A DNA stretch of 64,000 nt. Source: Nitrobacteraceae bacterium AZCC 1564 (GTDB taxonomy: Bacteria > Pseudomonadota > Alphaproteobacteria > Rhizobiales > Xanthobacteraceae). The translations under genes and the position numbers were made by a program. Location of the stretch: contig JBAGRR010000001.1 of NCBI GenBank assembly GCA_036924835.1, positions 2,247,001 through 2,311,000 on the forward strand. Direction: 5' to 3'. Of this stretch, positions 1-64,000 are shown piece after piece (the stretch's first letter is position 1; every line of letters starts with the position of its first letter). The notes beneath the pieces are model-generated. The model was given only the letters and a program-made list of their open reading frames with translations. It had not been told where the DNA came from and made no database searches.

Positions 1-1
1 C

Positions 2-490
2 ATCAACACTATTGCGGGCCAAACCAACCTCCTGGCCCTCAATGCCACGATCGAGGCCGCAAGAGCCGGAGAAGCAGGTCGCGGGTTTTCGGTCGTTGCC
101 TCGGAAGTGAAAGCGCTGGCGGAACAAACCGCCAAAGCGACCGGTGAGATCGGTCAGCAGATCAGCGGTATCCAAGCCGCCACTCAGGAATCCGTCGCCT
201 CGATCAACCAGATCAGAAATTCGATCGAGCGGCTTTCGGGAATCTCCTCCGCGATTGCAGCGGCGATAGAGCAGCAGGGAGCGACGACCCAGGAGGTTGC
301 CCGAAACGTCCAACATGCAGCTCAAGGGGCGCAGGAAGTATCCTCGAATGTGGGCAATCTGCAGCGCGGGGCTGTGGAAACAGGATCCGCGTCGTCCCAG
401 GTGTTGTCGGCTGCTCAAATGCTTTCGCGCGACAGCACCAGACTCAAGCTGGAAGTGAACAAGTTCTTGGAGTCGGTCCGGGTTGCATAG
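2..490 (+). CDS. Methyl-accepting chemotaxis protein, C-terminal fragment
   Basis: The frame is already open at the window start, so only the last 162 residues are visible. They contain the chemoreceptor signalling tip, with [18 protein letters not shown] at about residues 7-24, followed by a long Gln/Ala/Ser-rich helical heptad pattern typical of the return arm of the cytoplasmic coiled-coil hairpin. The tip is the surface that contacts CheA and CheW in the receptor array at the inner membrane. The sensory domain and membrane segments lie upstream of the window, so the ligand cannot be inferred. No CheR/CheB tethering pentapeptide is visible; the protein ends in LESVRVA. No other chemotaxis gene follows, so this is probably an orphan receptor. 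Confidence 0.95.
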
Positions 491-693
491 AACTCAGTAC
501 TCGAGGACAAACTGTTGAGGTGCATCCGCAACGCAGCTACCGAAAAAATTCGCGCATTTAGGATCGGCTAAGAAATTCGATCAAATTTTTCTGATGACCG
601 CAAACGAGGCGAAATCATCCTTTGTCGAGTTGTACGCAGACGCGTATACACGCTAAAGAATCGTCACAACGTCTCAACAGGCCGACGTCCGCA
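491..693. other. Intergenic, no gene seen
   Basis: About 200 bases between the chemoreceptor and the GrlR-like gene. The stretch is relatively AT-rich around 540-600. I see no strong terminator or recognisable operator. A TTG at 622 would extend the downstream frame, but the residues it adds look unlike the family. Confidence 0.4.
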
Positions 694-1020
694 ATGTTCA
701 AGGGTTTGTATAAGGTCGAATTCGAAACGCCGCGCGGAAAAGCGCTCGGTGTGGTCAACGCCGAAGATGGAAAAATTCGCGGCGGCAGTTCAGCGTTCGC
801 TTACATCGGCTCCTTCACCGAGAATGGCCACGCTTTTTCGGGAAGCGTTCGCAGCATTCGACACACCGCCAACCCTGCACATCCGTCGGTCTTCGGCTTT
901 GACGAAGTCAACGTCAATTTTCAGGGCGCAGCCAAAGGCGACTACGCGGTGTGCGAGGGTGTATCGCCCGATTTCCCCAGCTTGGCGTTCAAAGCCGTAC
1001 TCACGAGGCTCGCTGATTGA
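694..1020 (+). CDS. GrlR-like small regulatory-fold protein
   Basis: A 108-residue protein. The opening MFKGLYKVEFETPRGKALGV, then a DGKIRGG turn and an AFAYIGSF strand, resemble the GrlR-type beta-barrel (T3SS negative-regulator fold) that is widespread as a stand-alone domain in Bradyrhizobium-group genomes. In enterobacteria GrlR sequesters the activator GrlA. Nothing here indicates a type III secretion system, so only the fold is proposed. I chose ATG 694 because the family motif starts there; the upstream in-frame extension from TTG 622 is polar and unlike the family. No good Shine-Dalgarno sequence precedes it. An uncharacterised conserved protein is the alternative. Confidence 0.6.
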   Translation: MFKGLYKVEFETPRGKALGVVNAEDGKIRGGSSAFAYIGSFTENGHAFSGSVRSIRHTANPAHPSVFGFDEVNVNFQGAAKGDYAVCEGVSPDFPSLAFKAVLTRLAD

Positions 1021-1097
1021 AAACGCTCCTGCGGAAAAGCACTTCATTGCATAAGCCGCAGACACAAAACATCATGTAACGTCAGGCATAGGTGCGG

Positions 1098-1898
1098 TCA
1101 GCGGCGTGGCTCAACCACGAGACACTGAATGGCGCGGCCGAAATAACCTTTGACGTCCCCAAGCCGCGACACGGCGATGCCGGCACCATCCGGCCCCAAG
1201 GTCGTTTCCGAATTCAGCAGGATCCAGTCCCCGACGGGTGCGCGTGCAAGCGTGACTGTGAGATCGGCGTTGATAAATGTCCATTTGGCAAAGTCGATGA
1301 TCGACGCGACACCGTTGGTGAAATCAGCCGACAACGCCGCGCGCATCACCGCGGAATTCTCACTTCCTTCGACCATTGGGCGATTGGTGCGAAACCAGAT
1401 CGCTGCGGGACCAAGCGTCAGAAAGCGGCCTCGCACCGATCGCAACGTCACGCTATTGATGAAGTTGCTTGATCCATGAGGCGGTTCTTCAATCCCATCC
1501 TCAGGGCCCGGAACGTCGATCGGCATCTCCACCACATCCGCCGGGAGTGAAATGGCTTCCGATCTCACCTTGAGAACGGTAGCGCGAACGACTTCTGCGC
1601 CATTTGACAGAATGCTCACCTTGCAAAGCTGGATCTTTCGCCCTTCGCGCACCACCTCGGTGTCAAACGTCAGCGGCGCCACTGGCACCGGCCGCATCAG
1701 ATCGACGGTGATGCGAACCACCTGCATCGGCTGGGCGGACGGAATTCGCTCTGCAGCCCAGACCACCAGTGCCGATGGCGCGCCGCCATGTTGCATGCTC
1801 GGATCCCACGGACCTCCAGCGTGCTCACTGGTGAACACACGATTCCCGTCAACGCGAAATACAGCTTCCATCAGATGAGACCGATTGTCGAACATCAA
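1098..1898 (-). CDS. Thioesterase family protein (TesB-like double hotdog)
   Basis: A 266-residue protein of the length expected for a tandem hotdog acyl-CoA thioesterase. Visible features are the N-terminal MQHGGAPSALV segment, where the ligand pocket of this family begins, the RITVDLMRPVPV strand, and a second hotdog in the C-terminal half (the SADFTNGVASII region, then NADLTVTLARAPVGDWI). Such proteins hydrolyse acyl-CoA to free acid and CoA in the cytoplasm; the substrate is not predictable. Two adjacent start codons (1898 and 1895) are possible. It is followed 17 bp upstream on the same strand by the nitronate monooxygenase gene, so the two may be cotranscribed with that gene first. Confidence 0.8.
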   Translation of the reverse strand: MMFDNRSHLMEAVFRVDGNRVFTSEHAGGPWDPSMQHGGAPSALVVWAAERIPSAQPMQVVRITVDLMRPVPVAPLTFDTEVVREGRKIQLCKVSILSNGAEVVRATVLKVRSEAISLPADVVEMPIDVPGPEDGIEEPPHGSSNFINSVTLRSVRGRFLTLGPAAIWFRTNRPMVEGSENSAVMRAALSADFTNGVASIIDFAKWTFINADLTVTLARAPVGDWILLNSETTLGPDGAGIAVSRLGDVKGYFGRAIQCLVVEPRR

Positions 1899-1915
1899 TA
1901 AGTTTTGAAATCAGA

Positions 1916-2884
1916 TCAAAGCGGACCGTCGACCGCTTCTTGATATTCCTTGGTGAGGCGCGCAACCAGCTCAGAAACAGGCACGACCTTCTCAACGCTG
2001 CCGATGCCTTGACCGCTGCCCCAGATTTCCTTCCACGCCTTAGGCTTGTTACGTTCACCGCTGGCATCGGTCGCGAAGCTCATCTTCGATGGATCGGAGA
2101 CAGGAAGGTTGTCCGGATCCATGCCTGCGGCAACGATAGATGGCTTCAGGTAATTGCCGTGAACGCCGGTAAACAAGTTGGAGTACACGATATCTTCCGC
2201 CGCCGATGATGCGATCATGTCCTTATAGGCCTGCGGAGCGTTCGCTTCTTGAGTCGCGATGAACGCCGAACCGACGTAGGCGAAATCAGCGCCAAGGACG
2301 CGGGCAGCGCGGACCGCACGTCCTGTGCCCATCGCGCCGGACAATGCGATCGGACCGTTGAACCATTGCCGCGTCTCGGCCACGAACGCGAACGGCGACA
2401 ATGCTCCGGCGTGACCGCCAGCACCTGCTGCAACCAGCACCAAACCGTCAGCGCCCTTCTCGACCGCCTTGTGCGCGAACTTCTGGTTGATGACATCGTG
2501 AAAGGTGATGCCGCCCCAGGCATGAACAGCTTGATTCAATTCCTCACGCGCACCAAGGGACGTGATCACCATCGGCACCTTGTGCTTTTCACAAACGGCA
2601 AGATCCTGATCCAACCGGTTGTTCGATTTGTGTACGATCTGGTTCACGGCGAACGGCGCGGAAGGACGATCGGGATGCGCCTTGTCGTGCGCGGCTAACT
2701 CTTCCTTGATCCGGTGCAGCCATTCGTCCAGCAAGGCTGCGGGACGCGCGTTCAACGCTGGAAATGAGCCGACAACGCCTGCCTTGCACTGGGCGATGAC
2801 AAGATCAGGACCCGATACGATAAACAGCGGTGAACCGATCACCGGTATCGAGAGACGATTCTTGAACAAGGCAGGCATCGACAT
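1916..2884 (-). CDS. Nitronate monooxygenase (2-nitropropane dioxygenase family)
   Basis: A 322-residue FMN-dependent TIM-barrel protein. Diagnostic pieces are the N-terminal PALFKNRLSIPVIGSPLF, a central GADGLVLVAAGAGGHAG phosphate/flavin-binding segment and the GAMGTGRAVRAARVLGADF loop that closes the FMN site. The family oxidises alkyl nitronates such as propionate 3-nitronate to carbonyl compounds and nitrite. ATG 2884 is preferred because an AAGGAAAAGG ribosome site lies just upstream; a TTG at 2905 would add seven residues. Its downstream neighbour is the thioesterase at 1098-1898. The gene sits alone among small proteins, so detoxification is only an inference. Confidence 0.9.
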   Translation of the reverse strand: MSMPALFKNRLSIPVIGSPLFIVSGPDLVIAQCKAGVVGSFPALNARPAALLDEWLHRIKEELAAHDKAHPDRPSAPFAVNQIVHKSNNRLDQDLAVCEKHKVPMVITSLGAREELNQAVHAWGGITFHDVINQKFAHKAVEKGADGLVLVAAGAGGHAGALSPFAFVAETRQWFNGPIALSGAMGTGRAVRAARVLGADFAYVGSAFIATQEANAPQAYKDMIASSAAEDIVYSNLFTGVHGNYLKPSIVAAGMDPDNLPVSDPSKMSFATDASGERNKPKAWKEIWGSGQGIGSVEKVVPVSELVARLTKEYQEAVDGPL

Positions 2885-2983
2885 CCGGAATTCCTTTTCC
2901 TTCAAATTGACCGCACAGGCAGCCGCGAGAGCAGTATGCCTACGGTCATACGGGGTGTGAGCACGCCTTGGAAGAGCGGGAAT

Positions 2984-3535
2984 TTACTGACAGACAGCGC
3001 GGGTGACGAAATTTTCTGTCTTGCACGCGCTGCCCCCCGAAAAATAGGCTTTTGCTGAGCATTTTTGGGCGGCTTCGATGTCGAGGCTGCGGCCTTCCTT
3101 GTAGCCCTTCTCCCTGCATAGCTGGTCTGACGCCGACTTGCAGTCGGGTGCGCCATTGGATGCGACGATACACATGGTTCGACCGACAACCACGGACTGC
3201 CCGGAGAGCGGCGCGATGCGGGACAAACTATCGGTCGCTTTTTTGGCACTGGAATTCAGGCCGTCAATCGTCTGCAGGGGAGACGGCAGCGAGGGGGTCA
3301 AACTCGATGGAGTGCCTTTGAGCAGCTTCCCGATTTCCTCAACAAGGCCGGGGTTGCCGCGGGCGGGCGGTTCAGGGGCAGCCGCCGCCTGATCGGCCGG
3401 TGCGGCATCCTGTGCTGGAGGCGCAGCCGGTGCCTGTGTCTGGGATTGCTGAGGCCAAGCCGCCGTTGTCGCGCCGAACAACGCAACGGACATCGCAATC
3501 GCCACGAACATCTGGCGACCTCGCACATCCATCAT
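2984..3535 (-). CDS. Secreted Ala/Pro-rich cysteine-containing protein
   Basis: A 183-residue protein I cannot assign to a family with certainty. An N-terminal hydrophobic signal (MFVAIAMSVALFGATTAAW) is followed by a low-complexity Ala/Pro/Gln linker of about 40 residues. A C-terminal domain contains six cysteines (CIVASNGAPDC, QLC, KC, AC, VC) that could form three disulfides in the periplasm. The start is uncertain: ATG 3559 lacks a ribosome site, while ATG 3535 follows GGCGAG at a sensible distance and places the signal nearer the N-terminus. Its promoter side faces a hairpin repeat pair at 3606. Confidence 0.65.
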   Translation of the reverse strand: MMDVRGRQMFVAIAMSVALFGATTAAWPQQSQTQAPAAPPAQDAAPADQAAAAPEPPARGNPGLVEEIGKLLKGTPSSLTPSLPSPLQTIDGLNSSAKKATDSLSRIAPLSGQSVVVGRTMCIVASNGAPDCKSASDQLCREKGYKEGRSLDIEAAQKCSAKAYFSGGSACKTENFVTRAVCQ

Positions 3536-3605
3536 GATCTCGCCGGCGCGAATGGACATGGAGCAAACCTATCCCGGCCCTTCCGGCAGGAAAAGGGCTG
3601 TCTCG

Positions 3606-3767
3606 CTAGTGTGGTGGTTCAGAGGTTCGGATCCGAGGAAACCGCAAGCGCGTGCGAACTTCAGAATCGGGACACCAGAATCATAAATTTACCAGTGTCC
3701 TCTCGAATCCAAAGTTCGCTACGGAGCGCGCTGCACGATAAGGCGAACTTTGGATTCGGGACACTAG
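3606..3767. repeat. CTAG twin-hairpin repeat, locus 1 (first unit a hybrid)
   Basis: Two hairpins at 3606-3678 and 3692-3767 separated by a 13-nt spacer AATCATAAATTTA. The second is intact: the CGAATCCAAAGTTCGC inner arm pairs perfectly with its partner, the outer GTGTCC/GGACAC stem ends in CTAG, and a 3-nt TCT bulge faces the spacer. The first unit has a left arm of the GTGTGGT type but a right arm of the GGGACAC type, so its arms no longer match. It looks like a recombinant of two unit types. The terminal CTAG at 3764-3767 supplies the TAG stop of the yqaA-like gene on the minus strand. Confidence 0.9.
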
Positions 3768-4345
3768 AATAGCCTGAAGGCAATGATGAAACCGATGATC
3801 AGGGCGCCTGCTCCAATGCTCACCCACATACCGAGCCGTTTCTCGATGGCTTCGCGAATCCAGGTGCCATAACGGTTAAGCAGCACCGCCACGAAGAAAA
3901 ACCGCCCGCCCCGCGCAATGACTGAGAGCACCACAAACAGGAACAGATTGTAGTCGGCGAAACCCGACGTGATCGTGACGATTTTATAGGGAATGGGCGT
4001 CAGGCCTTTGAGCAGGATGATCCAGGCCCCGTACTCAGCATAGGCCGCCCGAAATGCCTCGACCTTTTCGCCGTAGCCATAAAGCTGGATCAACCACTGC
4101 CCGACGGAGTCGTAGAGCAGCGCCCCAATGGCGTAACCCAGCACGCCACCAGCGACCGATGTGATGGTGCAAACCAGCGCATACAGCCACGCCTTCTGCG
4201 GCCGCGCGAGCGACATCGGAATCAACATCACATCCGGCGGGACCGGAAAGAACGAACTTTCGGCGAACGAGACAGCTCCCATCAACCAGAGGGCATAGGG
4301 CTTGTCGGCGGCGGCGATACACCAGTCATACATTTTTTTCAGCAT
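3764..4345 (-). CDS. YqaA family (DedA/VTT-like) membrane protein
   Basis: A 193-residue inner-membrane protein with about five hydrophobic segments. The SFAESSFFPVPPDVMLIPMS motif and the later GLTPIPYKIVTITSGFA motif are the two re-entrant-loop signatures of the SNARE-associated/VTT superfamily, here of the shorter YqaA subgroup. DedA-type relatives take part in lipid carrier recycling and envelope homeostasis; no role is established for YqaA. ATG 4345 (MLKKMYDW) matches the usual family start; ATG 4360 would add five residues. Its stop codon TAG lies inside the CTAG end of a hairpin repeat, so the repeat abuts the coding sequence exactly. Confidence 0.88.
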   Translation of the reverse strand: MLKKMYDWCIAAADKPYALWLMGAVSFAESSFFPVPPDVMLIPMSLARPQKAWLYALVCTITSVAGGVLGYAIGALLYDSVGQWLIQLYGYGEKVEAFRAAYAEYGAWIILLKGLTPIPYKIVTITSGFADYNLFLFVVLSVIARGGRFFFVAVLLNRYGTWIREAIEKRLGMWVSIGAGALIIGFIIAFRLF

Positions 4346-4409
4346 GGCGCGATGAACCATCGTCCAGCGGATTTGTCCATGGATGGAATTGTGTCGAAGC
4401 TGCGAAAAA

Positions 4410-4871
4410 TCAGCGCCGTTTCTTTAGACGGCCACTTTCGCGCGCGACAATTGGTCGCCGGGCTGCAAGCTCGGGAGCCACTGGGGCTTTTTTAAGTTTC
4501 GGAGCGGAATCTGAAGCCGGCGCGACAACGCGGGACTTGATCGCTGTTGCCTTGGTAGGCGACTTGGGAAGCTTCTCGGCAATCCCCTGAGCCCGCTCGC
4601 GGCGGTCCATCTCGTCCCACACATCCTGAGGCTTAACCCCGGCTGCGGCCCATAGCACCGAAAGATTGTAAAGTAGGTCCGCGCTTTCCCGGACAACCGC
4701 CTGCGGATCGCCGCTGACGGCGTCAATGACGACCTCGATGGCCTCCTCGGCAAGCTTCTTGGCCATCTTGGCCGGGCCGCGTTGAAACAGCCGTGCGGTT
4801 CGCGACGTCGCCGGATCGAGATCCTTGGCCGCAATTACCGCTCGATAAAGCCGTTCCAGCGAATCGCTCAT
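4410..4871 (-). CDS. hisE: Phosphoribosyl-ATP pyrophosphohydrolase, stand-alone, with C-terminal extension
   Basis: A 153-residue protein whose first ~105 residues form an all-alpha MazG-like HisE domain: KLAEEAIEVVIDAVSG and RESADLLYNLSVLWAAAGV carry the Glu/Asp residues that bind magnesium and pyrophosphate. HisE converts PR-ATP to PR-AMP in histidine synthesis. Two things are odd. No other his gene is nearby, and a ~45-residue basic Ala/Pro/Lys tail ending in GRLKKRR follows the domain, which the family usually lacks. It may be a second HisE or a housecleaning nucleotide pyrophosphatase. The start follows a weak ribosome site. Confidence 0.82.
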   Translation of the reverse strand: MSDSLERLYRAVIAAKDLDPATSRTARLFQRGPAKMAKKLAEEAIEVVIDAVSGDPQAVVRESADLLYNLSVLWAAAGVKPQDVWDEMDRRERAQGIAEKLPKSPTKATAIKSRVVAPASDSAPKLKKAPVAPELAARRPIVARESGRLKKRR

Positions 4872-5002
4872 TGAAAAACCTTAGGGCAAATCCATCCACA
4901 GCGTGTTAACAAGTCGGCTTTCAACCGGATGAATGCCTAAAAAAGCAAAAAATCGCCAGCATTTCCCGGCGATTGGCTCGCGCAGGCAAAGCCTTCCGGG
5001 CG

Positions 5003-5410
5003 TCAGTAATCCCAGTAGCCATCGCCGTCATAGGGCGGGACCCCGTAGCCGTAATAAGCTGGACCCCCGTAATAGTGGCCGCCGTAGTAGGGGCTACCGC
5101 CATAAAAATAGTGCTGCCGATAGTAATCGCGGCGGCGCTGTTCAGCCACGATGGTCCCGATCGTGCCGAGCGCCAGGCCCATAAATGCGAGACCCGCGGC
5201 GTTGTTATGGCGGTAGTGCCGCCGAGCCACGCGGCGGCGGGCGCTGAAGTCGGTGGCCTCGCCCGCGACAGCGGGCGAGGTGCTCGCATCCTTCGCAACC
5301 GGCGCAGCGGGGCGCGCCTGGGCGGCAGGGACGATGGCGCCCAGAGTCAGGGCTGCGACGGTCGTCAGAACCACGCCTCTGCGGAAGGAAGAAATCTTCG
5401 GTCCGAACAT
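5003..5410 (-). CDS. Secreted Gly/Tyr-rich protein
   Basis: A 135-residue protein with a signal peptide (about residues 1-32, ending ...AAQARP). A basic RRRVARRHYRHNN stretch follows, then a short hydrophobic helix (AAGLAFMGLALGTIGTIVA). The C-terminal 45 residues are dominated by Tyr and Gly with repeats such as YYGGHYYGGPAYYG. Proteins of this design are common and uncharacterised in Bradyrhizobium-group genomes. The hydrophobic helix suggests outer-surface or membrane association. No catalytic motif is visible. Confidence 0.72.
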   Translation of the reverse strand: MFGPKISSFRRGVVLTTVAALTLGAIVPAAQARPAAPVAKDASTSPAVAGEATDFSARRRVARRHYRHNNAAGLAFMGLALGTIGTIVAEQRRRDYYRQHYFYGGSPYYGGHYYGGPAYYGYGVPPYDGDGYWDY

Positions 5411-5622
5411 TTCAGGTCCTCATCATCAAGTGCCGGCCGGCATGGGCCCAGTAAAATCCTTAGCCTACATTGGGTTCCCCAATCCCAAATGCAGGCTGAA
5501 CGATCAGTGGCAAAATCAAGGCAATCTGTTACCAAAAGTCGGAGCAGTGGCAAGCGGTCGCGGGTACGTCTATGGCTGGAGTCATCAAACAAACATACCA
5601 AGCGTACAAAATATCATCGCAT

Positions 5623-5789
5623 CTAGTGTGCTGGTTCAGAAGTTCGCTCCATCTTTCCCCGCGAGTGCTTCCAGCTAACTTCTGAACCTGAACCACACGA
5701 AATCATGAATTTACTAGTGTCCTCTCGAATCCAAAGTTCGCTACAGAGCGCGCTGCACGATGAGGCGAACTTTGGATTCAGGACACTAG
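5623..5789. repeat. CTAG twin-hairpin repeat, locus 2
   Basis: Hairpins at about 5623-5698 and 5714-5789 with a spacer containing AATCATGAATTTA. The first has inner arm GGTTCAGAAGTT pairing with AACTTCTGAACC; its distal CTAG is degenerate (CACGA). The second has the perfect inner arm CGAATCCAAAGTTCGC and the outer GTGTCC/GGACAC stem. The pair ends 26 bp before the start of the solute-binding protein gene, so its transcript or promoter region must include the repeat. The stretch 5411-5622 upstream holds no gene that I can support. Confidence 0.92.
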
Positions 5790-5815
5790 GACCTTCAGGT
5801 CTCAAGCCAAGCATC

Positions 5816-6856
5816 ATGTTGAAGCGTCCGACTACCTCCCTCCCCGCTGCCCTCTTCTCGCTGATTGCCTTGTTATGTGTCCTCTGCTCCGGTTTAAGCG
5901 GAGCACACGCCTCAACCGCCATCCGATTTTCACTCGACCGGCCAATCGACGGCGCGGCCGCCCCGTTTGTCTTGGCTTCGGTGACAGATCTGTTCCGCGC
6001 AGAAGACCTGACGGTCACGCTCGATTCCGCCAACGGGTCGGATGATGCGATTGCGCGCGTCGCATCAGGCGCGAGCGACGTGGCGCTGGCCGACATCAAT
6101 GCTTTGATCCGTTACCGCGACAAGGAAAATGCTCAATCGATCAAGGCCGTGTTCGTGCTGTATAACAAGGCCCCTTATGCCGTGATTGCGCGCAAGAGCC
6201 GCGGCATCAAATCGATGGCGGACATTGAAGGCAAGACCATCGGTCTGGTCGATAATGATCTCGCCGCGAAGCTCTGGCCCGCCGTTGCCCGTCGTAACCA
6301 TATCGATCTCGGCAAAGTGAAAGCCGAAAAAATCAATGCCGCCGTGCGAGAACCTATGTTGTCAGCCGGACAACTCGATGCGGTCACCGGTTTAGCATTG
6401 CTGTCCGCGATTAACCTGCGCGATCGCGGGGTTCCTGCAAACGACCTGACGGTTCTGCGATTTGCCGACTTCGGATGTCTGGCTTACGGCCATGCACTGA
6501 TCGTCAATCCCGCCTTCGCGGCGAAGAATCCTGAAGCTGTGAAAGCATTCTTGCGCGCGACGATGTCCGGCGTGCGGATGACCATCAAAAGCCCGGAACA
6601 TGCGATCGACATTGTCATGACGCGAATGAACAACGGCTCGCGCGACATCGAACTCGAGCGGCTGCAGGCAAGCATTCATGACAACATTATCACCAACGAA
6701 GTGAGGCAGAATGGTCTTGGCGGGATCGAGACGCATCGCTTCGAGGCAGCAATGGATCAGATCGCGGAAGGCTACACATTTCGCAAACGCCCGTCATCGG
6801 CCGACATTTTCGATGAAAGCTTCCTGCCACCGGCAGACGACCGCAAAATCAATTAA
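5816..6856 (+). CDS. ABC transporter substrate-binding protein, NMT1/THI5-like
   Basis: A 346-residue periplasmic binding protein. The signal peptide runs to about residue 31 (FSLIALLCVLCSGLSGAHA). The body shows the NMT1/SsuA pattern: a VLASVTDLFRAEDLTVTL strand-helix, then GKTIGLVDNDLAAKLWP and a FGCLAYGHALIVNPAFAAKNPEAVKAFLRA hinge region. Relatives bind thiamine pyrimidine precursors, sulfonates, nitrate or taurine; the ligand here is unknown. No cognate permease or ATPase gene adjoins it: the next gene, ndvA, is a self-contained exporter. ATG 5816 was chosen because codons upstream of it belong to the hairpin repeat. Confidence 0.88.
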   Translation: MLKRPTTSLPAALFSLIALLCVLCSGLSGAHASTAIRFSLDRPIDGAAAPFVLASVTDLFRAEDLTVTLDSANGSDDAIARVASGASDVALADINALIRYRDKENAQSIKAVFVLYNKAPYAVIARKSRGIKSMADIEGKTIGLVDNDLAAKLWPAVARRNHIDLGKVKAEKINAAVREPMLSAGQLDAVTGLALLSAINLRDRGVPANDLTVLRFADFGCLAYGHALIVNPAFAAKNPEAVKAFLRATMSGVRMTIKSPEHAIDIVMTRMNNGSRDIELERLQASIHDNIITNEVRQNGLGGIETHRFEAAMDQIAEGYTFRKRPSSADIFDESFLPPADDRKIN

Positions 6857-6949
6857 GCACATCTCCAACCATCGCTGTATTCCTCCTAGCCCTCAGGTTA
6901 GGCTATCGTTTTGGCAAGTCTGGTCCGTGTGATCATCGAGCAGCCGCCC

Positions 6950-8713
6950 ATGCCCCTTATTCGCTTGTACATTCGCGTTCTCGATTTGCTCGGCAAGGAA
7001 GCGCGTCTCGGCTGGCTGCTCGCCGGCGCCAATTTGCTGCTGGCCATAGCGCAATTCGCCGAACCGGTCCTGTTCGGACGCATCGTTGACGTGCTGTCGG
7101 CGACACCCGCCGCCGGCGCCGAGCCGCGATCGCCCTGGCCGCTACTGGGCGCGTGGGTTGCCTTTGGATTGTTCACGATCGTCTGCAGCGCAGTGGTTGC
7201 CCTGCACGCTGATCGCCTCGCCCATCGTCAACGCCAGACGGTGCTGACTGACTATTTCGAGCACATCATGCAGCTGCCGCTGACATTCCACAGTGGCACG
7301 CATTCCGGCCGTCTCATGAAGGTGATGCTGCAAGGGACGGATGCGCTGTGGCGGCTATGGCTCAGTTTCTTCCGTGAGCACTTCGCGGCAATCGTCTCGC
7401 TGATGGTGCTGCTGCCGCTGTCGATCTACCTGAATTGGCGGTTGGCCATCCTGCTGTTCGTGCTGTGCGTCATCTTCACGGTGCTGACGACACTTGTGGT
7501 GCGCAAGACCTATAGCTTGCAGATGCAGGTCGAAGAACACTACGGCGACCTTGCCGCTCGAGCGTCCGATGCACTCGGCAACGTCGCGCTGGTGCAAAGC
7601 TTCGTGCGCGTCGATGCAGAAGTGCAGGGACTGCGTGGCGTCGCCGACAAATTGCTGTCGGCTCAGCTTCCGGTGCTGTCCTGGTGGGCACTGGTCGTGG
7701 TCATGACTCGCGCATCCACCACCATCACCATCCTCGCAATCTTCGTCGTCGGCATCATCCTGCACGGACATGGACTCGCGAGCGTCGGCGAGATCGTGAT
7801 GTTCGTGAGTTTCGCCACGATGCTGATCCAGAAGCTTGAGCAGGTTGTCAGTTTCATCAACAACGTCTTCATGGAAGCCCCTCGCTTGCGCGAATTCTTC
7901 GACGTGCTCGACGCTGTTCCCGCCGTGCGTGATCGGCCGGACGCTATCGATCCAGGCCGGCTGCAAGGGCTTGTGGAATTCAACGATGTGACATTTTCCT
8001 ACGATGGTAAGCGGCCGGCTGTGGAAGACGTGTCCTTCACCGCACTGCCGGGCCAAACCTTTGCACTTGTCGGCGAAACGGGGGCCGGCAAATCCACGGC
8101 GATCGCCCTACTTCACCGCGCGTTCGATCCGCAGTCCGGCTTTATAAAGATCGACGGGATGGACGTGCGGGGCATGACGCTCACCTCGCTGCGTCGAAAC
8201 ATTGGTGTGGTGTTTCAGGAAGCGCTGTTGTTCAACCGCTCGATTGCCGAGAACCTGCGCGTCGGCAAGCCCGACGCGACCGACGCTGAATTGCGCGCTG
8301 CAGCCGAGGGGGCTCAAGCCTTGGACTTCATAGAGCGCAGCGAGATGAAATTCGAAACGAATGCAGGGGAGCGCGGCCGCATGCTGTCCGGCGGCGAACG
8401 CCAGCGGCTGTCAATCGCACGCGCGTTGCTGAAGAATCCGCCAATCCTGATCCTCGATGAAGCGACCAGCGCTCTCGATGCGGTCACCGAGGCAAAAGTG
8501 AACGCCGCTCTCGATACTGTGATGAAGGGCCGGACGACGTTTGTGATTGCCCACCGGCTCTCGACGATTCGCAGCGCGACCAGGATCCTCGTGTTCGACA
8601 AAGGCCGCATTGTGGAAAGTGGAACGTTCGATGAACTTGTCGAAAATGGCGGCTATTTCGCCAAGCTCGCAAAGGCGCAGTTCATGGTGCAAGAGGAAGC
8701 TGGCACTGAGTAG
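6950..8713 (+). CDS. ndvA: Cyclic beta-1,2-glucan exporter, ABC permease/ATPase fusion
   Basis: A 587-residue half-transporter, the usual NdvA/ChvA length. Six hydrophobic segments fill residues 20-310. The ATPase half has Walker [10 protein letters not shown], the signature LSGGERQR, Walker [13 protein letters not shown] and the H-loop histidine in [10 protein letters not shown]. The membrane domain contains [16 protein letters not shown], as in NdvA. It works as a homodimer exporting cyclic glucan to the periplasm for osmoadaptation and host interaction. ATG 6950 gives the family N-terminus ([15 protein letters not shown]); the TTG at 6911 adds residues unlike the family. The cyclic glucan synthase gene is not in the window. 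Confidence 0.92.
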
Positions 8714-8966
8714 CCCCACCGCCAGCAGTTCTCGATACAAAGTCGTGAGGTCGTGCACAGGGTGTGGGCAACCGTCGAAATTTGGCCCACTTCCTGCTTA
8801 AATGAAGCCTTGACCCACTATGCCGGACCACTGCTCCGGTATAAGTATTGATCTCGTTGCCGCGCCGAGATGGCGGCATGGTCGCATCGCACATCCGAAC
8901 GCTACACGCCGAGGACGCCATGACTTCATTCGCCGCAGGCGTGCTTTCAGAGATCGGAATCGGATA
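8714..8966. other. Intergenic, no gene seen
   Basis: About 250 bases between ndvA and the carboxypeptidase gene. The carboxypeptidase frame stays open back to ATG 8820, but that part is Arg/His-rich and would push the signal peptide to residue 60. It more likely holds the promoter. No clear terminator for ndvA. Confidence 0.4.
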
Positions 8967-10484
8967 GTGGCGTCGTCTCGCACCCGATTCCAATTGCTGT
9001 CGTTGCGAGCGCTGACTTTTGTCGCGGCGCTGATGACCGTCTCGCTAATCGCACCGCAGACCGTGCGGGCCGAAGCGCTGCTTGTGATCGAAGCCGACAC
9101 CGGCAAGATCCTACAAGCCGAGAATGCGACATATCCTTGGTATCCGGCTTCGGTCACCAAGCTAATGACGGCGTACGTCACATTGAAAGCGGTGAAGGAA
9201 GGCCGCATCACCCTCGACACACTGTTCACGGTGTCTCCGAACGCCCTCGCGCAAGCACCCTCGAAGATGGGATTTCCAGTCGGCACTCAGGTTACTGTCG
9301 ACAACGCCATGAAGATGATGATGGTGAAGTCCGCGAACGACATTGCCGTCGTGCTGGCCGAAGGCGTCGCAGGCTCGGTCGACAATTTCGCCGAGGAGAT
9401 GAACAAGAATGCGCAGCGTCTCGGTATGACGCAAACGCATTACGTCAATCCGAACGGCCTGCCCGCCGATGGCCACGTGACCTCCGCACGTGATCTCGGT
9501 ATCCTGGCGCGTGCGCTGCTCCGCGATTTTCCCGAATATGAATACTACCTCCACATACCGGCGATTAAATTCGGCCGCCGCATCACTGCGAATTATAACA
9601 AGCTGATCGGCCGCTATCCCGGCGCTGACGGCATGAAGACAGGGTTCATCTGCGCATCGGGGTTCAATCTGGTCGCATCAGCAACCCGCAACAACAAGCG
9701 CCTGATCGCTGTGGTGCTCGGAGCATCCTCGGGGTCGATGCGCGCACTTCGCGCCGCACAGCTTCTGGAGCGCGGCTTCAACAACCGTCTGTCATGGCTC
9801 AAGCCGTCCCTCGGAACCGTTGATTCACTGGCGCCGATCGATGCCGCACCGCCGAATCTGCGCGATGAAATGTGCGGACCAAAACGTAAGCGCCCTGCCG
9901 CCGAGGACGAAGATGATGACGTGGCGATGACCGCTGGCAATAGTGAGGGCGGCGTCTCGATGTACACCTCCGGCTTCCAAGCGCAGCCTATGAAGCTTAC
10001 AGACATGCTGGCAGCGCCGGCCGCTCCTGTCACGCCGGTCATCGTCTACACGGGGCCGACCCGTACTGGCGAGGCCGTCCTCGCCGCCGACGCAGCTGAG
10101 ACTGCCAAGCAATCGATTCCAAAGAGGAAGGGATCCAAGAAGGCAAAGCTTGCCGCGAAGCAAGAGATGGGAGCCGAGAAGACCGACGCCAAACATGACG
10201 CCAAACCTGCTGCCAAGACGGATGCCAAACCTGTCGCAAGCGCAAAACCTGCGGCATCTCACGCCAAGTCTGCTACCAACAAGCCTGCCGCGAATACAGC
10301 TACGCCAGCCAAGCCGGCGACCGCCGCAGCCGTGACTTCTGCAAAGCCGGATCAGAAAGCAGAGACCGCGGTTAAGCCACCCCCGGCGAAGCCCGCGGCG
10401 ACCCCAGCCAAACCGGCGACCGCTAAGGGCGGTAAGAAGCCAGCCACGACGCAACAGAAGCCCGAGACCACGCCTCGGAGCTAA
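8967..10484 (+). CDS. D-alanyl-D-alanine carboxypeptidase (penicillin-binding protein 5/6 family)
   Basis: A 505-residue periplasmic serine peptidase that trims the terminal D-Ala from peptidoglycan stem peptides. The signal peptide precedes ...VRAEALLVIEADTG. The catalytic motifs are present in order: SVTK (nucleophile Ser and Lys), SAND and KTG. After the catalytic domain comes an acidic patch (AEDEDDDVA) and a ~130-residue Ala/Lys/Pro low-complexity tail (AKPAAKTDAKPVASAKPA type), which may span the cell wall. The usual C-terminal amphipathic anchor is replaced by this tail. GTG 8967 is chosen since it starts just before a normal signal peptide; ATG 8820 is the alternative. Confidence 0.88.
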   Translation: MASSRTRFQLLSLRALTFVAALMTVSLIAPQTVRAEALLVIEADTGKILQAENATYPWYPASVTKLMTAYVTLKAVKEGRITLDTLFTVSPNALAQAPSKMGFPVGTQVTVDNAMKMMMVKSANDIAVVLAEGVAGSVDNFAEEMNKNAQRLGMTQTHYVNPNGLPADGHVTSARDLGILARALLRDFPEYEYYLHIPAIKFGRRITANYNKLIGRYPGADGMKTGFICASGFNLVASATRNNKRLIAVVLGASSGSMRALRAAQLLERGFNNRLSWLKPSLGTVDSLAPIDAAPPNLRDEMCGPKRKRPAAEDEDDDVAMTAGNSEGGVSMYTSGFQAQPMKLTDMLAAPAAPVTPVIVYTGPTRTGEAVLAADAAETAKQSIPKRKGSKKAKLAAKQEMGAEKTDAKHDAKPAAKTDAKPVASAKPAASHAKSATNKPAANTATPAKPATAAAVTSAKPDQKAETAVKPPPAKPAATPAKPATAKGGKKPATTQQKPETTPRS

Positions 10485-10490
10485 GATCGC

Positions 10491-10658
10491 CTAGTGGTCC
10501 GATTCTAACATTCGCATCCTATTTCGGCAGGCACCTCCGCGAATGTTAGAATCAAAGGACCCCTAGCAAATATAAGTTTCTAGTGGAGTTTTGGATTTGA
10601 CATTCGCTTGACGAATTCGCGGCCAGATTGGTAGCGAATGTCAAATCCACTCCACTAG
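10491..10658. repeat. CTAG twin-hairpin repeat, locus 3
   Basis: Hairpins at 10491-10566 and 10580-10658 around the spacer CAAATATAAGTTT. Unit 1: outer GTGGTCC against GGACCCC, inner GATTCTAACATTCGC paired with GCGAATGTTAGAATC, 3-nt bulge AAA on the 3' arm. Unit 2: outer CTAGTGGAGT/ACTCCACTAG, bulge TTT on the 5' arm, inner GGATTTGACATTCGC fully paired. Relative to loci 1 and 2 the spacer is reverse-complemented and the stem sequences differ, but the geometry is identical. It begins 6 bp after the carboxypeptidase stop and ends 146 bp before fadD. Confidence 0.93.
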
Positions 10659-10804
10659 CTCGTTTACTCTGCCCACAAACCTTCGATGCGTCGTTAGCGC
10701 GCACAGGCTTGCTATGCCCCTCACTTCGGCCCAATACTCTGGGGAACACGTGGCATTCGGCGCAAGAACCGGAGCCAGCAGGACATCAGCCGAGGGGACA
10801 TCCG

Positions 10805-12502
10805 ATGGAACGCATCTGGCTCAAGCAATATCCGGCCGGCGTGCCAGCCGATATCGACGCCAATCAATATCCGTCGCTCGTCGAACTGCTTGAGGAGAGC
10901 TTCAAGAAGTTCAGCGATCGCAAGGCCTTCATTTGCATGGACAAGGCCATCACCTATCGCGAGCTCGATGAGATGTCGACGGCGATCGGCGCCTTCCTGC
11001 AGAGCAGGGGCCTGAAGAAAGGCGCCCGCGTCGCGATCATGATGCCGAATGTACTGCAGAACCCCGTTGCGTCATCCGGCATCCTGCGCGCCGGATACAC
11101 CGTCGTGAACGTCAATCCGCTCTACACGCCGCGTGAACTTGAACATCAGCTCACGGACTCCGGCGCGGAAGCCATCATCATCTTGGAAAACTTCGCTGCG
11201 ACGCTTCAAAAGGTGTTGCCGAAGACGAACGTCAAGCACGTCATCATGGGGACCATGGGCGACCTGCTCGGCTTCAAGGGGATGATCGTCAATTTCGTCG
11301 TGCGCAAGGTCAAGAAGATGGTGCCGCCATTTTCGATTCCAGGCGCGGTCGCCTTCAACGATGCGCTCGCTGCTGGCCGCAAGCTGAAACTGAACAAGCC
11401 GACAATCGGCCCCGACGATGTCGCCTTCCTGCAATATACCGGCGGCACGACCGGCGTCTCTAAGGGCGCGACACTGCTCCACCGCAACATCGTCGCCAAC
11501 GTCCTGCAAAACGACGCATGGCTGCAACCGGCGCTGCGCAAGCCGCCCATCGTGGACCAGTTGCTGATCGTTTGCGCGCTGCCGCTTTATCATATCTTCG
11601 CGCTCACGGCGTGCTTCCTGCTGGCTGTGCGGGCCGGCGGCACCAATCTCCTGATCCCGAACCCGCGCGACATCCCGGGCTTCATCAAGGAATTGCAGAA
11701 ATATCAGGTCAACAGCTTCCCGGCAGTCAACACGCTCTACAATGCGCTGGTGAACAACCCCGAATTCAAGAAGGTTGATTTCTCCAAGCTCAAAACCTGC
11801 TTCGGTGGCGGCATGGCTGTGCAGAAACCGGTGGCCGACCAATGGCTCGCGGTGACCGGTTGCGCGCTATCCGAAGGCTATGGTCTTTCAGAGACCTCGC
11901 CGACACTCACTTGCAATCCTGCTGATACAGATAGGTTCACCGGTTCGATCGGCTTGCCGGTGCCCTCGACCTATCTTTCGATCCGTGACGACAACGGCAA
12001 CGAAGTGCCGCTCGGCCAGCCGGGCGAGATCTGCGCCAAGGGTCCGCAGATCATGGCGGGTTACTGGAATAGACCGGACGAAACTGCGAAGGTCATGACG
12101 GCCGATGGTTTCTTCCGCACCGGTGATATCGGCATCATGTCGGCGGACGGCTACACAAAAATCATCGACCGCAAGAAGGACATGATCATTGTCTCCGGCT
12201 TCAACGTCTATCCGAACGAGGTCGAAGAAGTGATTGCCAGCCATCCGGGCGTGCTGGAATGCGCGGTCATCGGCGTGGCCGACTCGAAATCAACCGAAGC
12301 CGTCAAAGCTTTTATCGTGAAGAAGGATCCGAATTTGACGGCGGAGGATGTCATCAAGTTCGCTCACACGCAGCTTACGAACTACAAGGTGCCGAAGCAG
12401 GTCGAGTTCAGGACCGAATTGCCGAAGACCAATGTGGGCAAGATCCTGCGTCGTGAACTGCGTGACGAAAAATCCAAGGCTCCTGCAGCGGCTGCGAGCT
12501 GA
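10805..12502 (+). CDS. fadD: Long-chain-fatty-acid-CoA ligase
   Basis: A 565-residue adenylate-forming enzyme that activates fatty acids to acyl-CoA at the inner membrane. The AMP-binding P-loop YTGGTTGVSKGA lies near residue 210, ALPLYHIFALT and EGYGLSETSP form the middle of the active site, RTGD the adenine-side motif, and KTNVGKILRREL carries the C-terminal catalytic Lys. ATG 10805 follows GAGGGG at proper spacing and starts with MERIWLKQYPAGVPADID, as in alphaproteobacterial FadD. An in-frame start at 10628 would run through the hairpin repeat and was rejected. DUF924 follows 30 bp later. Confidence 0.95.
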   Translation: MERIWLKQYPAGVPADIDANQYPSLVELLEESFKKFSDRKAFICMDKAITYRELDEMSTAIGAFLQSRGLKKGARVAIMMPNVLQNPVASSGILRAGYTVVNVNPLYTPRELEHQLTDSGAEAIIILENFAATLQKVLPKTNVKHVIMGTMGDLLGFKGMIVNFVVRKVKKMVPPFSIPGAVAFNDALAAGRKLKLNKPTIGPDDVAFLQYTGGTTGVSKGATLLHRNIVANVLQNDAWLQPALRKPPIVDQLLIVCALPLYHIFALTACFLLAVRAGGTNLLIPNPRDIPGFIKELQKYQVNSFPAVNTLYNALVNNPEFKKVDFSKLKTCFGGGMAVQKPVADQWLAVTGCALSEGYGLSETSPTLTCNPADTDRFTGSIGLPVPSTYLSIRDDNGNEVPLGQPGEICAKGPQIMAGYWNRPDETAKVMTADGFFRTGDIGIMSADGYTKIIDRKKDMIIVSGFNVYPNEVEEVIASHPGVLECAVIGVADSKSTEAVKAFIVKKDPNLTAEDVIKFAHTQLTNYKVPKQVEFRTELPKTNVGKILRRELRDEKSKAPAAAAS

Positions 12503-12532
12503 TCAACCAACTCGCAAATAAGACGCGCCTGC

Positions 12533-13084
12533 ATGAGAAGACCGGACACTAGGCCCGAAGATATTCTGGATTTCTGGCGTGCTGCGGGCCCTGAGCGCTG
12601 GTGGACCAAGGACGCCGCGTTTGATGCTGAAGTGCGTGACCGCTTCACACAGGTGTGGGACGCGGCACGGAGCGGACAACTGTCAGCATGGCAAGCAAGC
12701 GACAATGGCGCGCTCGCGCTCGTTATCGTGCTCGACCAATTTCCGCGAAATATCTTTCGCAGTGACGCGCGCGCATTCTCGACCGATGCTATGGCTCGCG
12801 AGGTCGCGGCTCGGGCCATCGCCGAAGGATGCGATCATCGCATCGAAGCCGACTTACGTGCCTTCATGTATTTGCCGTTCATGCACTCGGAAAATCTCGC
12901 CGATCAGGAGCGTTGCCTAGCGCTGCTTCATCAATCGGGAGACGAGGAAAACATCAAATTTGCGCAGCAGCACGCCGACATTATTCGGAAGTTTGGCCGC
13001 TTTCCTCATCGCAATCCGATCCTCGGCCGCGAGATGAAGCCTGAGGAAGCTGACTTTCTCAAGAGCGGCGGCTTCGCTGGCTAG
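12533..13084 (+). CDS. DUF924 family protein
   Basis: A 183-residue helical (TPR-like) protein with the family hallmarks: ILDFWRAAGPERWWTKDAAFD at the N-terminus, LALVIVLDQFPRNIFR in the centre and FMYLPFMHSENLADQ followed by FAQQHADIIRKFGRFPHRN. No biochemical function is established for the family. It lies 30 bp after fadD on the same strand and is probably cotranscribed. Its TAG stop (13082-13084) is part of the CTAG that opens the repeat array at 13081. Confidence 0.9.
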   Translation: MRRPDTRPEDILDFWRAAGPERWWTKDAAFDAEVRDRFTQVWDAARSGQLSAWQASDNGALALVIVLDQFPRNIFRSDARAFSTDAMAREVAARAIAEGCDHRIEADLRAFMYLPFMHSENLADQERCLALLHQSGDEENIKFAQQHADIIRKFGRFPHRNPILGREMKPEEADFLKSGGFAG

Positions 13085-13572
13085 TGTGGTGGTTCAGAAG
13101 TTCGCTTCATTCTCTCCGCGAATCCTTCAAGCGAACTTCTGAACCTGAACCACATGAGTGCCGTGGATTTGAAGTTCTTCCAGGGTAAACCGCAAGCTCG
13201 ATGAAGAACTTCAAATCCAAAAGCGGCACTCAAATCATAGATTTGCTAGTGTCCTCTTGATTCCGAAGTTCGCATCTGAGCAAGCCGCAAGCCTGTGCGA
13301 ACTTCGGAATCGGGACACTAGAATCATACGTTACTAGTGTCCTATCGATTCCGAAGTTCGCTACGGGACGCGCTGCACTATGAGGCGGACTTCGGATTCA
13401 GGACACTAGTGTCCCGGTTCTGACATTCGTATTAGACTGCGGCTAGCTCGTTTGCGAATGTCAGAACCTAAGGGACACTAGCAAAATATGAAGCTAGTGC
13501 GGTTTTGGATCTGACGTTCGTATGATGGACCAGCGGTTAATACTGATACGAACATCAGATCCACCGCACTAG
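13081..13572. repeat. CTAG hairpin array, six consecutive units
   Basis: Six hairpins in a row: 13081-13155, 13155-13232, 13246-13321, 13334-13409, 13406-13481 and 13494-13572. Units 4 and 5 share one CTAG. Outer stems differ: GTGTGGT, GTGCCG, GTGTCC, GTGTCC, GTGTCCC and GTGCGGT, each matched by its complement (GTGTGGT is partly eroded at its distal end). Inner arms likewise change together. Unit 2 lacks the CTAG ends (TGAGTG...CACTCA). Bulges lie on the 3' arm in units 1, 2 and 5 and on the 5' arm in units 3, 4 and 6. The array fills the gap after the DUF924 gene; 13573-13688 beyond it holds no gene. Confidence 0.95.
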
Positions 13573-13688
13573 CCCAACTAAATGTTAACGAATCCTTGCT
13601 AGTCCGCAGCATGCCGTCACCCGGCGGCGGGCTGGAATCGACATCGTGTCCATCATGCAAGCCGAAAGTGCGCCCGAAGCGAAACCCG

Positions 13689-13857
13689 CTAGTGGTCCGA
13701 TTCTAACGTTCGCATCCCGTCTCGGCGGGCACTCTTGCGAACGTTAGAATCGAAGGACCACTAGCAAACATAAGATTCTAGTGGAGCTCAGGGATTTGAC
13801 GTTCGCATCACGAATTCGCGGCAAGCTGGGTAGCGAACGTCAAATCCGCTCCACTAG
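13689..13857. repeat. CTAG twin-hairpin repeat, locus 5, abutting the flippase start
   Basis: Hairpins 13689-13764 and 13778-13857 with the spacer CAAACATAAGATT. Unit 1: outer GTGGTCC/GGACCAC, inner GATTCTAACGTTCGC fully paired, bulge GAA on the 3' arm. Unit 2: outer GTGGAGC/GCTCCAC, bulge TCAG on the 5' arm, inner GGATTTGACGTTCGC fully paired. Compared with locus 3, both arms of the inner stem change A-T to G-C together (ACATTCGC to ACGTTCGC), a clean compensatory pair. The final CTAG ends 4 nt before the flippase start codon. Confidence 0.95.
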
Positions 13858-13861
13858 TCTG

Positions 13862-15184
13862 ATGGCGCGGCTGCGTGAAGTGCTTGTCGGCACCAGTGAA
13901 GCCGCAGTCACCAAGCGCCTTGCGGGCACTGTCTTTCTGATCCGCGTACTGAGTGCTGGCCTCGCCTATTTTTCGCAAGTGCTGCTGGCGCGCTGGATGG
14001 GAGGATCGGACTACGGCGTTTACGTTTATGTCTGGACCTGGGTGCTGCTGCTCGGCAGCGTGCTGGACTTCGGCATTGCCGTATCAGCACAGAAGCTCAT
14101 TCCCGAATACCGCACGGGCGGTCAGCTAGCCTTGCTGCGCGGCTTCCTTTCCGGCAGCCGCTGGATGGTGTTCGCAACCTCCAGCAGTATCGCCCTGTTG
14201 CTCGGCAGCCTCGTCACGATCCTGTCCCCATGGATTGACGACAACACGATGGTTCCGCTCTACATCGGCTGCCTGACTCTGCCCGCCTTTGTTGTCGCCA
14301 ACACACAAGATGGTGTCGCGCGTTCTTACGACTGGATGCGGCTCGGCTTGATTCCGCAATTCATTGTGCGGCAAGGACTGATTATCGGCTTCACGGCTGG
14401 CGCCGTCGTACTCGGCCTTCAGCTCGGAGCGACGGCGGCGATGATCGCGAGCGCGGCAGCCGTTTGGATTGCGATGATCGGGCAGATGCTCGTGCTTAAC
14501 CGCAGCCTTCGCGACACCGTGGCGCCCGGACCTAAGGCCTACGATTTCCGCAGCTGGCTCAAGGTCTCGTTGCCGATCATGATGGTGGAAGGTTTTTATT
14601 TGTTGCTCTCCTACACCGACGTCCTGGTGCTGCAGCAATTCCGTTCATCTGAAGAAGTCGGCGTCTACTTCGCGGTCGTAAAAACCCTCGCGCTGGTGTC
14701 GTTTATTCACTACGCCATGTCCGCGACCACCGCGCATCGCTTTAGCGAATATCATTCGACCGGCGACAAGGAGCGCCTCTCCGAATATATCGCACACGCG
14801 ATTAAGTGGACCTTCTGGCCATCCGTCGCGGCAACCGCTGTTCTGCTCGCTCTGGGTGAACCGCTGCTATGGCTGTTCGGCCCGCAGTTCACTGGCGGCT
14901 ACGGCATGATGTTCGTCGCGGCCATCGGCCTCATCGCGCGCTCCGCCATCGGGCCGGTGGAGCGCCTGCTCAACATGTCTGGCAACCAGAACATGTGCGC
15001 TCTGGCTTACGCCCTTGCCTTCCTGATGAACTTGGCGCTGTGCGTCTTACTCGTGCCCGCTTATGGCGGCTATGGCGCCGCCGCCGCAACCTCTGCAGCA
15101 CTGGCATTCGAGACGGCGCTGCTGTTCTGGATCACTAAGCGCCGCCTCGGTTTTCACGTTTTCGCCTTTGGCAAGAAAGCCTGA
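13862..15184 (+). CDS. Polysaccharide/oligosaccharide flippase (MOP superfamily, Wzx-like)
   Basis: A 440-residue integral membrane protein with about 12 hydrophobic segments, opening with LAGTVFLIRVLSAGLAYFSQ and LLARWMGGSDYGVYVYVWTW, the N-terminal pattern of lipid-linked oligosaccharide flippases. It would move lipid-linked sugar units across the inner membrane for surface polysaccharide. No glycosyltransferase lies nearby. ATG 13862 is the natural start, only 4 nt after a hairpin repeat, so the ribosome site must lie within the repeat stem; no Shine-Dalgarno-like sequence is visible there. The stop is immediately followed by the end of the convergent bdhA gene. Confidence 0.85.
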   Translation: MARLREVLVGTSEAAVTKRLAGTVFLIRVLSAGLAYFSQVLLARWMGGSDYGVYVYVWTWVLLLGSVLDFGIAVSAQKLIPEYRTGGQLALLRGFLSGSRWMVFATSSSIALLLGSLVTILSPWIDDNTMVPLYIGCLTLPAFVVANTQDGVARSYDWMRLGLIPQFIVRQGLIIGFTAGAVVLGLQLGATAAMIASAAAVWIAMIGQMLVLNRSLRDTVAPGPKAYDFRSWLKVSLPIMMVEGFYLLLSYTDVLVLQQFRSSEEVGVYFAVVKTLALVSFIHYAMSATTAHRFSEYHSTGDKERLSEYIAHAIKWTFWPSVAATAVLLALGEPLLWLFGPQFTGGYGMMFVAAIGLIARSAIGPVERLLNMSGNQNMCALAYALAFLMNLALCVLLVPAYGGYGAAAATSAALAFETALLFWITKRRLGFHVFAFGKKA

Positions 15185-15976
15185 TCACTCAGCCGTCCAG
15201 CCGCCATCGATTGACAGGTTTGCGCCAGTGATCTGCGCCGCATCGTCACCACAAAGGAACAGCGCGAGCGCCGCGACCTGCTCGGAGGTCACAAATTCCT
15301 TGGTCGGCTGCGCGTCAAGCAAGACATCGCGGATGACCTGCTCCTTGGTCATGTTGCGCGCCTTCATCGTATCGGGAATCTGCTTTTCCACCAACGGCGT
15401 CCAAACATAACCTGGGCTGATGCAGTTGCAGGTGATCTTGAAGGTTGCGAGCTCCAGCGCGACGGTCTTGGTCAGGCCAGCGATGCCGTGCTTTGCCGAG
15501 ACATAAGCAGACTTGAAGGGCGAGGCGACCAGCGAATGTGCAGAAGCCGTGTTGATGATGCGTCCCCAGCCACGCTTCTTCATGCCGGGTACCGCGGCGC
15601 GAATGGCATGAAACGCGGACGACAGGTTAATCGCGATGATCGCATCCCATTTTTCGATCGGGAATTCCTCAACCGGCGAGACGAACTGAATACCGGCATT
15701 GTTGACGAGGACATCGACCGAACCGAAGGTCTTCTCGCCAAGCCCGATCATCTCGGCGATCTCGGCAGGCTTGGTCATGTCGGCCGGCGAATAAGCCGCT
15801 TTGACTTTGAAATCGCTCTCGATTGCCGCACGCTCCTTTTCAATGTCAGCGGGCGCCCCGAAGCCATTGATCACCACATTTGCGCCAGCACTGGCAAAGG
15901 CGCGTGCATAGGCCAGCCCGATGCCGCTGGTCGAGCCCGTCACGACAGCCGTCTTGCCGGAAAGAGTACCCATCAT
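15185..15976 (-). CDS. bdhA: D-3-hydroxybutyrate dehydrogenase
   Basis: A 263-residue short-chain dehydrogenase interconverting 3-hydroxybutyrate and acetoacetate with NAD in the cytoplasm. Visible are the TGSTSGIG cofactor loop, the VNNAG motif, the catalytic Ser and Tyr-x-x-x-Lys (YVSAKHG), and the C-terminal CNCISPGYVWTPLVEKQI and ANLSIDGGWTAE typical of bacterial BDH. It lies 10 bp downstream of the patatin gene on the same strand, a pairing that suggests work on polyhydroxybutyrate or lipid-derived ketone bodies. The start may be ATG 15976 or 15973. Confidence 0.93.
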   Translation of the reverse strand: MMGTLSGKTAVVTGSTSGIGLAYARAFASAGANVVINGFGAPADIEKERAAIESDFKVKAAYSPADMTKPAEIAEMIGLGEKTFGSVDVLVNNAGIQFVSPVEEFPIEKWDAIIAINLSSAFHAIRAAVPGMKKRGWGRIINTASAHSLVASPFKSAYVSAKHGIAGLTKTVALELATFKITCNCISPGYVWTPLVEKQIPDTMKARNMTKEQVIRDVLLDAQPTKEFVTSEQVAALALFLCGDDAAQITGANLSIDGGWTAE

Positions 15977-15986
15977 TTGCTCCTGT

Positions 15987-17144
15987 TTACTTTTGTTCGA
16001 TTGGTTTGTCGCCGCAGAGGTCGTAAGTCACCATGGTCTCGCCGGACTGCGGCCGCGCCAGCCACTCGGGATGGCTCATGGATTGATAGACGTCGCGTTC
16101 GCCAGCTTCCCAGTGCTCGACCATCGCGACGCGCGAGAAATCGTAGTCCTTTGACGAGACTTCATGGATCTTGCTGCGGTAGATCAAGTGGACGACGGTA
16201 ACGGTGTTTTCCTTCGCCGCCTCATTGAGGACGCCGACCAAGGGGTCGTTCTTGAGGTCGTCCGGCAATTTCGCAATCAGCGCCCGCACCGCCAGTTTGG
16301 CATTATGAATCTTTTTGTTCTTGTCCGTGTTCATGCGGGTGCGGCTGGAGAAGCGGATATCCTTCTCGCGCTCCTCGGCTTCGGCAACAGTTCTAGGGAG
16401 AGGCCCACGCGCGCTGAACAGGTCGACCTGGAAGATCAGAAGATCGGTCCGCGTTTCCTTTTCCAGCACATAGTCCAGGGGCGTATTCGAGACGATGCCG
16501 CCGTCCCAGTAGTACGCGCCATCAATTTCGATCGGCGGAAATCCCGGCGGCAGTGCTGCCGACGCCATGATGTGCTCGGGTCTGATTTCACGTTCGGTAT
16601 TGTCGAAATATTCGAAATTTCCCGTCGCAACATTCACTGCACCGACGCTGAGGCGGATGCCGTTAGTGTTGATCAGATTGAAGTCGACGAGCCGCTCCAA
16701 TGTGGCGCGCAATGGTGACGTATCGTAATAGCTCAGGGACTGTGGACTTCCGGCCGGCCACAGTGGCGCAGCAGGAAAGCGCGGTCTAAAGAATCCTGGC
16801 ACCCCGAAAGTGGCAACCAATGCTGCACTGGTCTCATTGAAAATCGACCGGGCCTTGTCCCCTTGCATAAAAGGACTCCAGAACACCGGCGCCGAGGCCA
16901 TTTCCCAGAATTCCTTCAGCCGCGCAATCCGCTTCTCGCGCGGATTCCCGGCGATAATCGCCGCGTTAATAGCTCCAATCGAAATGCCGGCGATCCAGGC
17001 CGGCTCGAAGTCATGATGACACAAGGCCTGGTAAGCGCCTGCCTGATAGGAGCCAAGCGCGCCTCCCCCCTGAAGCACAAGAACGCGCTTCGCCTCCATC
17101 GGCCTTGTGGCCTTTGGCTCATGAATGTCGGACGCAGAATTCAT
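15987..17144 (-). CDS. Patatin-like phospholipase with C-terminal DUF3734-type domain
   Basis: A 385-residue cytoplasmic lipid acyl hydrolase. The catalytic dyad motifs are clear: the oxyanion loop GGGALGSYQAG near residue 26, the nucleophile elbow GISIG and the DGG motif in YYWDGGIVSNTPLDYVL. The last ~130 residues resemble the DUF3734 tail of this subgroup. It precedes bdhA by 10 bp. Patatins of this type have been discussed as intracellular PHB depolymerase-like or phospholipase enzymes; the pairing fits either a lipid- or PHB-derived supply of 3-hydroxybutyrate, which is inference. Confidence 0.9.
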   Translation of the reverse strand: MNSASDIHEPKATRPMEAKRVLVLQGGGALGSYQAGAYQALCHHDFEPAWIAGISIGAINAAIIAGNPREKRIARLKEFWEMASAPVFWSPFMQGDKARSIFNETSAALVATFGVPGFFRPRFPAAPLWPAGSPQSLSYYDTSPLRATLERLVDFNLINTNGIRLSVGAVNVATGNFEYFDNTEREIRPEHIMASAALPPGFPPIEIDGAYYWDGGIVSNTPLDYVLEKETRTDLLIFQVDLFSARGPLPRTVAEAEEREKDIRFSSRTRMNTDKNKKIHNAKLAVRALIAKLPDDLKNDPLVGVLNEAAKENTVTVVHLIYRSKIHEVSSKDYDFSRVAMVEHWEAGERDVYQSMSHPEWLARPQSGETMVTYDLCGDKPIEQK

Positions 17145-17241
17145 CGTGGTAACTGGAACATCTGGCGAGCATGTTCCCGCACCGTGGCGTCAGTTCGTCA
17201 CGGCGTCAATGCGTGAAACGTTAAGGAATGTCACACGGATG

Positions 17242-17751
17242 TTATTGACCGTCAGGTGCAGCCAGAATGAGCGTCCAAAACACTTTGTATTTCGTGTTCG
17301 GCGCATAGGTTGCAGCGATGCCCATTTTTGTGACACCGGATGCCAGCATATTCGCCTTATGAGGCGGCGAATCCCGCCATCCAGAGAATGCTTCGGCAAG
17401 GGTGTGATACCCGGCAGAGACATTCTCTACGGCCTTGGTTGCATCGAATCCTGACACCTTAATGCGTTTATCGAGCGTCCCAGCAACATTGTGGTCGAGT
17501 TTATTGCGGCTCGCCATGGCGTTCGACTGCGCCTCGGCGGCCTTCATCAGCAATGGATCGATTTGCACCGTGCCAAGGCCATTGTTCTGGCGATAGCCGG
17601 AAATCATCGATGCCGCCACCGTGCCATCAAGCTTGGCGTTAGGATTTGCCATGCTCACGTAAAAAGCCGGCTGCTCGGTCGATGGCTCACGATCGGCCGT
17701 ACAACCCGTCATAATTGCCAATGCCAGAAAGGCCCCCACCGCACGCTTCAT
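17242..17751 (-). CDS. CAP (SCP/PR1) domain lipoprotein
   Basis: A 169-residue protein with a lipobox-type signal (LALAIMTGC, lipidated Cys at about residue 17) followed by a CAP domain: QIDPLLMKAAEAQSNAMASRN helix, LDHNVAG with the family His, VENVSAGYHTLAEAFSGWRDSPPHKANML and a C-terminal strand region. Bacterial CAP proteins are extracytoplasmic; activity is unproven. It is separately transcribed, with 97 bp of gene-free sequence before it and 93 bp after it towards cysA. Confidence 0.88.
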   Translation of the reverse strand: MKRAVGAFLALAIMTGCTADREPSTEQPAFYVSMANPNAKLDGTVAASMISGYRQNNGLGTVQIDPLLMKAAEAQSNAMASRNKLDHNVAGTLDKRIKVSGFDATKAVENVSAGYHTLAEAFSGWRDSPPHKANMLASGVTKMGIAATYAPNTKYKVFWTLILAAPDGQ

Positions 17752-17844
17752 TCACGCCCCCAACCGGTCAAAGGGCACTTGTTGCACACCAACAGTGGCT
17801 GAAAGGTGAACGGCGGATTGTTGGAACAACCCGGACGGAGCCGC

Positions 17845-18894
17845 CTATCCTTGGGCTGCAAACAGCCGGTAACGTCGCGGCTGCAAACTGATCACATCAC
17901 CCGGCTTCAAATCGCGGTCACGCGGCGCGTCGACTTCAATGAGTGTTTCGCCGTTGCCAGCTCGCAACAAGATATCGGCTCGCTGACTTGGGCCGAACGC
18001 CCGGACGCGCTTGACGTCGCCCTCGATCATTCCGCTTCCAGCCGGACCGATGGCCACGTCGTGACGGCGGATAAACAGACTCGACGGCCCAGGGACCGCA
18101 TTGCGCGCCTCGAGATTCAAAACCTTGTCCCCGAGCCGAACTTGGCCATCGCTGACCTGAACCGGCAGTACGATGGATTCGCCGATAAAGCCGTGGACGA
18201 AGGCGGTGGCCGGGTTGTCGTACACCTCTCCCGGCGTGCCGATCTGTTCGATCTTCCCTTTGTCCATCACCACCACGCGGTTGGCGACCTCAAGTGCTTC
18301 TTCCTGATCGTGGGTCACAAAGATGGATGTCACATGAATCTCGTCGTGTAACTGGCGAAGCCAGCGGCGCAACTCCTTGCGCACCTTCGCATCGAGCGCA
18401 CCAAATGGCTCGTCAAGCAACAGGATGCGTGGTTCGATCGCCAGCGCACGCGCAAGTGCAATGCGCTGGCGCTGACCACCGGACAGTTGGCTGGGGTAAC
18501 GATCTGCCAGCCAATCGAGCTGGACGAGATCGAGTAGCTCTTTCACACGTTTGCGGATTTCGGTTTCGCTCTTGCGGATCGCGCGAGGTTGAACCCTCAG
18601 GCCAAATGCGACGTTTTCAAACACGCTCATATGACGAAAGAGCGCGTAGTGCTGAAACACAAATCCAACATGGCGTTCCCCGGCACCACGTTCCAGCGCA
18701 TTCTCGCCATCGAAACTGACGGATCCGGAATCGGGCCAGTCGAGGCCGGCGATGATGCGCAGCAACGACGTCTTGCCCGATCCTGATGGGCCAAGCAGCG
18801 CGACCAATTCGCCGGTCGAAACCTTGAGGTCAACATCGTCCAGTGCAGTGAAGCTGCCGAACTTTTTCACAATGTTGCGAACTTCAATCGTCAC
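17845..18894 (-). CDS. cysA: Sulfate/thiosulfate ABC transporter ATP-binding protein
   Basis: A 349-residue cytoplasmic ATPase of the sulfate importer. Walker [10 protein letters not shown], the signature LSGGQRQR and Walker [14 protein letters not shown] are intact, and a regulatory TOBE-like C-terminal domain (residues ~240-349) is present. The start is GTG 18894, which overlaps the end of cysW in the frame GTGACGATTGA; an earlier in-frame start within cysW adds residues unlike the family. It is last in sbp-cysT-cysW-cysA. The upstream partner cysT is frameshifted in this sequence, which would leave cysA without one of its two permeases. Confidence 0.94.
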
Positions 18895-19750
18895 TGGCGG
18901 GTTGCCCCTCTTCGAGATGATTTTCAAGAATCGTTTTCACGACCAGCGTCACGAGCGCAAGGAATGCGAGCAGCGACGCAATCGCAAACGAAGCCACGAA
19001 CTGATATTCATTGTACAGAATTTCAACCAGCAGCGGCATCGTATTCGTCTCGCCGCGGATGTGACCAGATACCACAGAGACGGCGCCGAACTCACCCATA
19101 GCGCGTGCATTACAAAGCAGGACGCCATACAGGATGCCCCATTTGATATTGGGGATGGTAATGCGCAGGAATGTGAGCAGTCCCGACGCACCAAGCGAAA
19201 TGGCCGCTTCCTCTTCCTGCGTGCCCTGCTCCTGCATCAGCGGGATCAACTCCCGCGCGACGAATGGAAAGGTCACGAACGTCGTTGCAAGCGCAATACC
19301 TGGTACAGCGAACAGAATCTGAATGCCGTGGGCCTGCAGCCACGCGCCGAAATAGCCCTGCGCTCCGAACAACAAGACGAACACCAAACCGGCAATCACG
19401 GGGCTAACTGAGAATGGAAGATCGATCAGTGTGATCAGAATCACCTTGCCGGGGAAATCGAACTTGGCGATCGCCCAGGCCGCGACAATGCCGAATATAA
19501 GATTGAGGCTCACTGAGATCGCCGCGACCGCTAACGTCAATTTGATCGCCGACAGCGCTTCCGGATCAGACAATGCCGCGAGGTAGGCGGCGGCACCTTT
19601 GGCGAAAGCCTCGGTGAACACGACCACCAGCGGCAAAACCACGAAGATTGTCAGGAACGTGATGGCGATTCCGATCAAGGTCCACCGGACCAACGCCGGC
19701 TCGGTGCGCGTTTCATGCGCGGACGAAGTGCGGGGGCGGTTGGTGGTCAT
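18884..19750 (-). CDS. cysW: Sulfate ABC transporter permease CysW
   Basis: A 288-residue inner-membrane protein with six hydrophobic segments. The EAA loop that docks on CysA is visible at [27 protein letters not shown], and the following [18 protein letters not shown] is the CysW/CysT signature. It forms a heterodimeric channel with CysT. ATG 19750 is chosen over an upstream TTG. It starts 11 bp after the apparent end of the cysT coding sequence and overlaps the start of cysA by 11 bp, consistent with one operon. Confidence 0.94.
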
Positions 19751-19761
19751 GACCGTGCGGC

Positions 19762-20605
19762 TCAATGCGCGATGGCCGCGCCGCGCGTCTGCGCCCAGCG
19801 CTGGAGGCGATTGATGGCGAAGATAATCAGGAAGGCCACGATCAGCATGATGACGGCTATTGCGGTCGCGTCCGCATAACGGAATTCAGACAATCGGATC
19901 ACAATCAGAAGCGGCGCGATCTCCGAGACATTGGGAAGATTGCCGGCAATGAAAATGACAGACCCATATTCCCCCACGGGCCCTCGCGAACGCGAGCGCG
20001 AACCCGGTCAGGATCGCCGGCGTGAGGGTCGGGAGAATGATACGCCGGATAATGTCCCAGCGGCCTGCGCCGAGACTTGCGGCCGCCTCCTCGACCTCGA
20101 CCTCGAGATCGATCAGAACCGGCTGCACAGTCCGCACCACAAACGGAAAGCCGATGAAAATCATCGCGATGAAAATGCCGATCGGCGTAAAGGCAACCTT
20201 GATGCCCATTTGGGCGAGCGGCGCGCCGAGCAAGCCCTTCTGCGCGAACAACGCCGTCAATGCGACACCTGCGACAGCAGTCGGCAATGCGAAGGGAACA
20301 TCCACAATGGCATCGAACAGGCGGCGGCCGGGAAAACGATATCGCACCAGCACCCAGACGATCACCATCCCCATCACGAGATTGACGATGGCGGCGGCAA
20401 AGGCCACGCCGAAGGAAATCCTGAGCGCATTCAGCGTCCGCCGCGCACTGAGAATTTCCCAAAACTGGTCAAGACTGAGCTCTGTGGTTTTCAGAAAGAG
20501 ACCTGCGAGCGGGATGAGAACGATGATGGAGAGCCACGTCAGGGTCAGCCCCATGGTAAGGCCAAACCCTGGCAAGGTCCGCCGCTGTCCTGTTCCTCCG
20601 CTCAC
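19762..20605 (-). pseudogene. cysT: Sulfate ABC transporter permease CysT, interrupted by a single-base frameshift
   Basis: The first frame runs from GTG 20605 (ribosome site GAAGGGGG) through five hydrophobic segments and the EAA loop VEEAAASLGAGRWDIIRRIILP to GFALAFARA, then reads nonsense and stops at 19886. The expected continuation, GEYGSVIFIAGNLPNVSEIAP and the last membrane segment, is intact in the next frame, 19977 down to 19762. The join is at about 19977-19984, where one extra base in the run CACGGGCCCTC restores the family sequence if removed. The total span is one base over a multiple of three. All else is conserved, so it is either a recent mutation, a phase-variable tract or a sequencing error. 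Confidence 0.88.
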
Positions 20606-20629
20606 AATGCCCCCTTCAAGCCGATCAGA

Positions 20630-21619
20630 TCAATTCTTGTAAATCTGATCGAAAATGCCGCCTTCAGCAAAGTGATCTTTTTGCGCCTTGGTCCAGCCGC
20701 CGAATACGTCGTCGATCGTAAATAGCTCGACCTTGGCAAACGAGGCCTCGTATTTCTTGGCAATTTCCGGATCGCGCGGGCGATACGAATTGCGCGCCGC
20801 GATCTCTTGGCCTTCCTTGGTGTACCAATATTTCAGATAAGCTTCGGCGGCGGCCCGGGTTCCCTTCTTGGCCACGACAGAATCGACGATCGCAATCGGC
20901 GGCTCGGCCAGGATCGAAAGCGGCGGGGCCACGATTTCGAACTTGTCCTTGCCGAATTCCCGTATTGCAAGGAAGGCCTCGTTCTCCCACGCCAGCAACA
21001 CGTCACCGACACCGCGCTCGACGAAGGTCACCGTCGAACCGCGCGCGCCGGTATCCAGCACAGGCACGTTTTTGTAGAGGTCGCCGACGAACTTCTTCGC
21101 TTTATCTTCGGAGCCATACTTCTTCAGCGCATATCCCCACGCCGCGAGGTAATTCCAGCGGGCCCCGCCGGAAGTCTTCGGGTTTGGCGTGATCACATCA
21201 ACACCCTTCTTCACCAGATCATCCCAATCCTTGATGCCCTTCGGGTTGCCCTTGCGGACGAGAAACACGATGGTGGATGTGTAAGGAGATGAATTCTGCG
21301 GAAGCTTTGCCTGCCAGTCCTTCGTCAGCAGCCCTTTGTTGGCGATGGCATCGATGTCGTAGGCGAGTGCGAGCGTCACGACATCCGCCTGTAGCCCGTC
21401 GATCACAGAGCGGGCCTGCGACCCAGACCCGCCGTGGGATTGCTTGATCTCGATGCTCTTGCCCGTTTCCTTCTGATACGCCGCCGAGAAAGCCTTATTG
21501 AAATCGACATACAATTCACGAGTCGGATCGTACGACACGTTGAGCAATGACACGTCCGCGGCAAACGCGGAGCTTGCCCAAAGAACACCCGCGATGACGA
21601 GAAGACTACGGCGAACCAT
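20630..21619 (-). CDS. sbp: Sulfate ABC transporter substrate-binding protein
   Basis: A 329-residue periplasmic protein with a clear signal peptide ([16 protein letters not shown]). The family signature [17 protein letters not shown] follows directly after cleavage, then [21 protein letters not shown], the sulfate-binding loop, and [20 protein letters not shown]. It delivers sulfate or thiosulfate to CysTW. ATG 21619 has GGAG six bases upstream and was preferred to ATG 21631. First gene of sbp-cysT-cysW-cysA; its promoter should lie in 21620-21766, where I see no certain operator. Confidence 0.95.
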
Positions 21620-21766
21620 CTCAATCTCCATTCAAACCGACGACATCATTGTCGCCGAAAGAGGTCACAACCTCTGAAAGTTGCATGGTTCTGTCAACGA
21701 AACCGGATTTCATTCTTCGTAGGCGCGCTGCACGAACGTTCTACGATGCCTTGATTCTATGAAATT

Positions 21767-22528
21767 CTACGGAGCCTTGGTGACATTCGTGTCAGCAAAA
21801 TGGATTCCGCACTCGGTTTTTTCTCGTCCGCGCCACCGTCCCGCGCGCGGATCTTCGCCAGGCTGCGTACGGCTCGTGCAAGGCATACACCCGATGGACG
21901 AGAATCCGGATGCGACCAAGGGATGCGGCGGCAGCTTCATTGCCGCGTACAGCGCCTTGAGTTCGTCCTGGGAGACATTGGCAAGCGGATTGAATTTTAG
22001 TCGCGCGCCATCGGCTTCGACGATCGGGATGGCAGCACGGTCGCCGCCCTGAAACCGCTTGCGTCCATTGATCCAGGCATCAAAAGGCGTAAGGGCCCGC
22101 GCCAGCGGCTCAACCTTACGGATGAAGCAGCATCGGTCAGGATCGGAGAACCACAGGTCGCGGTCCTTGTCCTCATGCGCGAGATTTTCTTCCAATGGGT
22201 GGATGGTCCGCACATCCTTGAGACCCAGCAGCGACGTCAGCGTGTCGCGATAGGCCAGCGTTTCCTCGAACAGCCATCCAGTATCGAGAAATACCACTGG
22301 TATCGCCGGATCCACATCGGCGGCAATCTTCAACAGCGCGGCCGATTCAGTGCCGAAGGACGAGACCACCGCCAATTTGTCCCGGCCAACCCGCTCCATT
22401 GCTGCGGCAATAATCGCCGCGGGAGAGGCTGTGCTTAAGGTGCGATCGAACTCCGCCGCCTCGGCGGCAAGATGCGACGATAACGCCCCTGAAGATGGCG
22501 ACAAGAATGACGCCGTAGCCGCACTCAT
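21767..22528 (-). CDS. cysH: Assimilatory adenylyl-sulfate/PAPS reductase with [4Fe-4S] motifs
   Basis: A 253-residue cytoplasmic enzyme reducing activated sulfate to sulfite with thioredoxin. Key elements are the PP-loop-like VVSSFGTESAALL, then RCCFIRKVEPL and GCMPCTSR, whose paired cysteines bind the iron-sulfur cluster of APS-type reductases, and the C-terminal ECGIH with the catalytic cysteine. The cluster motifs indicate that APS can be the substrate even though the window also encodes an APS kinase domain. It is last in the cysG operon; its start overlaps the stop of the DUF934 gene by 4 bp. Confidence 0.95.
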   Translation of the reverse strand: MSAATASFLSPSSGALSSHLAAEAAEFDRTLSTASPAAIIAAAMERVGRDKLAVVSSFGTESAALLKIAADVDPAIPVVFLDTGWLFEETLAYRDTLTSLLGLKDVRTIHPLEENLAHEDKDRDLWFSDPDRCCFIRKVEPLARALTPFDAWINGRKRFQGGDRAAIPIVEADGARLKFNPLANVSQDELKALYAAMKLPPHPLVASGFSSIGCMPCTSRTQPGEDPRAGRWRGREKTECGIHFADTNVTKAP

Positions 22529-23037
22529 GAAGCTACGCTTTCCGACAAATGCATCAAGCGACGGTGGAATGCGGTAACGCGGCCATCACCGGTCGGCTGA
22601 TAGAACACGGAATAACGCTTCGCCACCGTTGCGAAGGCTTCGGCGTCGCTTTGCTTCTTGACTTCGAATGCATCGAACCCGGCACGCAGCATGAACACGA
22701 ACTGGTCACGCAGCACCTGACCCGTCGCGCGCAGCTCACCACGAAACTTGTAGCGTTCGCGAAGGAGACGCGCCTGCGTATAGGCACGACCATCTCGAAA
22801 TACAGGAAACACCAACGCAACGGCCGCCAGCCGGTTGAGATAAGGCAGCAGATCCTCGACGTCGCGATTATTCGGCCAGATCACTCCGATCTTTCCCTGA
22901 CGCGCCAGAACGGCCTCCGGCCCCGCGAGGAAGCGTTCTGCTGAAACCAAAATGGCGCCATCGGCAGGAAGCTCCGCATCGTCCGCAAGATGCGTGAATT
23001 CGTCGGTGACGATGACGTTACCTTTAACGAGTGGCAT
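22525..23037 (-). CDS. DUF934 family protein of the sulfite reductase operon
   Basis: A 170-residue protein recognised by WPNNRDVEDLLPYLNRLAAVALVFPVFRDGRAYTQARLLRERY, the core of DUF934, a family almost always found beside cysI/cysH. No catalytic role is established; the association suggests an accessory or electron-supply function for sulfite reductase. It overlaps the end of cysI by 14 bp and the start of cysH by 4 bp, so translation is probably coupled across all three. Confidence 0.92.
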   Translation of the reverse strand: MPLVKGNVIVTDEFTHLADDAELPADGAILVSAERFLAGPEAVLARQGKIGVIWPNNRDVEDLLPYLNRLAAVALVFPVFRDGRAYTQARLLRERYKFRGELRATGQVLRDQFVFMLRAGFDAFEVKKQSDAEAFATVAKRYSVFYQPTGDGRVTAFHRRLMHLSESVAS

Positions 23038-24682
23038 AGACGCGCTCCTTGAACGGTTCGACGCCGAGACGCTTTACGACATCGACAAACAACTCATCAG
23101 GCCGCTGACGCAATGCCAGATAAGCCTCCACAATATCCTCGATCACGTCGGCCACCTGTTCGTGAGGGACTGCCGGGCCGACCAACGTTCCGAGCTCCGC
23201 GTGCTCGTCGGCGCGGCCACCGATGGTGATCTGATAGAATTCCTCGCCGTTCTTCTCGACGCCAAGAATGCCGATATGACCAACGTGGTGGTGACCGCAG
23301 GCATTGATGCAGCCGGAGATATTGATGTGCAGCCGGCCGATCAAATTCGCCGTATCGGGATTGGCGAAACGCCGGGTTAACTCCTGCGCGATCGGGATCG
23401 AGCGGGCGTTGGACAGCGAGCAATAGTCGAGCCCAGGGCAGCAAATAATATCCGACACCAGATTCACGTTCGGCGTTGCGACGCCGACTTTATCGAGCGC
23501 ACGCCACAATGCGGGCAGATCGCGCTTGGCGACATGAGGCAGCGCGAGGTTTTGCTCGTGTCCGACCCGAATCTCGCCGAACGAATACTTCTCCGCAAGA
23601 TCCGCAATGGCATCCATCTGGTCCGCCGTGGCATCGCCCGGCGTGCCGCCTTCTGGTTTCAGCGACAGCGTCACGATGGCATAGCCCGGCACCTTGTGCG
23701 GCGCGACGGAGTTCTTGTACCAAGCCTCGAAGTGACGATCAGCAGCAACTGCCTTCGTCAACTCATCCGGCGTGTCGGACAGGGTTTCATACTTCGGATA
23801 GGTAAAGCGCGAGCGAATATCCGCGATCTCGCTCTCTTCCAATGTGAGCGCGCCGTCGCGCATCTGCGCCCACTCTTCTTCCACCTCCTGCTTGAATTTT
23901 TCGATGCCAAGCTCGTGGACGAGGATCTTGATGCGTGCCTTATAGATGTTGTCGCGGCGGCCATACTGGTTGTAGACGCGCAGAATCGCCTCGCAATAAC
24001 TCAGGATATCGCGATGGCTGACGAAGCTGTTGATGGTCTTGGCAAGGAACGGCGTGCGACCGAGCCCACCGCCGACCAGCACCTCAAATCCGACTTCGCC
24101 TTCTGCATTCCTGTGAATGCGCAGCCCGATGTCGTGCACCTTGATCGCCGCGCGATCGTGCCTTGACGCCGTGATGGCAAACTTAAACTTGCGCGGCAGA
24201 AACGAGAATTCAGGGTGCAAGGTCGCGTATTGCCGCAGGATCTCGGCCCAGATCCGAGGATCGTCAACCTCCTCTGGTGCGACGCCGGCCCATTGATCTG
24301 CGGTGATATTGCGGATGCAATTACCGCTGGTCTGCATGGCATGAATGCCGACCTCTGCGAGATCAGCCAGCGCATCGGGAAGCTGCTCCAGCTTGATCCA
24401 GTGAAACTGGATGTTCTGCCGCGTCGTGAAATGCCCGTAGCCGCGATCGTAGCGGCGCCCAACATGGGCCAGCCGGCGCAGCTGAGCCGAGGACAGCGTG
24501 CCGTATGGGATGGCAATCCGCAGCATGTAGGCATGCAGTTGCAGATAGACGCCATTCATGAGGCGCAACGACTTGAACTCGTCTTCCGTTAACTCGCCGG
24601 AAAGGCGGCGGGCAACCTGATCGCGGAATTCGGAGACGCGTTCATTGACGATCGTGCGATCGAGTTCATCGTAAGCGTACAT
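23024..24682 (-). CDS. cysI: Sulfite reductase (siroheme/[4Fe-4S] hemoprotein)
   Basis: A 552-residue member of the nitrite/sulfite reductase family: two ferredoxin-like half domains (residues ~40-130 and ~330-400) and siroheme-binding domains. The cluster/siroheme cysteines appear in ICCPGLDYCSLSNARS and ISGCINACGHHHVGHIG. The N-terminal RRLAHVGRRYDRGYGHFTTRQNIQFHW is the substrate-side Arg-rich segment. In this operon context (cysG making siroheme, cysH making sulfite) it should reduce sulfite to sulfide; nitrite reduction is the family alternative. It starts 12 bp after the DUF2849 gene. Confidence 0.93.
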   Translation of the reverse strand: MYAYDELDRTIVNERVSEFRDQVARRLSGELTEDEFKSLRLMNGVYLQLHAYMLRIAIPYGTLSSAQLRRLAHVGRRYDRGYGHFTTRQNIQFHWIKLEQLPDALADLAEVGIHAMQTSGNCIRNITADQWAGVAPEEVDDPRIWAEILRQYATLHPEFSFLPRKFKFAITASRHDRAAIKVHDIGLRIHRNAEGEVGFEVLVGGGLGRTPFLAKTINSFVSHRDILSYCEAILRVYNQYGRRDNIYKARIKILVHELGIEKFKQEVEEEWAQMRDGALTLEESEIADIRSRFTYPKYETLSDTPDELTKAVAADRHFEAWYKNSVAPHKVPGYAIVTLSLKPEGGTPGDATADQMDAIADLAEKYSFGEIRVGHEQNLALPHVAKRDLPALWRALDKVGVATPNVNLVSDIICCPGLDYCSLSNARSIPIAQELTRRFANPDTANLIGRLHINISGCINACGHHHVGHIGILGVEKNGEEFYQITIGGRADEHAELGTLVGPAVPHEQVADVIEDIVEAYLALRQRPDELFVDVVKRLGVEPFKERVYATR

Positions 24683-24693
24683 GTCGGTTTGCC

Positions 24694-25008
24694 TTAAGCA
24701 GAAAGCCGCAGCGGAAACGTAACACCGTTCTGGCGAATGCGTTCACGCAAATTGCCCGGAGCAACACTGCCCTGATTTGTGATTTCAACGGGCGCGATGT
24801 AAGCCCCGACTGCGCCGATGTCATCGGCCGTCGACTCGGCAAGCAGCTTGCGCGCATCATCGGCGTTTCGCACGATGGCAGCATCAGAGAGATCAGTCGA
24901 CCATTCTTGCGAGGCAGTGCGATAGATCACGGCACCGTCGCGTGTGCGGTTGGCCGTGACGACTGAAGGCCCGGTGATTTTGATTTTCTGTTGCAGTGGA
25001 GATGTCAT
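24694..25008 (-). CDS. DUF2849 domain protein
   Basis: A 104-residue protein opening with MTSPLQQKIKITGPSVVTAN and continuing with RDGAVIYRTASQEWSTDLSDA and DDIGAVGAYIAPVEI. DUF2849 members are small alphaproteobacterial proteins encoded between cysG and cysI; function unknown. The ATG overlaps the cysG stop by 4 bp (ATGA), a strong sign of coupled translation. An earlier in-frame start inside cysG was rejected because it gives an Arg/Trp-rich shadow sequence. Confidence 0.88.
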   Translation of the reverse strand: MTSPLQQKIKITGPSVVTANRTRDGAVIYRTASQEWSTDLSDAAIVRNADDARKLLAESTADDIGAVGAYIAPVEITNQGSVAPGNLRERIRQNGVTFPLRLSA

Positions 25009-26429
25009 TCGGCAGCCATCAAAAGTTGCGAGAGGATTTTCTCTGGGTTTGCGTTTCGCCAAGGTGCGGATTGGGCGACGACGTCGCCAATGATCAGGAT
25101 CGCAGGACCAGTCTCGACCTGCTTGGTAAGCGCAGGCAAATCGTTGAGGACGCCGACAACCGACTTGGCATCGGGGCGCGTGACCCGCGCGAATACGCCA
25201 ACCGGCGTCTCCGGTGAGCGGCCAGCAGCGAGCAGTCCATCGCGGATTGTCGGAGCCGCAGTGATGCCCATGTAGACAACGACCGTCATCTTCGTATCGG
25301 TCAGGGCCGACCAATCGACGCTGCCGGCATCTTCGGCTTTGTGCGCAGTGAGGAAGGTAATGCGCAGCGCTTTCTTGCGGAAGGTGAGCGGCACCTCCGA
25401 TGCCGCCGCGGCACCAAGACCCGCGGTAATGCCCGGAACGACAGCATAGGCTATGTTTGCTTCGCGCAGCGCTGCGATCTCTTCACCGCCGCGCCCGAAG
25501 ACAAACGGATCGCCGCCTTTAAGACGCACGGCGCGCTTTCCGGAGCGCGCCGCTTCGATCAGCAGGCGATTGACTGCATCCTGACCGATGCCGGGTTTGC
25601 CGATACGCCGGCCGACAGACACACGCGTTGCATCGCGGCGGGCGCGGTCGAGCACTTCGGGCGAAACGAGATCATCGTAGAAAACAACATCGGCGTCCTG
25701 CAGGGCGCGGAGCGCCTTGATCGTCAGCAGATCCGGGTCACCCGGACCTGCGCCAACCAAGGTGACGAATCCTTGGCTCCCAGCCTCGGCGAATGCGGAA
25801 TAGTCCGATAGATTTTTTAGTGCACGCTCAGCACTGTCGACGCGTCCGGCGAGCACATCAGCGCCGATCGCACCGTCAATCACGCGCTCCCAGAATTTGC
25901 GGCGCGATGACAAATCCGGCAGCCACTCTTTGATGGCATCGCGCCAGCGGCCAATAAAGCCCGCGAGATCACCGATCCGCGCAGGCAATGCCGCTTCAAT
26001 GCGCTCGCGTACACGCCGCGCAACCACGGGAGATGTGCCGCCTGTTCCCACCGCAACAACCACATCACCGCGATCGACGATCGCCGGAAAGATGAAGGTG
26101 GAGTGCGCCGCCTCATCCATGACGTTGACGGGAATGCCGGCCGCTCGCGCACGGGCAGCCATGACATGACCGATGTCACCTGCACCGGCGCACAGAACAG
26201 CAATAACGTTCGAAAGATCAGCCGTGAGCGGATCACCTTCAGCGCGCTGAACGCGTGTTATCGCGCTCGCATCAAATCCCGTCAGATCGTGGTGGCTATC
26301 CGTCGCATACCAGCGGACATGTGCACCGGCGGACAGCAGCAGACGCAATTTCGCCTGCGCGGCTTCGCCCTGTCCGATCAAAACGATCGGTCCAGCTTGC
26401 AGATCGAGGAATACCGGCAGAAACCGCAT
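25005..26429 (-). CDS. cysG: Siroheme synthase (precorrin-2 dehydrogenase/ferrochelatase fused to uroporphyrinogen-III methyltransferase)
   Basis: A 474-residue multifunctional enzyme making siroheme for CysI. The N-terminal ~210 residues form the NAD-binding dehydrogenase/ferrochelatase half (VLIGQGEAAQAKLRLL at the start, the VVAVGTGGTSPVVARRVR loop with the chelation region). The C-terminal ~250 residues are the SAM-dependent SUMT domain with VGAGPGDPDLLTIKALRALQ, VSVGRRIGKPG and RLKGGDPFVFGRGGEE. ATG 26429 begins at the family N-terminus MRFLPVFLDL. It is first in cysG-DUF2849-cysI-DUF934-cysH and divergent from cysD across 389 bp. Confidence 0.95.
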   Translation of the reverse strand: MRFLPVFLDLQAGPIVLIGQGEAAQAKLRLLLSAGAHVRWYATDSHHDLTGFDASAITRVQRAEGDPLTADLSNVIAVLCAGAGDIGHVMAARARAAGIPVNVMDEAAHSTFIFPAIVDRGDVVVAVGTGGTSPVVARRVRERIEAALPARIGDLAGFIGRWRDAIKEWLPDLSSRRKFWERVIDGAIGADVLAGRVDSAERALKNLSDYSAFAEAGSQGFVTLVGAGPGDPDLLTIKALRALQDADVVFYDDLVSPEVLDRARRDATRVSVGRRIGKPGIGQDAVNRLLIEAARSGKRAVRLKGGDPFVFGRGGEEIAALREANIAYAVVPGITAGLGAAAASEVPLTFRKKALRITFLTAHKAEDAGSVDWSALTDTKMTVVVYMGITAAPTIRDGLLAAGRSPETPVGVFARVTRPDAKSVVGVLNDLPALTKQVETGPAILIIGDVVAQSAPWRNANPEKILSQLLMAAE

Positions 26430-26818
26430 ACGAAACCTATATCCCCATTTGCGGGGTTGACTGGAATTATTTTCTATATATGTATCGATTGCGTCACGTA
26501 AAGAGAAAATTATTTCTTCTCTGCTGCGCCGCAACTTTGGAAATTCGTACCACGAACCCGACGCAAAAGAGATGCTTGTTCTCGCGCCAGATCGGCAGGG
26601 CAAGGAGCCCAAGTCGAACTCCCCCAATAATCATCAAGTGAGGCGGGCGGCTGGCGAAAATAATCGTCCTGCCGGAAGCTGCCACGACGATAGCTGGCTG
26701 AGGACGGCCGATAGCAAATGGCTCGCGCCCGGGTTTGTTCGAGTGATCCCCGCACGGTTCTCAATTTCTCCAACCCACGGTCTGCAGGCGCAGCACGCGC
26801 CAGGCACGGAGTGACCCT
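26430..26818. promoter_or_regulatory. Divergent regulatory region between cysG and cysD operons
   Basis: 389 bp without a gene, serving two outward-facing sulfur operons. The segment 26455-26530 is far more AT-rich than its surroundings and includes TTATTTTCTATATATG and the imperfect dyad AGAGAAAATTATTTCTTCTCT minus its last base (from 26502). It is the most probable place for -35/-10 elements and for a LysR-type CysB/Cbl-like regulator. The assignment is by position and composition only; no consensus was matched. Confidence 0.4.
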
Positions 26819-27637
26819 ATGGCGCCTTCCATCCAGCCTTCAATGGATCATCTCGACGAGCTCGAGGCACAGAGCATCTACATTCTGCGAGAAGGCTTCG
26901 CGCGACTGAAGAAGCTCGCTCTGCTCTGGTCGCTCGGCAAGGACTCCAACGTGATGATCTGGCTCGCGCGCAAAGCGTTCTTCGGCAAGGTGCCGTTTCC
27001 AGCATTGCACGTTGATACCGGTAAGAAATTTCACGAGATGTATGCCTTTCGCGACCACTACGCGAAGGAATGGGGGCTCGATCTGCGGGTCGATTTCTGC
27101 CCACCCATCGAGGACATCGATCCGACCCTGCCGCCAGCCGCACGCTCAGCCGCACGCAAAACTGAGGGTTTGAAACGTGCCCTCGCAAAGTACGGCTTTG
27201 ACGGATTGATCGCCGGCATACGCCGCGATGAGGAAGCAACCCGCGCCAAGGAGCGCGTGTTCTCACCGCGTGGATTGGAAGGAAACTGGGATGTCCGCGA
27301 CCAGCCTCCTGAATTCTGGGATCACTTCAACGCGTCGCCGCCACAGGGCGCACATCTGCGGATCCATCCGATCCTGCACTGGACCGAGGCCGACATCTGG
27401 GCCTACACGCAGCGCGAAAACATTCCGATCATTCCGCTTTATCTGTCGAAGAACGGTAAACGGTATCGCTCGCTCGGCGATCAGGACATCACGCACCCGG
27501 TCGATTCGGTCGCGTCGAATATCGAAGAAATCCTCATTGAGTTGAACGCGACCAAGGTGCCGGAGCGGGCCGGCCGCGCACTGGACCATGAGACGGAAGA
27601 CGCCTTCGAACGGCTTCGTGTTGCCGGCTATCTCTGA
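26819..27637 (+). CDS. cysD: Sulfate adenylyltransferase subunit 2
   Basis: A 272-residue PP-loop ATP pyrophosphatase: the SLGKDS motif at about residues 38-43 grips ATP, with IAGIRRDEEATRAKERVFSPRG and the C-terminal RSLGDQDITHPVDSVASNI typical of CysD. With the GTPase CysN it makes APS from sulfate and ATP. ATG 26819 has GGAG ten bases upstream. cysNC starts 6 bp after its stop, so the two are cotranscribed. About 30 residues shorter than E. coli CysD, as is common for this group. Confidence 0.95.
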   Translation: MAPSIQPSMDHLDELEAQSIYILREGFARLKKLALLWSLGKDSNVMIWLARKAFFGKVPFPALHVDTGKKFHEMYAFRDHYAKEWGLDLRVDFCPPIEDIDPTLPPAARSAARKTEGLKRALAKYGFDGLIAGIRRDEEATRAKERVFSPRGLEGNWDVRDQPPEFWDHFNASPPQGAHLRIHPILHWTEADIWAYTQRENIPIIPLYLSKNGKRYRSLGDQDITHPVDSVASNIEEILIELNATKVPERAGRALDHETEDAFERLRVAGYL

Positions 27638-27643
27638 CGCAGG

Positions 27644-29572
27644 ATGAGTGCTCCCATGAATATCGCCGTCTCCAAAGTCGCATTGACCATGCCCAACGGC
27701 ACCACCCGTGCACAGGTGCGCATCGTCATCGTCGGTCACGTCGATCACGGCAAGTCCACGCTGGTCGGACGGCTGCTGCATGAAACCGGCAGCCTGCCTG
27801 ATGGAAAGCTCGAAATGCTCAAGGCTGTCAGCGCGCGGCGCGGCATGCCATTCGAATGGTCATTCCTGCTGGACGCGCTACAGACCGAGCGTGACCAGGG
27901 CATCACCATCGACACCACACAAATCCGCTTCCGCACCAAGTCCCGCGACGTCGTGCTGATCGATGCGCCGGGCCACGCGGAATTCCTGCGCAACATGATC
28001 ACGGGGGCCTCTCAAGCCGATGGCGCAGTCCTTATCATCGACGCACTCGAAGGCGTGCGCGACCAGACCCGTCGCCACGGCTATCTGTTGCATCTCTTGG
28101 GCGTTAAGCAAGTCGCTATCGTCGTCAACAAGATGGACCGCGTCGATTTCAGCGCATCGCGCTTCAAGGAGATTAGCAACGAGATCACATCGCACCTGAC
28201 TGGCCTTGGCGTCACACCAACGGCGGTCATTCCCATTTCCGCGCGCGACGGCGATGGTGTTGCCGAGCGCACGCCCAACATCAAATGGTACGACGGACCA
28301 ACCGTCGTGGAAGCACTCGATGCGCTCACGCCGGCGCGCCCGCTCGACGAACTGGCGCTGCGGCTTCCCGTACAGGCGATCTACAAGTTTGATGACCGCC
28401 GCATTGTCGCGGGCCGCATCGAATCCGGCAATCTCGCTCCCGGTGACGAAATCGTCATCATGCCGGCAGGCAAAATCGCTAAGGTAAAGTCGATCGAAGG
28501 TTGGCCGACGACGCCAGTGACGACACCGCAGGGCGCAGGACGCTCGATCGGCATCACACTCGACCGTGAGTTATTCTTGGAGCGCGGCGACATCATCGGC
28601 CACGTCAACGCTGCGCCGCGCGACACACGTCGCCTGCGCGCACGGATTTTCTGGCTGCACGATGCGCCGCTAAAAGCAGGGACATCCATTCTGGTCCGTC
28701 TCGGCACGATGGAGTCCCGCGCCACGGTCGTTGCCATCGACAAGGCGGTCGATCCCGGCGAGCTTGAAAGCGTTACAGCTTCGTCCATCGCCCGTAATCA
28801 TGTCGGCGAAATCGATATCTCGCTCGCCAAGCCGGTGGCGGCAGACGCTTACACCGAAAACCCGCGGACCGGCCGGCTTGTGATCGAAGTCAATGGGCGC
28901 ATCGCGGGCGGCGGCCTGGTGTTGAGTGTGGACGCCGGACAGCGCGCGATCCCGGTCGATATCGTTCCCGTTGAATCCGCACTGCGGCCGGATGAACGCT
29001 CCGCGCGTTACGGCCACGGCGGCGCCGTTGTTTGGCTGACAGGCCTGCCCGGCTCCGGAAAATCCACGATCGCGCGGGCGCTCGAGCGCAGATTGTTCAC
29101 ACGCGGCGGGTCACCCATCCTGCTCGACGGTGATACGTTGCGCGCAGGCCTCAACAGCGATCTCGGCTTCTCGCCTCAGGATCGCACCGAGAACATTCGC
29201 CGTCTTGCCGAGACGGCGACACATCTGGCGCGCAACGGCCACATCGCAATCGTTGCCGCCGTTTCGCCATCCACTGACGATCGAGCACAGGCGCGGCGCA
29301 TCGCCAGCGAGCTGTTCCGGGAAATTTACGTGTCAACACCGGCCGAGGTCTGCGAAAGCCGCGACCCCAAGGGCCACTACGCCAAGGCACGGGCCGGCAA
29401 CCTGCCGAGCTTTACCGGGATCGCACGGGATTATCAGCCGCCCGCGAATGCGGAACTCACCCTGGATACCTCGAACAAATCTATTGCTGATGCGACGGAG
29501 GCTGTCGAAGACCTGCTTGCGGGTACGGGTGTGTTGTTCGGCGAATTGAACGATCTCGCCGCCAACATCTGA
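27644..29572 (+). CDS. cysNC: Bifunctional sulfate adenylyltransferase subunit 1 / APS kinase
   Basis: A 642-residue fusion. Residues ~25-440 are an EF-Tu-like GTPase: G1 GHVDHGKST (31-39), G3 DAPGH, G4 NKMD, then two beta-barrel domains. Residues ~450-640 are APS kinase with Walker [10 protein letters not shown] (about 467-475), [16 protein letters not shown] and DRTENIRR, then [15 protein letters not shown] substrate loop (here [16 protein letters not shown]). The protein couples GTP hydrolysis to APS synthesis and then makes PAPS. Starts 27644 and 27656 are both possible. A second gene order or separate cysC is not seen. Confidence 0.95.
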
Positions 29573-29606
29573 TCGCAAAACACTGTCTTCCAGTTTTGAA
29601 AGCCCC

Positions 29607-29635
29607 AGGGCAACCTCTCCGTCAGAGGTTGCCCT
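29607..29635 (+). terminator. Perfect 12-bp hairpin after cysNC, without U tract
   Basis: AGGGCAACCTCT pairs exactly with AGAGGTTGCCCT around a 5-nt loop, 35 bp after the cysNC stop. No run of T follows on either strand (GCAATGGC comes next), so it is not a classic intrinsic terminator. It may protect the cysNC transcript end or belong to the leader of malate synthase. A second, shorter stem, AACGGC/GCCGTT around a T-rich loop, lies near 29768-29789, just upstream of glcB. Confidence 0.6.
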
Positions 29636-29804
29636 GCAATGGCATGGACCGTGGTATACAAGCTTGGACCGGGGAAGGGACTTCTCTTTCGCCAGGCTTT
29701 GGCGTTAAAACCTTCCTACAAAGCCGCCCCCAGCGGCCCTTAGATCCACCTCATCCAGAAGCCCTGAAACGGCGCTTTTTTTGCCGTTGTCTGTGAGATT
29801 TATC

Positions 29805-31964
29805 ATGAAACGTATCGATGCCAGCGGATTGAAGATCGCGCCTGTCCTGTTTGATTTCATCGCCAAGGAGGCTACCGCCGACACCGGCGTTTCACCCGAC
29901 GCTTTTTGGGCCGGACTTGCTGCGATCATCAACGATCTCGCGCCCCGGAATCGGGAATTGCTGGCGTTCCGCGATACGCTTCAAGCCAAGATCGACGACT
30001 GGCACAAGGCTAACAAGGGCAAGTCCTTCGATATGAACGCCTATACAGCGTTCCTGAAGGAGATTGGCTATCTGCTCCCCGAGCCGCCAGCAAAGGAAGT
30101 TCAGACCGCAAACGTCGATGAAGAAATCGCGAGCATGTTCGGCCCACAGCTCGTGGTGCCGCTCACCAATGCGCGGTACTCGCTGAATGCGGCGAACGCT
30201 CGCTGGGGCAGCCTTTACGATGCGTTCTATGGCACTGACGCGATCCCGCACGATCCGAGCGAGACCAGCAAGGGCTATAACAAGGCGCGCGGCGACAAGG
30301 TGATCGCCAAAGCGAAGTCCTTTCTCGATCAGGCCGTGCCACTTGCGACCGGCAATCACAGCGACGTCACCGCCTACAGCATCGACAGCGGACAGCTCGC
30401 CGCCAAGCTAAAGAGCGGCAACGCGACCGCGCTGAAGAACAAAGCACAGCTCGTCGGGTATCAAGGCGATGCGGCAGCTCCGAGCGCAATCCTGCTTGTC
30501 AACAACGGCCTGCACATCGATGTGCAGATCGACCGCAACCATGTCATCGGCAAGGATGATCCGGCCGGCGTCTCCGACATGATTCTCGAAGCGGCGGTCA
30601 GCACCATTCTCGACATGGAAGACAGCGTCGCGGCTGTCGACGCCGACGACAAAGTTCTGGTCTACCGCAATGTGCTCGGCCTGATGAACGGCACGCTGTC
30701 AGCAGACTTCGAAAAGGGCGGCAAGACGATGACCCGCGCCCTCAATGCTGACCGCGTCTACAAGGGCGTCGACGGCAAAGAGGTGAAGCTCCATGGCCGC
30801 AGCATGATGCTGATCCGCAACGTCGGCCATCACATGTTCACCGACGCGGTGCTTGACTCGGAGGGCGAGGAAATCCCGGAAGGCATCCTCGATGCCGCGG
30901 TCACCGGCTTGCTCGCAATTCCCGATCTGAAGGGGAAGTCCAAGCTCAAGAACAGCCGCAAGGGCTCGGTCTATATCGTCAAGCCGAAGATGCACGGCCC
31001 GGACGAAGTCGCGCTCACCGTCGAGATTTTCGGCCGCGTCGAGAAGATGCTGTCACTACCTGCCAACACGCTGAAGGTCGGCATCATGGACGAGGAGCGC
31101 CGCACCACGGTGAACCTCGCCGCCTGCATTCAGAATGCAGCGCAGCGCATTTGCTTCATCAACACCGGCTTCCTCGACCGCACCGGCGACGAAATTCACA
31201 CCTCGATTGAAGCTGGCCCGATGATCCGCAAGAACGACATGAAGGCCCAGCCCTGGATCAAGGCTTACGAGGACTGGAACGTCGACATCGGTCTGGCCAA
31301 CAGCCTGCCCGGTCACGCCCAGATCGGTAAAGGAATGTGGGCTGCGCCGGACAAAATGGCCGACATGATTGCGCAGAAGGGAGCTCACCCGCAGGCCGGC
31401 GCAAGCACGGCATGGGTGCCCTCGCCGACCGCCGCAACACTGCACGCCCTGCACTATCATCAGGTCGACGTGCATGCCCGCCAGCAAGAGCTGAAGAGCC
31501 GCACCAAGGCGAAGCTCTCCGACATTCTCACCATTCCGGTCTCGCAATCGAACTGGGCCCCGGATGATGTGAGGCAGGAGATCGACAACAACTGTCAGGG
31601 CATTCTTGGCTACGTGGTCCGCTGGATCGATCAGGGCGTCGGCTGCTCCAAAGTGCCGGACATTCACGACGTCGGCCTGATGGAAGACCGCGCCACGCTG
31701 CGCATCTCAAGTCAGCATCTGGCGAACTGGCTGCTGCAGGGCGTTGTCACTCAGGACCAGGTGATGGAGTCCTTGAAGCGCATGGCTGTCGTCGTTGACA
31801 AGCAGAATGCCGGAGATCCGCTGTACCGGCCGATGGCGCCTTCGTTCGATGGTGTTGCCTTCAAGGCGGCGTGCGATCTGATCTTCAAGGGACGGGAGCA
31901 ACCGAACGGCTACACCGAGTTCATTCTTCACGCGCGCCGCAAAGAAGCGAAACTCGCCGGCTAA
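29805..31964 (+). CDS. glcB: Malate synthase G
   Basis: A 719-residue monomeric enzyme (the G isoform is about 720 residues) condensing glyoxylate and acetyl-CoA to malate in the glyoxylate bypass. Visible family segments: [43 protein letters not shown] with the catalytic Asp/Glu region, [20 protein letters not shown], and the C-terminal [19 protein letters not shown] 29805 starts with [15 protein letters not shown]; an upstream in-frame start adds a few unlikely residues. It is monocistronic, between the sulfur genes and the stress island. No isocitrate lyase is in the window. Confidence 0.95.
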
Positions 31965-32015
31965 TCACAAACACATGGCTCACAAGCACACGGCGCGGTG
32001 CCGCATCGCTCATCA

Positions 32016-32040
32016 GGAACGATCATGACATCGCGCCGTT
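32016..32040 (+). promoter_or_regulatory. EcfG (general stress) promoter of the csbD-like gene
   Basis: GGAAC, 16 bases, CGTT: an exact match to the -35/-10 of EcfG-type sigma factors in alphaproteobacteria. The -10 ends 36 bp before the CsbD start codon, leaving room for a short leader with the ribosome site AAGGGAGG. Confidence 0.88.
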
Positions 32041-32076
32041 ATCGGTTACATTCCATTTAGTTAAGGGAGGTGGCCG

Positions 32077-32277
32077 ATGGACTGGAATCGTGTTGAAGGG
32101 AACTGGAAGCAGTTCAAAGGCGCTGCAAAGGAGAAATGGGGCAAGCTGACCGATGACGATCTCGATGTCATCGAAGGCCGCCGCGAACAGCTCGAAGGCA
32201 AACTCCAGCAGCGTTACGGTTACGCCAAGGATCAAGTCCACAAGGACGTGGACGATTGGTTCAAGACACTGAAGTAA
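32077..32277 (+). CDS. CsbD family stress protein
   Basis: A 66-residue hydrophilic protein with the CsbD pattern: MDWNRVEGNWKQFKGAAKEK, then WGKLTDDDLDVIEGRREQLEGKLQ and YGYAKDQVHKDVDDWF. CsbD-like proteins are among the most strongly induced general stress proteins in many bacteria, but their activity is unknown. The ATG follows a strong AAGGGAGG. An exact EcfG promoter lies just upstream and an intrinsic terminator just after, so this is a complete single-gene unit. Confidence 0.95.
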   Translation: MDWNRVEGNWKQFKGAAKEKWGKLTDDDLDVIEGRREQLEGKLQQRYGYAKDQVHKDVDDWFKTLK

Positions 32278-32292
32278 ATATCATTGCGAAAC

Positions 32293-32316
32293 GCCCCGGC
32301 AATGCCGGGGCTTTTT
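32293..32316 (+). terminator. Rho-independent terminator of the csbD-like gene
   Basis: GCCCCGGC and GCCGGGGC pair around AAT and are followed by CTTTTTG. It ends 17 bp before the stop of the convergent small membrane protein gene and could serve both. Confidence 0.88.
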
Positions 32317-32332
32317 GTTTCCTGTCTAAACT

Positions 32333-32494
32333 TCAGAACACTGCAAGATACTTCAGCATCGAAACGATGCCGATGATCACGACGATGGCTCTGGCGATCT
32401 GCTTCGCACGTCCATCGAGGGGAAGCATATTGATGAGATAAAGAACGAGAATAACGACAAGAAACGTAATCAGGATGCTTATCAGTATCGCCAT
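32333..32494 (-). CDS. Small 53-residue membrane protein (Thivi_2564-like)
   Basis: A short gene of 54 codons. The product begins MAILISILITFLVVILVLYL, has a central INMLPLDGRAKQIARA turn and a second hydrophobic helix (IVVIIGIVSMLKYLAVF). Two helices joined by a P-[LM]-D-G-[RK] turn are the pattern I associate with the Thivi_2564 family of tiny membrane proteins (from memory). A strong GAGGGGGCG ribosome site precedes the ATG. A perfect EcfG promoter lies 59 bp further upstream, so it is very probably a real general-stress gene. Function unknown. Confidence 0.82.
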   Translation of the reverse strand: MAILISILITFLVVILVLYLINMLPLDGRAKQIARAIVVIIGIVSMLKYLAVF

Positions 32495-32552
32495 GACGCC
32501 CCCTCATGAGATCGACTCGCTGATAACGCGCAGCGCGTGTCATCTCCGAGCC

Positions 32553-32577
32553 AACGATGGTAATGAGGATTGGTTCC
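32553..32577 (-). promoter_or_regulatory. EcfG promoter of the 53-residue membrane protein gene
   Basis: On the minus strand: GGAAC, 16 bases, CGTT, an exact match. It points at the small membrane protein gene starting at 32494. It lies in the gap after the DUF2865 gene, so that gene does not need it. Confidence 0.85.
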
Positions 32578-32592
32578 TATTTGAGAACAGCC

Positions 32593-33249
32593 TTATTGAG
32601 CAGCAACCACGGGCAGCCGCCCGAATTTCGCACGCACGGACGCAGGTGCGGGCGTGAAGTTAAGCTCCGCACTCCGACGGCTGCGGCCAACCACCATCAA
32701 GCCATCAGTGCCGGCAACGATGTCGCCTTTGCGCAAGGTCGGATCGTCTTCAACCTTCATTGGCACCAAACCGAACGCATCCTTGCCATTGCAGGTGCAT
32801 CCGGCAACCAGTTCGTTGCGATAGCGAAACGCGTTCGGCATGTCCGAATAGGACTTTCCGCTGTCCGTCGAAGCCTCATCGATCGATGACCCGCGATAGA
32901 TTCTGGTCTCGCTGGCGGGACAGAAATTGCTGCATATCTCCGCACTATTCTGTCCATCGCGGACGGAAATCGGAAAGTAGCGGCCATCACACGTGCGTAC
33001 GCAGAAAGCGGTCGCGGCAGTTTCACGATGCGGACGATAAACGTAGACGCGGCGTGGCCCGAACCCGTCGCTTGGTTCGGTTGCGTAGCCCAGCGACTGC
33101 TGCATCGGCCGTGGATTACAACCGCCGAAGAACTGCGTCAGCGGATCACAGGCGCCTTGCGCGTAAGAAGGGGTAACGAGATGATTGTGAGACGCAAAGA
33201 GTAGAAACACAAAGGTTGAAGCGATCTTTAGGCGAGTTGAAACATGCAT
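32593..33249 (-). CDS. DUF2865 domain secreted protein
   Basis: A 218-residue protein with signal peptide (IASTFVFLLFASHNHLVTPSYA). The cysteine-rich core is the DUF2865 pattern: VYVYRPHRE, AFCVRTCDGRYFPIS, EICSNFCPASETRIYRG and AGCTCNGKDAFGLVP. Six to eight cysteines suggest a disulfide-stabilised periplasmic fold. Function unknown. ATG 33249 has AAGAGG seven bases upstream. It lies 73 bp downstream of the L,D-transpeptidase gene on the same strand and has no EcfG promoter of its own, so it may be read from that gene's promoter. Confidence 0.88.
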   Translation of the reverse strand: MHVSTRLKIASTFVFLLFASHNHLVTPSYAQGACDPLTQFFGGCNPRPMQQSLGYATEPSDGFGPRRVYVYRPHRETAATAFCVRTCDGRYFPISVRDGQNSAEICSNFCPASETRIYRGSSIDEASTDSGKSYSDMPNAFRYRNELVAGCTCNGKDAFGLVPMKVEDDPTLRKGDIVAGTDGLMVVGRSRRSAELNFTPAPASVRAKFGRLPVVAAQ

Positions 33250-33322
33250 CACGAACCTCTTGGCGGGCACTTCACACTTCAACCGACGCGGCACCTTCTA
33301 AACGGCGTTTCAAAACAGGCGT

Positions 33323-34102
33323 TTAATATAATCCCGACATCTTGATGTTTTGTGACAGCTCACGAGCGGGAGGCACGTTCATTGAGAGGCGCCCGCGCCC
33401 CGCTAGTTTTTCCTCAAATTGAATTGGCTTGCTTTTCGGAAGCACAACGACCTTCGTGCCGATGCTGACGCGATTAAACAAATCCTGCACATCTTCGTTG
33501 GTCAGGCGAATGCAGCCGCTCGATACAAATTTGCCAATGGTCGAGGGGTCATTCGTGCCGTGGATTCGATAGGCGCTGGAGCCGAGATACATCGCAGCGG
33601 CTCCAAGCGGATTTCCTGGCCCACCAGCAACAAACCGCGGCAGATACGGCTGCCGCGCAATCATTTCTGCCGGTGGATGCCAGTCAGGCCAGGCAGCCTT
33701 GCGCGAGATGCTTTGCACACCAGACCAGGTAAATCCCTCCCGACCAACACCAACGCCGTAACGGATCGCGCGGCCTCCGCCCAACACGTAATACAGCGTC
33801 GTATTGCCGGTATCGATCACAATAGTACCGGGCGCTTCCCGCGTATCGAAAGAGACCACCTGCCGACGAAACCGTTCGGGAAGAACCGAACCCGAGTCGT
33901 ACTGCGGAGTGACCTGAGGCGAAGGCAAAGACCGATCATCAGACCAGAAAGTCCCTTGCGATGGACCCGCATATCCCAGCGTTTGCGACATGGCGGGCTT
34001 GACCAGCCCTACCGAAAGTGCGGCAGTCGCCGCCAGTGTAAACAGTCTTATGAAACGACGGGAATTCCCAGACCTTGCACTGAACGGCTTTGAACGCGCC
34101 AT
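33323..34102 (-). CDS. L,D-transpeptidase (YkuD/ErfK family)
   Basis: A 259-residue periplasmic enzyme. The signal/anchor is LFTLAATAALSVGLVKPAMS. The catalytic YkuD domain (about 90-225) contains the conserved IHGTNDPSTIGKFVSSGCIRL, with the nucleophilic Cys and His. Such enzymes form 3-3 peptidoglycan cross-links or attach proteins to peptidoglycan, often under stress. ATG 34102 has GAGG seven bases upstream. A perfect EcfG promoter sits 48 bp upstream, placing cell-wall remodelling in the general stress response. Confidence 0.92.
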   Translation of the reverse strand: MARSKPFSARSGNSRRFIRLFTLAATAALSVGLVKPAMSQTLGYAGPSQGTFWSDDRSLPSPQVTPQYDSGSVLPERFRRQVVSFDTREAPGTIVIDTGNTTLYYVLGGGRAIRYGVGVGREGFTWSGVQSISRKAAWPDWHPPAEMIARQPYLPRFVAGGPGNPLGAAAMYLGSSAYRIHGTNDPSTIGKFVSSGCIRLTNEDVQDLFNRVSIGTKVVVLPKSKPIQFEEKLAGRGRLSMNVPPARELSQNIKMSGLY

Positions 34103-34149
34103 GACCAGCCTCGCTTCTGCGGTTGCCTTGGGAAGTGACTGGGAAAGCG

Positions 34150-34174
34150 AACGCGCTATCACGCCGCTTGTTCC
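34150..34174 (-). promoter_or_regulatory. EcfG promoter of the L,D-transpeptidase gene
   Basis: Minus strand GGAAC, 16 bases, CGTT, exact. The -10 lies 47 bp before the ATG at 34102. DUF2865 may be cotranscribed. Confidence 0.86.
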
Positions 34175-34327
34175 ATTCCCTCGCGGCCCTTGCTCTTTCG
34201 CAGTCAACCTTAAAAAGGCTCACAACCGCGCGACGGAACTTTAGGGCTCCCGGGCGATTAGGCGGTGGTGGGAGCGGAAGACCCAGCCCGGGAGAGACAC
34301 GGAAGGATACTGTGAAGGATAACTGTC

Positions 34328-34486
34328 ATGTCCCTGGCACCGTTCTTCTCACATCTTGATTTTTGATCCTGCTCGGCGTGTTTCCGCGCTGGAGCTACAG
34401 CAACTGCTGGGGGTTACGGTCCATCAGGCATCGTCGGCATCCTCCTCATCATCGTGATCATTCTCCTGCTCCTCGGAAAGCTTTGA
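34328..34486 (+). pseudogene. Decayed DUF3309-like small membrane protein gene
   Basis: Read piecewise in shifting frames, this stretch gives MSL-GT-VLLI-LIL, then LLGVFPRWSYSN-WG, then YGPSGIVGILLIIVIILLLL and GKL with a stop. That is the layout of DUF3309 proteins (about 50 residues: hydrophobic, LPxW, WGYGPSGG, hydrophobic). Compared with the expected frame I infer a missing G near 34337, two extra bases near 34351, one extra T near 34361 and one extra G near 34410. No intact frame crosses it. It lies just before the AI-2E transporter gene, in a stress-gene cluster where DUF3309 genes are often found (from memory). Confidence 0.6.
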
Positions 34487-34501
34487 GGATGAGTGACCGC
34501 A

Positions 34502-35641
34502 ATGAGTGAAGCCCGCGAACTCAATCTTCACACGGCGAGCACACCACTCGACGACAGGCCATTTGACCGTCCTCCCACCCAGCGCACCGAGATCGTGACG
34601 TTCTGTCTGATTGGATTGCTCCTCATCAGCGTAACCGCTGTTCTTTACGTAGGGCGTGCATTCTTCATGCCCATCGTCACGGCCATCGTGGTCGGGACAA
34701 TGCTCTCTCCCGCCGCCAAATTCCTTGAGCGGTATCATATTCCCCGCTCGATCTCGGCTGTCGCGATCGTGACCGCAACATTTGCGGGCTTTGCTTTCAT
34801 GGTCGGACTCATATCCGCGCCAGCCATGGAATGGACAACACGACTGCCCGAACTCGAGCCTCGACTCAAAGACAAATTCCATATTTTCGATCGGCCGATT
34901 GCGATGTGGCACCAATTGCAGGCGATGTTTGGGGCGGCACCGGCACCGGGCGAAACGTCCTTCTCCTTGCCGCTGCCGAAGGTTGAATGGGTGCAGACGA
35001 CATTTCAATTCCTGTCGCCGACCTTTACTGAGGTCCTGCTGTTCTTTGCCGTTCTCGTCCTCTTCATCGCCAGTTGGCCGAGCCTGCGCCGCGCATTGGT
35101 CCTGACATTTGGCGACCACGAGTCGCGCTTAAGAACGCTGCGAATCTTGAACGCAATCGAAACCAATCTCGGCGGCTATCTCCTGACCGTCACGCTGATC
35201 AACATGGGGGTCGGCCTCGCCACCGGCATCATCTGTGCCCTTACGAATATGCCAAACCCGGCGGGTCTGGGCGCATTGGCAACCATTATGAATTTCATTC
35301 CGATCATTGGCCCGATCGTGATGTTTGTCGTGCTGCTGGCGGTCGGCATCATTACAGCATCCACTCTCGGAGCCGGACTTATTGCCGCAGCTTGTTTCAG
35401 CGTCATTGCCTTCGTCGAGGGGCATTTCGTGACACCAACGATCATCGGCCACCGACTAGCGCTTAATGCGCTCGCGGTCTTTATCGCCCTCGCCTTCTGG
35501 ACATGGCTGTGGGGACCGATGGGAGCTTTTTTGTCGTCGCCCCTTCTGATTGTCGGTCTCGTTCTCAAGGAGCACTTGATGCCCGTGAAGGACGCGCAGC
35601 TTCCGGAAGCCTGCTCTTCGTCTATGGAACCTTCCCAATAA
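34502..35641 (+). CDS. AI-2E family transporter (TerC/PerM-like permease)
   Basis: A 379-residue membrane protein with seven to eight hydrophobic segments. Family signatures: FFMPIVTAIVVGTMLSPAAK near the N-terminus, LINMGVGLATGIICAL, FIPIIGPIVMFVVLL and the C-terminal HFVTPTIIGHRLALNALAVF and GAFLSSPLLIV. Members include autoinducer-2 exporters and sodium/proton antiporters; the name does not establish the substrate. ATG 34502 is chosen; GAGGA lies 11 bases upstream. Its 3' end contains the EcfG promoter of the next gene. Confidence 0.9.
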   Translation: MSEARELNLHTASTPLDDRPFDRPPTQRTEIVTFCLIGLLLISVTAVLYVGRAFFMPIVTAIVVGTMLSPAAKFLERYHIPRSISAVAIVTATFAGFAFMVGLISAPAMEWTTRLPELEPRLKDKFHIFDRPIAMWHQLQAMFGAAPAPGETSFSLPLPKVEWVQTTFQFLSPTFTEVLLFFAVLVLFIASWPSLRRALVLTFGDHESRLRTLRILNAIETNLGGYLLTVTLINMGVGLATGIICALTNMPNPAGLGALATIMNFIPIIGPIVMFVVLLAVGIITASTLGAGLIAAACFSVIAFVEGHFVTPTIIGHRLALNALAVFIALAFWTWLWGPMGAFLSSPLLIVGLVLKEHLMPVKDAQLPEACSSSMEPSQ

Positions 35642-35650
35642 CGGGGCGTT
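35626..35650 (+). promoter_or_regulatory. EcfG promoter of the DUF883/holin-X-like pair
   Basis: GGAAC, 16 bases, CGTT, exact. The -35 lies inside the last codons of the AI-2E transporter gene and the -10 just after it, 34 bp before the DUF883 start codon. Confidence 0.87.
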
Positions 35651-35684
35651 TTCGCCGCAGGAAATCTGTTTCCGGGAGCTTTCG

Positions 35685-36056
35685 ATGTCGAGCACCGATG
35701 GCGAAGACGCGATGAGGACCATGACAGACAAAACGACATATGACCGCCTGCAGAAGGACGTAGATGCCGTGAAAAACGATATTTCAGCTCTGGCAGATCA
35801 GATCACAGATGCCCTGGACGCCTTCACAGGCAGCGCACGCAAGCAAGCCAGGCGCTCCTATAGACAGGCCCGCTCTAACGTGGATTCCGTGGTGTCAGAC
35901 ATTAGCCAACGCGGCAGCGAGGCTCTTGATGCCGCGCAAGAGGCTGCCGGCACGCTGGAGGAGTCGCTAGAAGACGCGATCGTGCAACGACCGCTGGCGG
36001 CTGTTGGCATTGCGTTGGGACTCGGCTTTCTGATCGGCGTGACCTGGAGGCGCTGA
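35685..36056 (+). CDS. DUF883 (ElaB/YqjD-like) membrane-anchored protein
   Basis: A 123-residue protein: a long amphipathic coiled-coil (about 12-95, rich in Ala/Asp/Gln/Arg) and a C-terminal helix PLAAVGIALGLGFLIGVTWRR with a Gly-zipper, the hallmark of ElaB/YqjD proteins. In E. coli YqjD anchors ribosomes at the membrane in stationary phase. The ATG at 35685 follows GGAG. A perfect EcfG promoter precedes it and a holin-X-like gene follows. Confidence 0.9.
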   Translation: MSSTDGEDAMRTMTDKTTYDRLQKDVDAVKNDISALADQITDALDAFTGSARKQARRSYRQARSNVDSVVSDISQRGSEALDAAQEAAGTLEESLEDAIVQRPLAAVGIALGLGFLIGVTWRR

Positions 36057-36145
36057 AGCGCGTCTCCATTGCCATCAATTCCTAATCACGCGACGTGCCT
36101 CTCGGGCGCTTCAATTTCATTGTCGGCATTTGGATCGGGTTTTCG

Positions 36146-36580
36146 ATGCTCCAGAAATTCATTGATGATGTTCGCGAAAGCACCGGCTCGGCGCTGCGGC
36201 AAACGTCTCTCGCCCTTGCCGTCGGAATGTTCCTTTTCGTCACCGTATCATTCTTATGCGCCGCAGCTTTCATCTTCGTTCTTGACCGCTACGGTTTGAT
36301 TCAAGCTTGCCTCGCCGGTGCGGGCGTATTCTTCATCGCAACTTTGCTAGCGGCAATGTCCTATGCGATCCAGAAACGGCAGGAAGCAAATAAACCAAAG
36401 CCACCTCCTCCATCTGCGATGCAAACTGCCTTGAGCGATCCCATGGTTCTGGCTGCAGGCTTGCAGGTCGTGAGAACGCTTGGGATCAAACGTATTATTC
36501 CCTTACTCGCCATCGGCGGTGTTGCCCTTGGTCTGATGGCGAGTCGCAATGCTGCGGCGAAAGAAGAACCGGGCGAATAA
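36146..36580 (+). CDS. Phage holin family / holin-X-like membrane protein (non-phage context)
   Basis: A 144-residue protein with two adjacent transmembrane helices (SLALAVGMFLFVTVSFLCAA and CLAGAGVFFIATLLAAMSYA), a basic/Pro linker (KPKPPPP) and a hydrophobic C-terminal segment. It resembles proteins annotated as phage holin family or YqjE-like that follow DUF883 genes; with no phage genes near, lysis is unlikely. The start is uncertain: ATG 36146 (MLQKFIDDV) lacks a good ribosome site, and GTG 36095 is in frame. Likely second in the DUF883 operon; an intrinsic terminator follows at 36603. Confidence 0.78.
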   Translation: MLQKFIDDVRESTGSALRQTSLALAVGMFLFVTVSFLCAAAFIFVLDRYGLIQACLAGAGVFFIATLLAAMSYAIQKRQEANKPKPPPPSAMQTALSDPMVLAAGLQVVRTLGIKRIIPLLAIGGVALGLMASRNAAAKEEPGE

Positions 36581-36602
36581 CCAACGAGCGCCGCAAACAG
36601 AC

Positions 36603-36640
36603 ATATGAAAAGAGGCGCTCAATGGCGCCTCTTTTCATAT
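36603..36640. terminator. Bidirectional intrinsic terminator
   Basis: A 16-bp stem, ATATGAAAAGAGGCGC with its complement, around a 6-nt loop. T runs are present on both strands. It separates the DUF883/holin-X-like unit from the convergent secreted-protein gene ending at 36666. Confidence 0.88.
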
Positions 36641-36665
36641 TCTGACTAATCAAGGACCGCTCAAA

Positions 36666-37106
36666 TTATGTAATGCAGCGTCCTGGGCCGAGCTGCTTGG
36701 CCACTGCGGTCAAAGCACTCACCACAGGCTCGCACGCAATGGGCTTGCGATCTGCAGCGGATCCCTTTTCCGTTTTTGCCGGAACCCGCACCTTGCGGCG
36801 TGCATCCGCCGCATCTCCTGCTGGCATTCGCACTGCGACCGACGCATCGTCTGCGCCAGGGACTTTGAAGGATATTGTCACGCCCCCTGATGGCTGAACC
36901 GTCAAGTCGCGATCACCCTTCGCCGAGCGATTTACATTCTGGGGTGCGGCAGCAATATTGACCGGTGAATAAGCAATACCCACCGTGCCACGGTCCCTTT
37001 GCGCCGAACCAACCAGATCGTTACCGGTCGCCACTTCAAGATGCACGGCACCGAGCGCAAGCGTTGCCGCCACCGCACCGAGAATTCCAGAAGTTACGTT
37101 TGACAT
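36666..37106 (-). CDS. Putative secreted protein under EcfG control
   Basis: A 146-residue protein I do not recognise. An N-terminal hydrophobic stretch (GILGAVAATLALGAVHL) could be a signal or anchor. A predicted beta-strand pair around VTISFKVPGADDASVAVRMP follows, then a basic linker (RRKVRVPAKTEKG) and a C-terminal CEPVVSALTAVAKQLGPGRC with two cysteines that could pair. A perfect EcfG promoter lies 49 bp upstream, so it is probably a stress-induced envelope protein. Confidence 0.7.
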   Translation of the reverse strand: MSNVTSGILGAVAATLALGAVHLEVATGNDLVGSAQRDRGTVGIAYSPVNIAAAPQNVNRSAKGDRDLTVQPSGGVTISFKVPGADDASVAVRMPAGDAADARRKVRVPAKTEKGSAADRKPIACEPVVSALTAVAKQLGPGRCIT

Positions 37107-37155
37107 GACACGCCTCTACGCGTTGCTGCATCGCCGAAGGGCAATGCGTGCAAAC

Positions 37156-37180
37156 AACGTGAACGAAAACGCTTCGTTCC
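37156..37180 (-). promoter_or_regulatory. EcfG promoter of the secreted-protein gene
   Basis: Minus strand GGAAC, 16 bases, CGTT, exact. The intergenic stretch 37107-37425 also holds a 9-bp stem (TGGGGTGCG/CGCACCCCA, 37309-37343) and the phyR terminator; no other gene was seen in it. Confidence 0.86.
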
Positions 37181-37372
37181 GGCGTCGCGCCGAACGAGAC
37201 CCGAATCGACGTCAAAATAATTGTGAAGCAGCCCGGAACGTTTTCGAACACGCCGCGTCTTTCCGAAAGCCGGTTATTCCCCCTGCCCCTAATCAACCGG
37301 CTATCGCGTGGGGTGCGACCGTGGTGATGCCGGCCGCACCCCATGTTATTTCGCAGACGCATGAAGCAGGCA

Positions 37373-37411
37373 GCAAAAAGCCGGACGTGGGATCCACGTC
37401 CGGCTTTTTGC
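37373..37411. terminator. Intrinsic terminator after phyR
   Basis: An 18-bp stem starting GCAAAAAGCCGGACGTGG with its exact complement and a 3-nt loop, with T/A runs on both sides. It lies 15 bp beyond the phyR stop (minus strand). Confidence 0.88.
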
Positions 37412-37425
37412 AATCACCCGTACCG

Positions 37426-38235
37426 TCAGGAAGCCGCAGCCCTGGATGCGCGATTGCGTGAATTGCGCTGGAAGAACAGAGCCTGGCTTGCGACCGCCGA
37501 GACCATCGCCGGCTGGAATGGCTTGGAGATCAGGAAGGCAGGCTCCGGCCGCTCGCCGGTGAGGAAGCGTTCTGGATAGGCAGTAATAAATACCACCGGC
37601 ACCTCGAAGCTTCGCAGTAGCTCATTGACGGCGTCCAATCCGGAGCTGCCGTCGGCCAACTGAATGTCCGCAAGGATCAATCCCGGCTTCTTGTTTTTCG
37701 CCAATGCCACCGCATCCGCATGGGTCCGCGCAACGCCAATGACGTTGTGGCCAAGGTTCTTGATCAGGCTTTCCAAGTCCATCGCAATGAAGGTTTCATC
37801 CTCGATGATCAGGACATCGGTGGCGATTTCGGCCGCCAATTCGCGGCCGGCGGTATCGGTCAGTTCGCGAATCTTCGACACATCAGTATCGAGAATGTGA
37901 GCGACTTCCTGCTCTGAGAAGCCCTCCAATGACAGCAGCAGAAAAGCCTGCCGCGCCAGTGGCGTGATATTTGAAAGTCGTTGCTCCGACGCCGCCTGAG
38001 GAGAGGTTGCCGCTTCGGCATTTTCGTTCAGCGACACGGAATTCCAGATCTGCGTGAATAGCCGAAACAGGCCCGCACGCGGTCCAAATTTTTCTTCAAG
38101 CAACGAGGGGTCTTGCAGCAAGGCCTCGAGCATGGCCGCCACATAAGCGTCGCCCGACGCCTGGCTCCCGGTCAGGGCGCGTGCGTAGCGACGCAACAGT
38201 GGCAAATGTTCAGCAACGAGCTGAGAACGAGACAT
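37426..38235 (-). CDS. phyR: General stress response anti-anti-sigma regulator PhyR
   Basis: A 269-residue protein. Residues ~1-130 are a sigma-factor-like domain (LVAEHLPLLRRYARALTGSQ, then TPLARQAFLLLSLEGFSEQEVAHIL) and residues ~140-262 a receiver domain with the acidic pocket IIEDE, the phosphoacceptor Asp190 in LILADIQLADGSSG, and ITAYPE and SKPF. On phosphorylation the sigma-like domain captures NepR and frees EcfG. ATG 38235 has GGAGGG before it; an upstream start adds a non-family stretch. Divergent from nepR-ecfG, with near-consensus EcfG promoters on both sides. Confidence 0.96.
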   Translation of the reverse strand: MSRSQLVAEHLPLLRRYARALTGSQASGDAYVAAMLEALLQDPSLLEEKFGPRAGLFRLFTQIWNSVSLNENAEAATSPQAASEQRLSNITPLARQAFLLLSLEGFSEQEVAHILDTDVSKIRELTDTAGRELAAEIATDVLIIEDETFIAMDLESLIKNLGHNVIGVARTHADAVALAKNKKPGLILADIQLADGSSGLDAVNELLRSFEVPVVFITAYPERFLTGERPEPAFLISKPFQPAMVSAVASQALFFQRNSRNRASRAAAS

Positions 38236-38314
38236 ACCCCCTCCACTGGCTAAGGTTGGTGTGAACCAGGCGCCTTGTTCGCGCACACGCCCGGTTCCCC
38301 TCCACGGCAATAAT

Positions 38315-38339
38315 TACGCACGAACTTCATAAAAGTTCC
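38315..38339 (-). promoter_or_regulatory. Near-consensus EcfG promoter reading into phyR
   Basis: Minus strand GGAAC, 16 bases, CGTA: one mismatch to CGTT. Autoregulation of phyR by EcfG is well known in alphaproteobacteria. Confidence 0.7.
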
Positions 38340-38347
38340 CAACGGCC

Positions 38348-38372
38348 GGAACTTTATCCGAAACGACGCATT
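38348..38372 (+). promoter_or_regulatory. Near-consensus EcfG promoter reading into nepR-ecfG
   Basis: GGAAC, 16 bases, CATT: one mismatch in the -10. It is back-to-back with the phyR promoter; the two -35 boxes are only 8 bp apart, so two holoenzymes could hardly bind at once. Confidence 0.65.
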
Positions 38373-38466
38373 AGGTTTCTCACAGAGGGGCTGAAGTCTT
38401 CATTGGCAGGGGGAAACCACTGCAATTCAAAGCACTTAGCTCTCGGGGAAATAACGGATCACCGCC

Positions 38467-38709
38467 ATGAAAGACTTGAAGGCTCCATCAAATAAACCAT
38501 CTAGTGGATCGGGTGGATCTGGAAGCGGATCAGGCAAGCCAGGTGGGCTCAATGCCGAGATTCAATCCCGGATCGGACATCAGCTTCGTGCCATGTACGA
38601 CGATGTGGTGCGCCAGGGCGTGCCGGATCGCTTTGCTGAATTGATCCGCCAGCTCGACACCCCGGATGCCGCTGCACAGGCGCTGGCGAAAAAAGACGGG
38701 AGGGACTAA
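38467..38709 (+). CDS. nepR: Anti-sigma factor NepR
   Basis: An 80-residue protein. A disordered Gly/Ser/Lys N-terminus (about 1-27, GSGGSGSGSGKPGG) precedes the core helices IGHQLRAMYDDVVRQGVPDRF, the signature by which NepR grips EcfG or PhyR, and a second short helix. It holds EcfG inactive until PhyR~P takes it away. Its stop codon overlaps the ecfG start (TAATG), giving coupled and presumably balanced synthesis. Confidence 0.96.
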   Translation: MKDLKAPSNKPSSGSGGSGSGSGKPGGLNAEIQSRIGHQLRAMYDDVVRQGVPDRFAELIRQLDTPDAAAQALAKKDGRD

Positions 38710-39257
38710 TGCCTCTCACAGACTCTCTTCGAGATGAAATTCTCGCGACCGTGCCGAGTCTGCGCGCGTTCGCAATTTCACTGAGCGGCAACGGTGACCG
38801 GGCAGACGACCTTGTGCAGGAAACGCTGCTGCGCGCATTGGCTCATATCGACTCCTTCCAGCCGGGATCGAACTTGCCGGCATGGTTGTTCACGATTCTG
38901 CGCAACCTTTTCCGCTCGGATTATCGCAAGCGTCGGCGGGAGGTCGAGGACGCCGAGGGCAGCTACGCGAAGACCCTCAAATCGCAACCTGCCCAAAACT
39001 CTCACCTTGAGTTCGAGGAATTTCGGGCTGCGCTTGAGAAACTACCACAGGATCAGCGCGAAGCGCTCATCCTCGTCGGTGCGTCCGGCTTTTCCTACGA
39101 GGATGCTGCGGCCATCTGCGGATGCGCTGTCGGTACGATCAAGAGCCGAGTCAATCGCGCTCGCTCCAAATTGAGCGCACTGCTGACCGTTGAGGGCGCG
39201 GAGGACTTTGGCCCCGACGATACGGTTCGCGCCGTGATAGGAAGCGGCGGGGGCTAA
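38709..39257 (+). CDS. ecfG: ECF sigma factor of the general stress response
   Basis: A 182-residue ECF15-type sigma factor. Region 2 spans ~10-75 (DDLVQETLLRALAHIDSFQPG and LPAWLFTILRNLFRSDYRKR, the -10-melting helices); region 4 spans ~115-165 (LPQDQREALILVGASGFSYEDAAAICGCAVGTIKSRVNRAR, split here by me into two motifs at ASGF/SYED), which reads the GGAAC -35. It follows nepR with a 1-bp overlap. It should drive the GGAAC-N16-CGTT promoters clustered in 32.0-38.4 kb. Confidence 0.96.
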   Translation: MPLTDSLRDEILATVPSLRAFAISLSGNGDRADDLVQETLLRALAHIDSFQPGSNLPAWLFTILRNLFRSDYRKRRREVEDAEGSYAKTLKSQPAQNSHLEFEEFRAALEKLPQDQREALILVGASGFSYEDAAAICGCAVGTIKSRVNRARSKLSALLTVEGAEDFGPDDTVRAVIGSGGG

Positions 39258-39270
39258 GCTCGGCAAAGCA

Positions 39271-39313
39271 ACAAACGAAAGCAGCTGCGTGGAGCGTCTG
39301 CTTTCTCGTTTGT
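39271..39313 (+). terminator. Probable terminator between ecfG and the convergent kinase gene
   Basis: ACAAACGA-AAGCAG pairs with CTGCTTTCTCGTTTGT (one bulged base) around a 13-nt loop. It is short of a long T run, so the confidence is moderate. Confidence 0.55.
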
Positions 39314-39334
39314 CCCGAAAATTGGTTTATCGCC

Positions 39335-40990
39335 TCAGCGCTTTTTCACCGGCGCACTGAGACGGTTCGTGCGATCCATCTCATTTTCATCAATCACGGT
39401 TTCCATAGGAGCCGTCAGCTCGTAGACGTAGCTGATATCGGTGAAATAGCGCTTGGACGTGCCGCCAAGGGCCTCGGGTGCCACGCGATCCAGCAGAATG
39501 ATGCCGAAATCGCTGTCCGGCCGTCGGGTGGCAGCGCTGGTATTGAATTCTTCCCAGCGGAAATGAAAGACGGTATCGGGCCGGTCCCCTGTAACTGTCC
39601 ACTCCGCGACCACATGCGGATGTTTGCCAACCAACGAAAGCCCCTCATCAACGTGCGAGGCCAGTTCAAAGAACAGCAGCGACAAGCTTTGCGCTGCCCG
39701 CGCGCTGATGGTGATATCAGGCCCATTGAGCGCAATGCGTTCGGCATGAGGAATAGAGCGTGACTCGAACAGACCTTTGAGCTTGACCCCCTGCCACTGG
39801 CTCTCGCTGAGGAGCGAGACGACATGCGACATCGCATGAATACGGCCTATCAGCAGTTCGCGGGCGACATCGATATCTGCACCATGCCGCATCGTCCGGG
39901 TCACGATGGACTGGATCACCGCAAGGATGTTCTTCACGCGATGATTGAGTTCATCGATAACAGCTGTCAGCCGCCTCTCGAAGCCGATCCGCGTCTCGAT
40001 TTCGCGGCTGAGCCGTATGTTGTTGTACGACACATATCCGAACAGGCCGCAGAGGATCGTGGTAAGCGCAGCTCCGATCGCGAGCACGATCGCCGCGACT
40101 TCTTGTGCGTGAGCTCCCACATTCGATTTTGCGTAATAGATCAACGTCCAATCCCGGCTGCCAAACGACACGACGCGCAGCAGCGGAGGGTTTTCAGCAT
40201 CAAGCTGTAGAGGAACGGACAGCACGTTCCCATTAGCGTCAGCGCTTAGATTATTGGAGGCGTTGCGGGGATCGCGCAACGCGACCGAAAACAGCGACAA
40301 CTCGTCGTTTGCCAGCATCAGCGGAGCCAGCCGGTACGAGATCGTCAGAAATCCGGCCACTGTATCCGATCCTTCGCCCTTGACCGCTGCGGCGAGAACG
40401 ACCCCCATTGGGCCGCCCTTCCGCACAAGCTCAAGTGGGTCGGACGAAATCGGCTTTCCTTCCTCCGCCGCGCGCGTCAACATCGGCCCGATAATAGGCT
40501 GGTCATCGAACACGCGGCCCACGAATAATTTCGTTTCCTCGTCCTTCGGTTCAACATCCATCAACACACCCGCCGGATCCCGCAATGTTGCCGACGTCAG
40601 CGGAGCGTCGTTGAAATCTCGCACCGTCGGGTTGGGATAGCCGGCGGCTTTCAACTCAGCCTGAGCCTGCGCAAGTTGGGAGACCGGAATGCGCGCGATC
40701 CAACCCGCGACGACGAAATCCGTCTTGAAGGCATAGATGGACGAACGCAGTGGCTGCAGCGCGTTGGCCTTGTTGATCGACGGCGTCCGGAAAAGCCCAA
40801 CCGCGACCCTGGTCAGCAATTCACGCTCACTCAGCCGTTCCTGCACGAGAGCTGCATGGGTATCCACGGCCCGCGCCAGCGCGATCCGATCAATCGACAA
40901 CTCCTGTTCGTAGACCTTGAAAGCGGCAAGCCCGGAGACAAGCACTCCGATGATCGCCATCAGTCCAATGATGAAGCCGAGACGGAGCAC
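39335..40990 (-). CDS. CHASE-domain HWE-type sensor kinase next to ecfG, with degenerate ATPase domain
   Basis: A 551-residue inner-membrane protein: TM1 (about 5-25), a periplasmic CHASE-like sensor domain (~45-280), TM2 (AAIVLAIGAALTTILCGLFG), then a dimerisation/phosphoacceptor helix with ELNHRVKNILAVIQSIV. Such kinases beside phyR phosphorylate PhyR (PhyK role). The ATP-binding domain is abnormal: where HWE kinases have HELATNA it reads FELASHV, losing the magnesium-binding Asn, and the glycine-rich G box is reduced to FGIILLDR. It may be a pseudokinase or a phosphatase-biased sensor. The start is GTG 40990, without a strong ribosome site. No EcfG promoter was found upstream (40991-41186 holds no other gene). 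Confidence 0.85.
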   Translation of the reverse strand: MLRLGFIIGLMAIIGVLVSGLAAFKVYEQELSIDRIALARAVDTHAALVQERLSERELLTRVAVGLFRTPSINKANALQPLRSSIYAFKTDFVVAGWIARIPVSQLAQAQAELKAAGYPNPTVRDFNDAPLTSATLRDPAGVLMDVEPKDEETKLFVGRVFDDQPIIGPMLTRAAEEGKPISSDPLELVRKGGPMGVVLAAAVKGEGSDTVAGFLTISYRLAPLMLANDELSLFSVALRDPRNASNNLSADANGNVLSVPLQLDAENPPLLRVVSFGSRDWTLIYYAKSNVGAHAQEVAAIVLAIGAALTTILCGLFGYVSYNNIRLSREIETRIGFERRLTAVIDELNHRVKNILAVIQSIVTRTMRHGADIDVARELLIGRIHAMSHVVSLLSESQWQGVKLKGLFESRSIPHAERIALNGPDITISARAAQSLSLLFFELASHVDEGLSLVGKHPHVVAEWTVTGDRPDTVFHFRWEEFNTSAATRRPDSDFGIILLDRVAPEALGGTSKRYFTDISYVYELTAPMETVIDENEMDRTNRLSAPVKKR

Positions 40991-41186
40991 GCACTTACTC
41001 GGAAGAGAAGGAGAATGGGAAAACAGATCGCCACCGATAAATAGCGGGGCTGTGCAGAACGGAAAAGGACGCAGTTACTGAACGAATGATCATTTGCGCT
41101 CAAGAGCCGACAATCGTTAACCAATTTCCGCGATGGAAATGGCTCGTGAGTGGGCTAATCACATCGTGCTACTTTGGTTCCAGCGA

Positions 41187-41438
41187 TCAGTAAAAGAAAT
41201 TGATCATTCCCAGTACTGGATCGCCGCTGGACCATCCCCGCACTTCATCCCGGCTCCGAAAAGCGCCCCGCTGATCCATCCTGACAACGGCGGCCGATAT
41301 CTCGGGGTATCGGGAAGTCGAGTGGGCGATGGCCACCATCAGGCTCAGCACAATGACGACGATCCCGATGAGAATCGCCACAAGGAAAGCATCGCTATAG
41401 TCTTTGGCCGCACCACGGTGTCCTCGCTTCATCGACAT
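41187..41438 (-). CDS. Possible small membrane protein
   Basis: An 83-residue product (81 if ATG 41432 is used). A single strong transmembrane helix (AFLVAILIGIVVIVLSLMVAIA) is flanked by a basic N-terminus (MKRGHRGAAKD), fitting an N-in topology, and a ~40-residue polar C-terminus (STSRYPEISAAVVRMDQRG). I do not recognise it. It lies beside the kinase of the stress cassette and has a weak GGAAC-N16-GGTT just upstream that is too close to the start codon to be convincing. Confidence 0.5.
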   Translation of the reverse strand: MSMKRGHRGAAKDYSDAFLVAILIGIVVIVLSLMVAIAHSTSRYPEISAAVVRMDQRGAFRSRDEVRGWSSGDPVLGMINFFY

Positions 41439-41467
41439 TAACCCAACCGCTGGACGACAGTTCCGAG

Positions 41468-41623
41468 CTAGTGTGATGGTTCAGAAATTTGCTAGATTTT
41501 TCCCGCGCGTCCTTCCAGCAAACTTCTGAAACTGAACCACCATGGATTTGCTAGCGTCCTCTCGGACCCAAAGTTCGCTACAGACCGCGCTGCACGGTGA
41601 GGCGGTTTGATTCGGGACACTGG
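41468..41623. repeat. CTAG twin-hairpin repeat, locus 6 (degenerate)
   Basis: A first hairpin at 41468-41541 (GGTTCAGAAATTTGCT arm; AGCAAACTTCTGAA partner, with mismatches) and a second at 41551-41623 whose 3' arm has lost about eight bases (GGCGGTTTGATTC where GGCGAACTTTGGATTC is expected). Ends are CTAG at the left and CTGG at the right. It appears to be a decaying copy beyond the end of ureG. Confidence 0.85.
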
Positions 41624-41651
41624 GGCAAGCCGGAGATCGCTGAGCGACCGG

Positions 41652-42290
41652 TTAGTTTTTTCCAGCTGGCGCGATGGCCTGAAGGCCGCCCTTCGTCTCG
41701 ATAAAGCGGATGATCCGCTCGAGGCCTTCGCTCTTCTTGAGATTGGTCATGACGAACGGCCGTTCGCCCCGCATGCGCTTTGCGTCGATATCCATCTTTT
41801 CCAGCGACGCACCGACATAAGGCGCGAGATCAATCTTGTTGATGACCAGCAGGTCCGAACGCGTGATCCCGGGGCCGCCCTTGGACGGGATCTTGTCCCC
41901 TGCCGCGACGTCGATGACGTAGATGGTCAGGTCAGCAAGTTCAGGTGAAAAGGTTGCAGCGAGATTGTCACCACCAGACTCGATGAGCACAAGATCCAGG
42001 TTGGGAAACTTGACGCGCATGTCGGCGACGGCGGCAAGATTCATCGACGCATCTTCACGAATGGCCGTGTGTGGGCACCCTCCGGTTTCCACGCCCGCGA
42101 TTCGATCCGGTGTCAAAGAGCCAGAGCGCACCAGAAACTCCGCGTCCCATTTGGTGTAGATGTCATTGGTAATCGCTGCGATATCGTAGCGTTCCCGCAT
42201 GGTCTTGCAGAGCAGATCCATGAGCGCCGTCTTGCCCGAGCCTACCGGGCCACCAATTCCCACGCGCAGCGGGCCATTGAATTTTGTCAT
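41652..42290 (-). CDS. ureG: Urease accessory GTPase UreG
   Basis: A 212-residue SIMIBI-class GTPase. P-loop [13 protein letters not shown] (about 10-22), [17 protein letters not shown] with the CPH metal-binding motif that holds nickel at the dimer interface, [16 protein letters not shown] and the [12 protein letters not shown]4 motif. It powers nickel insertion into urease with UreD, UreF and UreE. It is last in the urease operon, separated from ureF by a repeat pair that occupies most of the 163-bp gap. Confidence 0.96.
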
Positions 42291-42306
42291 TCGAATACTC
42301 GTTTTA

Positions 42307-42445
42307 TTAGTGTGGCGGTTCAGAAGTTCACCCGATTTTTCCTGCGAGTCCTTCTGGCGAACTTCTGGACCAGCGTCCTCTCGAATCCAAAGTCCGCTGC
42401 GGAGCGCGCTGCACGATGAGGCGGACTTTGGATTCGGGACACTAG
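42307..42445. repeat. CTAG twin-hairpin repeat, locus 7 (fused by internal deletion), inside the ure operon
   Basis: The left hairpin starts TTAGTGTGGCGGTTCAGAAG (42307) but its 3' end, the spacer and the start of the second unit are missing: GAACTTCTGGACC runs straight into AGCGTCCTCTCGAATCC. The second hairpin is complete to CTAG at 42445, with its inner arm changed on both sides (AAGTCCGC/GCGGACTT instead of AAGTTCGC/GCGAACTT). It lies between ureF and ureG, so it is transcribed with the operon. Confidence 0.9.
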
Positions 42446-42453
42446 GATCAGAC

Positions 42454-43173
42454 TCATGAACGAAACAGCCGTGTGTATTGCGTCTCGTGATGCATGCTGG
42501 TGAGGTCGGCGCGGAATGTCGCGCTACCGAGATCATCGAGCGCCGCGTTCAGGGATTTCTCCGCTGTCGCAAGAATAACGTTTTCGAGCGCAGCAAGCAC
42601 ACGCTGACTATCTGTTTGCCCGAGGGGAATCAGCCGCACGCCGGCCGAGATCCAGTTCGATGTCAGGGCATGCAGAAAGCCATGCAGCGTGAGAGGCAAG
42701 GACAGCCCGTGACCAGCCGCGAGCACGCCGACAGCGACAGGATACGCGATCTGTCTGTCACATACGGCCAACAAATCGAGGGCATCACAGTTCCACGCGG
42801 CTCGTGCGATTTCGACGAACGCCCTGCCTTGCGCCGTCGTCTCGAGATGGCGCTCGCGCGACGGTGCGAATGCCGCAGCCAATTCGACGATATCCTGCAG
42901 CGTTGTCCGGTCATTCTCCTGCACAGCACGGTGGGCATGGCACAGGAACACGCTGTCGCAGAAGCCGGGACCGTCGAGGAGCATCGCGGACAGCCACTCC
43001 TGCAACGTTGTCGTGTCGGTGATGTCGCCCGCCTCGACCCCCCATTCAATGCCGCTGGAATAAGAAAACGATCCGACCGGAAACGCGGGCGACAGCCACG
43101 TCATGAGCCGGAACAGCGAAGCCCGATTCTCTTCCGCGATTCGATCCAGGTTGCTCTCAGTGCTCGTGGTCAT
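42454..43173 (-). CDS. ureF: Urease accessory protein UreF
   Basis: A 239-residue all-helical protein. Typical features: [24 protein letters not shown] near the N-terminus, then DPGF-like [17 protein letters not shown] and C-terminal [37 protein letters not shown] (family C-terminal helix region). It bridges UreD and UreG in apourease activation. ATG 43173 lies inside the end of ureE (17-bp overlap), implying translational coupling. Longer in-frame starts read the His-rich tail of ureE in another frame and were rejected. Confidence 0.94.
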
Positions 43174-43717
43174 GAGCATGGGAATGACCGTGATGGCCGT
43201 GTGCGTGGTGGTCGTGATCGTGCGCTGCGTGATCATGGTCATGATCATGACCATGATGGGCGTGCGCAGCGCCGTGTCCATGACCATCGCCGGAATAGGC
43301 CCCGCCTTCCGGATCAAACGGCGCTTCGATTTCGATCACGCGCGCGCCGAGCCCCTTCACCATGGCTTCGATCACATGGTCATGACGGATGCGAAGACCC
43401 TTTCCGACGATCTGGGTCGGCAAATGCCGGTTGCCGAGGTGCCAAGCCAACCGCACGAGATGCGACGGATCAATTCCTCGGATTTCCAGAAGCTGCTCGG
43501 GAGCCGCCACCACCTCAACCAGCCGGCCATCCTCCAGCACCAGGGCATCGCCGCTGCGCAGAGCAACTGCCTGCTCAAGATCGAGCAGAAATTCGAGGCC
43601 ACGCGTTCCCGTCATCGCCATGCGGCGGCGATGACGGTCGTCAAAACCGAGCACGACGGTATCGGCCGCCGGCTCAGTCCAACGATGATGCGGACGCACT
43701 TGCGTTGCGCGAATCAT
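43157..43717 (-). CDS. ureE: Urease nickel metallochaperone UreE with His-rich tail
   Basis: A 186-residue protein: an N-terminal peptide-binding domain (to about 75), a metal-binding ferredoxin-like domain with [12 protein letters not shown], and a C-terminal tail of about 45 residues composed largely of His, Asp, Ala and Gly ([15 protein letters not shown] and similar). The tail should bind several nickel ions. The start ATG 43717 gives [13 protein letters not shown]. It is encoded between the ABM gene and ureF and overlaps ureF. Confidence 0.95.
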
Positions 43718-43760
43718 ACCCACAACCTCACACAACGACCTTGCTGCTCAACAATACAGA

Positions 43761-44060
43761 TCACCGGACATCCACTTTCGCTGGCGTGATCACCTCGATC
43801 TTCGGCGGCGCTGCCATGCAATTCACAGCGATACGCCCGAACGCACGCATATGATCAGCCTTGCGGTGCGGCTCCAGCGCCTCTGCATTTTCCCACTGCT
43901 CGACGAACACAAGCTTGGTCGGATCGGTGATGCTTTCGTGCAGATCATAGGCGATATTGCCCGCCTCCTTGCGCGTTTCCGCGATACAGGCTTTCGCACC
44001 CGCGATAAGTTCGGCGCGCATTTCAGGCTTCACGGTCAGCGTCGCAACCACATAGATCAA
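43761..44060 (-). CDS. Antibiotic-biosynthesis-monooxygenase (ABM) domain protein
   Basis: A 99-residue ferredoxin-like barrel protein: MIYVVATLTVKPEMRAELIA, then LVFVEQWENAEALEPHRKADHM, the YgiN-like ABM pattern with the strand-helix layout and the conserved FVEQW and H. Such proteins can act on quinols or heme-like substrates, or merely bind. It sits inside the urease operon between ureC and ureE. A twin-hairpin repeat lies between ureC and this gene. No known role in urease assembly. Confidence 0.88.
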   Translation of the reverse strand: MIYVVATLTVKPEMRAELIAGAKACIAETRKEAGNIAYDLHESITDPTKLVFVEQWENAEALEPHRKADHMRAFGRIAVNCMAAPPKIEVITPAKVDVR

Positions 44061-44091
44061 GGCATTTCTCCCGGCTATTTTAATGATGATG

Positions 44092-44258
44092 CTAGTGTGG
44101 TGGTTCAGAAGTTCGCTTTATTTTCTCTGCACGCACTTCAAGCGAACTTCTGAACCTGAACCACACTAGAATCATAGATTTGCTAGTATCCTTTCGAATC
44201 CGAAGTTCGCTACAGGGTGCGCTGCATGATGAGGCGAACTTCGAATTCAGGACACTAG
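44092..44258. repeat. CTAG twin-hairpin repeat, locus 8, inside the ure operon
   Basis: Hairpins 44092-44169 and 44183-44258 around the spacer AATCATAGATTTG. Unit 1: outer CTAGTGTGGT/ACCACACTAG, inner GGTTCAGAAGTTCGCTT perfectly paired, bulge TGA on the 3' arm. Unit 2: outer CTAGTATCC/GGACACTAG (one mismatch), inner GAATCCGAAGTTCGC with one mismatch. It fills the gap between ureC and the ABM gene and would be part of the operon mRNA. Confidence 0.95.
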
Positions 44259-44262
44259 GACC

Positions 44263-45978
<1,716 letters not shown>

Positions 45979-46025
45979 GAAAAACCGCTTTCAGTATGCC
46001 TTGCCGTTTAACTCTTTGCTTGCAT

Positions 46026-46331
46026 TCACAGCTTGCCGCTTACCTCTCCGCGGAAGCCGTAGATGGTGCGCTTGCCCGCAAGCGCGACGAGATTGACCTC
46101 GCGCGTCTGCCCCGGTTCAAATCGCACTGCAGTGCCCGCCGCGATGTCCAGCCGCATGCCGCGCGCCTTCTTGCGATCGAACTTCAGCGCCGGATTGGTC
46201 TCAAAGAAATGGTAATGCGACCCGACCTGAATGGGACGATCGCCGGCATTCGCAACGGTAAGCGTCACCGTTTTGCGACCCGCGTTGAGCTCGATGTCAC
46301 CTTCTTTGATGAACTTTTCACCTGGGATCAT
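46026..46331 (-). CDS. ureB: Urease beta subunit
   Basis: A 101-residue subunit: [19 protein letters not shown], then [19 protein letters not shown] and [25 protein letters not shown], all hallmark sequences. It packs against the alpha subunit in the (ABC)3 urease. ATG 46331 follows GAGGG; a TTG 12 bases earlier is possible but not needed. It starts 8 bp after ureA. Confidence 0.97.
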
Positions 46332-46339
46332 GGCCACCC

Positions 46340-46642
46340 TCAACGAATTGGCTGGTGAACGGTGACAAGCTTTGTTCCGTCTGGAAATGTCGCTTCAACC
46401 TGGATATCGTGAATCATCTCAGGAATTCCTGCCATCACTTGATCGCGCGTCAGGACTTCCGCTCCGGCCTTCATCAACTCAGCGACGGTTCGCCCATCAC
46501 GCGCGCCTTCGACGATAAAATCCGAAATGATCGCCACCGCTTCGGGGTGATTGAGCTTGACGCCACGCTCCAGGCGCCGCCGCGCCACTATCGCGGCCAT
46601 GGAAACCAGAAGCTTGTCCTTTTCCCGGGGAGACAAATTCAT
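46340..46642 (-). CDS. ureA: Urease gamma subunit
   Basis: A 100-residue subunit beginning [20 protein letters not shown] and containing [21 protein letters not shown] and [20 protein letters not shown], the complete family pattern. It forms the trimeric centre of urease. It lies 25 bp downstream of ureD and 8 bp upstream of ureB. Confidence 0.97.
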
Positions 46643-46667
46643 GCGCAGTATCCGATTGAAGTTGAAC

Positions 46668-47477
46668 TCAGTTAAGCCACAGACGCGGCAACCCCGAGGG
46701 ACTGACCTGCCCGAGCACCGTCATCATGTCGGCGCGAAGTTTTGCGGCATCTTGTGCACAGAAGCGTGCGACTGCAAAGCCGTTCCAGGCAGAGACGCCA
46801 ACCTCACCGCCGAACCGATTTGACAGTTCACGGATGCTGGCCACGATGGCTTCGTCCCCAGGCACGATCAGCGCCGTACCGATCGCCACACCGCCTTTTA
46901 GGATAGCGCGGCTTGCGAACTTTCCAGCAATATCGCCGTCAAGACGAACCGTCTCGGCGAACACAAGCTTTCGGCCGAGGCGCATTCGCCAGCGGTCGAC
47001 GAAGCGCCCCTGGGTCATCTTTTCGCCCATGGCCGTGCGGCCGAAGACAATGATCTCGCACAACAGAAGCGAGGCGTTTTCTGCCAGATCAATGTTGATG
47101 CTGCGTGACACGCGCGCCTGATCGAACAGAATCGTTTCCTGTGGCAACCAGGCGAGCCGCGAGCCCGCTTCGGCACGTAAACTGATGTTCACCTGCGACT
47201 CGGGACCATGCGAGCGATAAAGCTTTTCCGCCGCGGCGGTCGAGACCGTCAGATGAGCCCCCTCTCGGGTGCAAATATCGATGTCGAAACGGTCACCGCC
47301 CGCAATGCCGCCCGCCGTGTTGACGAAGACCGCCGAGAGCCCCTGCTGCTCGGGTGAAGGAAAGCGCACACGGAGCGATCCTTCCTCGTGCAGCTCCCGC
47401 TGCCGCGTCGATCCATCCCGAACGTGGACGTCAAACCTCACCGCGCCAATCGCACGATTGGCGGTGAAGGTTTCCAT
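46668..47477 (-). CDS. ureD: Urease accessory protein UreD
   Basis: A 269-residue beta-rich scaffold protein for nickel delivery. Recognisable pieces are the N-terminal [61 protein letters not shown] and [18 protein letters not shown]. It binds apourease first and recruits UreF and UreG. It follows urtE by 61 bp, joining the transport and urease parts of the cluster; no separate promoter was recognised in that gap. Confidence 0.94.
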
Positions 47478-47538
47478 CCATCGATGATGTCCCGTTCTGC
47501 ATCTGCCCCGGCCCAGCTCAGGATATCTTCAATTCATG

Positions 47539-48234
47539 TCAGAGCGCCATCTGGCGGCTGATCTCGCCAGGGTCGAGATTGCTGCGGTCGCATGTAAACT
47601 TCACCGCGCCGCGATCCATGACGGCGAAATTGTCACCGAGCTCGCAAGCAAAGTCGAGATATTGTTCAACCAGTACGATTGCCATCGTGCCGAGATTGCG
47701 AAGGTAGGAGATCGCGCGGCCGATATCCTTGATGATCGACGGCTGAATGCCTTCGGTTGGCTCATCAAGCAGAAGCAACTTTGGCCGCATGACCAGTGCG
47801 CGGCCAATCGCCAACTGCTGCTGCTGACCTCCCGACAGATCGCCGCCGCGGCGGCCCAGCATGCTCTGCAAGACCGGGAACAGCGCAAATACATCGTCCG
47901 GAATCGAGCGCTCGTTCCGCTTGAGCGGCGCAAAGCCGGTCTTGAGGTTCTCTTCAACGGTCAGAAGGGGAAAGATCTCACGTCCCTGAGGCACAAAGGA
48001 AATGCCCTTTCGTGCGCGCTCATACGGCTTCAACCCCGAAATGTCGGCGCCATCGAGCGTGATCGCGCCTCCGGCGATTGGGTACTGACCGACGATGGTA
48101 CGCAGCAAGCTGGTTTTGCCGACGCCATTGCGTCCCAGCACGCACGTCACCTTGCCAGGCTCGGCGAGCAGTGACACGCCGCGCAGCGCCTGCGCCGCAC
48201 CATAGTAGAGGCTGATGTTATTGACATTGAGCAT
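47539..48234 (-). CDS. urtE: Urea ABC transporter ATP-binding subunit UrtE
   Basis: A 231-residue LivF-type ATPase: Walker A GRNGVGKTS, signature LSGGQQQQ, Walker B LLLLDEPTEGIQPSI (the urea-transporter form), and the switch His replaced by Gln in VLVEQYLDFA, as in the LivF/UrtE family. It energises urea uptake with UrtD. ATG 48234 gives MLNVNNISLYYGAAQAL; the stop of urtD lies 4 bp before it. Followed by ureD. Confidence 0.95.
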   Translation of the reverse strand: MLNVNNISLYYGAAQALRGVSLLAEPGKVTCVLGRNGVGKTSLLRTIVGQYPIAGGAITLDGADISGLKPYERARKGISFVPQGREIFPLLTVEENLKTGFAPLKRNERSIPDDVFALFPVLQSMLGRRGGDLSGGQQQQLAIGRALVMRPKLLLLDEPTEGIQPSIIKDIGRAISYLRNLGTMAIVLVEQYLDFACELGDNFAVMDRGAVKFTCDRSNLDPGEISRQMAL

Positions 48235-48238
48235 CGGT

Positions 48239-49000
48239 TCACCGCCCCAGATACACTTCAATGACGCGTTCGTTGGCGGAAACCTGGTCGATCGATCCTT
48301 CGGCCAGCACCGATCCCTCATGCAGACACGTCACGCGGACTCCAAGCTCGCGCACGAACGTCATGTCGTGCTCGACGACGACCACGGTCTTGTCCTTGTT
48401 GATCTCCTTCAAAAGCTCGGCGGTCTGATGCGTTTCCACATCGGTCATGCCTGCCACTGGCTCATCGACCAGCAGCAGCTTGGGATCCTGCGCCAGTAGC
48501 ATGCCGATCTCGAGCCACTGTTTCTGGCCGTGGGATAATGTACCAGCCAACCGATCGCGCGAACCGGTCAGACGGATCGTTTCAAGGACACGATCGATGC
48601 GCTCACGCTCGTCTGCGGTCTCGCGCCAGAACAACGTCTTGCGGACGCCATGATCGGTCTTCAGCGCAAGGCGTAGATTGTCTTCGATGGTCTGGCTCTC
48701 GAATACAGTTGGTTTCTGGAATTTGCGCCCAATGCCGAGCTCGGCGATTTGCGTCTCATCAAGACGCGTGAGATCGACCGAACCGTCAAACAGGACATCG
48801 CCTTCATCGGGTTTGGTCTTGCCGGTGATGATGTCCATCATCGTCGTTTTACCGGCGCCATTGGGACCGATGATGGCCCGCATCTCACCCGGTGCGATGG
48901 TCAACGACAGATTATTGATGGCGTGGAATCCATCGAACGAGACATGCACGCCATCGAGATAGAGCATTGCGGACGTCGCGCGGGTATCCATGACATTCAT
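48239..49000 (-). CDS. urtD: Urea ABC transporter ATP-binding subunit UrtD
   Basis: A 253-residue LivG-type ATPase: Walker A GPNGAGKTT, RKFQKPTVFESQTIEDNL (Q-loop region), signature LSHGQKQWLEIG and Walker B LLLVDEPVAGMTDVE, with H-loop VVVVEHDMTFVREL. The LSHGQKQ signature is the one usual for UrtD. ATG 49000 or 48991 is possible. It starts 4 bp after the urtC stop. Confidence 0.95.
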   Translation of the reverse strand: MNVMDTRATSAMLYLDGVHVSFDGFHAINNLSLTIAPGEMRAIIGPNGAGKTTMMDIITGKTKPDEGDVLFDGSVDLTRLDETQIAELGIGRKFQKPTVFESQTIEDNLRLALKTDHGVRKTLFWRETADERERIDRVLETIRLTGSRDRLAGTLSHGQKQWLEIGMLLAQDPKLLLVDEPVAGMTDVETHQTAELLKEINKDKTVVVVEHDMTFVRELGVRVTCLHEGSVLAEGSIDQVSANERVIEVYLGR

Positions 49001-49004
49001 AGGT

Positions 49005-50174
49005 TTACTTCGCCATCCGTGTTTCAGCGACACCGTCTTCGAGCGCAGCGCTCGCCGCGTTCTTCTCAAACTGCTCTTCGCGGCGCCGGGCCCACCAGTC
49101 TTTCACAGTGCCGACAATGCCCTTGGGCAGCAGCAGGGTCACCAGGATGAACAGCGCGCCCAGCATGAATAGCCAGTACGGCGCCAGCACGCCGGATGTG
49201 AATACGGTCTTGGCGTAGTTCACGACAACAGCTCCCAGCGCTGCTCCAATCAGCGTGCCGCGCCCGCCGACTGCGACCCAGATCACCGCCTCGATCGAAT
49301 TACCCGGCGCGAATTCTCCAGGATTGATGATCCCCACCTGCGGGACATAGAGGGCGCCGGCGACACCCGCCATGCATGCCGATAGCGTGAAGACAAAAAG
49401 TTTGTAGGATTCTACGCGGTATCCCAAGAACCGCGTGCGGGATTCTGCATCGCGTATCGCGATCAGCACCTTGCCGAGCTTCGAGGTCACGATCGCGCGG
49501 CACATCAAGAACACGAGTGCAAGCGCAATGCAGGACAGAACGAACAGCACCGCACGCGTTCCCTGCGCCTGGACATTGAAACCGAGGATATCCTTAAAGT
49601 CGGTCAAGCCATTATTGCCGCCGAAGCCGAAATCGTTACGGAAAAAGGCCAGCAGCAGCGCGTAAGTCATCGCCTGCGTGATGATCGACAAATACACACC
49701 GGTCACGCGCGAGCGGAAGGCAAGCCAGCCGAAGCAGAAAGCCAGCAGGCCAGGCACCAAAAGCACCATCAGCGCGGCGAACCAGAACATATCGAAGCCG
49801 TGCCAGTACCATGGAAGCTTCTGATAGTTCAGAAACACCATGAAGTCCGGCAACAGCGGATTGCCATACACGCCACGGCTGCCGATCTGCCGCATCAGAT
49901 ACATGCCCATGGCGTAGCCGCCGAGCGCGAAGAATGCACCGTGACCGAGCGAAAGGATCCCGCAATATCCCCAAATGAGGTCGATCGAGAGAGCCAGGAT
50001 CGCGTAGCAGAGATATTTGCCGAACAGTGCCATCAAATAAGTCGGCACCTGCAGCGGAGACGACTCCGGCAGGAGCAAGTTCGAAAGCGGCACGAGAATG
50101 CCGACTGCTGCGACGATCAACAAAAAGACCGTCGCGCTTTTGTCGAGGGATCGGGTGAGGATGTGCGGCGTCAT
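49005..50174 (-). CDS. urtC: Urea ABC transporter permease UrtC
   Basis: A 389-residue LivM-type permease with about nine hydrophobic segments. Signatures: YAILALSIDLIWGYCGILSLGHGAFFALGGYAMG, given here as two parts (SIDLIWGYCGILSLG and HGAFFALGGYAMG), RNDFGFGGNNGLTDFKD and FLGYRVESYKLFVFTLSA. The coding start ATG 50174 overlaps the urtB stop by 4 bp. C-terminal residues form an Arg/Glu/Ala-rich cytoplasmic tail. Confidence 0.95.
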   Translation of the reverse strand: MTPHILTRSLDKSATVFLLIVAAVGILVPLSNLLLPESSPLQVPTYLMALFGKYLCYAILALSIDLIWGYCGILSLGHGAFFALGGYAMGMYLMRQIGSRGVYGNPLLPDFMVFLNYQKLPWYWHGFDMFWFAALMVLLVPGLLAFCFGWLAFRSRVTGVYLSIITQAMTYALLLAFFRNDFGFGGNNGLTDFKDILGFNVQAQGTRAVLFVLSCIALALVFLMCRAIVTSKLGKVLIAIRDAESRTRFLGYRVESYKLFVFTLSACMAGVAGALYVPQVGIINPGEFAPGNSIEAVIWVAVGGRGTLIGAALGAVVVNYAKTVFTSGVLAPYWLFMLGALFILVTLLLPKGIVGTVKDWWARRREEQFEKNAASAALEDGVAETRMAK

Positions 50175-51784
50175 GCTTCCACCGATCGGCCCTTGAGCGC
50201 GAACAGGCCGCGCGGCCGCTTCTGAATGAACAGAATGATCAGGACCAGAATGGCGATCTTGCCCAGCACCGCGCCAGCGATCGGCTCTAAGAATTTGTTG
50301 GCCATGCCGAGCGTAAGCGCCCCGACCAAAGTGCCCCACAGATTTCCGACCCCGCCGAACACCACCACCATGAAGGAGTCGATGATGTAACTCTGGCCAA
50401 GGTTGGGACTGACGTTGTCGATCTGCGATAGAGCCACGCCCGCGATACCGGCGATACCAGAACCGAGACCGAAGGTCAGAGCGTCAACCCGCGAGGTCGC
50501 GATGCCCATCGAAGCCGCCATGCGCCGGTTCTGGGTCACGGCGCGCATCTCAAGCCCGAGGCTGGTGAAACGCAGCATTGCCAGCAGAATGAAGAACACC
50601 GCGAGCGTAAACACGACGATCCAGAGCCGGTTATACGTGATCGTTATGTAACCGATGTCGAATGCGCCGCTCATCCACGATGGATTGCCGACCTCACGGT
50701 TAGTCGGGCCAAAGGCGGTACGCACCGCCTGCTGGATGATCAGGGAGAGCCCCCAAGTGGCGAGAAGGGTCTCGAGCGGGCGTCCGTAAAGGAATCGGAT
50801 AATTGTCCGCTCGATCAGAACGCCGATGAGACCCGCGACCAGAAATGCCAGAGGCACGGCTATCAACAACGAATAATCGAACAGCGCGGGGTAGCTGCTG
50901 CGGATAATCTCCTGCACCACGAAAGTAACATAGGCGCCGATCATCACCATTTCGCCATGAGCCATGTTGATGACGCCCATCACGCCGAAGGTGATGGCAA
51001 GACCGATGGCGGCGAGCAGCAGAACAGACCCAAGCGACAGACCGTACCACGCGTTCTGAACTGTCGCCCAGATCGCAAGCGTATTCTGGATCGATCCGAT
51101 TGTGCTCGCGGCCGCATTGACCACTGACTGCGGCTGCCCCGGCGACAAGCCGGTCAGAATCGCCAACGCTTCCTGATCACCGCGCGCGCGGATGATGGAG
51201 ATTGCCTCGAGCTTATCGGCTTCGCTCGCGTCGTCCTTGAACAGGATGATTGCGGCCTTTGCCTGCGCGAGTGCTCGCTTGGCTGTGCTGTAGGTTTCCT
51301 TCTGCAACGCGCCTTCGACGGTCGGCAGGAGCGCTGCGTCGTGCGATTTAAAGACGGACTGTGCAGCTTGAATGCGCGTCGCAACATCCGGCGACAGCAG
51401 GGTGAGTCCACCCATCGCAGCCTCAACGGCACGGCGCAGCCGGTTATTGAGGCGCACGGGGTTCGCAGTCGCCGGCATATCGGCGACAGGAGCGCCTGTC
51501 ACGGCATCTGTGACTTTGCCGTCAGAAGTCTTGATGAAAACCTTCTTGCTTTCGGGATCGGCCAGCAAACGGCCATCCTGCAAGGCCCCGATGATGGGAG
51601 CAGCCTGCGGATTGCCGCTGGTCGCGAGCACCCCGATGGCCTCTTCCGTATCGGAGAATGAGTCGTTGGCGAACTGCGCGACGGCATCTTCAAAGGGGCC
51701 CGCCAAAGCGGGTAAACCCATGGAGACAATGAGCGCCATCGCGGCAAACAGCGCGCGGCTTCGATGGATAAAATTAAAAAGCAC
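50171..51784 (-). CDS. urtB: Urea ABC transporter permease UrtB with periplasmic N-terminal domain
   Basis: A 537-residue protein. Residues 1-28 are a signal sequence; ~30-240 form the Ala-rich helical domain peculiar to UrtB (e.g. AVAQFANDSFSDTEEAI, LLSPDVATRIQAAQ). The C-terminal ~290 residues are a LivH-type permease with GLAITFGVMGVINMAHGEM, RPLETLLATWGLSLI and VFGGVGNLWGTLVGAL. It pairs with UrtC. It follows urtA by 76 bp. Confidence 0.95.
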   Translation of the reverse strand: MLFNFIHRSRALFAAMALIVSMGLPALAGPFEDAVAQFANDSFSDTEEAIGVLATSGNPQAAPIIGALQDGRLLADPESKKVFIKTSDGKVTDAVTGAPVADMPATANPVRLNNRLRRAVEAAMGGLTLLSPDVATRIQAAQSVFKSHDAALLPTVEGALQKETYSTAKRALAQAKAAIILFKDDASEADKLEAISIIRARGDQEALAILTGLSPGQPQSVVNAAASTIGSIQNTLAIWATVQNAWYGLSLGSVLLLAAIGLAITFGVMGVINMAHGEMVMIGAYVTFVVQEIIRSSYPALFDYSLLIAVPLAFLVAGLIGVLIERTIIRFLYGRPLETLLATWGLSLIIQQAVRTAFGPTNREVGNPSWMSGAFDIGYITITYNRLWIVVFTLAVFFILLAMLRFTSLGLEMRAVTQNRRMAASMGIATSRVDALTFGLGSGIAGIAGVALSQIDNVSPNLGQSYIIDSFMVVVFGGVGNLWGTLVGALTLGMANKFLEPIAGAVLGKIAILVLIILFIQKRPRGLFALKGRSVEA

Positions 51785-51860
51785 GTCACAACCCCGGCAG
51801 AGGTGGAGTGGGAGACGGCGACGATTGCCGCCTCCCGGTCGTTCAGTCCAAGTCAGAGGA

Positions 51861-53183
51861 TCAGGAACCCTGACCGCCGCACTTGTTGGTCTTGACGTTG
51901 AAGTTGCCGCACTTATGCGTGACCCAGTCGCCGATCAGGTCCTTCGAGCCCTCAAGCTCCTTCGACCATGCATCGCCGGCCACGAGGCTCGGAGTCTTCC
52001 ACACAACGTCGAACTGACCATCGGCTTTGATTTCGCCGATGAACACAGGCTTGGTGATGTGATGGTTCGGCAGCATCTTCGATACGCCGCCGGTCAGGTT
52101 CGGCGCTTCGGTGCCGGGCAGTGCATCGATCACCTTGTCAGGATCGACCGACTTCGCCTTCTCGACAGCCTTCACCCACATGTTGAAGCCGATCACATGC
52201 GCTTCCATCGGGTCGTTGGTCACACGCTTCGGATTATTGGTGTAAGCCTGCCACTTCTTGATGAACTCGGTATTCGCTGGAGTCTTGATGGATTCGAAGT
52301 AGTTCCAGGCCGCGAGGTGACCAACAAGCGGCTTGGTGTCGATGCCGGCGAGCTCTTCTTCACCGACCGAGAACGCCACCACCGGAATATCGGTCGCCTT
52401 GATGCCCTGGTTGCCAAGCTCCTTATAGAACGGCACGTTGGCATCGCCATTAATGGTCGAGACCACCGCCGTCTTCTTGCCAGCAGATCCAAACTTCTTG
52501 ATGTCAGCTACGATCGTCTGCCAATCGGAGTGACCGAACGGCGTGTAGTTGATCATGATGTCTTCCTGCTTGACGCCTTTGGACTTCAAGTAGGCTTCGA
52601 GGATCTTGTTGGTGGTGCGCGGATAGACATAGTCGGTGCCGGCCAGCACCCAACGCTTCACCTTCTCTTCCTTCATCAGGTAGTCGACCGCAGGGATAGC
52701 CTGCTGGTTCGGCGCAGCGCCGGTGTAGAACACATTGCGCTCGCTTTCCTCGCCCTCGTACTGGACGGGATAGAAGAGGATCGAGTTCAACTCCTTGAAT
52801 ACGGGCAACACGGATTTACGTGACACCGAGGTCCAGCAGCCGAACACGACCGAAACCTTGTCTTTGGTAATCAATTCGCGCGCCTTTTCGGCGAAGAGCG
52901 GCCAGTTCGATGCGGGATCAACGACGACAGCTTCGAGCTTCTTCCCGAGAACACCGCCTTTCTTGTTCTGCTCGTCGATGAGGAACAGAATGGTGTCTTT
53001 CAGTGTGGTTTCGCTGATGGCCATGGTGCCGGACAGCGAATGCAAGACACCGACCTTGATGGTGTCATCGGCAGCCTTGGCGCCACCGAGCGTCGCGAGA
53101 CCTAAAAAGAGGCCAGCCGTCGCAGCCAGCCATTTCCGGCGGCTGAACGGCACGGCCATAGTCGTGCTGAAATGCGTAGTCAT
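51861..53183 (-). CDS. urtA: Urea ABC transporter substrate-binding protein
   Basis: A 440-residue periplasmic binding protein with a Tat-type signal (SRRKWLAATAGLFLGLATLGGAKA). The mature part begins DDTIKVGVLHSLSGTMAISE, followed by GCWTSVSRKSVLPVFKE, NSILFYPVQYEGEESERNVFYTGA and the C-terminal GDWVTHKCGNFNVKTNKCGG, all UrtA signatures. The start ATG 53183 has CAGGGAGA upstream. First gene of the urt-ure unit, about 70 bp from a sigma-54 promoter. Confidence 0.96.
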   Translation of the reverse strand: MTTHFSTTMAVPFSRRKWLAATAGLFLGLATLGGAKAADDTIKVGVLHSLSGTMAISETTLKDTILFLIDEQNKKGGVLGKKLEAVVVDPASNWPLFAEKARELITKDKVSVVFGCWTSVSRKSVLPVFKELNSILFYPVQYEGEESERNVFYTGAAPNQQAIPAVDYLMKEEKVKRWVLAGTDYVYPRTTNKILEAYLKSKGVKQEDIMINYTPFGHSDWQTIVADIKKFGSAGKKTAVVSTINGDANVPFYKELGNQGIKATDIPVVAFSVGEEELAGIDTKPLVGHLAAWNYFESIKTPANTEFIKKWQAYTNNPKRVTNDPMEAHVIGFNMWVKAVEKAKSVDPDKVIDALPGTEAPNLTGGVSKMLPNHHITKPVFIGEIKADGQFDVVWKTPSLVAGDAWSKELEGSKDLIGDWVTHKCGNFNVKTNKCGGQGS

Positions 53184-53712
53184 GCGATTATCTCCCTGAC
53201 GCAGACGTGAAACGCGATGAGACGGCCCTGGGCCGGCTGCGGTAAGGGAATCGCAAGAAGTATGCCACCTGCTGAAATTTCAACAAGCCATTGCTACAAC
53301 TAGGGAATTTCATATTTCAAGCGAACAGCGCCACCAGTCCGCCTTATTTTTAGGCGCCCTGCCTGAGTGCGAAGGCAGCACAATGCTCATAAAATAACCA
53401 GATCGAGCGCGACGACTAAATTTTCAGCACGAAACCACAGGCCGGCGATCATGAAATCATCAACCCAATCAGCGCGTTTGTCCGAAACAGCGGACATTCA
53501 CCTTGAAAGCGCCGCCTTCCTGTTCCATATCAACGCCGCGACCTTGAGAATCGTCAGGTCTTTGCGAGCCGCGTGTTCTGATCCCGTTTTGCGGTTTCTG
53601 GCTTGCTTTTCAGCTAACCGAAACCGACACCCCAGACACGCGGGTGTCCCCGACACCGCCCGTACCCGACATGATGTCCGGCGCGCGCAATGACTCATAG
53701 AAAGACCTGCTT
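53184..53712. other. Long intergenic region between urtA and the helicase gene
   Basis: 529 bp with no supported gene. It contains the urtA leader and sigma-54 promoter (53252-53267). Upstream of that is an AT-rich stretch 53270-53330 with TTGAAATATGAAATT on the minus strand, where an NtrC-type enhancer might lie. The remaining ~350 bp form the leader side of the helicase gene, possibly a cold-responsive 5' UTR. Confidence 0.45.
53252..53267 (-). promoter_or_regulatory. Sigma-54 promoter of the urt-ure unit
   Basis: Minus strand TGGCATACTTCTTGCG fits the RpoN consensus TGGCAC-N5-TTGCA/T with the invariant GG (-24) and GC (-12) at correct spacing. It points at urtA 68 bp downstream. Nitrogen-limitation control by NtrC is the natural inference. 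Confidence 0.82.
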
Positions 53713-55143
53713 TTGACTTCTTTCCAGGATTTCGGGCTAGCCGATCCAATCTCGCGTGCTCTTAAAGAAGAGAATTATCACACGCCCACCCCTATCCAGG
53801 CACAGACCATTCCCATCGCGATGACCGGCCGAGACGTCATCGGAATCGCCCAGACCGGCACCGGAAAAACGGCGTCGTTCGCGCTGCCGATCCTGCATCG
53901 CCTACTGGAAAGCCGCATCAGGCCACAACCGAAGTCCTGCCGCGTTCTGGTGCTGAGCCCAACCCGGGAGCTCTCCGGACAGATCCTCGACAGCTTCAAC
54001 GCTTACGGCCGGCATCTCAGGCTGACGTCCGCACTTGCCATTGGCGGCGTACCGATGGGCCGTCAGGTCCGCTCGGTCATGCAAGGCGTCGAGGTGATGG
54101 TTGCCACGCCAGGACGCCTGCTCGACATGGTTCAAGGCAACGCCCTGAAGCTTGGCCAGGTAGAATTTCTAGTGCTCGATGAAGCGGACCGCATGCTCGA
54201 CATGGGCTTCATCAACGACATCCGCAAAATCGTCGCCAAATTACCGATCAAACGCCAGACTCTGTTCTTCTCGGCGACCATGCCGAAAGACATTGCCGAT
54301 CTCGCGGAACAGATGCTCCGCGATCCGGCCCGGGTTTCAGTGACGCCGGTGTCATCCACCGCCGAGCGGATCGACCAGCGCATTATCCAGGTCGACCACA
54401 CAGCCAAGCCGGCCATTCTGGCGCAACTCCTGAAAGACGAGCCGGTTAACAGGGCTTTGGTGTTCACACGCACCAAACACGGCGCCGACAAGGTGGTAAA
54501 AGGTCTCGCCAAGGTGGGCATCGCTGCGGAGGCAATTCACGGCAACAAGTCGCAGAACCATCGCGAACGCGTGCTGACAGCCTTCCGCTCCGGCGACATC
54601 CGCACGCTGGTGGCGACCGATATCGCCGCGCGCGGTATCGACGTTGACGGCATAACCCATGTGGTCAATTTCGATATTCCGAATGTTCCGGAAACATATG
54701 TCCATCGCATTGGACGGACAGCGCGCGCAGGCGCCGATGGCGTGGCCATCTCTCTCTGCGCCGGCGAGGAACACACTTACGTGCGCGACATTGAAAAACT
54801 GATCCGCATGAGCCTTCCGAAGGAAGATCGCCGTACGCCCGGCCAGCAACGCCCGGCGGCGGCCATCTCATCGCAGCATCGTTCCGCACGGCCAGCGGCA
54901 AACGGCCATGGACCTCGCGCGAACGACGCGGCACCCGGCTCACAGGGTCCAAGGCGGCGGCGCCGGCGTCCGGGGGCGGGTAATGCACCTCACGCCACCC
55001 GGCACGAAGCCAGCCGCCAGGAGACTTCCCGTCCATCACAGGGCGGCAACAACAAGGGCGAGGGAATTCAGGGCGTCGCGTTTCTGCACCGCGAAAATCG
55101 TCCTGCCCAAGCTCAGCGCAACCAGCGCCCACACCGTTCATAG
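53713..55143 (+). CDS. rhlE: DEAD-box RNA helicase, RhlE type
   Basis: A 476-residue helicase. All motifs are present: Q motif [20 protein letters not shown], Ia [53 protein letters not shown]. The last ~110 residues are a basic Arg/Gly/Pro/Gln tail for RNA contact. The only plausible start is TTG 53713 ([17 protein letters not shown]); the first ATG would remove the Q motif. RhlE helicases remodel structured RNA and ribosome precursors, often in the cold. It is followed by infA and cspA. Confidence 0.94.
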
Positions 55144-55177
55144 TCAGATCAACTATCTAGAGGACTTGGAGACCCCT

Positions 55178-55462
55178 ATGGCGAAAGAAGAGTTGATCCA
55201 GTTCGAAGGACTGGTCACGGAAATCCTCCCCGACGCACGTTATCGCGTCCAGCTTGATGCCGGACATGAGATCGTGGCTTACACAGCCGGTAAGATGAAG
55301 AAGAACCGCATCAAGACGCTGGCCGGAGACCGGGTCACGATCGAGATGTCGCCCTATGACCTGGAAAAAGGCCGCCTCATCTTCCGCCACAAGGACGAGC
55401 GTCCGAGCGGCGGACCTCCTCGCGGTGCACCTCCCCGCGGCGGTCAATTCCGGCGCCGTTAA
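55178..55462 (+). CDS. infA: Translation initiation factor IF-1 with C-terminal RG/P-rich tail
   Basis: A 94-residue protein whose first ~72 residues are a standard IF-1 OB fold: [40 protein letters not shown] and [19 protein letters not shown]. It occupies the ribosomal A site during initiation. IF-1 normally ends there; here ~20 extra residues rich in Gly, Pro and Arg follow ([17 protein letters not shown]). It is 34 bp after the helicase gene. A second, plain infA probably exists elsewhere, so this may be a specialised paralog; ATG 55178 follows AGAGGACTTGGAG. Confidence 0.93.
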
Positions 55463-55734
55463 TAGACCGGCGCGCCATTCCCCCATCGCGCACGGCTGTT
55501 CCTTGCGCGATTCGGCTATTTCAGCCGCACTGGCGGATGATTAATATTTGGCGCACGTCAGGATTGTTTTGAAAGCATATCTCACGTAATATAGGGGCAT
55601 CGATCTTCGGCCGGACGACACTCGCTATCCACCGGTACAGCCGGGTTAGCGCTCGACCTCTTCCAAATTTCGATCTCACCAGCCCATTTAACCGTGGGCT
55701 TCTACTATATCTATCTCGAGAAGGACTACCCCAC
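55463..55734. other. Leader region of cspA
   Basis: 272 bp without a gene. It contains an AT-rich patch near 55541-55590 suitable for a promoter and ends with the ribosome site AAGGAC before cspA. Long cold-shock leaders often act as thermosensing RNA; no conserved cold box was identified. Confidence 0.4.
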
Positions 55735-55947
55735 GTGAGCATGGGAACAGTGAAGTGGTTTAACGCAACCAAAGGCTACGGCTTCATTCAGCCGGATGAT
55801 GGCGGCAACGACGTGTTCGTTCACATCAGCGCTGTCGAGCGCGCCGGTCTTGGTACGCTGCGCGAAGGCCAGAAGATCAGCTACGAAATCGTTGCGGATC
55901 GCCGTTCGGGCAAGTCGTCGGCTGACAATCTCCGCGCCGCCGGCTAA
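55735..55947 (+). CDS. cspA: Cold shock protein, CspA family
   Basis: A 70-residue OB-fold RNA chaperone with RNP1 KGYGFIQ and RNP2 DVFVHIS, and the usual [15 protein letters not shown] opening. It melts mRNA structure, typically in the cold. The start GTG 55735 lies eight bases after AAGGAC and gives MSMGTVKW; ATG 55741 is the alternative. Flanked downstream by a strong intrinsic terminator. Confidence 0.95.
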
Positions 55948-55991
55948 GTGAAATTTCCGCGGCTCCGTTCGCGGAAACCAGAGCAAAAAAC

Positions 55992-56021
55992 AAAAGGCCG
56001 TGCACACTGCACGGCCTTTTT
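55992..56021 (+). terminator. Intrinsic terminator of cspA
   Basis: AAAAGGCCGTGCA pairs with TGCACGGCCTTTT around CAC, followed by further T. The A-rich left side also lets it act on the convergent minus-strand pilin gene ending at 56056. Confidence 0.92.
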
Positions 56022-56055
56022 CAATTTCGCTGTCGTGCCCGCTCTGAACCAACTA

Positions 56056-56646
56056 TCAGCTGCAAGATGGCGCCGAAGGATCCCAGCGGACGTCGGCCGA
56101 TTGACGGGGGCCAGAAAAGGTCTTCCTGTCCCAATGGAAGATTTCAGAGTTAAAATTCGACTTCCCATCAAACCCGATCAAGGGTTGATAGTCATAGTGC
56201 ACCTCACTCATGATTAGATATTTGCCGTCCAGCGCAATCCCGCTGGGCACCGCCACAACGTTACCCTGCGAGTGAGGGGTCTTTCCTGGACTTGCTTTAC
56301 TCCACACGATGGTCGCTTGATGCGTCGTGGGGTCGATATAAACTTCGGAAATCGTCGCCGTCAGGCTTGCAGCCGAATAGGGCGACATAATCGCGGTACC
56401 GACTTTCAAAGCATTCTTAATGTCACAGTCGCCGGCCGTGGTGGCCTGAGCAATCAAATCCGACATGGTGTGTGCGACCTGCGTCAGCTTTCGAGCGGCT
56501 GCAAATGCGCTGGTAAACTGCACCGTTCCAAACATCAATGCCAACAGCAGCGGAGCAACAAGCAGAAATTCGACGGCGGCTACGCCGTGCTGGTCTTTAA
56601 GAAAGCGCGCGCCGAGACGCGGCTCAGTTTCAGAACTCGTTGTCAT
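56056..56646 (-). CDS. TadE-like minor pilin (second)
   Basis: A 196-residue protein with a prepilin-like N-terminus: a short basic leader, then GVAAVEFLLVAPLLLALMFG, where Glu sits five residues into the hydrophobic helix as in TadE/TadF pseudopilins processed by the prepilin peptidase. The C-terminal periplasmic domain ends with a Cys (APSCS). It starts next to the stop of the upstream TadE gene (GTG 56649 or ATG 56646), so the two are translationally linked. Probably a minor pilin that helps Flp pilus assembly. Confidence 0.85.
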   Translation of the reverse strand: MTTSSETEPRLGARFLKDQHGVAAVEFLLVAPLLLALMFGTVQFTSAFAAARKLTQVAHTMSDLIAQATTAGDCDIKNALKVGTAIMSPYSAASLTATISEVYIDPTTHQATIVWSKASPGKTPHSQGNVVAVPSGIALDGKYLIMSEVHYDYQPLIGFDGKSNFNSEIFHWDRKTFSGPRQSADVRWDPSAPSCS

Positions 56647-56648
56647 CA

Positions 56649-57218
56649 CTATCCCCCTGGCTCAACCCGGAACGCAGCCACTGCTGTGAGAAGGTTAAAT
56701 CGATCGCTATCGTTGTTGCCTCCAGCAAGATTGGCGAGGCTGAATCCTCCAATACTGAGGAATATCGGCCATTTATAAAACGCGCGAACAATGACCGTGG
56801 AGCCTGGGGCCGGATTTGAATAGGAGAGATTTGTCTTCAGGTGCTTGCTCGAATCGATTGGGGCCGCAAGCGCGTCGTTAGGAATGGCGCTAAACTGCGA
56901 AAAAACGCCGACATCCACCTCCAAACTATTTTGACAATCGAATAAAAGCGCCACTTTTCCGCAAACCGCTTTTTTAAAATCGTCCGCTTTAAACCCTTGG
57001 GCTTGAGCCTGGTTCGTGAAAATCAATCGCGCGGCGTCCTGGGTCGCGGTTTCCAAAACCTGCCCTGCGAAAAACATCAGCGCAAATTCAAAAATCGCGA
57101 GCAGCATCAGAAAAAACGGAGCTGCGACCATGGCGAATTCGATCGCAGCAGATCCACTCTGGCTGCGGCGAAAGCGATGAAATATCTTGCTGATACCACC
57201 TGAAGAGATTGAGGGCAT
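56649..57218 (-). CDS. TadE family minor pilin (first)
   Basis: A 189-residue protein with a TadE N-terminus: basic leader (KIFHRFRRSQSG), then SAAIEFAMVAAPFFLMLLAIFE with the conserved Glu after the cleavage site, and FAGQVLETATQDAARLIFTNQ, typical of TadE. Two cysteines (AVCGKV and FDCQN) may pair. ATG 57218 (MPSISSGG) is preferred. Transcribed with the following TadE-like gene, on the strand opposite to flp-cpaA-cpaC. Confidence 0.88.
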   Translation of the reverse strand: MPSISSGGISKIFHRFRRSQSGSAAIEFAMVAAPFFLMLLAIFEFALMFFAGQVLETATQDAARLIFTNQAQAQGFKADDFKKAVCGKVALLFDCQNSLEVDVGVFSQFSAIPNDALAAPIDSSKHLKTNLSYSNPAPGSTVIVRAFYKWPIFLSIGGFSLANLAGGNNDSDRFNLLTAVAAFRVEPGG

Positions 57219-57358
57219 TTGACGATTCCGGAGTGAAGCAGCGTTGCTACCTCCGAGAATAAGCAACATTGATTGTCGAATGCTTTCGCTCGTTCAAGAC
57301 AACGCGCAACGCCGCGTTATCGAGTCATTAACCACCAATGGCACGCGCGATCTCTGAT

Positions 57359-58183
57359 TTAACCGCCGTCGCTCACCACTTTTTTCCGGCAGGTCGACTT
57401 GCAATCGTATATGGCACGTTCATCACCACGATAGACATTCACAAGATTCTCCGCTCCCTCCTCCTCAGGCTTCGCATTAGACGCGTTGGCGTCGACAAGG
57501 CTGCGTAAGGCTAGCGATAGAGTTCCACTCTGACGCGCCCTGGCCAACGCCTCTGATTGGCGTGGCTTGAGCTCCAAAGTCGCGGTCTTTCCGACAACGA
57601 CCTTTTGTCCGTTCTTCTCTTCAACTGCCTGATCGATGGCGAGAACCCGGATATTGGTCAGAAGGGTCTCGGAAGTTATGGTTTCCTTTCCACCCTCGGC
57701 ATTTCTCTGCCGACGGGTCAAAATGACGTCCACGCGGTCATTGGGAAGAATAAAGCCGCCAGCCCCCGTTTCCGGCGAGATCTCGGTCGAGACAGCCCGC
57801 ATACCGCTTGGCAGGATGGCTGCCATGAAACCTGATCCATCGCCCTTAACGAGTTTGGTATCCCGAACCGGCTCTCCAGCAAGCATGGGCGAACGTACAA
57901 TCGAACCGGTCAATTGGGTGACGGCATCACCCCGACTTTCACGATGAATAAAGCTCGCGCTTGCAGTGGCGGCAGGCCAGGACTGCCACTCCAGGTCTTC
58001 AGGCTTAATCGATTGACCCAATCCGATATCGGATTTGGCAACCAGCACATCTGTCGTCTTGATCTGGGGCGGGGGCGCTATCGTCACTTGCGCCGGCTTC
58101 GGAGCCGGGCCACTCGCCAAATACAAAGCCGCACCACCAGCAGCTACGGCAATGGCCAACACGACTACCTGCGCGGTCTTCAT
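57359..58183 (-). CDS. cpaB: Flp pilus assembly protein CpaB (RcpC-like)
   Basis: A 274-residue protein anchored by an N-terminal helix (VVVLAIAVAAGGAALYLASG), then a SAF/AFP-like beta-clip (TTDVLVAKSDIGLGQSIKPEDLEWQSWP divided between strands at GLGQSI), and the RcpC domain with GGFILPNDRVDVILTRR. CpaB supports the CpaC secretin in the periplasm. In most tad loci cpaB is in line between cpaA and cpaC; here it is inverted and divergent from flp across 406 bp. The C-terminus has an unusual CKSTCRKK pair of cysteines. Confidence 0.92.
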   Translation of the reverse strand: MKTAQVVVLAIAVAAGGAALYLASGPAPKPAQVTIAPPPQIKTTDVLVAKSDIGLGQSIKPEDLEWQSWPAATASASFIHRESRGDAVTQLTGSIVRSPMLAGEPVRDTKLVKGDGSGFMAAILPSGMRAVSTEISPETGAGGFILPNDRVDVILTRRQRNAEGGKETITSETLLTNIRVLAIDQAVEEKNGQKVVVGKTATLELKPRQSEALARARQSGTLSLALRSLVDANASNAKPEEEGAENLVNVYRGDERAIYDCKSTCRKKVVSDGG

Positions 58184-58589
58184 ACGCTTTACTCTCTTAC
58201 GCTACGCAACAGCCGCACCATGTGCCTGCCAATACGCGGCAAGTAGGGTGCCAGACATAGCAAATCTGACGTTAATTGATGAATGAACTGCAAACAGCGC
58301 GTTTCGTGGCCACCGGTACTTATCCAACCGAACTACGAACCTCTGCCTGATAAATGACAGCGGGTACTTCATCACGCCCGATAATTGCGACCAGTATAAT
58401 TTTATATAAATTATCTGCGCTCATTAATTGCGCATTTACCGTCCGCAAGAAGAGCCAAATACCCCTGTCTTTCAGCAATCGAATTAACTGCGCTGCAATT
58501 CCTCCCTCGTACGTTCACGTCATGGTCACGGTGGTTTCCGCCCCGCAACGACCAAAGTTCGACAGCCACGTGTACATAGGGAGTCATAA
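58184..58589. promoter_or_regulatory. Divergent regulatory region between cpaB and flp
   Basis: 406 bp without a gene. The centre (58390-58440) is very AT-rich (AGTATAATTTTATATAAATT) and is the most probable promoter area for flp or for both directions. No known operator was recognised. A ribosome site AGGGAG precedes flp. Confidence 0.45.
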
Positions 58590-58772
58590 ATGACCAATCT
58601 CATTGCTCGCTTCGTTAAGGACGAGTCCGGTGCCACCGCGATTGAATACGGTTTGATTGCCGCCGGAATCGCATTGGCGATCATCACGATCGTGCAGACG
58701 ATCGGCGGCCAGATTCTTGGTCGGTTTACTTCGCTCAGCACCGAGCTGGCCAAGACACCGACTGCGCAGTAA
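58590..58772 (+). CDS. flp: Flp-type IVb major pilin
   Basis: A 60-residue prepilin: leader MTNLIARFVKDESG, cleavage after Gly14, then ATAIEYGLIAAGIALAIITI with Glu and Tyr at positions +5 and +6, the Flp signature, and a short C-terminal tail. Polymerises into the adhesive tad pilus. Its own terminator follows at 58795, so it can be expressed far above the downstream assembly genes. Confidence 0.96.
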   Translation: MTNLIARFVKDESGATAIEYGLIAAGIALAIITIVQTIGGQILGRFTSLSTELAKTPTAQ

Positions 58773-58794
58773 TCGGAGACAACAACTGCGTACG

Positions 58795-58828
58795 AAAAGG
58801 CTTCGGTCCCCCGAAGCCTTTTTTTTTT
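58795..58828 (+). terminator. Intrinsic terminator of flp
   Basis: AAAAGGCTTCGG and CCGAAGCCTTTT pair around TCCC and are followed by a run of at least five more T. One of the best terminators in the window. Confidence 0.94.
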
Positions 58829-58860
58829 GGGGAGCGTTCTCTCTATCGAACTGAGTCAAT

Positions 58861-59001
58861 ATGCGTATGAGTCAGGCCGCCTCAAAACAGCAGCCAAAGC
58901 CCGGGCCAGCAACGCGTGAGCTCCAGCCAACTGTCCTTGTGTGCGCGACGCTCATTCTCGCGTCATTACTGGTTTTGTTTCGGATCGCGAGCATCTTGTG
59001 A
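58861..59001 (+). CDS. Possible 46-residue single-helix protein between flp and cpaA
   Basis: A short open frame of 47 codons: polar Gln/Pro/Lys-rich N-terminus (SQAASKQQPKPGPATREL) then one transmembrane helix (TVLVCATLILASLLVLFRIA) and a stop. Codon use is normal for the region and the topology is sensible, but no strong ribosome site precedes either of the two nearby ATG codons (58861 and 58867). It could be an accessory of the pilus locus. Not recognised. Confidence 0.45.
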   Translation: MRMSQAASKQQPKPGPATRELQPTVLVCATLILASLLVLFRIASIL

Positions 59002-59074
59002 AAGCTGTTTCGCGATTGTTCATATCCGTACTTTACGATGCAGGACTTGTTGAACAGAAACTGAAGCCCAGTCC

Positions 59075-59599
59075 ATGATACTCGACATTGCACGTCTCTT
59101 TCTGTTCCCGGCCTTGATCGCGTTCGCTGCGGCGAGCGACCTCCTGACGATGACCATTTCGAATCGAGTGTCCTTGTTTCTGATTGCGGGCTTTTGCGCG
59201 ATGGCAGGATTAAGCGGGATGCCGCTCCATGACGTCGGGATGCACGTTGGAGCGGGTTTTGCCGTGCTAGCCCTCGCATTTGCCTGCTTCGCCTTTGGAT
59301 GGATTGGAGGCGGCGATGCGAAAATCGCGGCCTGCGTGGGGCTTTGGTTCGGCTTCCCGCACCTGCTGAACTATTTCGTCTATGCTTCGCTATTCGGCGG
59401 CGCGTTGACACTTTTGCTGCTTGAGTTCCGGAAATGGCCTCTTCCCTATGCGCTCGGCTCACAGGAGTGGCTACTGCGGCTCCACGGCAAGGATAGCGGC
59501 ATTCCCTACGGCATCGCGCTCGCCATGGGCGCCTTGATGATCTATCCGGAAACGGAATGGATGAAAGCAATTGATCTTGCTTGGCTCCTCGGTCACTAG
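59075..59599 (+). CDS. cpaA: Prepilin peptidase CpaA (A24 family, TadV-like)
   Basis: A 174-residue membrane aspartyl peptidase with about five helices. The catalytic Asp residues are in AASDLLTMTISNRVS and WIGGGDAKIAACVGLWFG, the two A24 motifs. It cleaves Flp and the TadE-like pilins. No N-methylation domain, as expected for the short CpaA class. Its TAG stop (59597-59599) is the CTAG of a hairpin repeat, so the coding sequence ends exactly at the repeat boundary. Confidence 0.94.
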   Translation: MILDIARLFLFPALIAFAAASDLLTMTISNRVSLFLIAGFCAMAGLSGMPLHDVGMHVGAGFAVLALAFACFAFGWIGGGDAKIAACVGLWFGFPHLLNYFVYASLFGGALTLLLLEFRKWPLPYALGSQEWLLRLHGKDSGIPYGIALAMGALMIYPETEWMKAIDLAWLLGH

Positions 59600-59760
59600 T
59601 GTGGCTGTTCAAAAGTCCGCATCATTCGTGCGGCGAGTCTGGAACGCGGACTTCTGAACCAAAGCCACACTAGATTAATAACTTGCTAGTGTTCTTCGAT
59701 TCCGAAGTTCGCAAACGAAGGTGCCGCGCAACGATGCGAACCTCGGAATCGAGACACTAG
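59596..59760. repeat. CTAG twin-hairpin repeat, locus 9, within the tad locus
   Basis: Hairpins 59596-59673 and 59686-59760, spacer ATTAATAACTTG. Unit 1: outer CTAGTGTGGC/GCCACACTAG; inner GTTCAAAAGTCCGC versus GCGGACTTCTGAAC (one mismatch). The inner arms have switched TTCGC/GCGAA to TCCGC/GCGGA on both sides, and the outer pair T-A to C-G. Unit 2: GTGTTCTTCGATTCC against GGAATCGAGACAC, slightly eroded; inner CGATTCCGAAGTTCGC pairs with one mismatch. Confidence 0.93.
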
Positions 59761-60121
59761 TGGGCCGGAAACATCTCGTTAACTCGGTTTAGATACGCCT
59801 CATTAACCATGCTTTGACCTTTAACTGGTCAAATCCCATTACGGCGGCGGGTCCGTCGCGGCGTGATGTGGAAAGTTAATGCGTATGAAAACCGCGGGGA
59901 ATGTCGTTCCGTCCACTGCTGTCGGTGCCGGCGGCATGAGTGCCTCGGTAACGAACGCACTTGGCTTCGCTAGCGCTATTCAGCCGGACAGACAGTCCTG
60001 CACCGGCACCACCATCAATCAGACAATTACTGTGAACGACAACACCGTGCTCGATCGCACCAATGCCACGAGCTGTGGCCCTTTATTCGAGAACGCAAAA
60101 GCGATCGAGAGGATCAGCAAT
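59761..60121. other. Leader region of cpaC with an in-frame open stretch
   Basis: 361 bp between the repeat and the chosen cpaC start. The cpaC frame stays open back to ATG 59879 (preceded by GGAAAG). The 81 residues this would add (for example TGTTINQTITVNDNTVLDRT) look codon-biased like real coding sequence but lack a signal peptide. A separate peptide fused by loss of a stop, or a leader, are both possible. Confidence 0.45.
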
Positions 60122-61600
60122 ATGAAGCGAGAGGGACATCGGGCACCTGTGCGGACCTTCTTGATGCGCACCCTGTCATTTGCGGCTGCGTCCGCGCTGA
60201 TCCTGAATCATGCGATATCGCCGGTGATTGCAAGCGATTATCGCGCCTCGCCAGCAGCTACCGAGATATCATCAGGCGGCCAGTTGAACGCTAAATTCCT
60301 CGCGCTCGGTATTGGTAAATCCGTGGTCGTCGATCTTCCGCGCGACGTCAAGGACGTGCTGGTGGCAGATCCCAAGATCGCCAATGCGGTCGTACGCTCG
60401 GCGCAACGCGCCTACATTATCGGCGCGGCGGTAGGACAAACCAATATTATCTTTTTCGACTCTACGGGCCAACAGATCGCGGCCTACGACATTGCGGTCA
60501 CTCGCGATCTCAATGGCGTGCGGGCCGCACTCAAGCAAACTCTGCCGTATGCTGACGTCAGAATCGAAGGCGTCGGGGACGGCGTAGTGCTAACGGGCTC
60601 GGTCTCGAATCCGGCTGAAGCTCAGCAAGCGCAGGAATTAGCGGCACGCCTCGCCGGCGGTGCAGATAAAGTCTACAACAATATCGCCGTGCGTGGACGC
60701 GATCAGGTCATGCTGAAAGTGACCGTAGCGGAGATGCAGCGTAGCATCATCAAGCAGCTCGGCGTCGACCTCAGTGCACAAATGAACTACGGCACGGCCG
60801 TAGTAGACTTCAACAACGTCGCGCCGTTTACTGCGCTCGGGCGCCCTCTTACGAACGGTTCTGTAACTGGCAATTTCGGCACGACGATAACCCCCAAGGG
60901 CGCCGTTCCGTCGGTAACCGCGACAGTGCGTGCGATGGAAAACGCCGGGGTCGTTCGCACGCTCGCCGAACCCAATTTGACTGCGATCTCGGGTGAATCA
61001 GCCACCTTCATCGCAGGCGGCGAATTTCCGATTCCGAGTGGCGTGACTTGTCAGAACGGCGGCGCCGGACCTTGCCAGCCATCGATCACGTTCAAGAAGT
61101 TCGGTATCTCGCTGAATTTCACCCCTGTTGTACTGACAGAGGGGCGGATCAGTCTCCGCGTCATGACCGAGGTGTCCGAAATCGCAAATGATAATTCAAT
61201 TTCGATTAGCGGCTTCTCAATTCCATCTATCAAAACCCGCCGCGCCGAAACGACACTCGAAATTCCGTCAGGGGGATCGATGGCCATGGCGGGATTGATT
61301 CAGGATCAAACCAAGCAGGCGATGAGCGGTCTTCCCGGCCTCGCCCAGGTCCCGGTCCTCGGCGCCCTGTTCAAAAGCAGGGACTTCATCAACAACCAGA
61401 CCGAGTTGATGGTGATCGTGACCCCCTATGTCGTTCGTGCGGTCGCACAAAAAGATCTGTCGCGCCCCGACGACGGCTTCGCTGAATCATCCGACCCCCA
61501 AGCGGATTTTCTTGGCACCGTCAGCCGCATCTATGGCGTTCCCAATCGAAACCCGCAGGGACGTTCTTACCGCGGCACTTACGGCTTTATCACCGACTGA
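60122..61600 (+). CDS. cpaC: Tad pilus outer-membrane secretin CpaC (RcpA)
   Basis: A 492-residue secretin. The signal peptide lies at about residues 14-37 (LMRTLSFAAASALILNHA). An N-terminal pilus/secretin domain follows (LNAKFLALGIGKSVVVDLPR), a BON-like module (VRIEGVGDGVVLTGSVSN), then the secretin core with AEPNLTAISGESATFIAGGE, VPVLGALFKSRDF and ELMVIVTPYVV. It forms the outer-membrane pore. ATG 60122 has GAGAGGA upstream and puts the signal peptide first. cpaD follows 21 bp later. Confidence 0.94.
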   Translation: MKREGHRAPVRTFLMRTLSFAAASALILNHAISPVIASDYRASPAATEISSGGQLNAKFLALGIGKSVVVDLPRDVKDVLVADPKIANAVVRSAQRAYIIGAAVGQTNIIFFDSTGQQIAAYDIAVTRDLNGVRAALKQTLPYADVRIEGVGDGVVLTGSVSNPAEAQQAQELAARLAGGADKVYNNIAVRGRDQVMLKVTVAEMQRSIIKQLGVDLSAQMNYGTAVVDFNNVAPFTALGRPLTNGSVTGNFGTTITPKGAVPSVTATVRAMENAGVVRTLAEPNLTAISGESATFIAGGEFPIPSGVTCQNGGAGPCQPSITFKKFGISLNFTPVVLTEGRISLRVMTEVSEIANDNSISISGFSIPSIKTRRAETTLEIPSGGSMAMAGLIQDQTKQAMSGLPGLAQVPVLGALFKSRDFINNQTELMVIVTPYVVRAVAQKDLSRPDDGFAESSDPQADFLGTVSRIYGVPNRNPQGRSYRGTYGFITD

Positions 61601-61621
61601 GATGGGACAAGGACAAGTAGA

Positions 61622-62359
61622 ATGAACGCGCGAGTACCCAATCTCAAACGTAGCCTCGGTATCGGAGGGGCTTTATTGGCAGTTGCTGCCGCGTTAGGAG
61701 GTTGCAAACATACTGACGGGGATATCGTCACCGGCAGTGTGCCGAACGACTATCGCCAGCGGCATCCAATCGTGATTCAGGAAGCCAGTCGCACGACCGA
61801 AGTCTTCGTCGGCCAGGGGCGCGGCGGCCTTACCGCAGCGCAGCGCGCCGATATCATGGGGCTCGCGCAGACATGGCTACGCGAAGGAACTGGCAGCATC
61901 ATCATCGACATGCCGGTCGGCGCACCAAACGCGCGCACAGCAACCGACTCACTTCACGAGATCAAAGCTATTTTCAGCGCTGCCGGAATTCCCTCGCGCG
62001 GCATTACCGTACGTAACTATCGTCCAACGGACCCTCGCTTGTTTGCAACTATCCGCGTCAGCTATCCCCGGATCATGGCCGACGCGGGACCGTGCGGACT
62101 TTGGCCTGAGGACATTGGTCCATCGATAAAGAACAAGGGCTACTTCGAAAACCGTCCGTATCATAATTTTGGCTGCGCAACGCAGCGCAATCTCGCCGCG
62201 ATGGTCGACAATCCATCAGACTTGGTTCAGCCTCGCGCCGAAACTCCGGCAATGACATCACGTCGAAATGTCGCATTCGAGAAGTATCGCAAGGGTGCAC
62301 CGACGACGACCGAGTATCCCGAGGCGGAAAGAGCCAAACTCAGTGATGTAGGCAAATGA
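61622..62359 (+). CDS. cpaD: Tad pilus assembly lipoprotein CpaD
   Basis: A 245-residue outer-membrane lipoprotein: signal LGIGGALLAVAAALGGC with a lipobox Cys, then NDYRQRHPIVIQEASRTTEVFVG and the CpaD core GPCGLWPEDIG and NFGCATQRNLAAMVDNPSDL, which are diagnostic. It is the pilotin/periplasmic partner of CpaC. Its last codon overlaps cpaE by 4 bp (ATGA). Confidence 0.95.
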   Translation: MNARVPNLKRSLGIGGALLAVAAALGGCKHTDGDIVTGSVPNDYRQRHPIVIQEASRTTEVFVGQGRGGLTAAQRADIMGLAQTWLREGTGSIIIDMPVGAPNARTATDSLHEIKAIFSAAGIPSRGITVRNYRPTDPRLFATIRVSYPRIMADAGPCGLWPEDIGPSIKNKGYFENRPYHNFGCATQRNLAAMVDNPSDLVQPRAETPAMTSRRNVAFEKYRKGAPTTTEYPEAERAKLSDVGK

Positions 62360-63618
62360 TCAGTTACGCACGTCAAGATCAAGAAGACCAGACAGTCACG
62401 CCCGCAGCCGAAGAACACATCGCGCCTGCGCCGCGTGTGTCGGTACAGGCGTTTTGCGAAACGGTCGAAACAGCGGCAGCTGTGCAGGCGGCCGGCGAAG
62501 ATCGTCGGCTGGATAAGGCGCATCTCAAAATACAGATGGGCGGCATGACCGCCGCCATCGAGGCCTATCGCACGGCGCCGACGCCAAACGTCATCGTGCT
62601 CGAGACTGATGGCCGCGCCGACATCCTCGGCGGCCTCGATCAACTCGCAGCCGTGTGTGACGCCGGCACTCGCGTGATCGTCATCGGGCGCGTCAACGAC
62701 GTGTTGCTGTACCGAGAACTCGTAAGACGCGGGGTCAGCGACTATGTGATTGCTCCGGTTGCGCCACTCGATGTCGTGCGTTCCATTTGTGGCCTGTTTT
62801 CAGTTCCAGAAGCCAAGGCTGTAGGCCGCATCATCGCGATCGTCGGTGCCAAGGGCGGCGTGGGCGCTTCCACTGTGGCACACAATGTCGCCTGGGCAAT
62901 CGCACGTGATCTTGCATTGGATTCCGTGGTGGCCGACCTCGATCTGGCGTTCGGCACTGCGGGGCTCGACTACAACCAGGACCCCCCTCAAGGGATTGCC
63001 GACGCTGTCTTTTCTCCAGATCGCATTGACACGGCTTTTATCGATCGCCTGCTTTCGAAGTGCACCGATCACCTCAGTTTGCTAGCTGCTCCAGCAACGC
63101 TCGAGCGGGTCTACGATTTTGGCACCGAAGCCTTCGATGCGATTTTCGACACGCTGCGCACAACGATGCCTTGCATCGTCCTTGACGTTCCGCATCAATG
63201 GTCCGGTTGGACCAAGCGTGCCCTCGTCGGAGCCGACGATATCCTCATCGTCGCAACTCCGGATCTCGCCAATCTCCGCAATACAAAAAATATATTCGAC
63301 ATGCTCAAGGCTGCCCGTCCTAACGACCGGCCGCCCCTCTACTGCCTGAATCAGACAGGCGTGCCAAAGCGACCGGAGATCGGTATCGGCGAATTCGCCA
63401 AGGCCATCGAGAGCCAACCGATTGTCACCATCCCATTCGAGCCGCAGATTTTTGGCTCAGCGGCCAACAATGGACAGATGATCGCTGAAATCGCGGCTAA
63501 CCACCGTGTGACCGAGATGTTTTTGCAGATTGCTCAACGTCTAACAGGTCGGGCCGAAACCAAAAAGCAGCGCAATTCGTTCCTTTCACCTTTGCTCGGA
63601 AAACTTCGAGGCAAGTAA
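62356..63618 (+). CDS. cpaE: Tad pilus localisation ATPase CpaE
   Basis: A 420-residue protein: a receiver-like N-terminal domain without phosphorylation residues (~30-150) and a ParA/MinD-type ATPase (~155-400) with the deviant Walker A GAKGGVGAST, ADLDLAFGTAGLDY and LDVPHQWSGWTKRALVGADD. In Caulobacter CpaE places the pilus machinery at a pole. It overlaps cpaD by 4 bp and is followed 21 bp later by cpaF. Confidence 0.95.
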   Translation: MISYARQDQEDQTVTPAAEEHIAPAPRVSVQAFCETVETAAAVQAAGEDRRLDKAHLKIQMGGMTAAIEAYRTAPTPNVIVLETDGRADILGGLDQLAAVCDAGTRVIVIGRVNDVLLYRELVRRGVSDYVIAPVAPLDVVRSICGLFSVPEAKAVGRIIAIVGAKGGVGASTVAHNVAWAIARDLALDSVVADLDLAFGTAGLDYNQDPPQGIADAVFSPDRIDTAFIDRLLSKCTDHLSLLAAPATLERVYDFGTEAFDAIFDTLRTTMPCIVLDVPHQWSGWTKRALVGADDILIVATPDLANLRNTKNIFDMLKAARPNDRPPLYCLNQTGVPKRPEIGIGEFAKAIESQPIVTIPFEPQIFGSAANNGQMIAEIAANHRVTEMFLQIAQRLTGRAETKKQRNSFLSPLLGKLRGK

Positions 63619-63639
63619 GCTTACGCGTGGAGTTTTATC

Positions 63640-64000
63640 GTGTTTGGTAAGCGTAGCGGACCAGAAACCGATTTCGGGGCCAGGGCTCCCAGCCGTGGCC
63701 CCGAACCCGCTCACGTGCCCTCCTTAGCTCCCAATGCACAGCGTGCCTCCTCTCCAAGCGTGGCTTCGCCACCGTTGGCTCCGGCAAGGGCGCCTGCACC
63801 ACCCCCTGTCGTCGAGGCCCGGCGATCAGATACCTATTATCAAGTCAAGGCGACGATCTTCGGCGCGCTGATCGAGGCCATTGATCTTACACAACTCGCG
63901 AAGCTCGATGCTGAATCAGCGCGCGAAGAGATTCGCGACATCGTCAACGAAATCATCGCGATTAAAAACATCGTAATGTCGATTGCCGAGCAAGAGGAAT
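63640..64000 (+). CDS. cpaF: Tad secretion ATPase CpaF, N-terminal fragment
   Basis: Starts at GTG 63640 (ribosome site GGAG seven bases before) and continues past the window end; 120 residues are visible. The first ~60 are a Pro/Ala-rich linker (APARAPAPPPVVEARR), then the CpaF N-terminal helical domain YYQVKATIFGALIEAIDLTQ and REEIRDIVNEIIAIKNIVMS. The Walker motifs lie beyond the window. It is identified by these segments and by position directly after cpaE. Confidence 0.9.
   Translation, partial: MFGKRSGPETDFGARAPSRGPEPAHVPSLAPNAQRASSPSVASPPLAPARAPAPPPVVEARRSDTYYQVKATIFGALIEAIDLTQLAKLDAESAREEIRDIVNEIIAIKNIVMSIAEQEE

What the first reader, a model, noticed from the sequence alone, without database searches (positions are those of the whole stretch)
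3606..59760. A dispersed family of CTAG-bounded, bulged twin hairpins whose stems covary between copies
Nineteen or so hairpins of 75-80 bp occur at nine intergenic places. Most units share one architecture: CTAG, a 9-10 bp outer stem, a one-sided bulge of about 3 nt, a 15-17 bp inner stem ending in TTCGC/GCGAA, and a 20-26 nt loop. The primary sequence of both stems changes widely while complementarity holds. Outer stems seen: GTGTCC/GGACAC, GTGGTCC/GGACCAC, GTGTGGT/ACCACAC, GTGGAGC/GCTCCAC, GTGGAGT/ACTCCAC, GTGCGGT/ACCGCAC, GTGCCG/CGGCAC. Inner examples: GATTCTAACGTTCGC, GGATTTGACGTTCGC, GGTTCAGAAGTTCGC, CGAATCCAAAGTTCGC, each with its exact complement. Units pair head-to-head around a 12-13 nt spacer, and in intact pairs the bulges face the spacer. 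Such covariation is expected of an element kept for its folded form (single-stranded DNA for a Y1/RAYT-type transposase, or RNA), not of an ordinary dead repeat. No mobilising gene is in the window.
Basis: seen in the sequence. Interest (0 to 1): 0.9.

Follow-up and report, generated by a model that had tools for sequence, protein, structure and literature searches.

The report
Twin-hairpin jumping DNA at CTAG
Hundreds of short twin-hairpin DNA elements sit between the genes of this bacterium at the letters CTAG; their outer ends match those of a common family of jumping genes (IS630), whose enzyme most likely moved them, and each hairpin is such an end followed by an inverted copy of itself that is about three letters out of register.

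Summary
I count 22 hairpins at nine places in the window; the same genome (5.99 Mb) holds 731 strict CTAGTG...CACTAG units against 40 for the reversed control pattern. The unit of dispersal is the pair (about 167 bp): hairpin, 12-14 nt spacer, hairpin. Bulges face the spacer in 103 of 107 distinct pairs. Stems covary strongly (20 of 25 base pairs, 0 of 500 shuffles), but one-sided changes show no G-T preference, so folded RNA is unlikely. Pairs sit at CTAG, often at a C-TAG stop codon; at one gene junction 28 of 28 same-genus relatives lack the element and 4 keep the bare CTAG. The RAYT/Y1 idea is not supported: no Y1 gene in this genome or in 10 of 14 other twin-bearing genomes. Instead, IS630-family insertion sequences carry the same ends: one Roseomonas end is identical over 25 of 25 bases, and 7 of 17 loci match at both ends. 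Outer arms keep IS630 spacing (208 of 214); inner arms are shifted by 2-4 nt (209 of 214). Best reading: a non-autonomous, fold-back IS630 derivative whose mobiliser was not found in this genome. New variant of a known kind.

The parts
3606..3767 (+). twin of family A-B: hairpin 3606-3678, spacer 3679-3691, hairpin 3692-3767; inner CTAGs decayed to CCAG
5623..5789 (+). twin A-B: hairpin 5623-5700, spacer 5701-5713, hairpin 5714-5789; its left CTAG supplies the TAG stop of ORF 4973-5626
10491..10658 (-). twin D-C, reversed: hairpin 10491-10566, spacer, hairpin 10580-10658
13081..13409 (+). host twin A (13081-13158) ... spacer 13322-13333, B (13334-13409), with a guest twin F-E (13155-13321) inserted at the inner CTAG of A
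   Evidence: same nesting elsewhere
13406..13572 (-). twin G-H, reversed, tandem with the previous one and sharing its CTAG (13406-13409)
13689..13857 (-). twin D-C, reversed: hairpins 13689-13764 and 13778-13857
41468..41623 (+). decayed twin A-B (second hairpin from about 41551)
42307..42445 (+). decayed twin A-B with the spacer lost
44092..44258 (+). twin A-B: hairpin 44092-44169, spacer AATCATAGATTTG, hairpin 44183-44258
59596..59760 (+). twin K-E: hairpin 59596-59673, spacer 59674-59685, hairpin 59686-59760

Best explanation
The twins are short non-autonomous transposons, about 167 bp here, that most likely were moved by IS630-family (Tc1/mariner-type) transposases acting on their two outer ends and inserting them at CTAG. 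Shown: the outer arms are 25-26 bp IS630-type ends with IS630 spacing; each hairpin is such an end plus an inverted copy shifted by 2-4 nt (usually 3); pairs, not single hairpins, are found dispersed and nested, and they sit at CTAG. Inferred: IS630 enzymes duplicate the TA inside CTAG, so the two CTAGs are one target copied. Inferred: the 3-nt shift (the 'bulge') spoils the inner copies as cleavable ends, so that only the outer ends are used and the pair, not the single hairpin, jumps; the inner copies may act as second transposase-binding sites or let the ends fold back. Inferred: stems differ between families because each lineage followed a different IS630 transposase, which forces both arms to change together. 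The mobiliser seems to be absent or lost in the window's genome.
For: Ends: a weight matrix from 129 distinct outer arms (positions 7-26, CTAGTG left out) scores IS630 ends up to 26.1; the highest of 1142 control CTAG ends outside hairpins is 4.3. Of 17 IS630 loci examined, 7 pass at both ends (three left ends only narrowly, 4.9 to 6.6), 6 at one, 4 at none. The Roseomonas mucosa end (L425) is identical to a twin arm over 25/25; Bradyrhizobium barranii (L427) has one A-like and one B-like end. The four enzymes tested score as IS630 in NCBIfam (259-277 bits, cut-off 100), three of them as DDE_3 in Pfam. Spacing: outer arms 208/214 and IS630 ends 21/21 at offset 0; inner arms 209/214 at +2 to +4. 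Unit: 103/107 distinct pairs with the bulge geometry; decayed partners of singles; 15 of 17 four-hairpin clusters are one whole twin inside another at an inner CTAG, 2 are tandem (read by eye); in genome G116 the 40 scored places (of 65 candidates) of a compact 121-bp twin span at least 117 of 121 positions in 37 cases and 103-116 in 3. Target: 28/28 same-genus relatives lack the twin at one gene junction, 4 of them keep the bare CTAG; 25 of 80 genes ending in C-TAG have a twin there, and 0 of 138 clusters lie inside a predicted gene. IS630 preference for TA within CTAG: title of Tenzen and Ohtsubo 1991 in the reference list of PMC2170065, and TA duplication in its abstract (passages).
Against: No intact IS630 gene with matching ends was found in the window's genome: one 100-aa DDE_3 fragment only, with no matching end nearby. 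Of 15 twin-bearing genomes tested, 9 have no DDE_3 match at all, so twin number does not follow the supposed enzyme. Four IS630 loci (L386, L421, L422, L423) have other ends. Seven of the loci (L425-L431) were fetched because they resemble the L390 end region, so one of their two ends is not independent evidence; of the seven chosen by protein (L416-L422), four pass at both ends and one at one end. IS630 ends have no inverted inner copy (7-11 of 16 matches), so the twin is not a plain deletion product. Nothing shows that the inner arms cannot be cut, that the hairpins form, or that any copy still moves; among 128 pairs in 1.2 Mb no two are over 96.4% identical. The G116 search scored 40 of 65 candidates, so lone hairpins among the rest are not excluded.
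Confidence: 0.75

Rival explanations
1. A REP/BIME-like element mobilised as single-stranded DNA by a Y1 (RAYT) transposase that reads the folded hairpin and its bulge.
For: Bulged hairpins, paired in inverted order, often just after genes, with an IHF-like spacer, as in E. coli RIB/BIME-1 (recalled); bulge and tetranucleotide matter for E. coli TnpA_REP (PMC8266576, passages). Four of 14 other twin-bearing genomes do have a Y1 gene.
Against: No PF01797 in this genome, nor in G116 with its many similar copies, nor in twin-rich G013, G027, G074; no CTAG hairpin at 17 Y1 loci. REPs carry an unpaired GTAG or CGTC at one end (PMC3733652); here CTAG is at both ends and paired. The arms match IS630 ends.
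Confidence: 0.06
2. A structured RNA or mRNA 3'-end element kept by selection for its folded RNA.
For: Strong covariation; stems vary 2.4 to 8.2 times less than loops even between nearest copies; twins lie close after stop codons (median 19 nt from 3' ends against 76 nt from 5' ends).
Against: No excess of G-T over A-C among one-sided changes, as expected for DNA arms, not for folded RNA. 35 of 138 clusters lie between divergent genes. Position at stop codons follows from the CTAG target.
Confidence: 0.07
3. Stems are kept perfect by hairpin-templated correction during replication, a mutational process without any function, acting on old dead copies.
For: Paired changes outnumber one-sided ones in one family (120 against 75 cells; in the other 109 against 162, of which 54 come from one column with a split consensus); loops change faster than stems in near neighbours.
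Against: The 2-4 nt shift survives in 209 of 214 hairpins, though such correction should erase it; outer arms keep IS630-type sequence and spacing across many genera.
Confidence: 0.1

Closest known systems
IS630 family of insertion sequences (Tc1/mariner superfamily; examples ISY100, ISMex18)
   Same: Terminal arms, their spacing, and the CTAG setting.
   Different: Twins have no gene; each end is followed by an inverted copy shifted by about 3 nt, which the 21 IS ends examined lack.
Bacterial MITEs such as RUP and Nezha (listed as MITEs in PMC3733652; their link to IS630-type enzymes is recalled)
   Same: Short, gene-free, intergenic, with IS-type ends, moved in trans.
   Different: As recalled, those have one pair of terminal repeats; the twin has four arms in two hairpins, left and right hairpins differ in sequence, and the linker is conserved.
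REP, BIME and REPIN elements with RAYT transposases
   Same: Many intergenic, inverted, bulged hairpins in many sequence families.
   Different: No Y1 enzyme in this genome, no unpaired GTAG or CGTC tag, much longer hairpins.
RIB/RIP (IHF-binding BIME-1) of E. coli (recalled; title of Boccard and Prentki 1993 seen in the references of PMC5082802)
   Same: Two inverted palindromes around an IHF-like linker: 34 of 128 spacers match 8 of 9 fixed IHF positions against 1.9% of shuffled spacers (consensus recalled).
   Different: Different sequences (recalled) and, by the ends, a different mobiliser; IHF binding untested.
Br-REP1 and Br-REP2 of Bradyrhizobium (PMC5082802, passages read)
   Same: Repeated palindromes in 3' regions of related bacteria.
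   Different: The printed consensus sequences share neither CTAG borders nor the arms described here (compared by eye).

Membership tests
Non-autonomous IS630 (Tc1/mariner) element | terminal repeats like those of an IS630 element | tested here: met
   Weight-matrix scores of IS630 ends above all 1142 control CTAG ends at both ends in 7 of 17 loci and at one end in 6; none in 4; 25/25 identity in L425.
Non-autonomous IS630 (Tc1/mariner) element | insertion at TA (here within CTAG) with a short target duplication | tested here: met
   Orthologous empty site with one CTAG in 4 of 28 relatives, CTAG on both sides of the twin in the own genome; nested insertions at CTAG. Whether 2 or 4 bp are duplicated cannot be told from sequence.
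Non-autonomous IS630 (Tc1/mariner) element | an IS630 transposase in the same genome that moves it | tested here: not met
   Only a 100-aa DDE_3 fragment in the own genome; 9 of 15 twin-bearing genomes have none. Not required for a relic, but the link is by ends only.
Non-autonomous IS630 (Tc1/mariner) element | simple internal deletion of a parent IS | tested here: not met
   The 21 IS630 ends examined have no inverted inner copy.
REP / RAYT system | Y1_Tnp (PF01797) gene in the genome, flanked by the repeats | tested here: not met
REP / RAYT system | unpaired GTAG (or CGTC) tag at one side of the hairpin | tested here: not met
   CTAG at both ends, forming the base of the stem; definition from PMC3733652.
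RIB / BIME-1 | IHF site between two inverted palindromes | tested here: inconclusive
   Spacers match the recalled IHF consensus better than shuffles (mean 6.5 of 9 against 5.4), but none of 128 matches all nine; binding not testable here.
Known structured RNA (Rfam) | match to an Rfam family | tested here: not met
   Only 5_ureB_sRNA elsewhere in the window.

The most novel reading that the evidence does not exclude
A new design of bacterial transposon, the fold-back twin: each end carries a working IS630-type end and an inverted copy set out of register, the two ends are joined by a linker that IHF would bend, and the whole folds into a four-armed synapse that forces the enzyme to use only the outer ends and favours landing in the linker of other twins. 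Many twin lineages across Alphaproteobacteria would record, in their covarying stems, a long chase after changing IS630 transposases.
Probability: 0.35. Interest if true: 0.78.

Novelty: new variant of a known kind. Interest (0 to 1): 0.6.

Why it matters
It gives an identity to a very abundant repeat (1.8% of the 1.2 Mb sampled) that occurs in many Alphaproteobacteria and for which my searches found no name (paper searches listed under Tried and rejected). It shows that strong covariation can come from paired transposon ends and need not mean a structured RNA. If the out-of-register inner copies do block misuse of the ends, this is a simple sequence rule by which a parasite DNA with four similar ends moves as one piece.

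Tried and rejected
Autonomous copy in the own genome: arms searched in 1.2 Mb of 6.0 Mb; 611 arms, 578 paired, 33 solo; of the 23 solo arms printed I saw none bracketing a gene. Gene families recurring beside twins in other loci: only families of a kind common everywhere, none recognisable to me as a mobiliser (not annotated). Y1/RAYT. DDE_Tnp_1 (IS4/IS5): found in 8 of 16 genomes, not following twin number; CTAG hairpins lay near two of the loci, L407 (a twin beside an IS fragment) and L408 (not examined further). Loop-loop pairing of the two hairpins: the loop core GCNGC is conserved (223 of 438 hairpins against 37 with shuffled loops), but its central bases are not complementary between partners (15 of 53, shuffled mean 15.1). 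Strand bias: 58 against 44 twins in one replichore, p 0.20. Phage carriage: 10 contigs with true twin-type hairpins among the 36 viral contigs printed, by eye; the rest are other repeats; not pursued. Papers: eight answered searches of the held open-access library listed no paper on CTAG twin hairpins that I recognised from titles and abstracts; most subscription papers are not held, among them the original RIME paper, so RIME was not compared. What I saw of papers: PMC3733652 part 1 of 8 plus passages; passages only of PMC8266576, PMC2873474, PMC2573895, PMC2170065, PMC5082802.
Full report
What is there. CTAGTG is fourfold over-represented in the window (35 against 8.0 expected). Reading the sequence around these sites by eye gives 22 hairpins at nine places. 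In the whole genome (one contig, 5,994,409 bases; window at 2247001-2311000) the pattern CTAGTGN{55,80}CACTAG has 731 matches against 40 for the reversed control. In 1.2 Mb (580-1780 kb) I found 289 hairpins, 1.8% of the sequence, in 138 clusters: 28 single, 89 double, 3 triple, 17 quadruple and one of six. Strict counts in 28 same-genus genomes run from 0 to 88; of 8 genomes of other genera in the family, three have 48, 3 and 94 and five have none; of 24 from other families of the order, 19 have none and five have 1 or 2, which look like chance matches. A covariance model of one hairpin (R1, 55 sequences) finds it in 14 of 239 other genomes of the class, with filters that lose weak matches. 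Three contigs in that list are labelled Bacteroidales or Chloroflexi (L064, L102, L087); by eye the first two are unrelated sequences.

The unit is the pair. One search parsed 361 unit entries and 122 adjacent pairs from all loci, some of which overlap; without duplicates there are 312 units and 107 pairs, of which 103 have both bulges facing the spacer (27 of 28 own, 76 of 79 others). In one orientation the spacer reads AATCATAnnnTTG and the two hairpins belong to different sequence types (28 pairs from the own genome, 9 from its genus or family, 70 from named other genomes). Of 27 apparent singles in the window and the first 400 kb, nearly all have a decayed partner at the right place; the clear exceptions are one whose partner was lost and one truncated (by eye). 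In genome G116, of another family, a compact 121-bp twin with 4-nt loops has 40 scored places (of 65 candidates) at 85-100% identity, none of them a lone hairpin.

How it sits in the genome. Of 17 quadruple clusters, 15 read as one whole twin inside another at one of the host's two inner CTAGs (for example 817310, 1342544, 1622452) and 2 as tandem neighbours sharing an outer CTAG (classed by eye). A preference for the inner CTAGs is suggested (two-sided p 0.002), but five of the 15 are the same combination (A-B with guest F-E), so the events are not all independent. None of 138 clusters lies inside a gene by a 60% overlap rule; 23 are between convergent, 35 between divergent and 80 between same-strand genes (with gene calls from a crude predictor of mine). 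Of 80 genes ending in C-TAG, 25 have a twin whose CTAG is that stop codon (24 by the tighter rule). At one such junction (by my reading of the translations, surA-pdxA) all 28 same-genus relatives match without the twin; 4 of them (G009, G016, G017, G024) keep CTAG at the same stop codon.

Covariation and its meaning. On a MAFFT alignment of 55 diverse hairpins (chosen from 71 non-redundant ones), 98.3% of cells pair and 20 of 25 pairs change on both sides; no shuffle reaches any measure, and slid structures pair at 28-39%. The change is almost purely Watson-Crick. Within two families of the own genome (55 and 45 copies), both-sided changes are 109 and 120 cells, of which 105 and 116 are Watson-Crick pairs; one-sided changes are 162 and 75, with G-T 25 and A-C 47, and G-T 29 and A-C 25. 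RNA selection would favour G-T. In the first family 54 of the 162 one-sided cells come from a single column where the consensus is split, so its one-sided count is inflated. Loops change 2.4 to 8.2 times faster than stems between nearest copies, and 3.3 and 6.6 times among pairs at least 92% identical. Copies that simply decay after insertion should not show this; either many source lineages existed or stems are still maintained. I cannot decide between these.

The mobiliser. Y1_Tnp is absent from the own genome and does not follow twin number. Searching the DDE_3 family gave the lead: an IS630 gene in genome G127 ends in CTAGTGTCCTGAACCGGAAGTTCGC, which has the form of a twin arm (23 of 25 bases shared with the closest one), and an IS630 in genome G002 has CTAGTGG borders with otherwise different ends. 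Loci around further IS630 genes on named plasmids were then read. A weight matrix from 129 twin outer arms, without the CTAGTG positions, puts 7 of 17 loci above every one of 1142 control CTAG ends at both ends (L416-L419, L426, L427, L430; the left ends of L417-L419 only narrowly), 6 at one end (L390, L420, L425, L428, L429, L431) and 4 at none (L386, L421, L422, L423). For each IS side the best of all TA starts within about 300 nt was taken, which favours a match somewhat over the single-site controls. L425-L431 were fetched by DNA similarity to the L390 end, so their matching left ends are partly chosen; L416-L422 were chosen by protein alone, and 5 of those 7 pass at one end or both. The proteins tested are IS630 by NCBIfam (four) and DDE_3 by Pfam (three).

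The key anatomical point. In twin outer arms the inner core of the end stands at the same distance from CTAG as in IS630 ends (208 of 214, and 21 of 21); in the inner arms it is 2-4 nt further away (209 of 214, 145 of them exactly 3). So the 'bulge' is an extra 2-4 nt in the copy that faces the spacer. IS630 ends themselves have no such inverted copy (7-11 of 16 matches, against 14-16 in 203 of 214 twin hairpins). I infer that the inner copies cannot serve as ends, which would explain why pairs and not hairpins move. What the inner copies do is open: second binding site, folded end, or something else. Rare one-sided changes fall equally on outer and inner arms (43 to 39 and 25 to 34), as expected of decay after insertion.

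Spacer and loop. Spacers resemble the IHF consensus WATCARNNNNTTR (recalled): 34 of 128 match 8 of its 9 fixed positions against 1.9% of shuffled spacers, none matches all nine. Loops carry a GCNGC core (223 of 438 against 37 in shuffled loops), or GATATC in a few pairs. Neither has an explanation that I could test.

Limits. The mobiliser is inferred from ends and target; no intact matching IS630 was found in the own genome, and 9 of 15 twin-bearing genomes lack DDE_3. Among 128 pairs in 1.2 Mb the closest two are 96.4% identical, so movement here is probably not recent. The species of the window was not determined.

Noticed in passing
window 45537-45822 (+): Rfam 5_ureB_sRNA match, 104 bits, unrelated to the hairpins.
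   Followed up: no
hairpin loops, for example window 13265-13310: Loop core GCNGC is conserved (223 of 438 hairpins against 37 in shuffled loops); a few pairs have GATATC instead. Function unknown.
   Followed up: partly
own genome 591551, 627800, 671897, 1137617: Hybrid hairpins with one arm of each type (B arm with A arm, and similar), probably recombination or deletion between the two hairpins of a twin.
   Followed up: no
L386:1355-2827: Full IS630 of 1473 bp in a same-genus genome with ends CTAGTGGTTCATCACAGTGATT, nearly identical (98.9%) to one on a Bradyrhizobium plasmid: a second IS630 lineage set at CTAG with different ends.
   Followed up: partly
L345, L351, L352, L357, L360, L367, L369: Contigs classed as viral that carry true twin-type hairpins; could be prophage or misbinned host DNA.
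   Followed up: no
genome G116, for example L266:4935-5055: Compact twins with 4-nt loops, copies up to 98% identical: the best place to look for a still active system.
   Followed up: partly
window 59879-61600: Protein resembles plasmid-borne type II/III secretion (Flp pilus) genes of Rhizobiales, under 60% identity.
   Followed up: no
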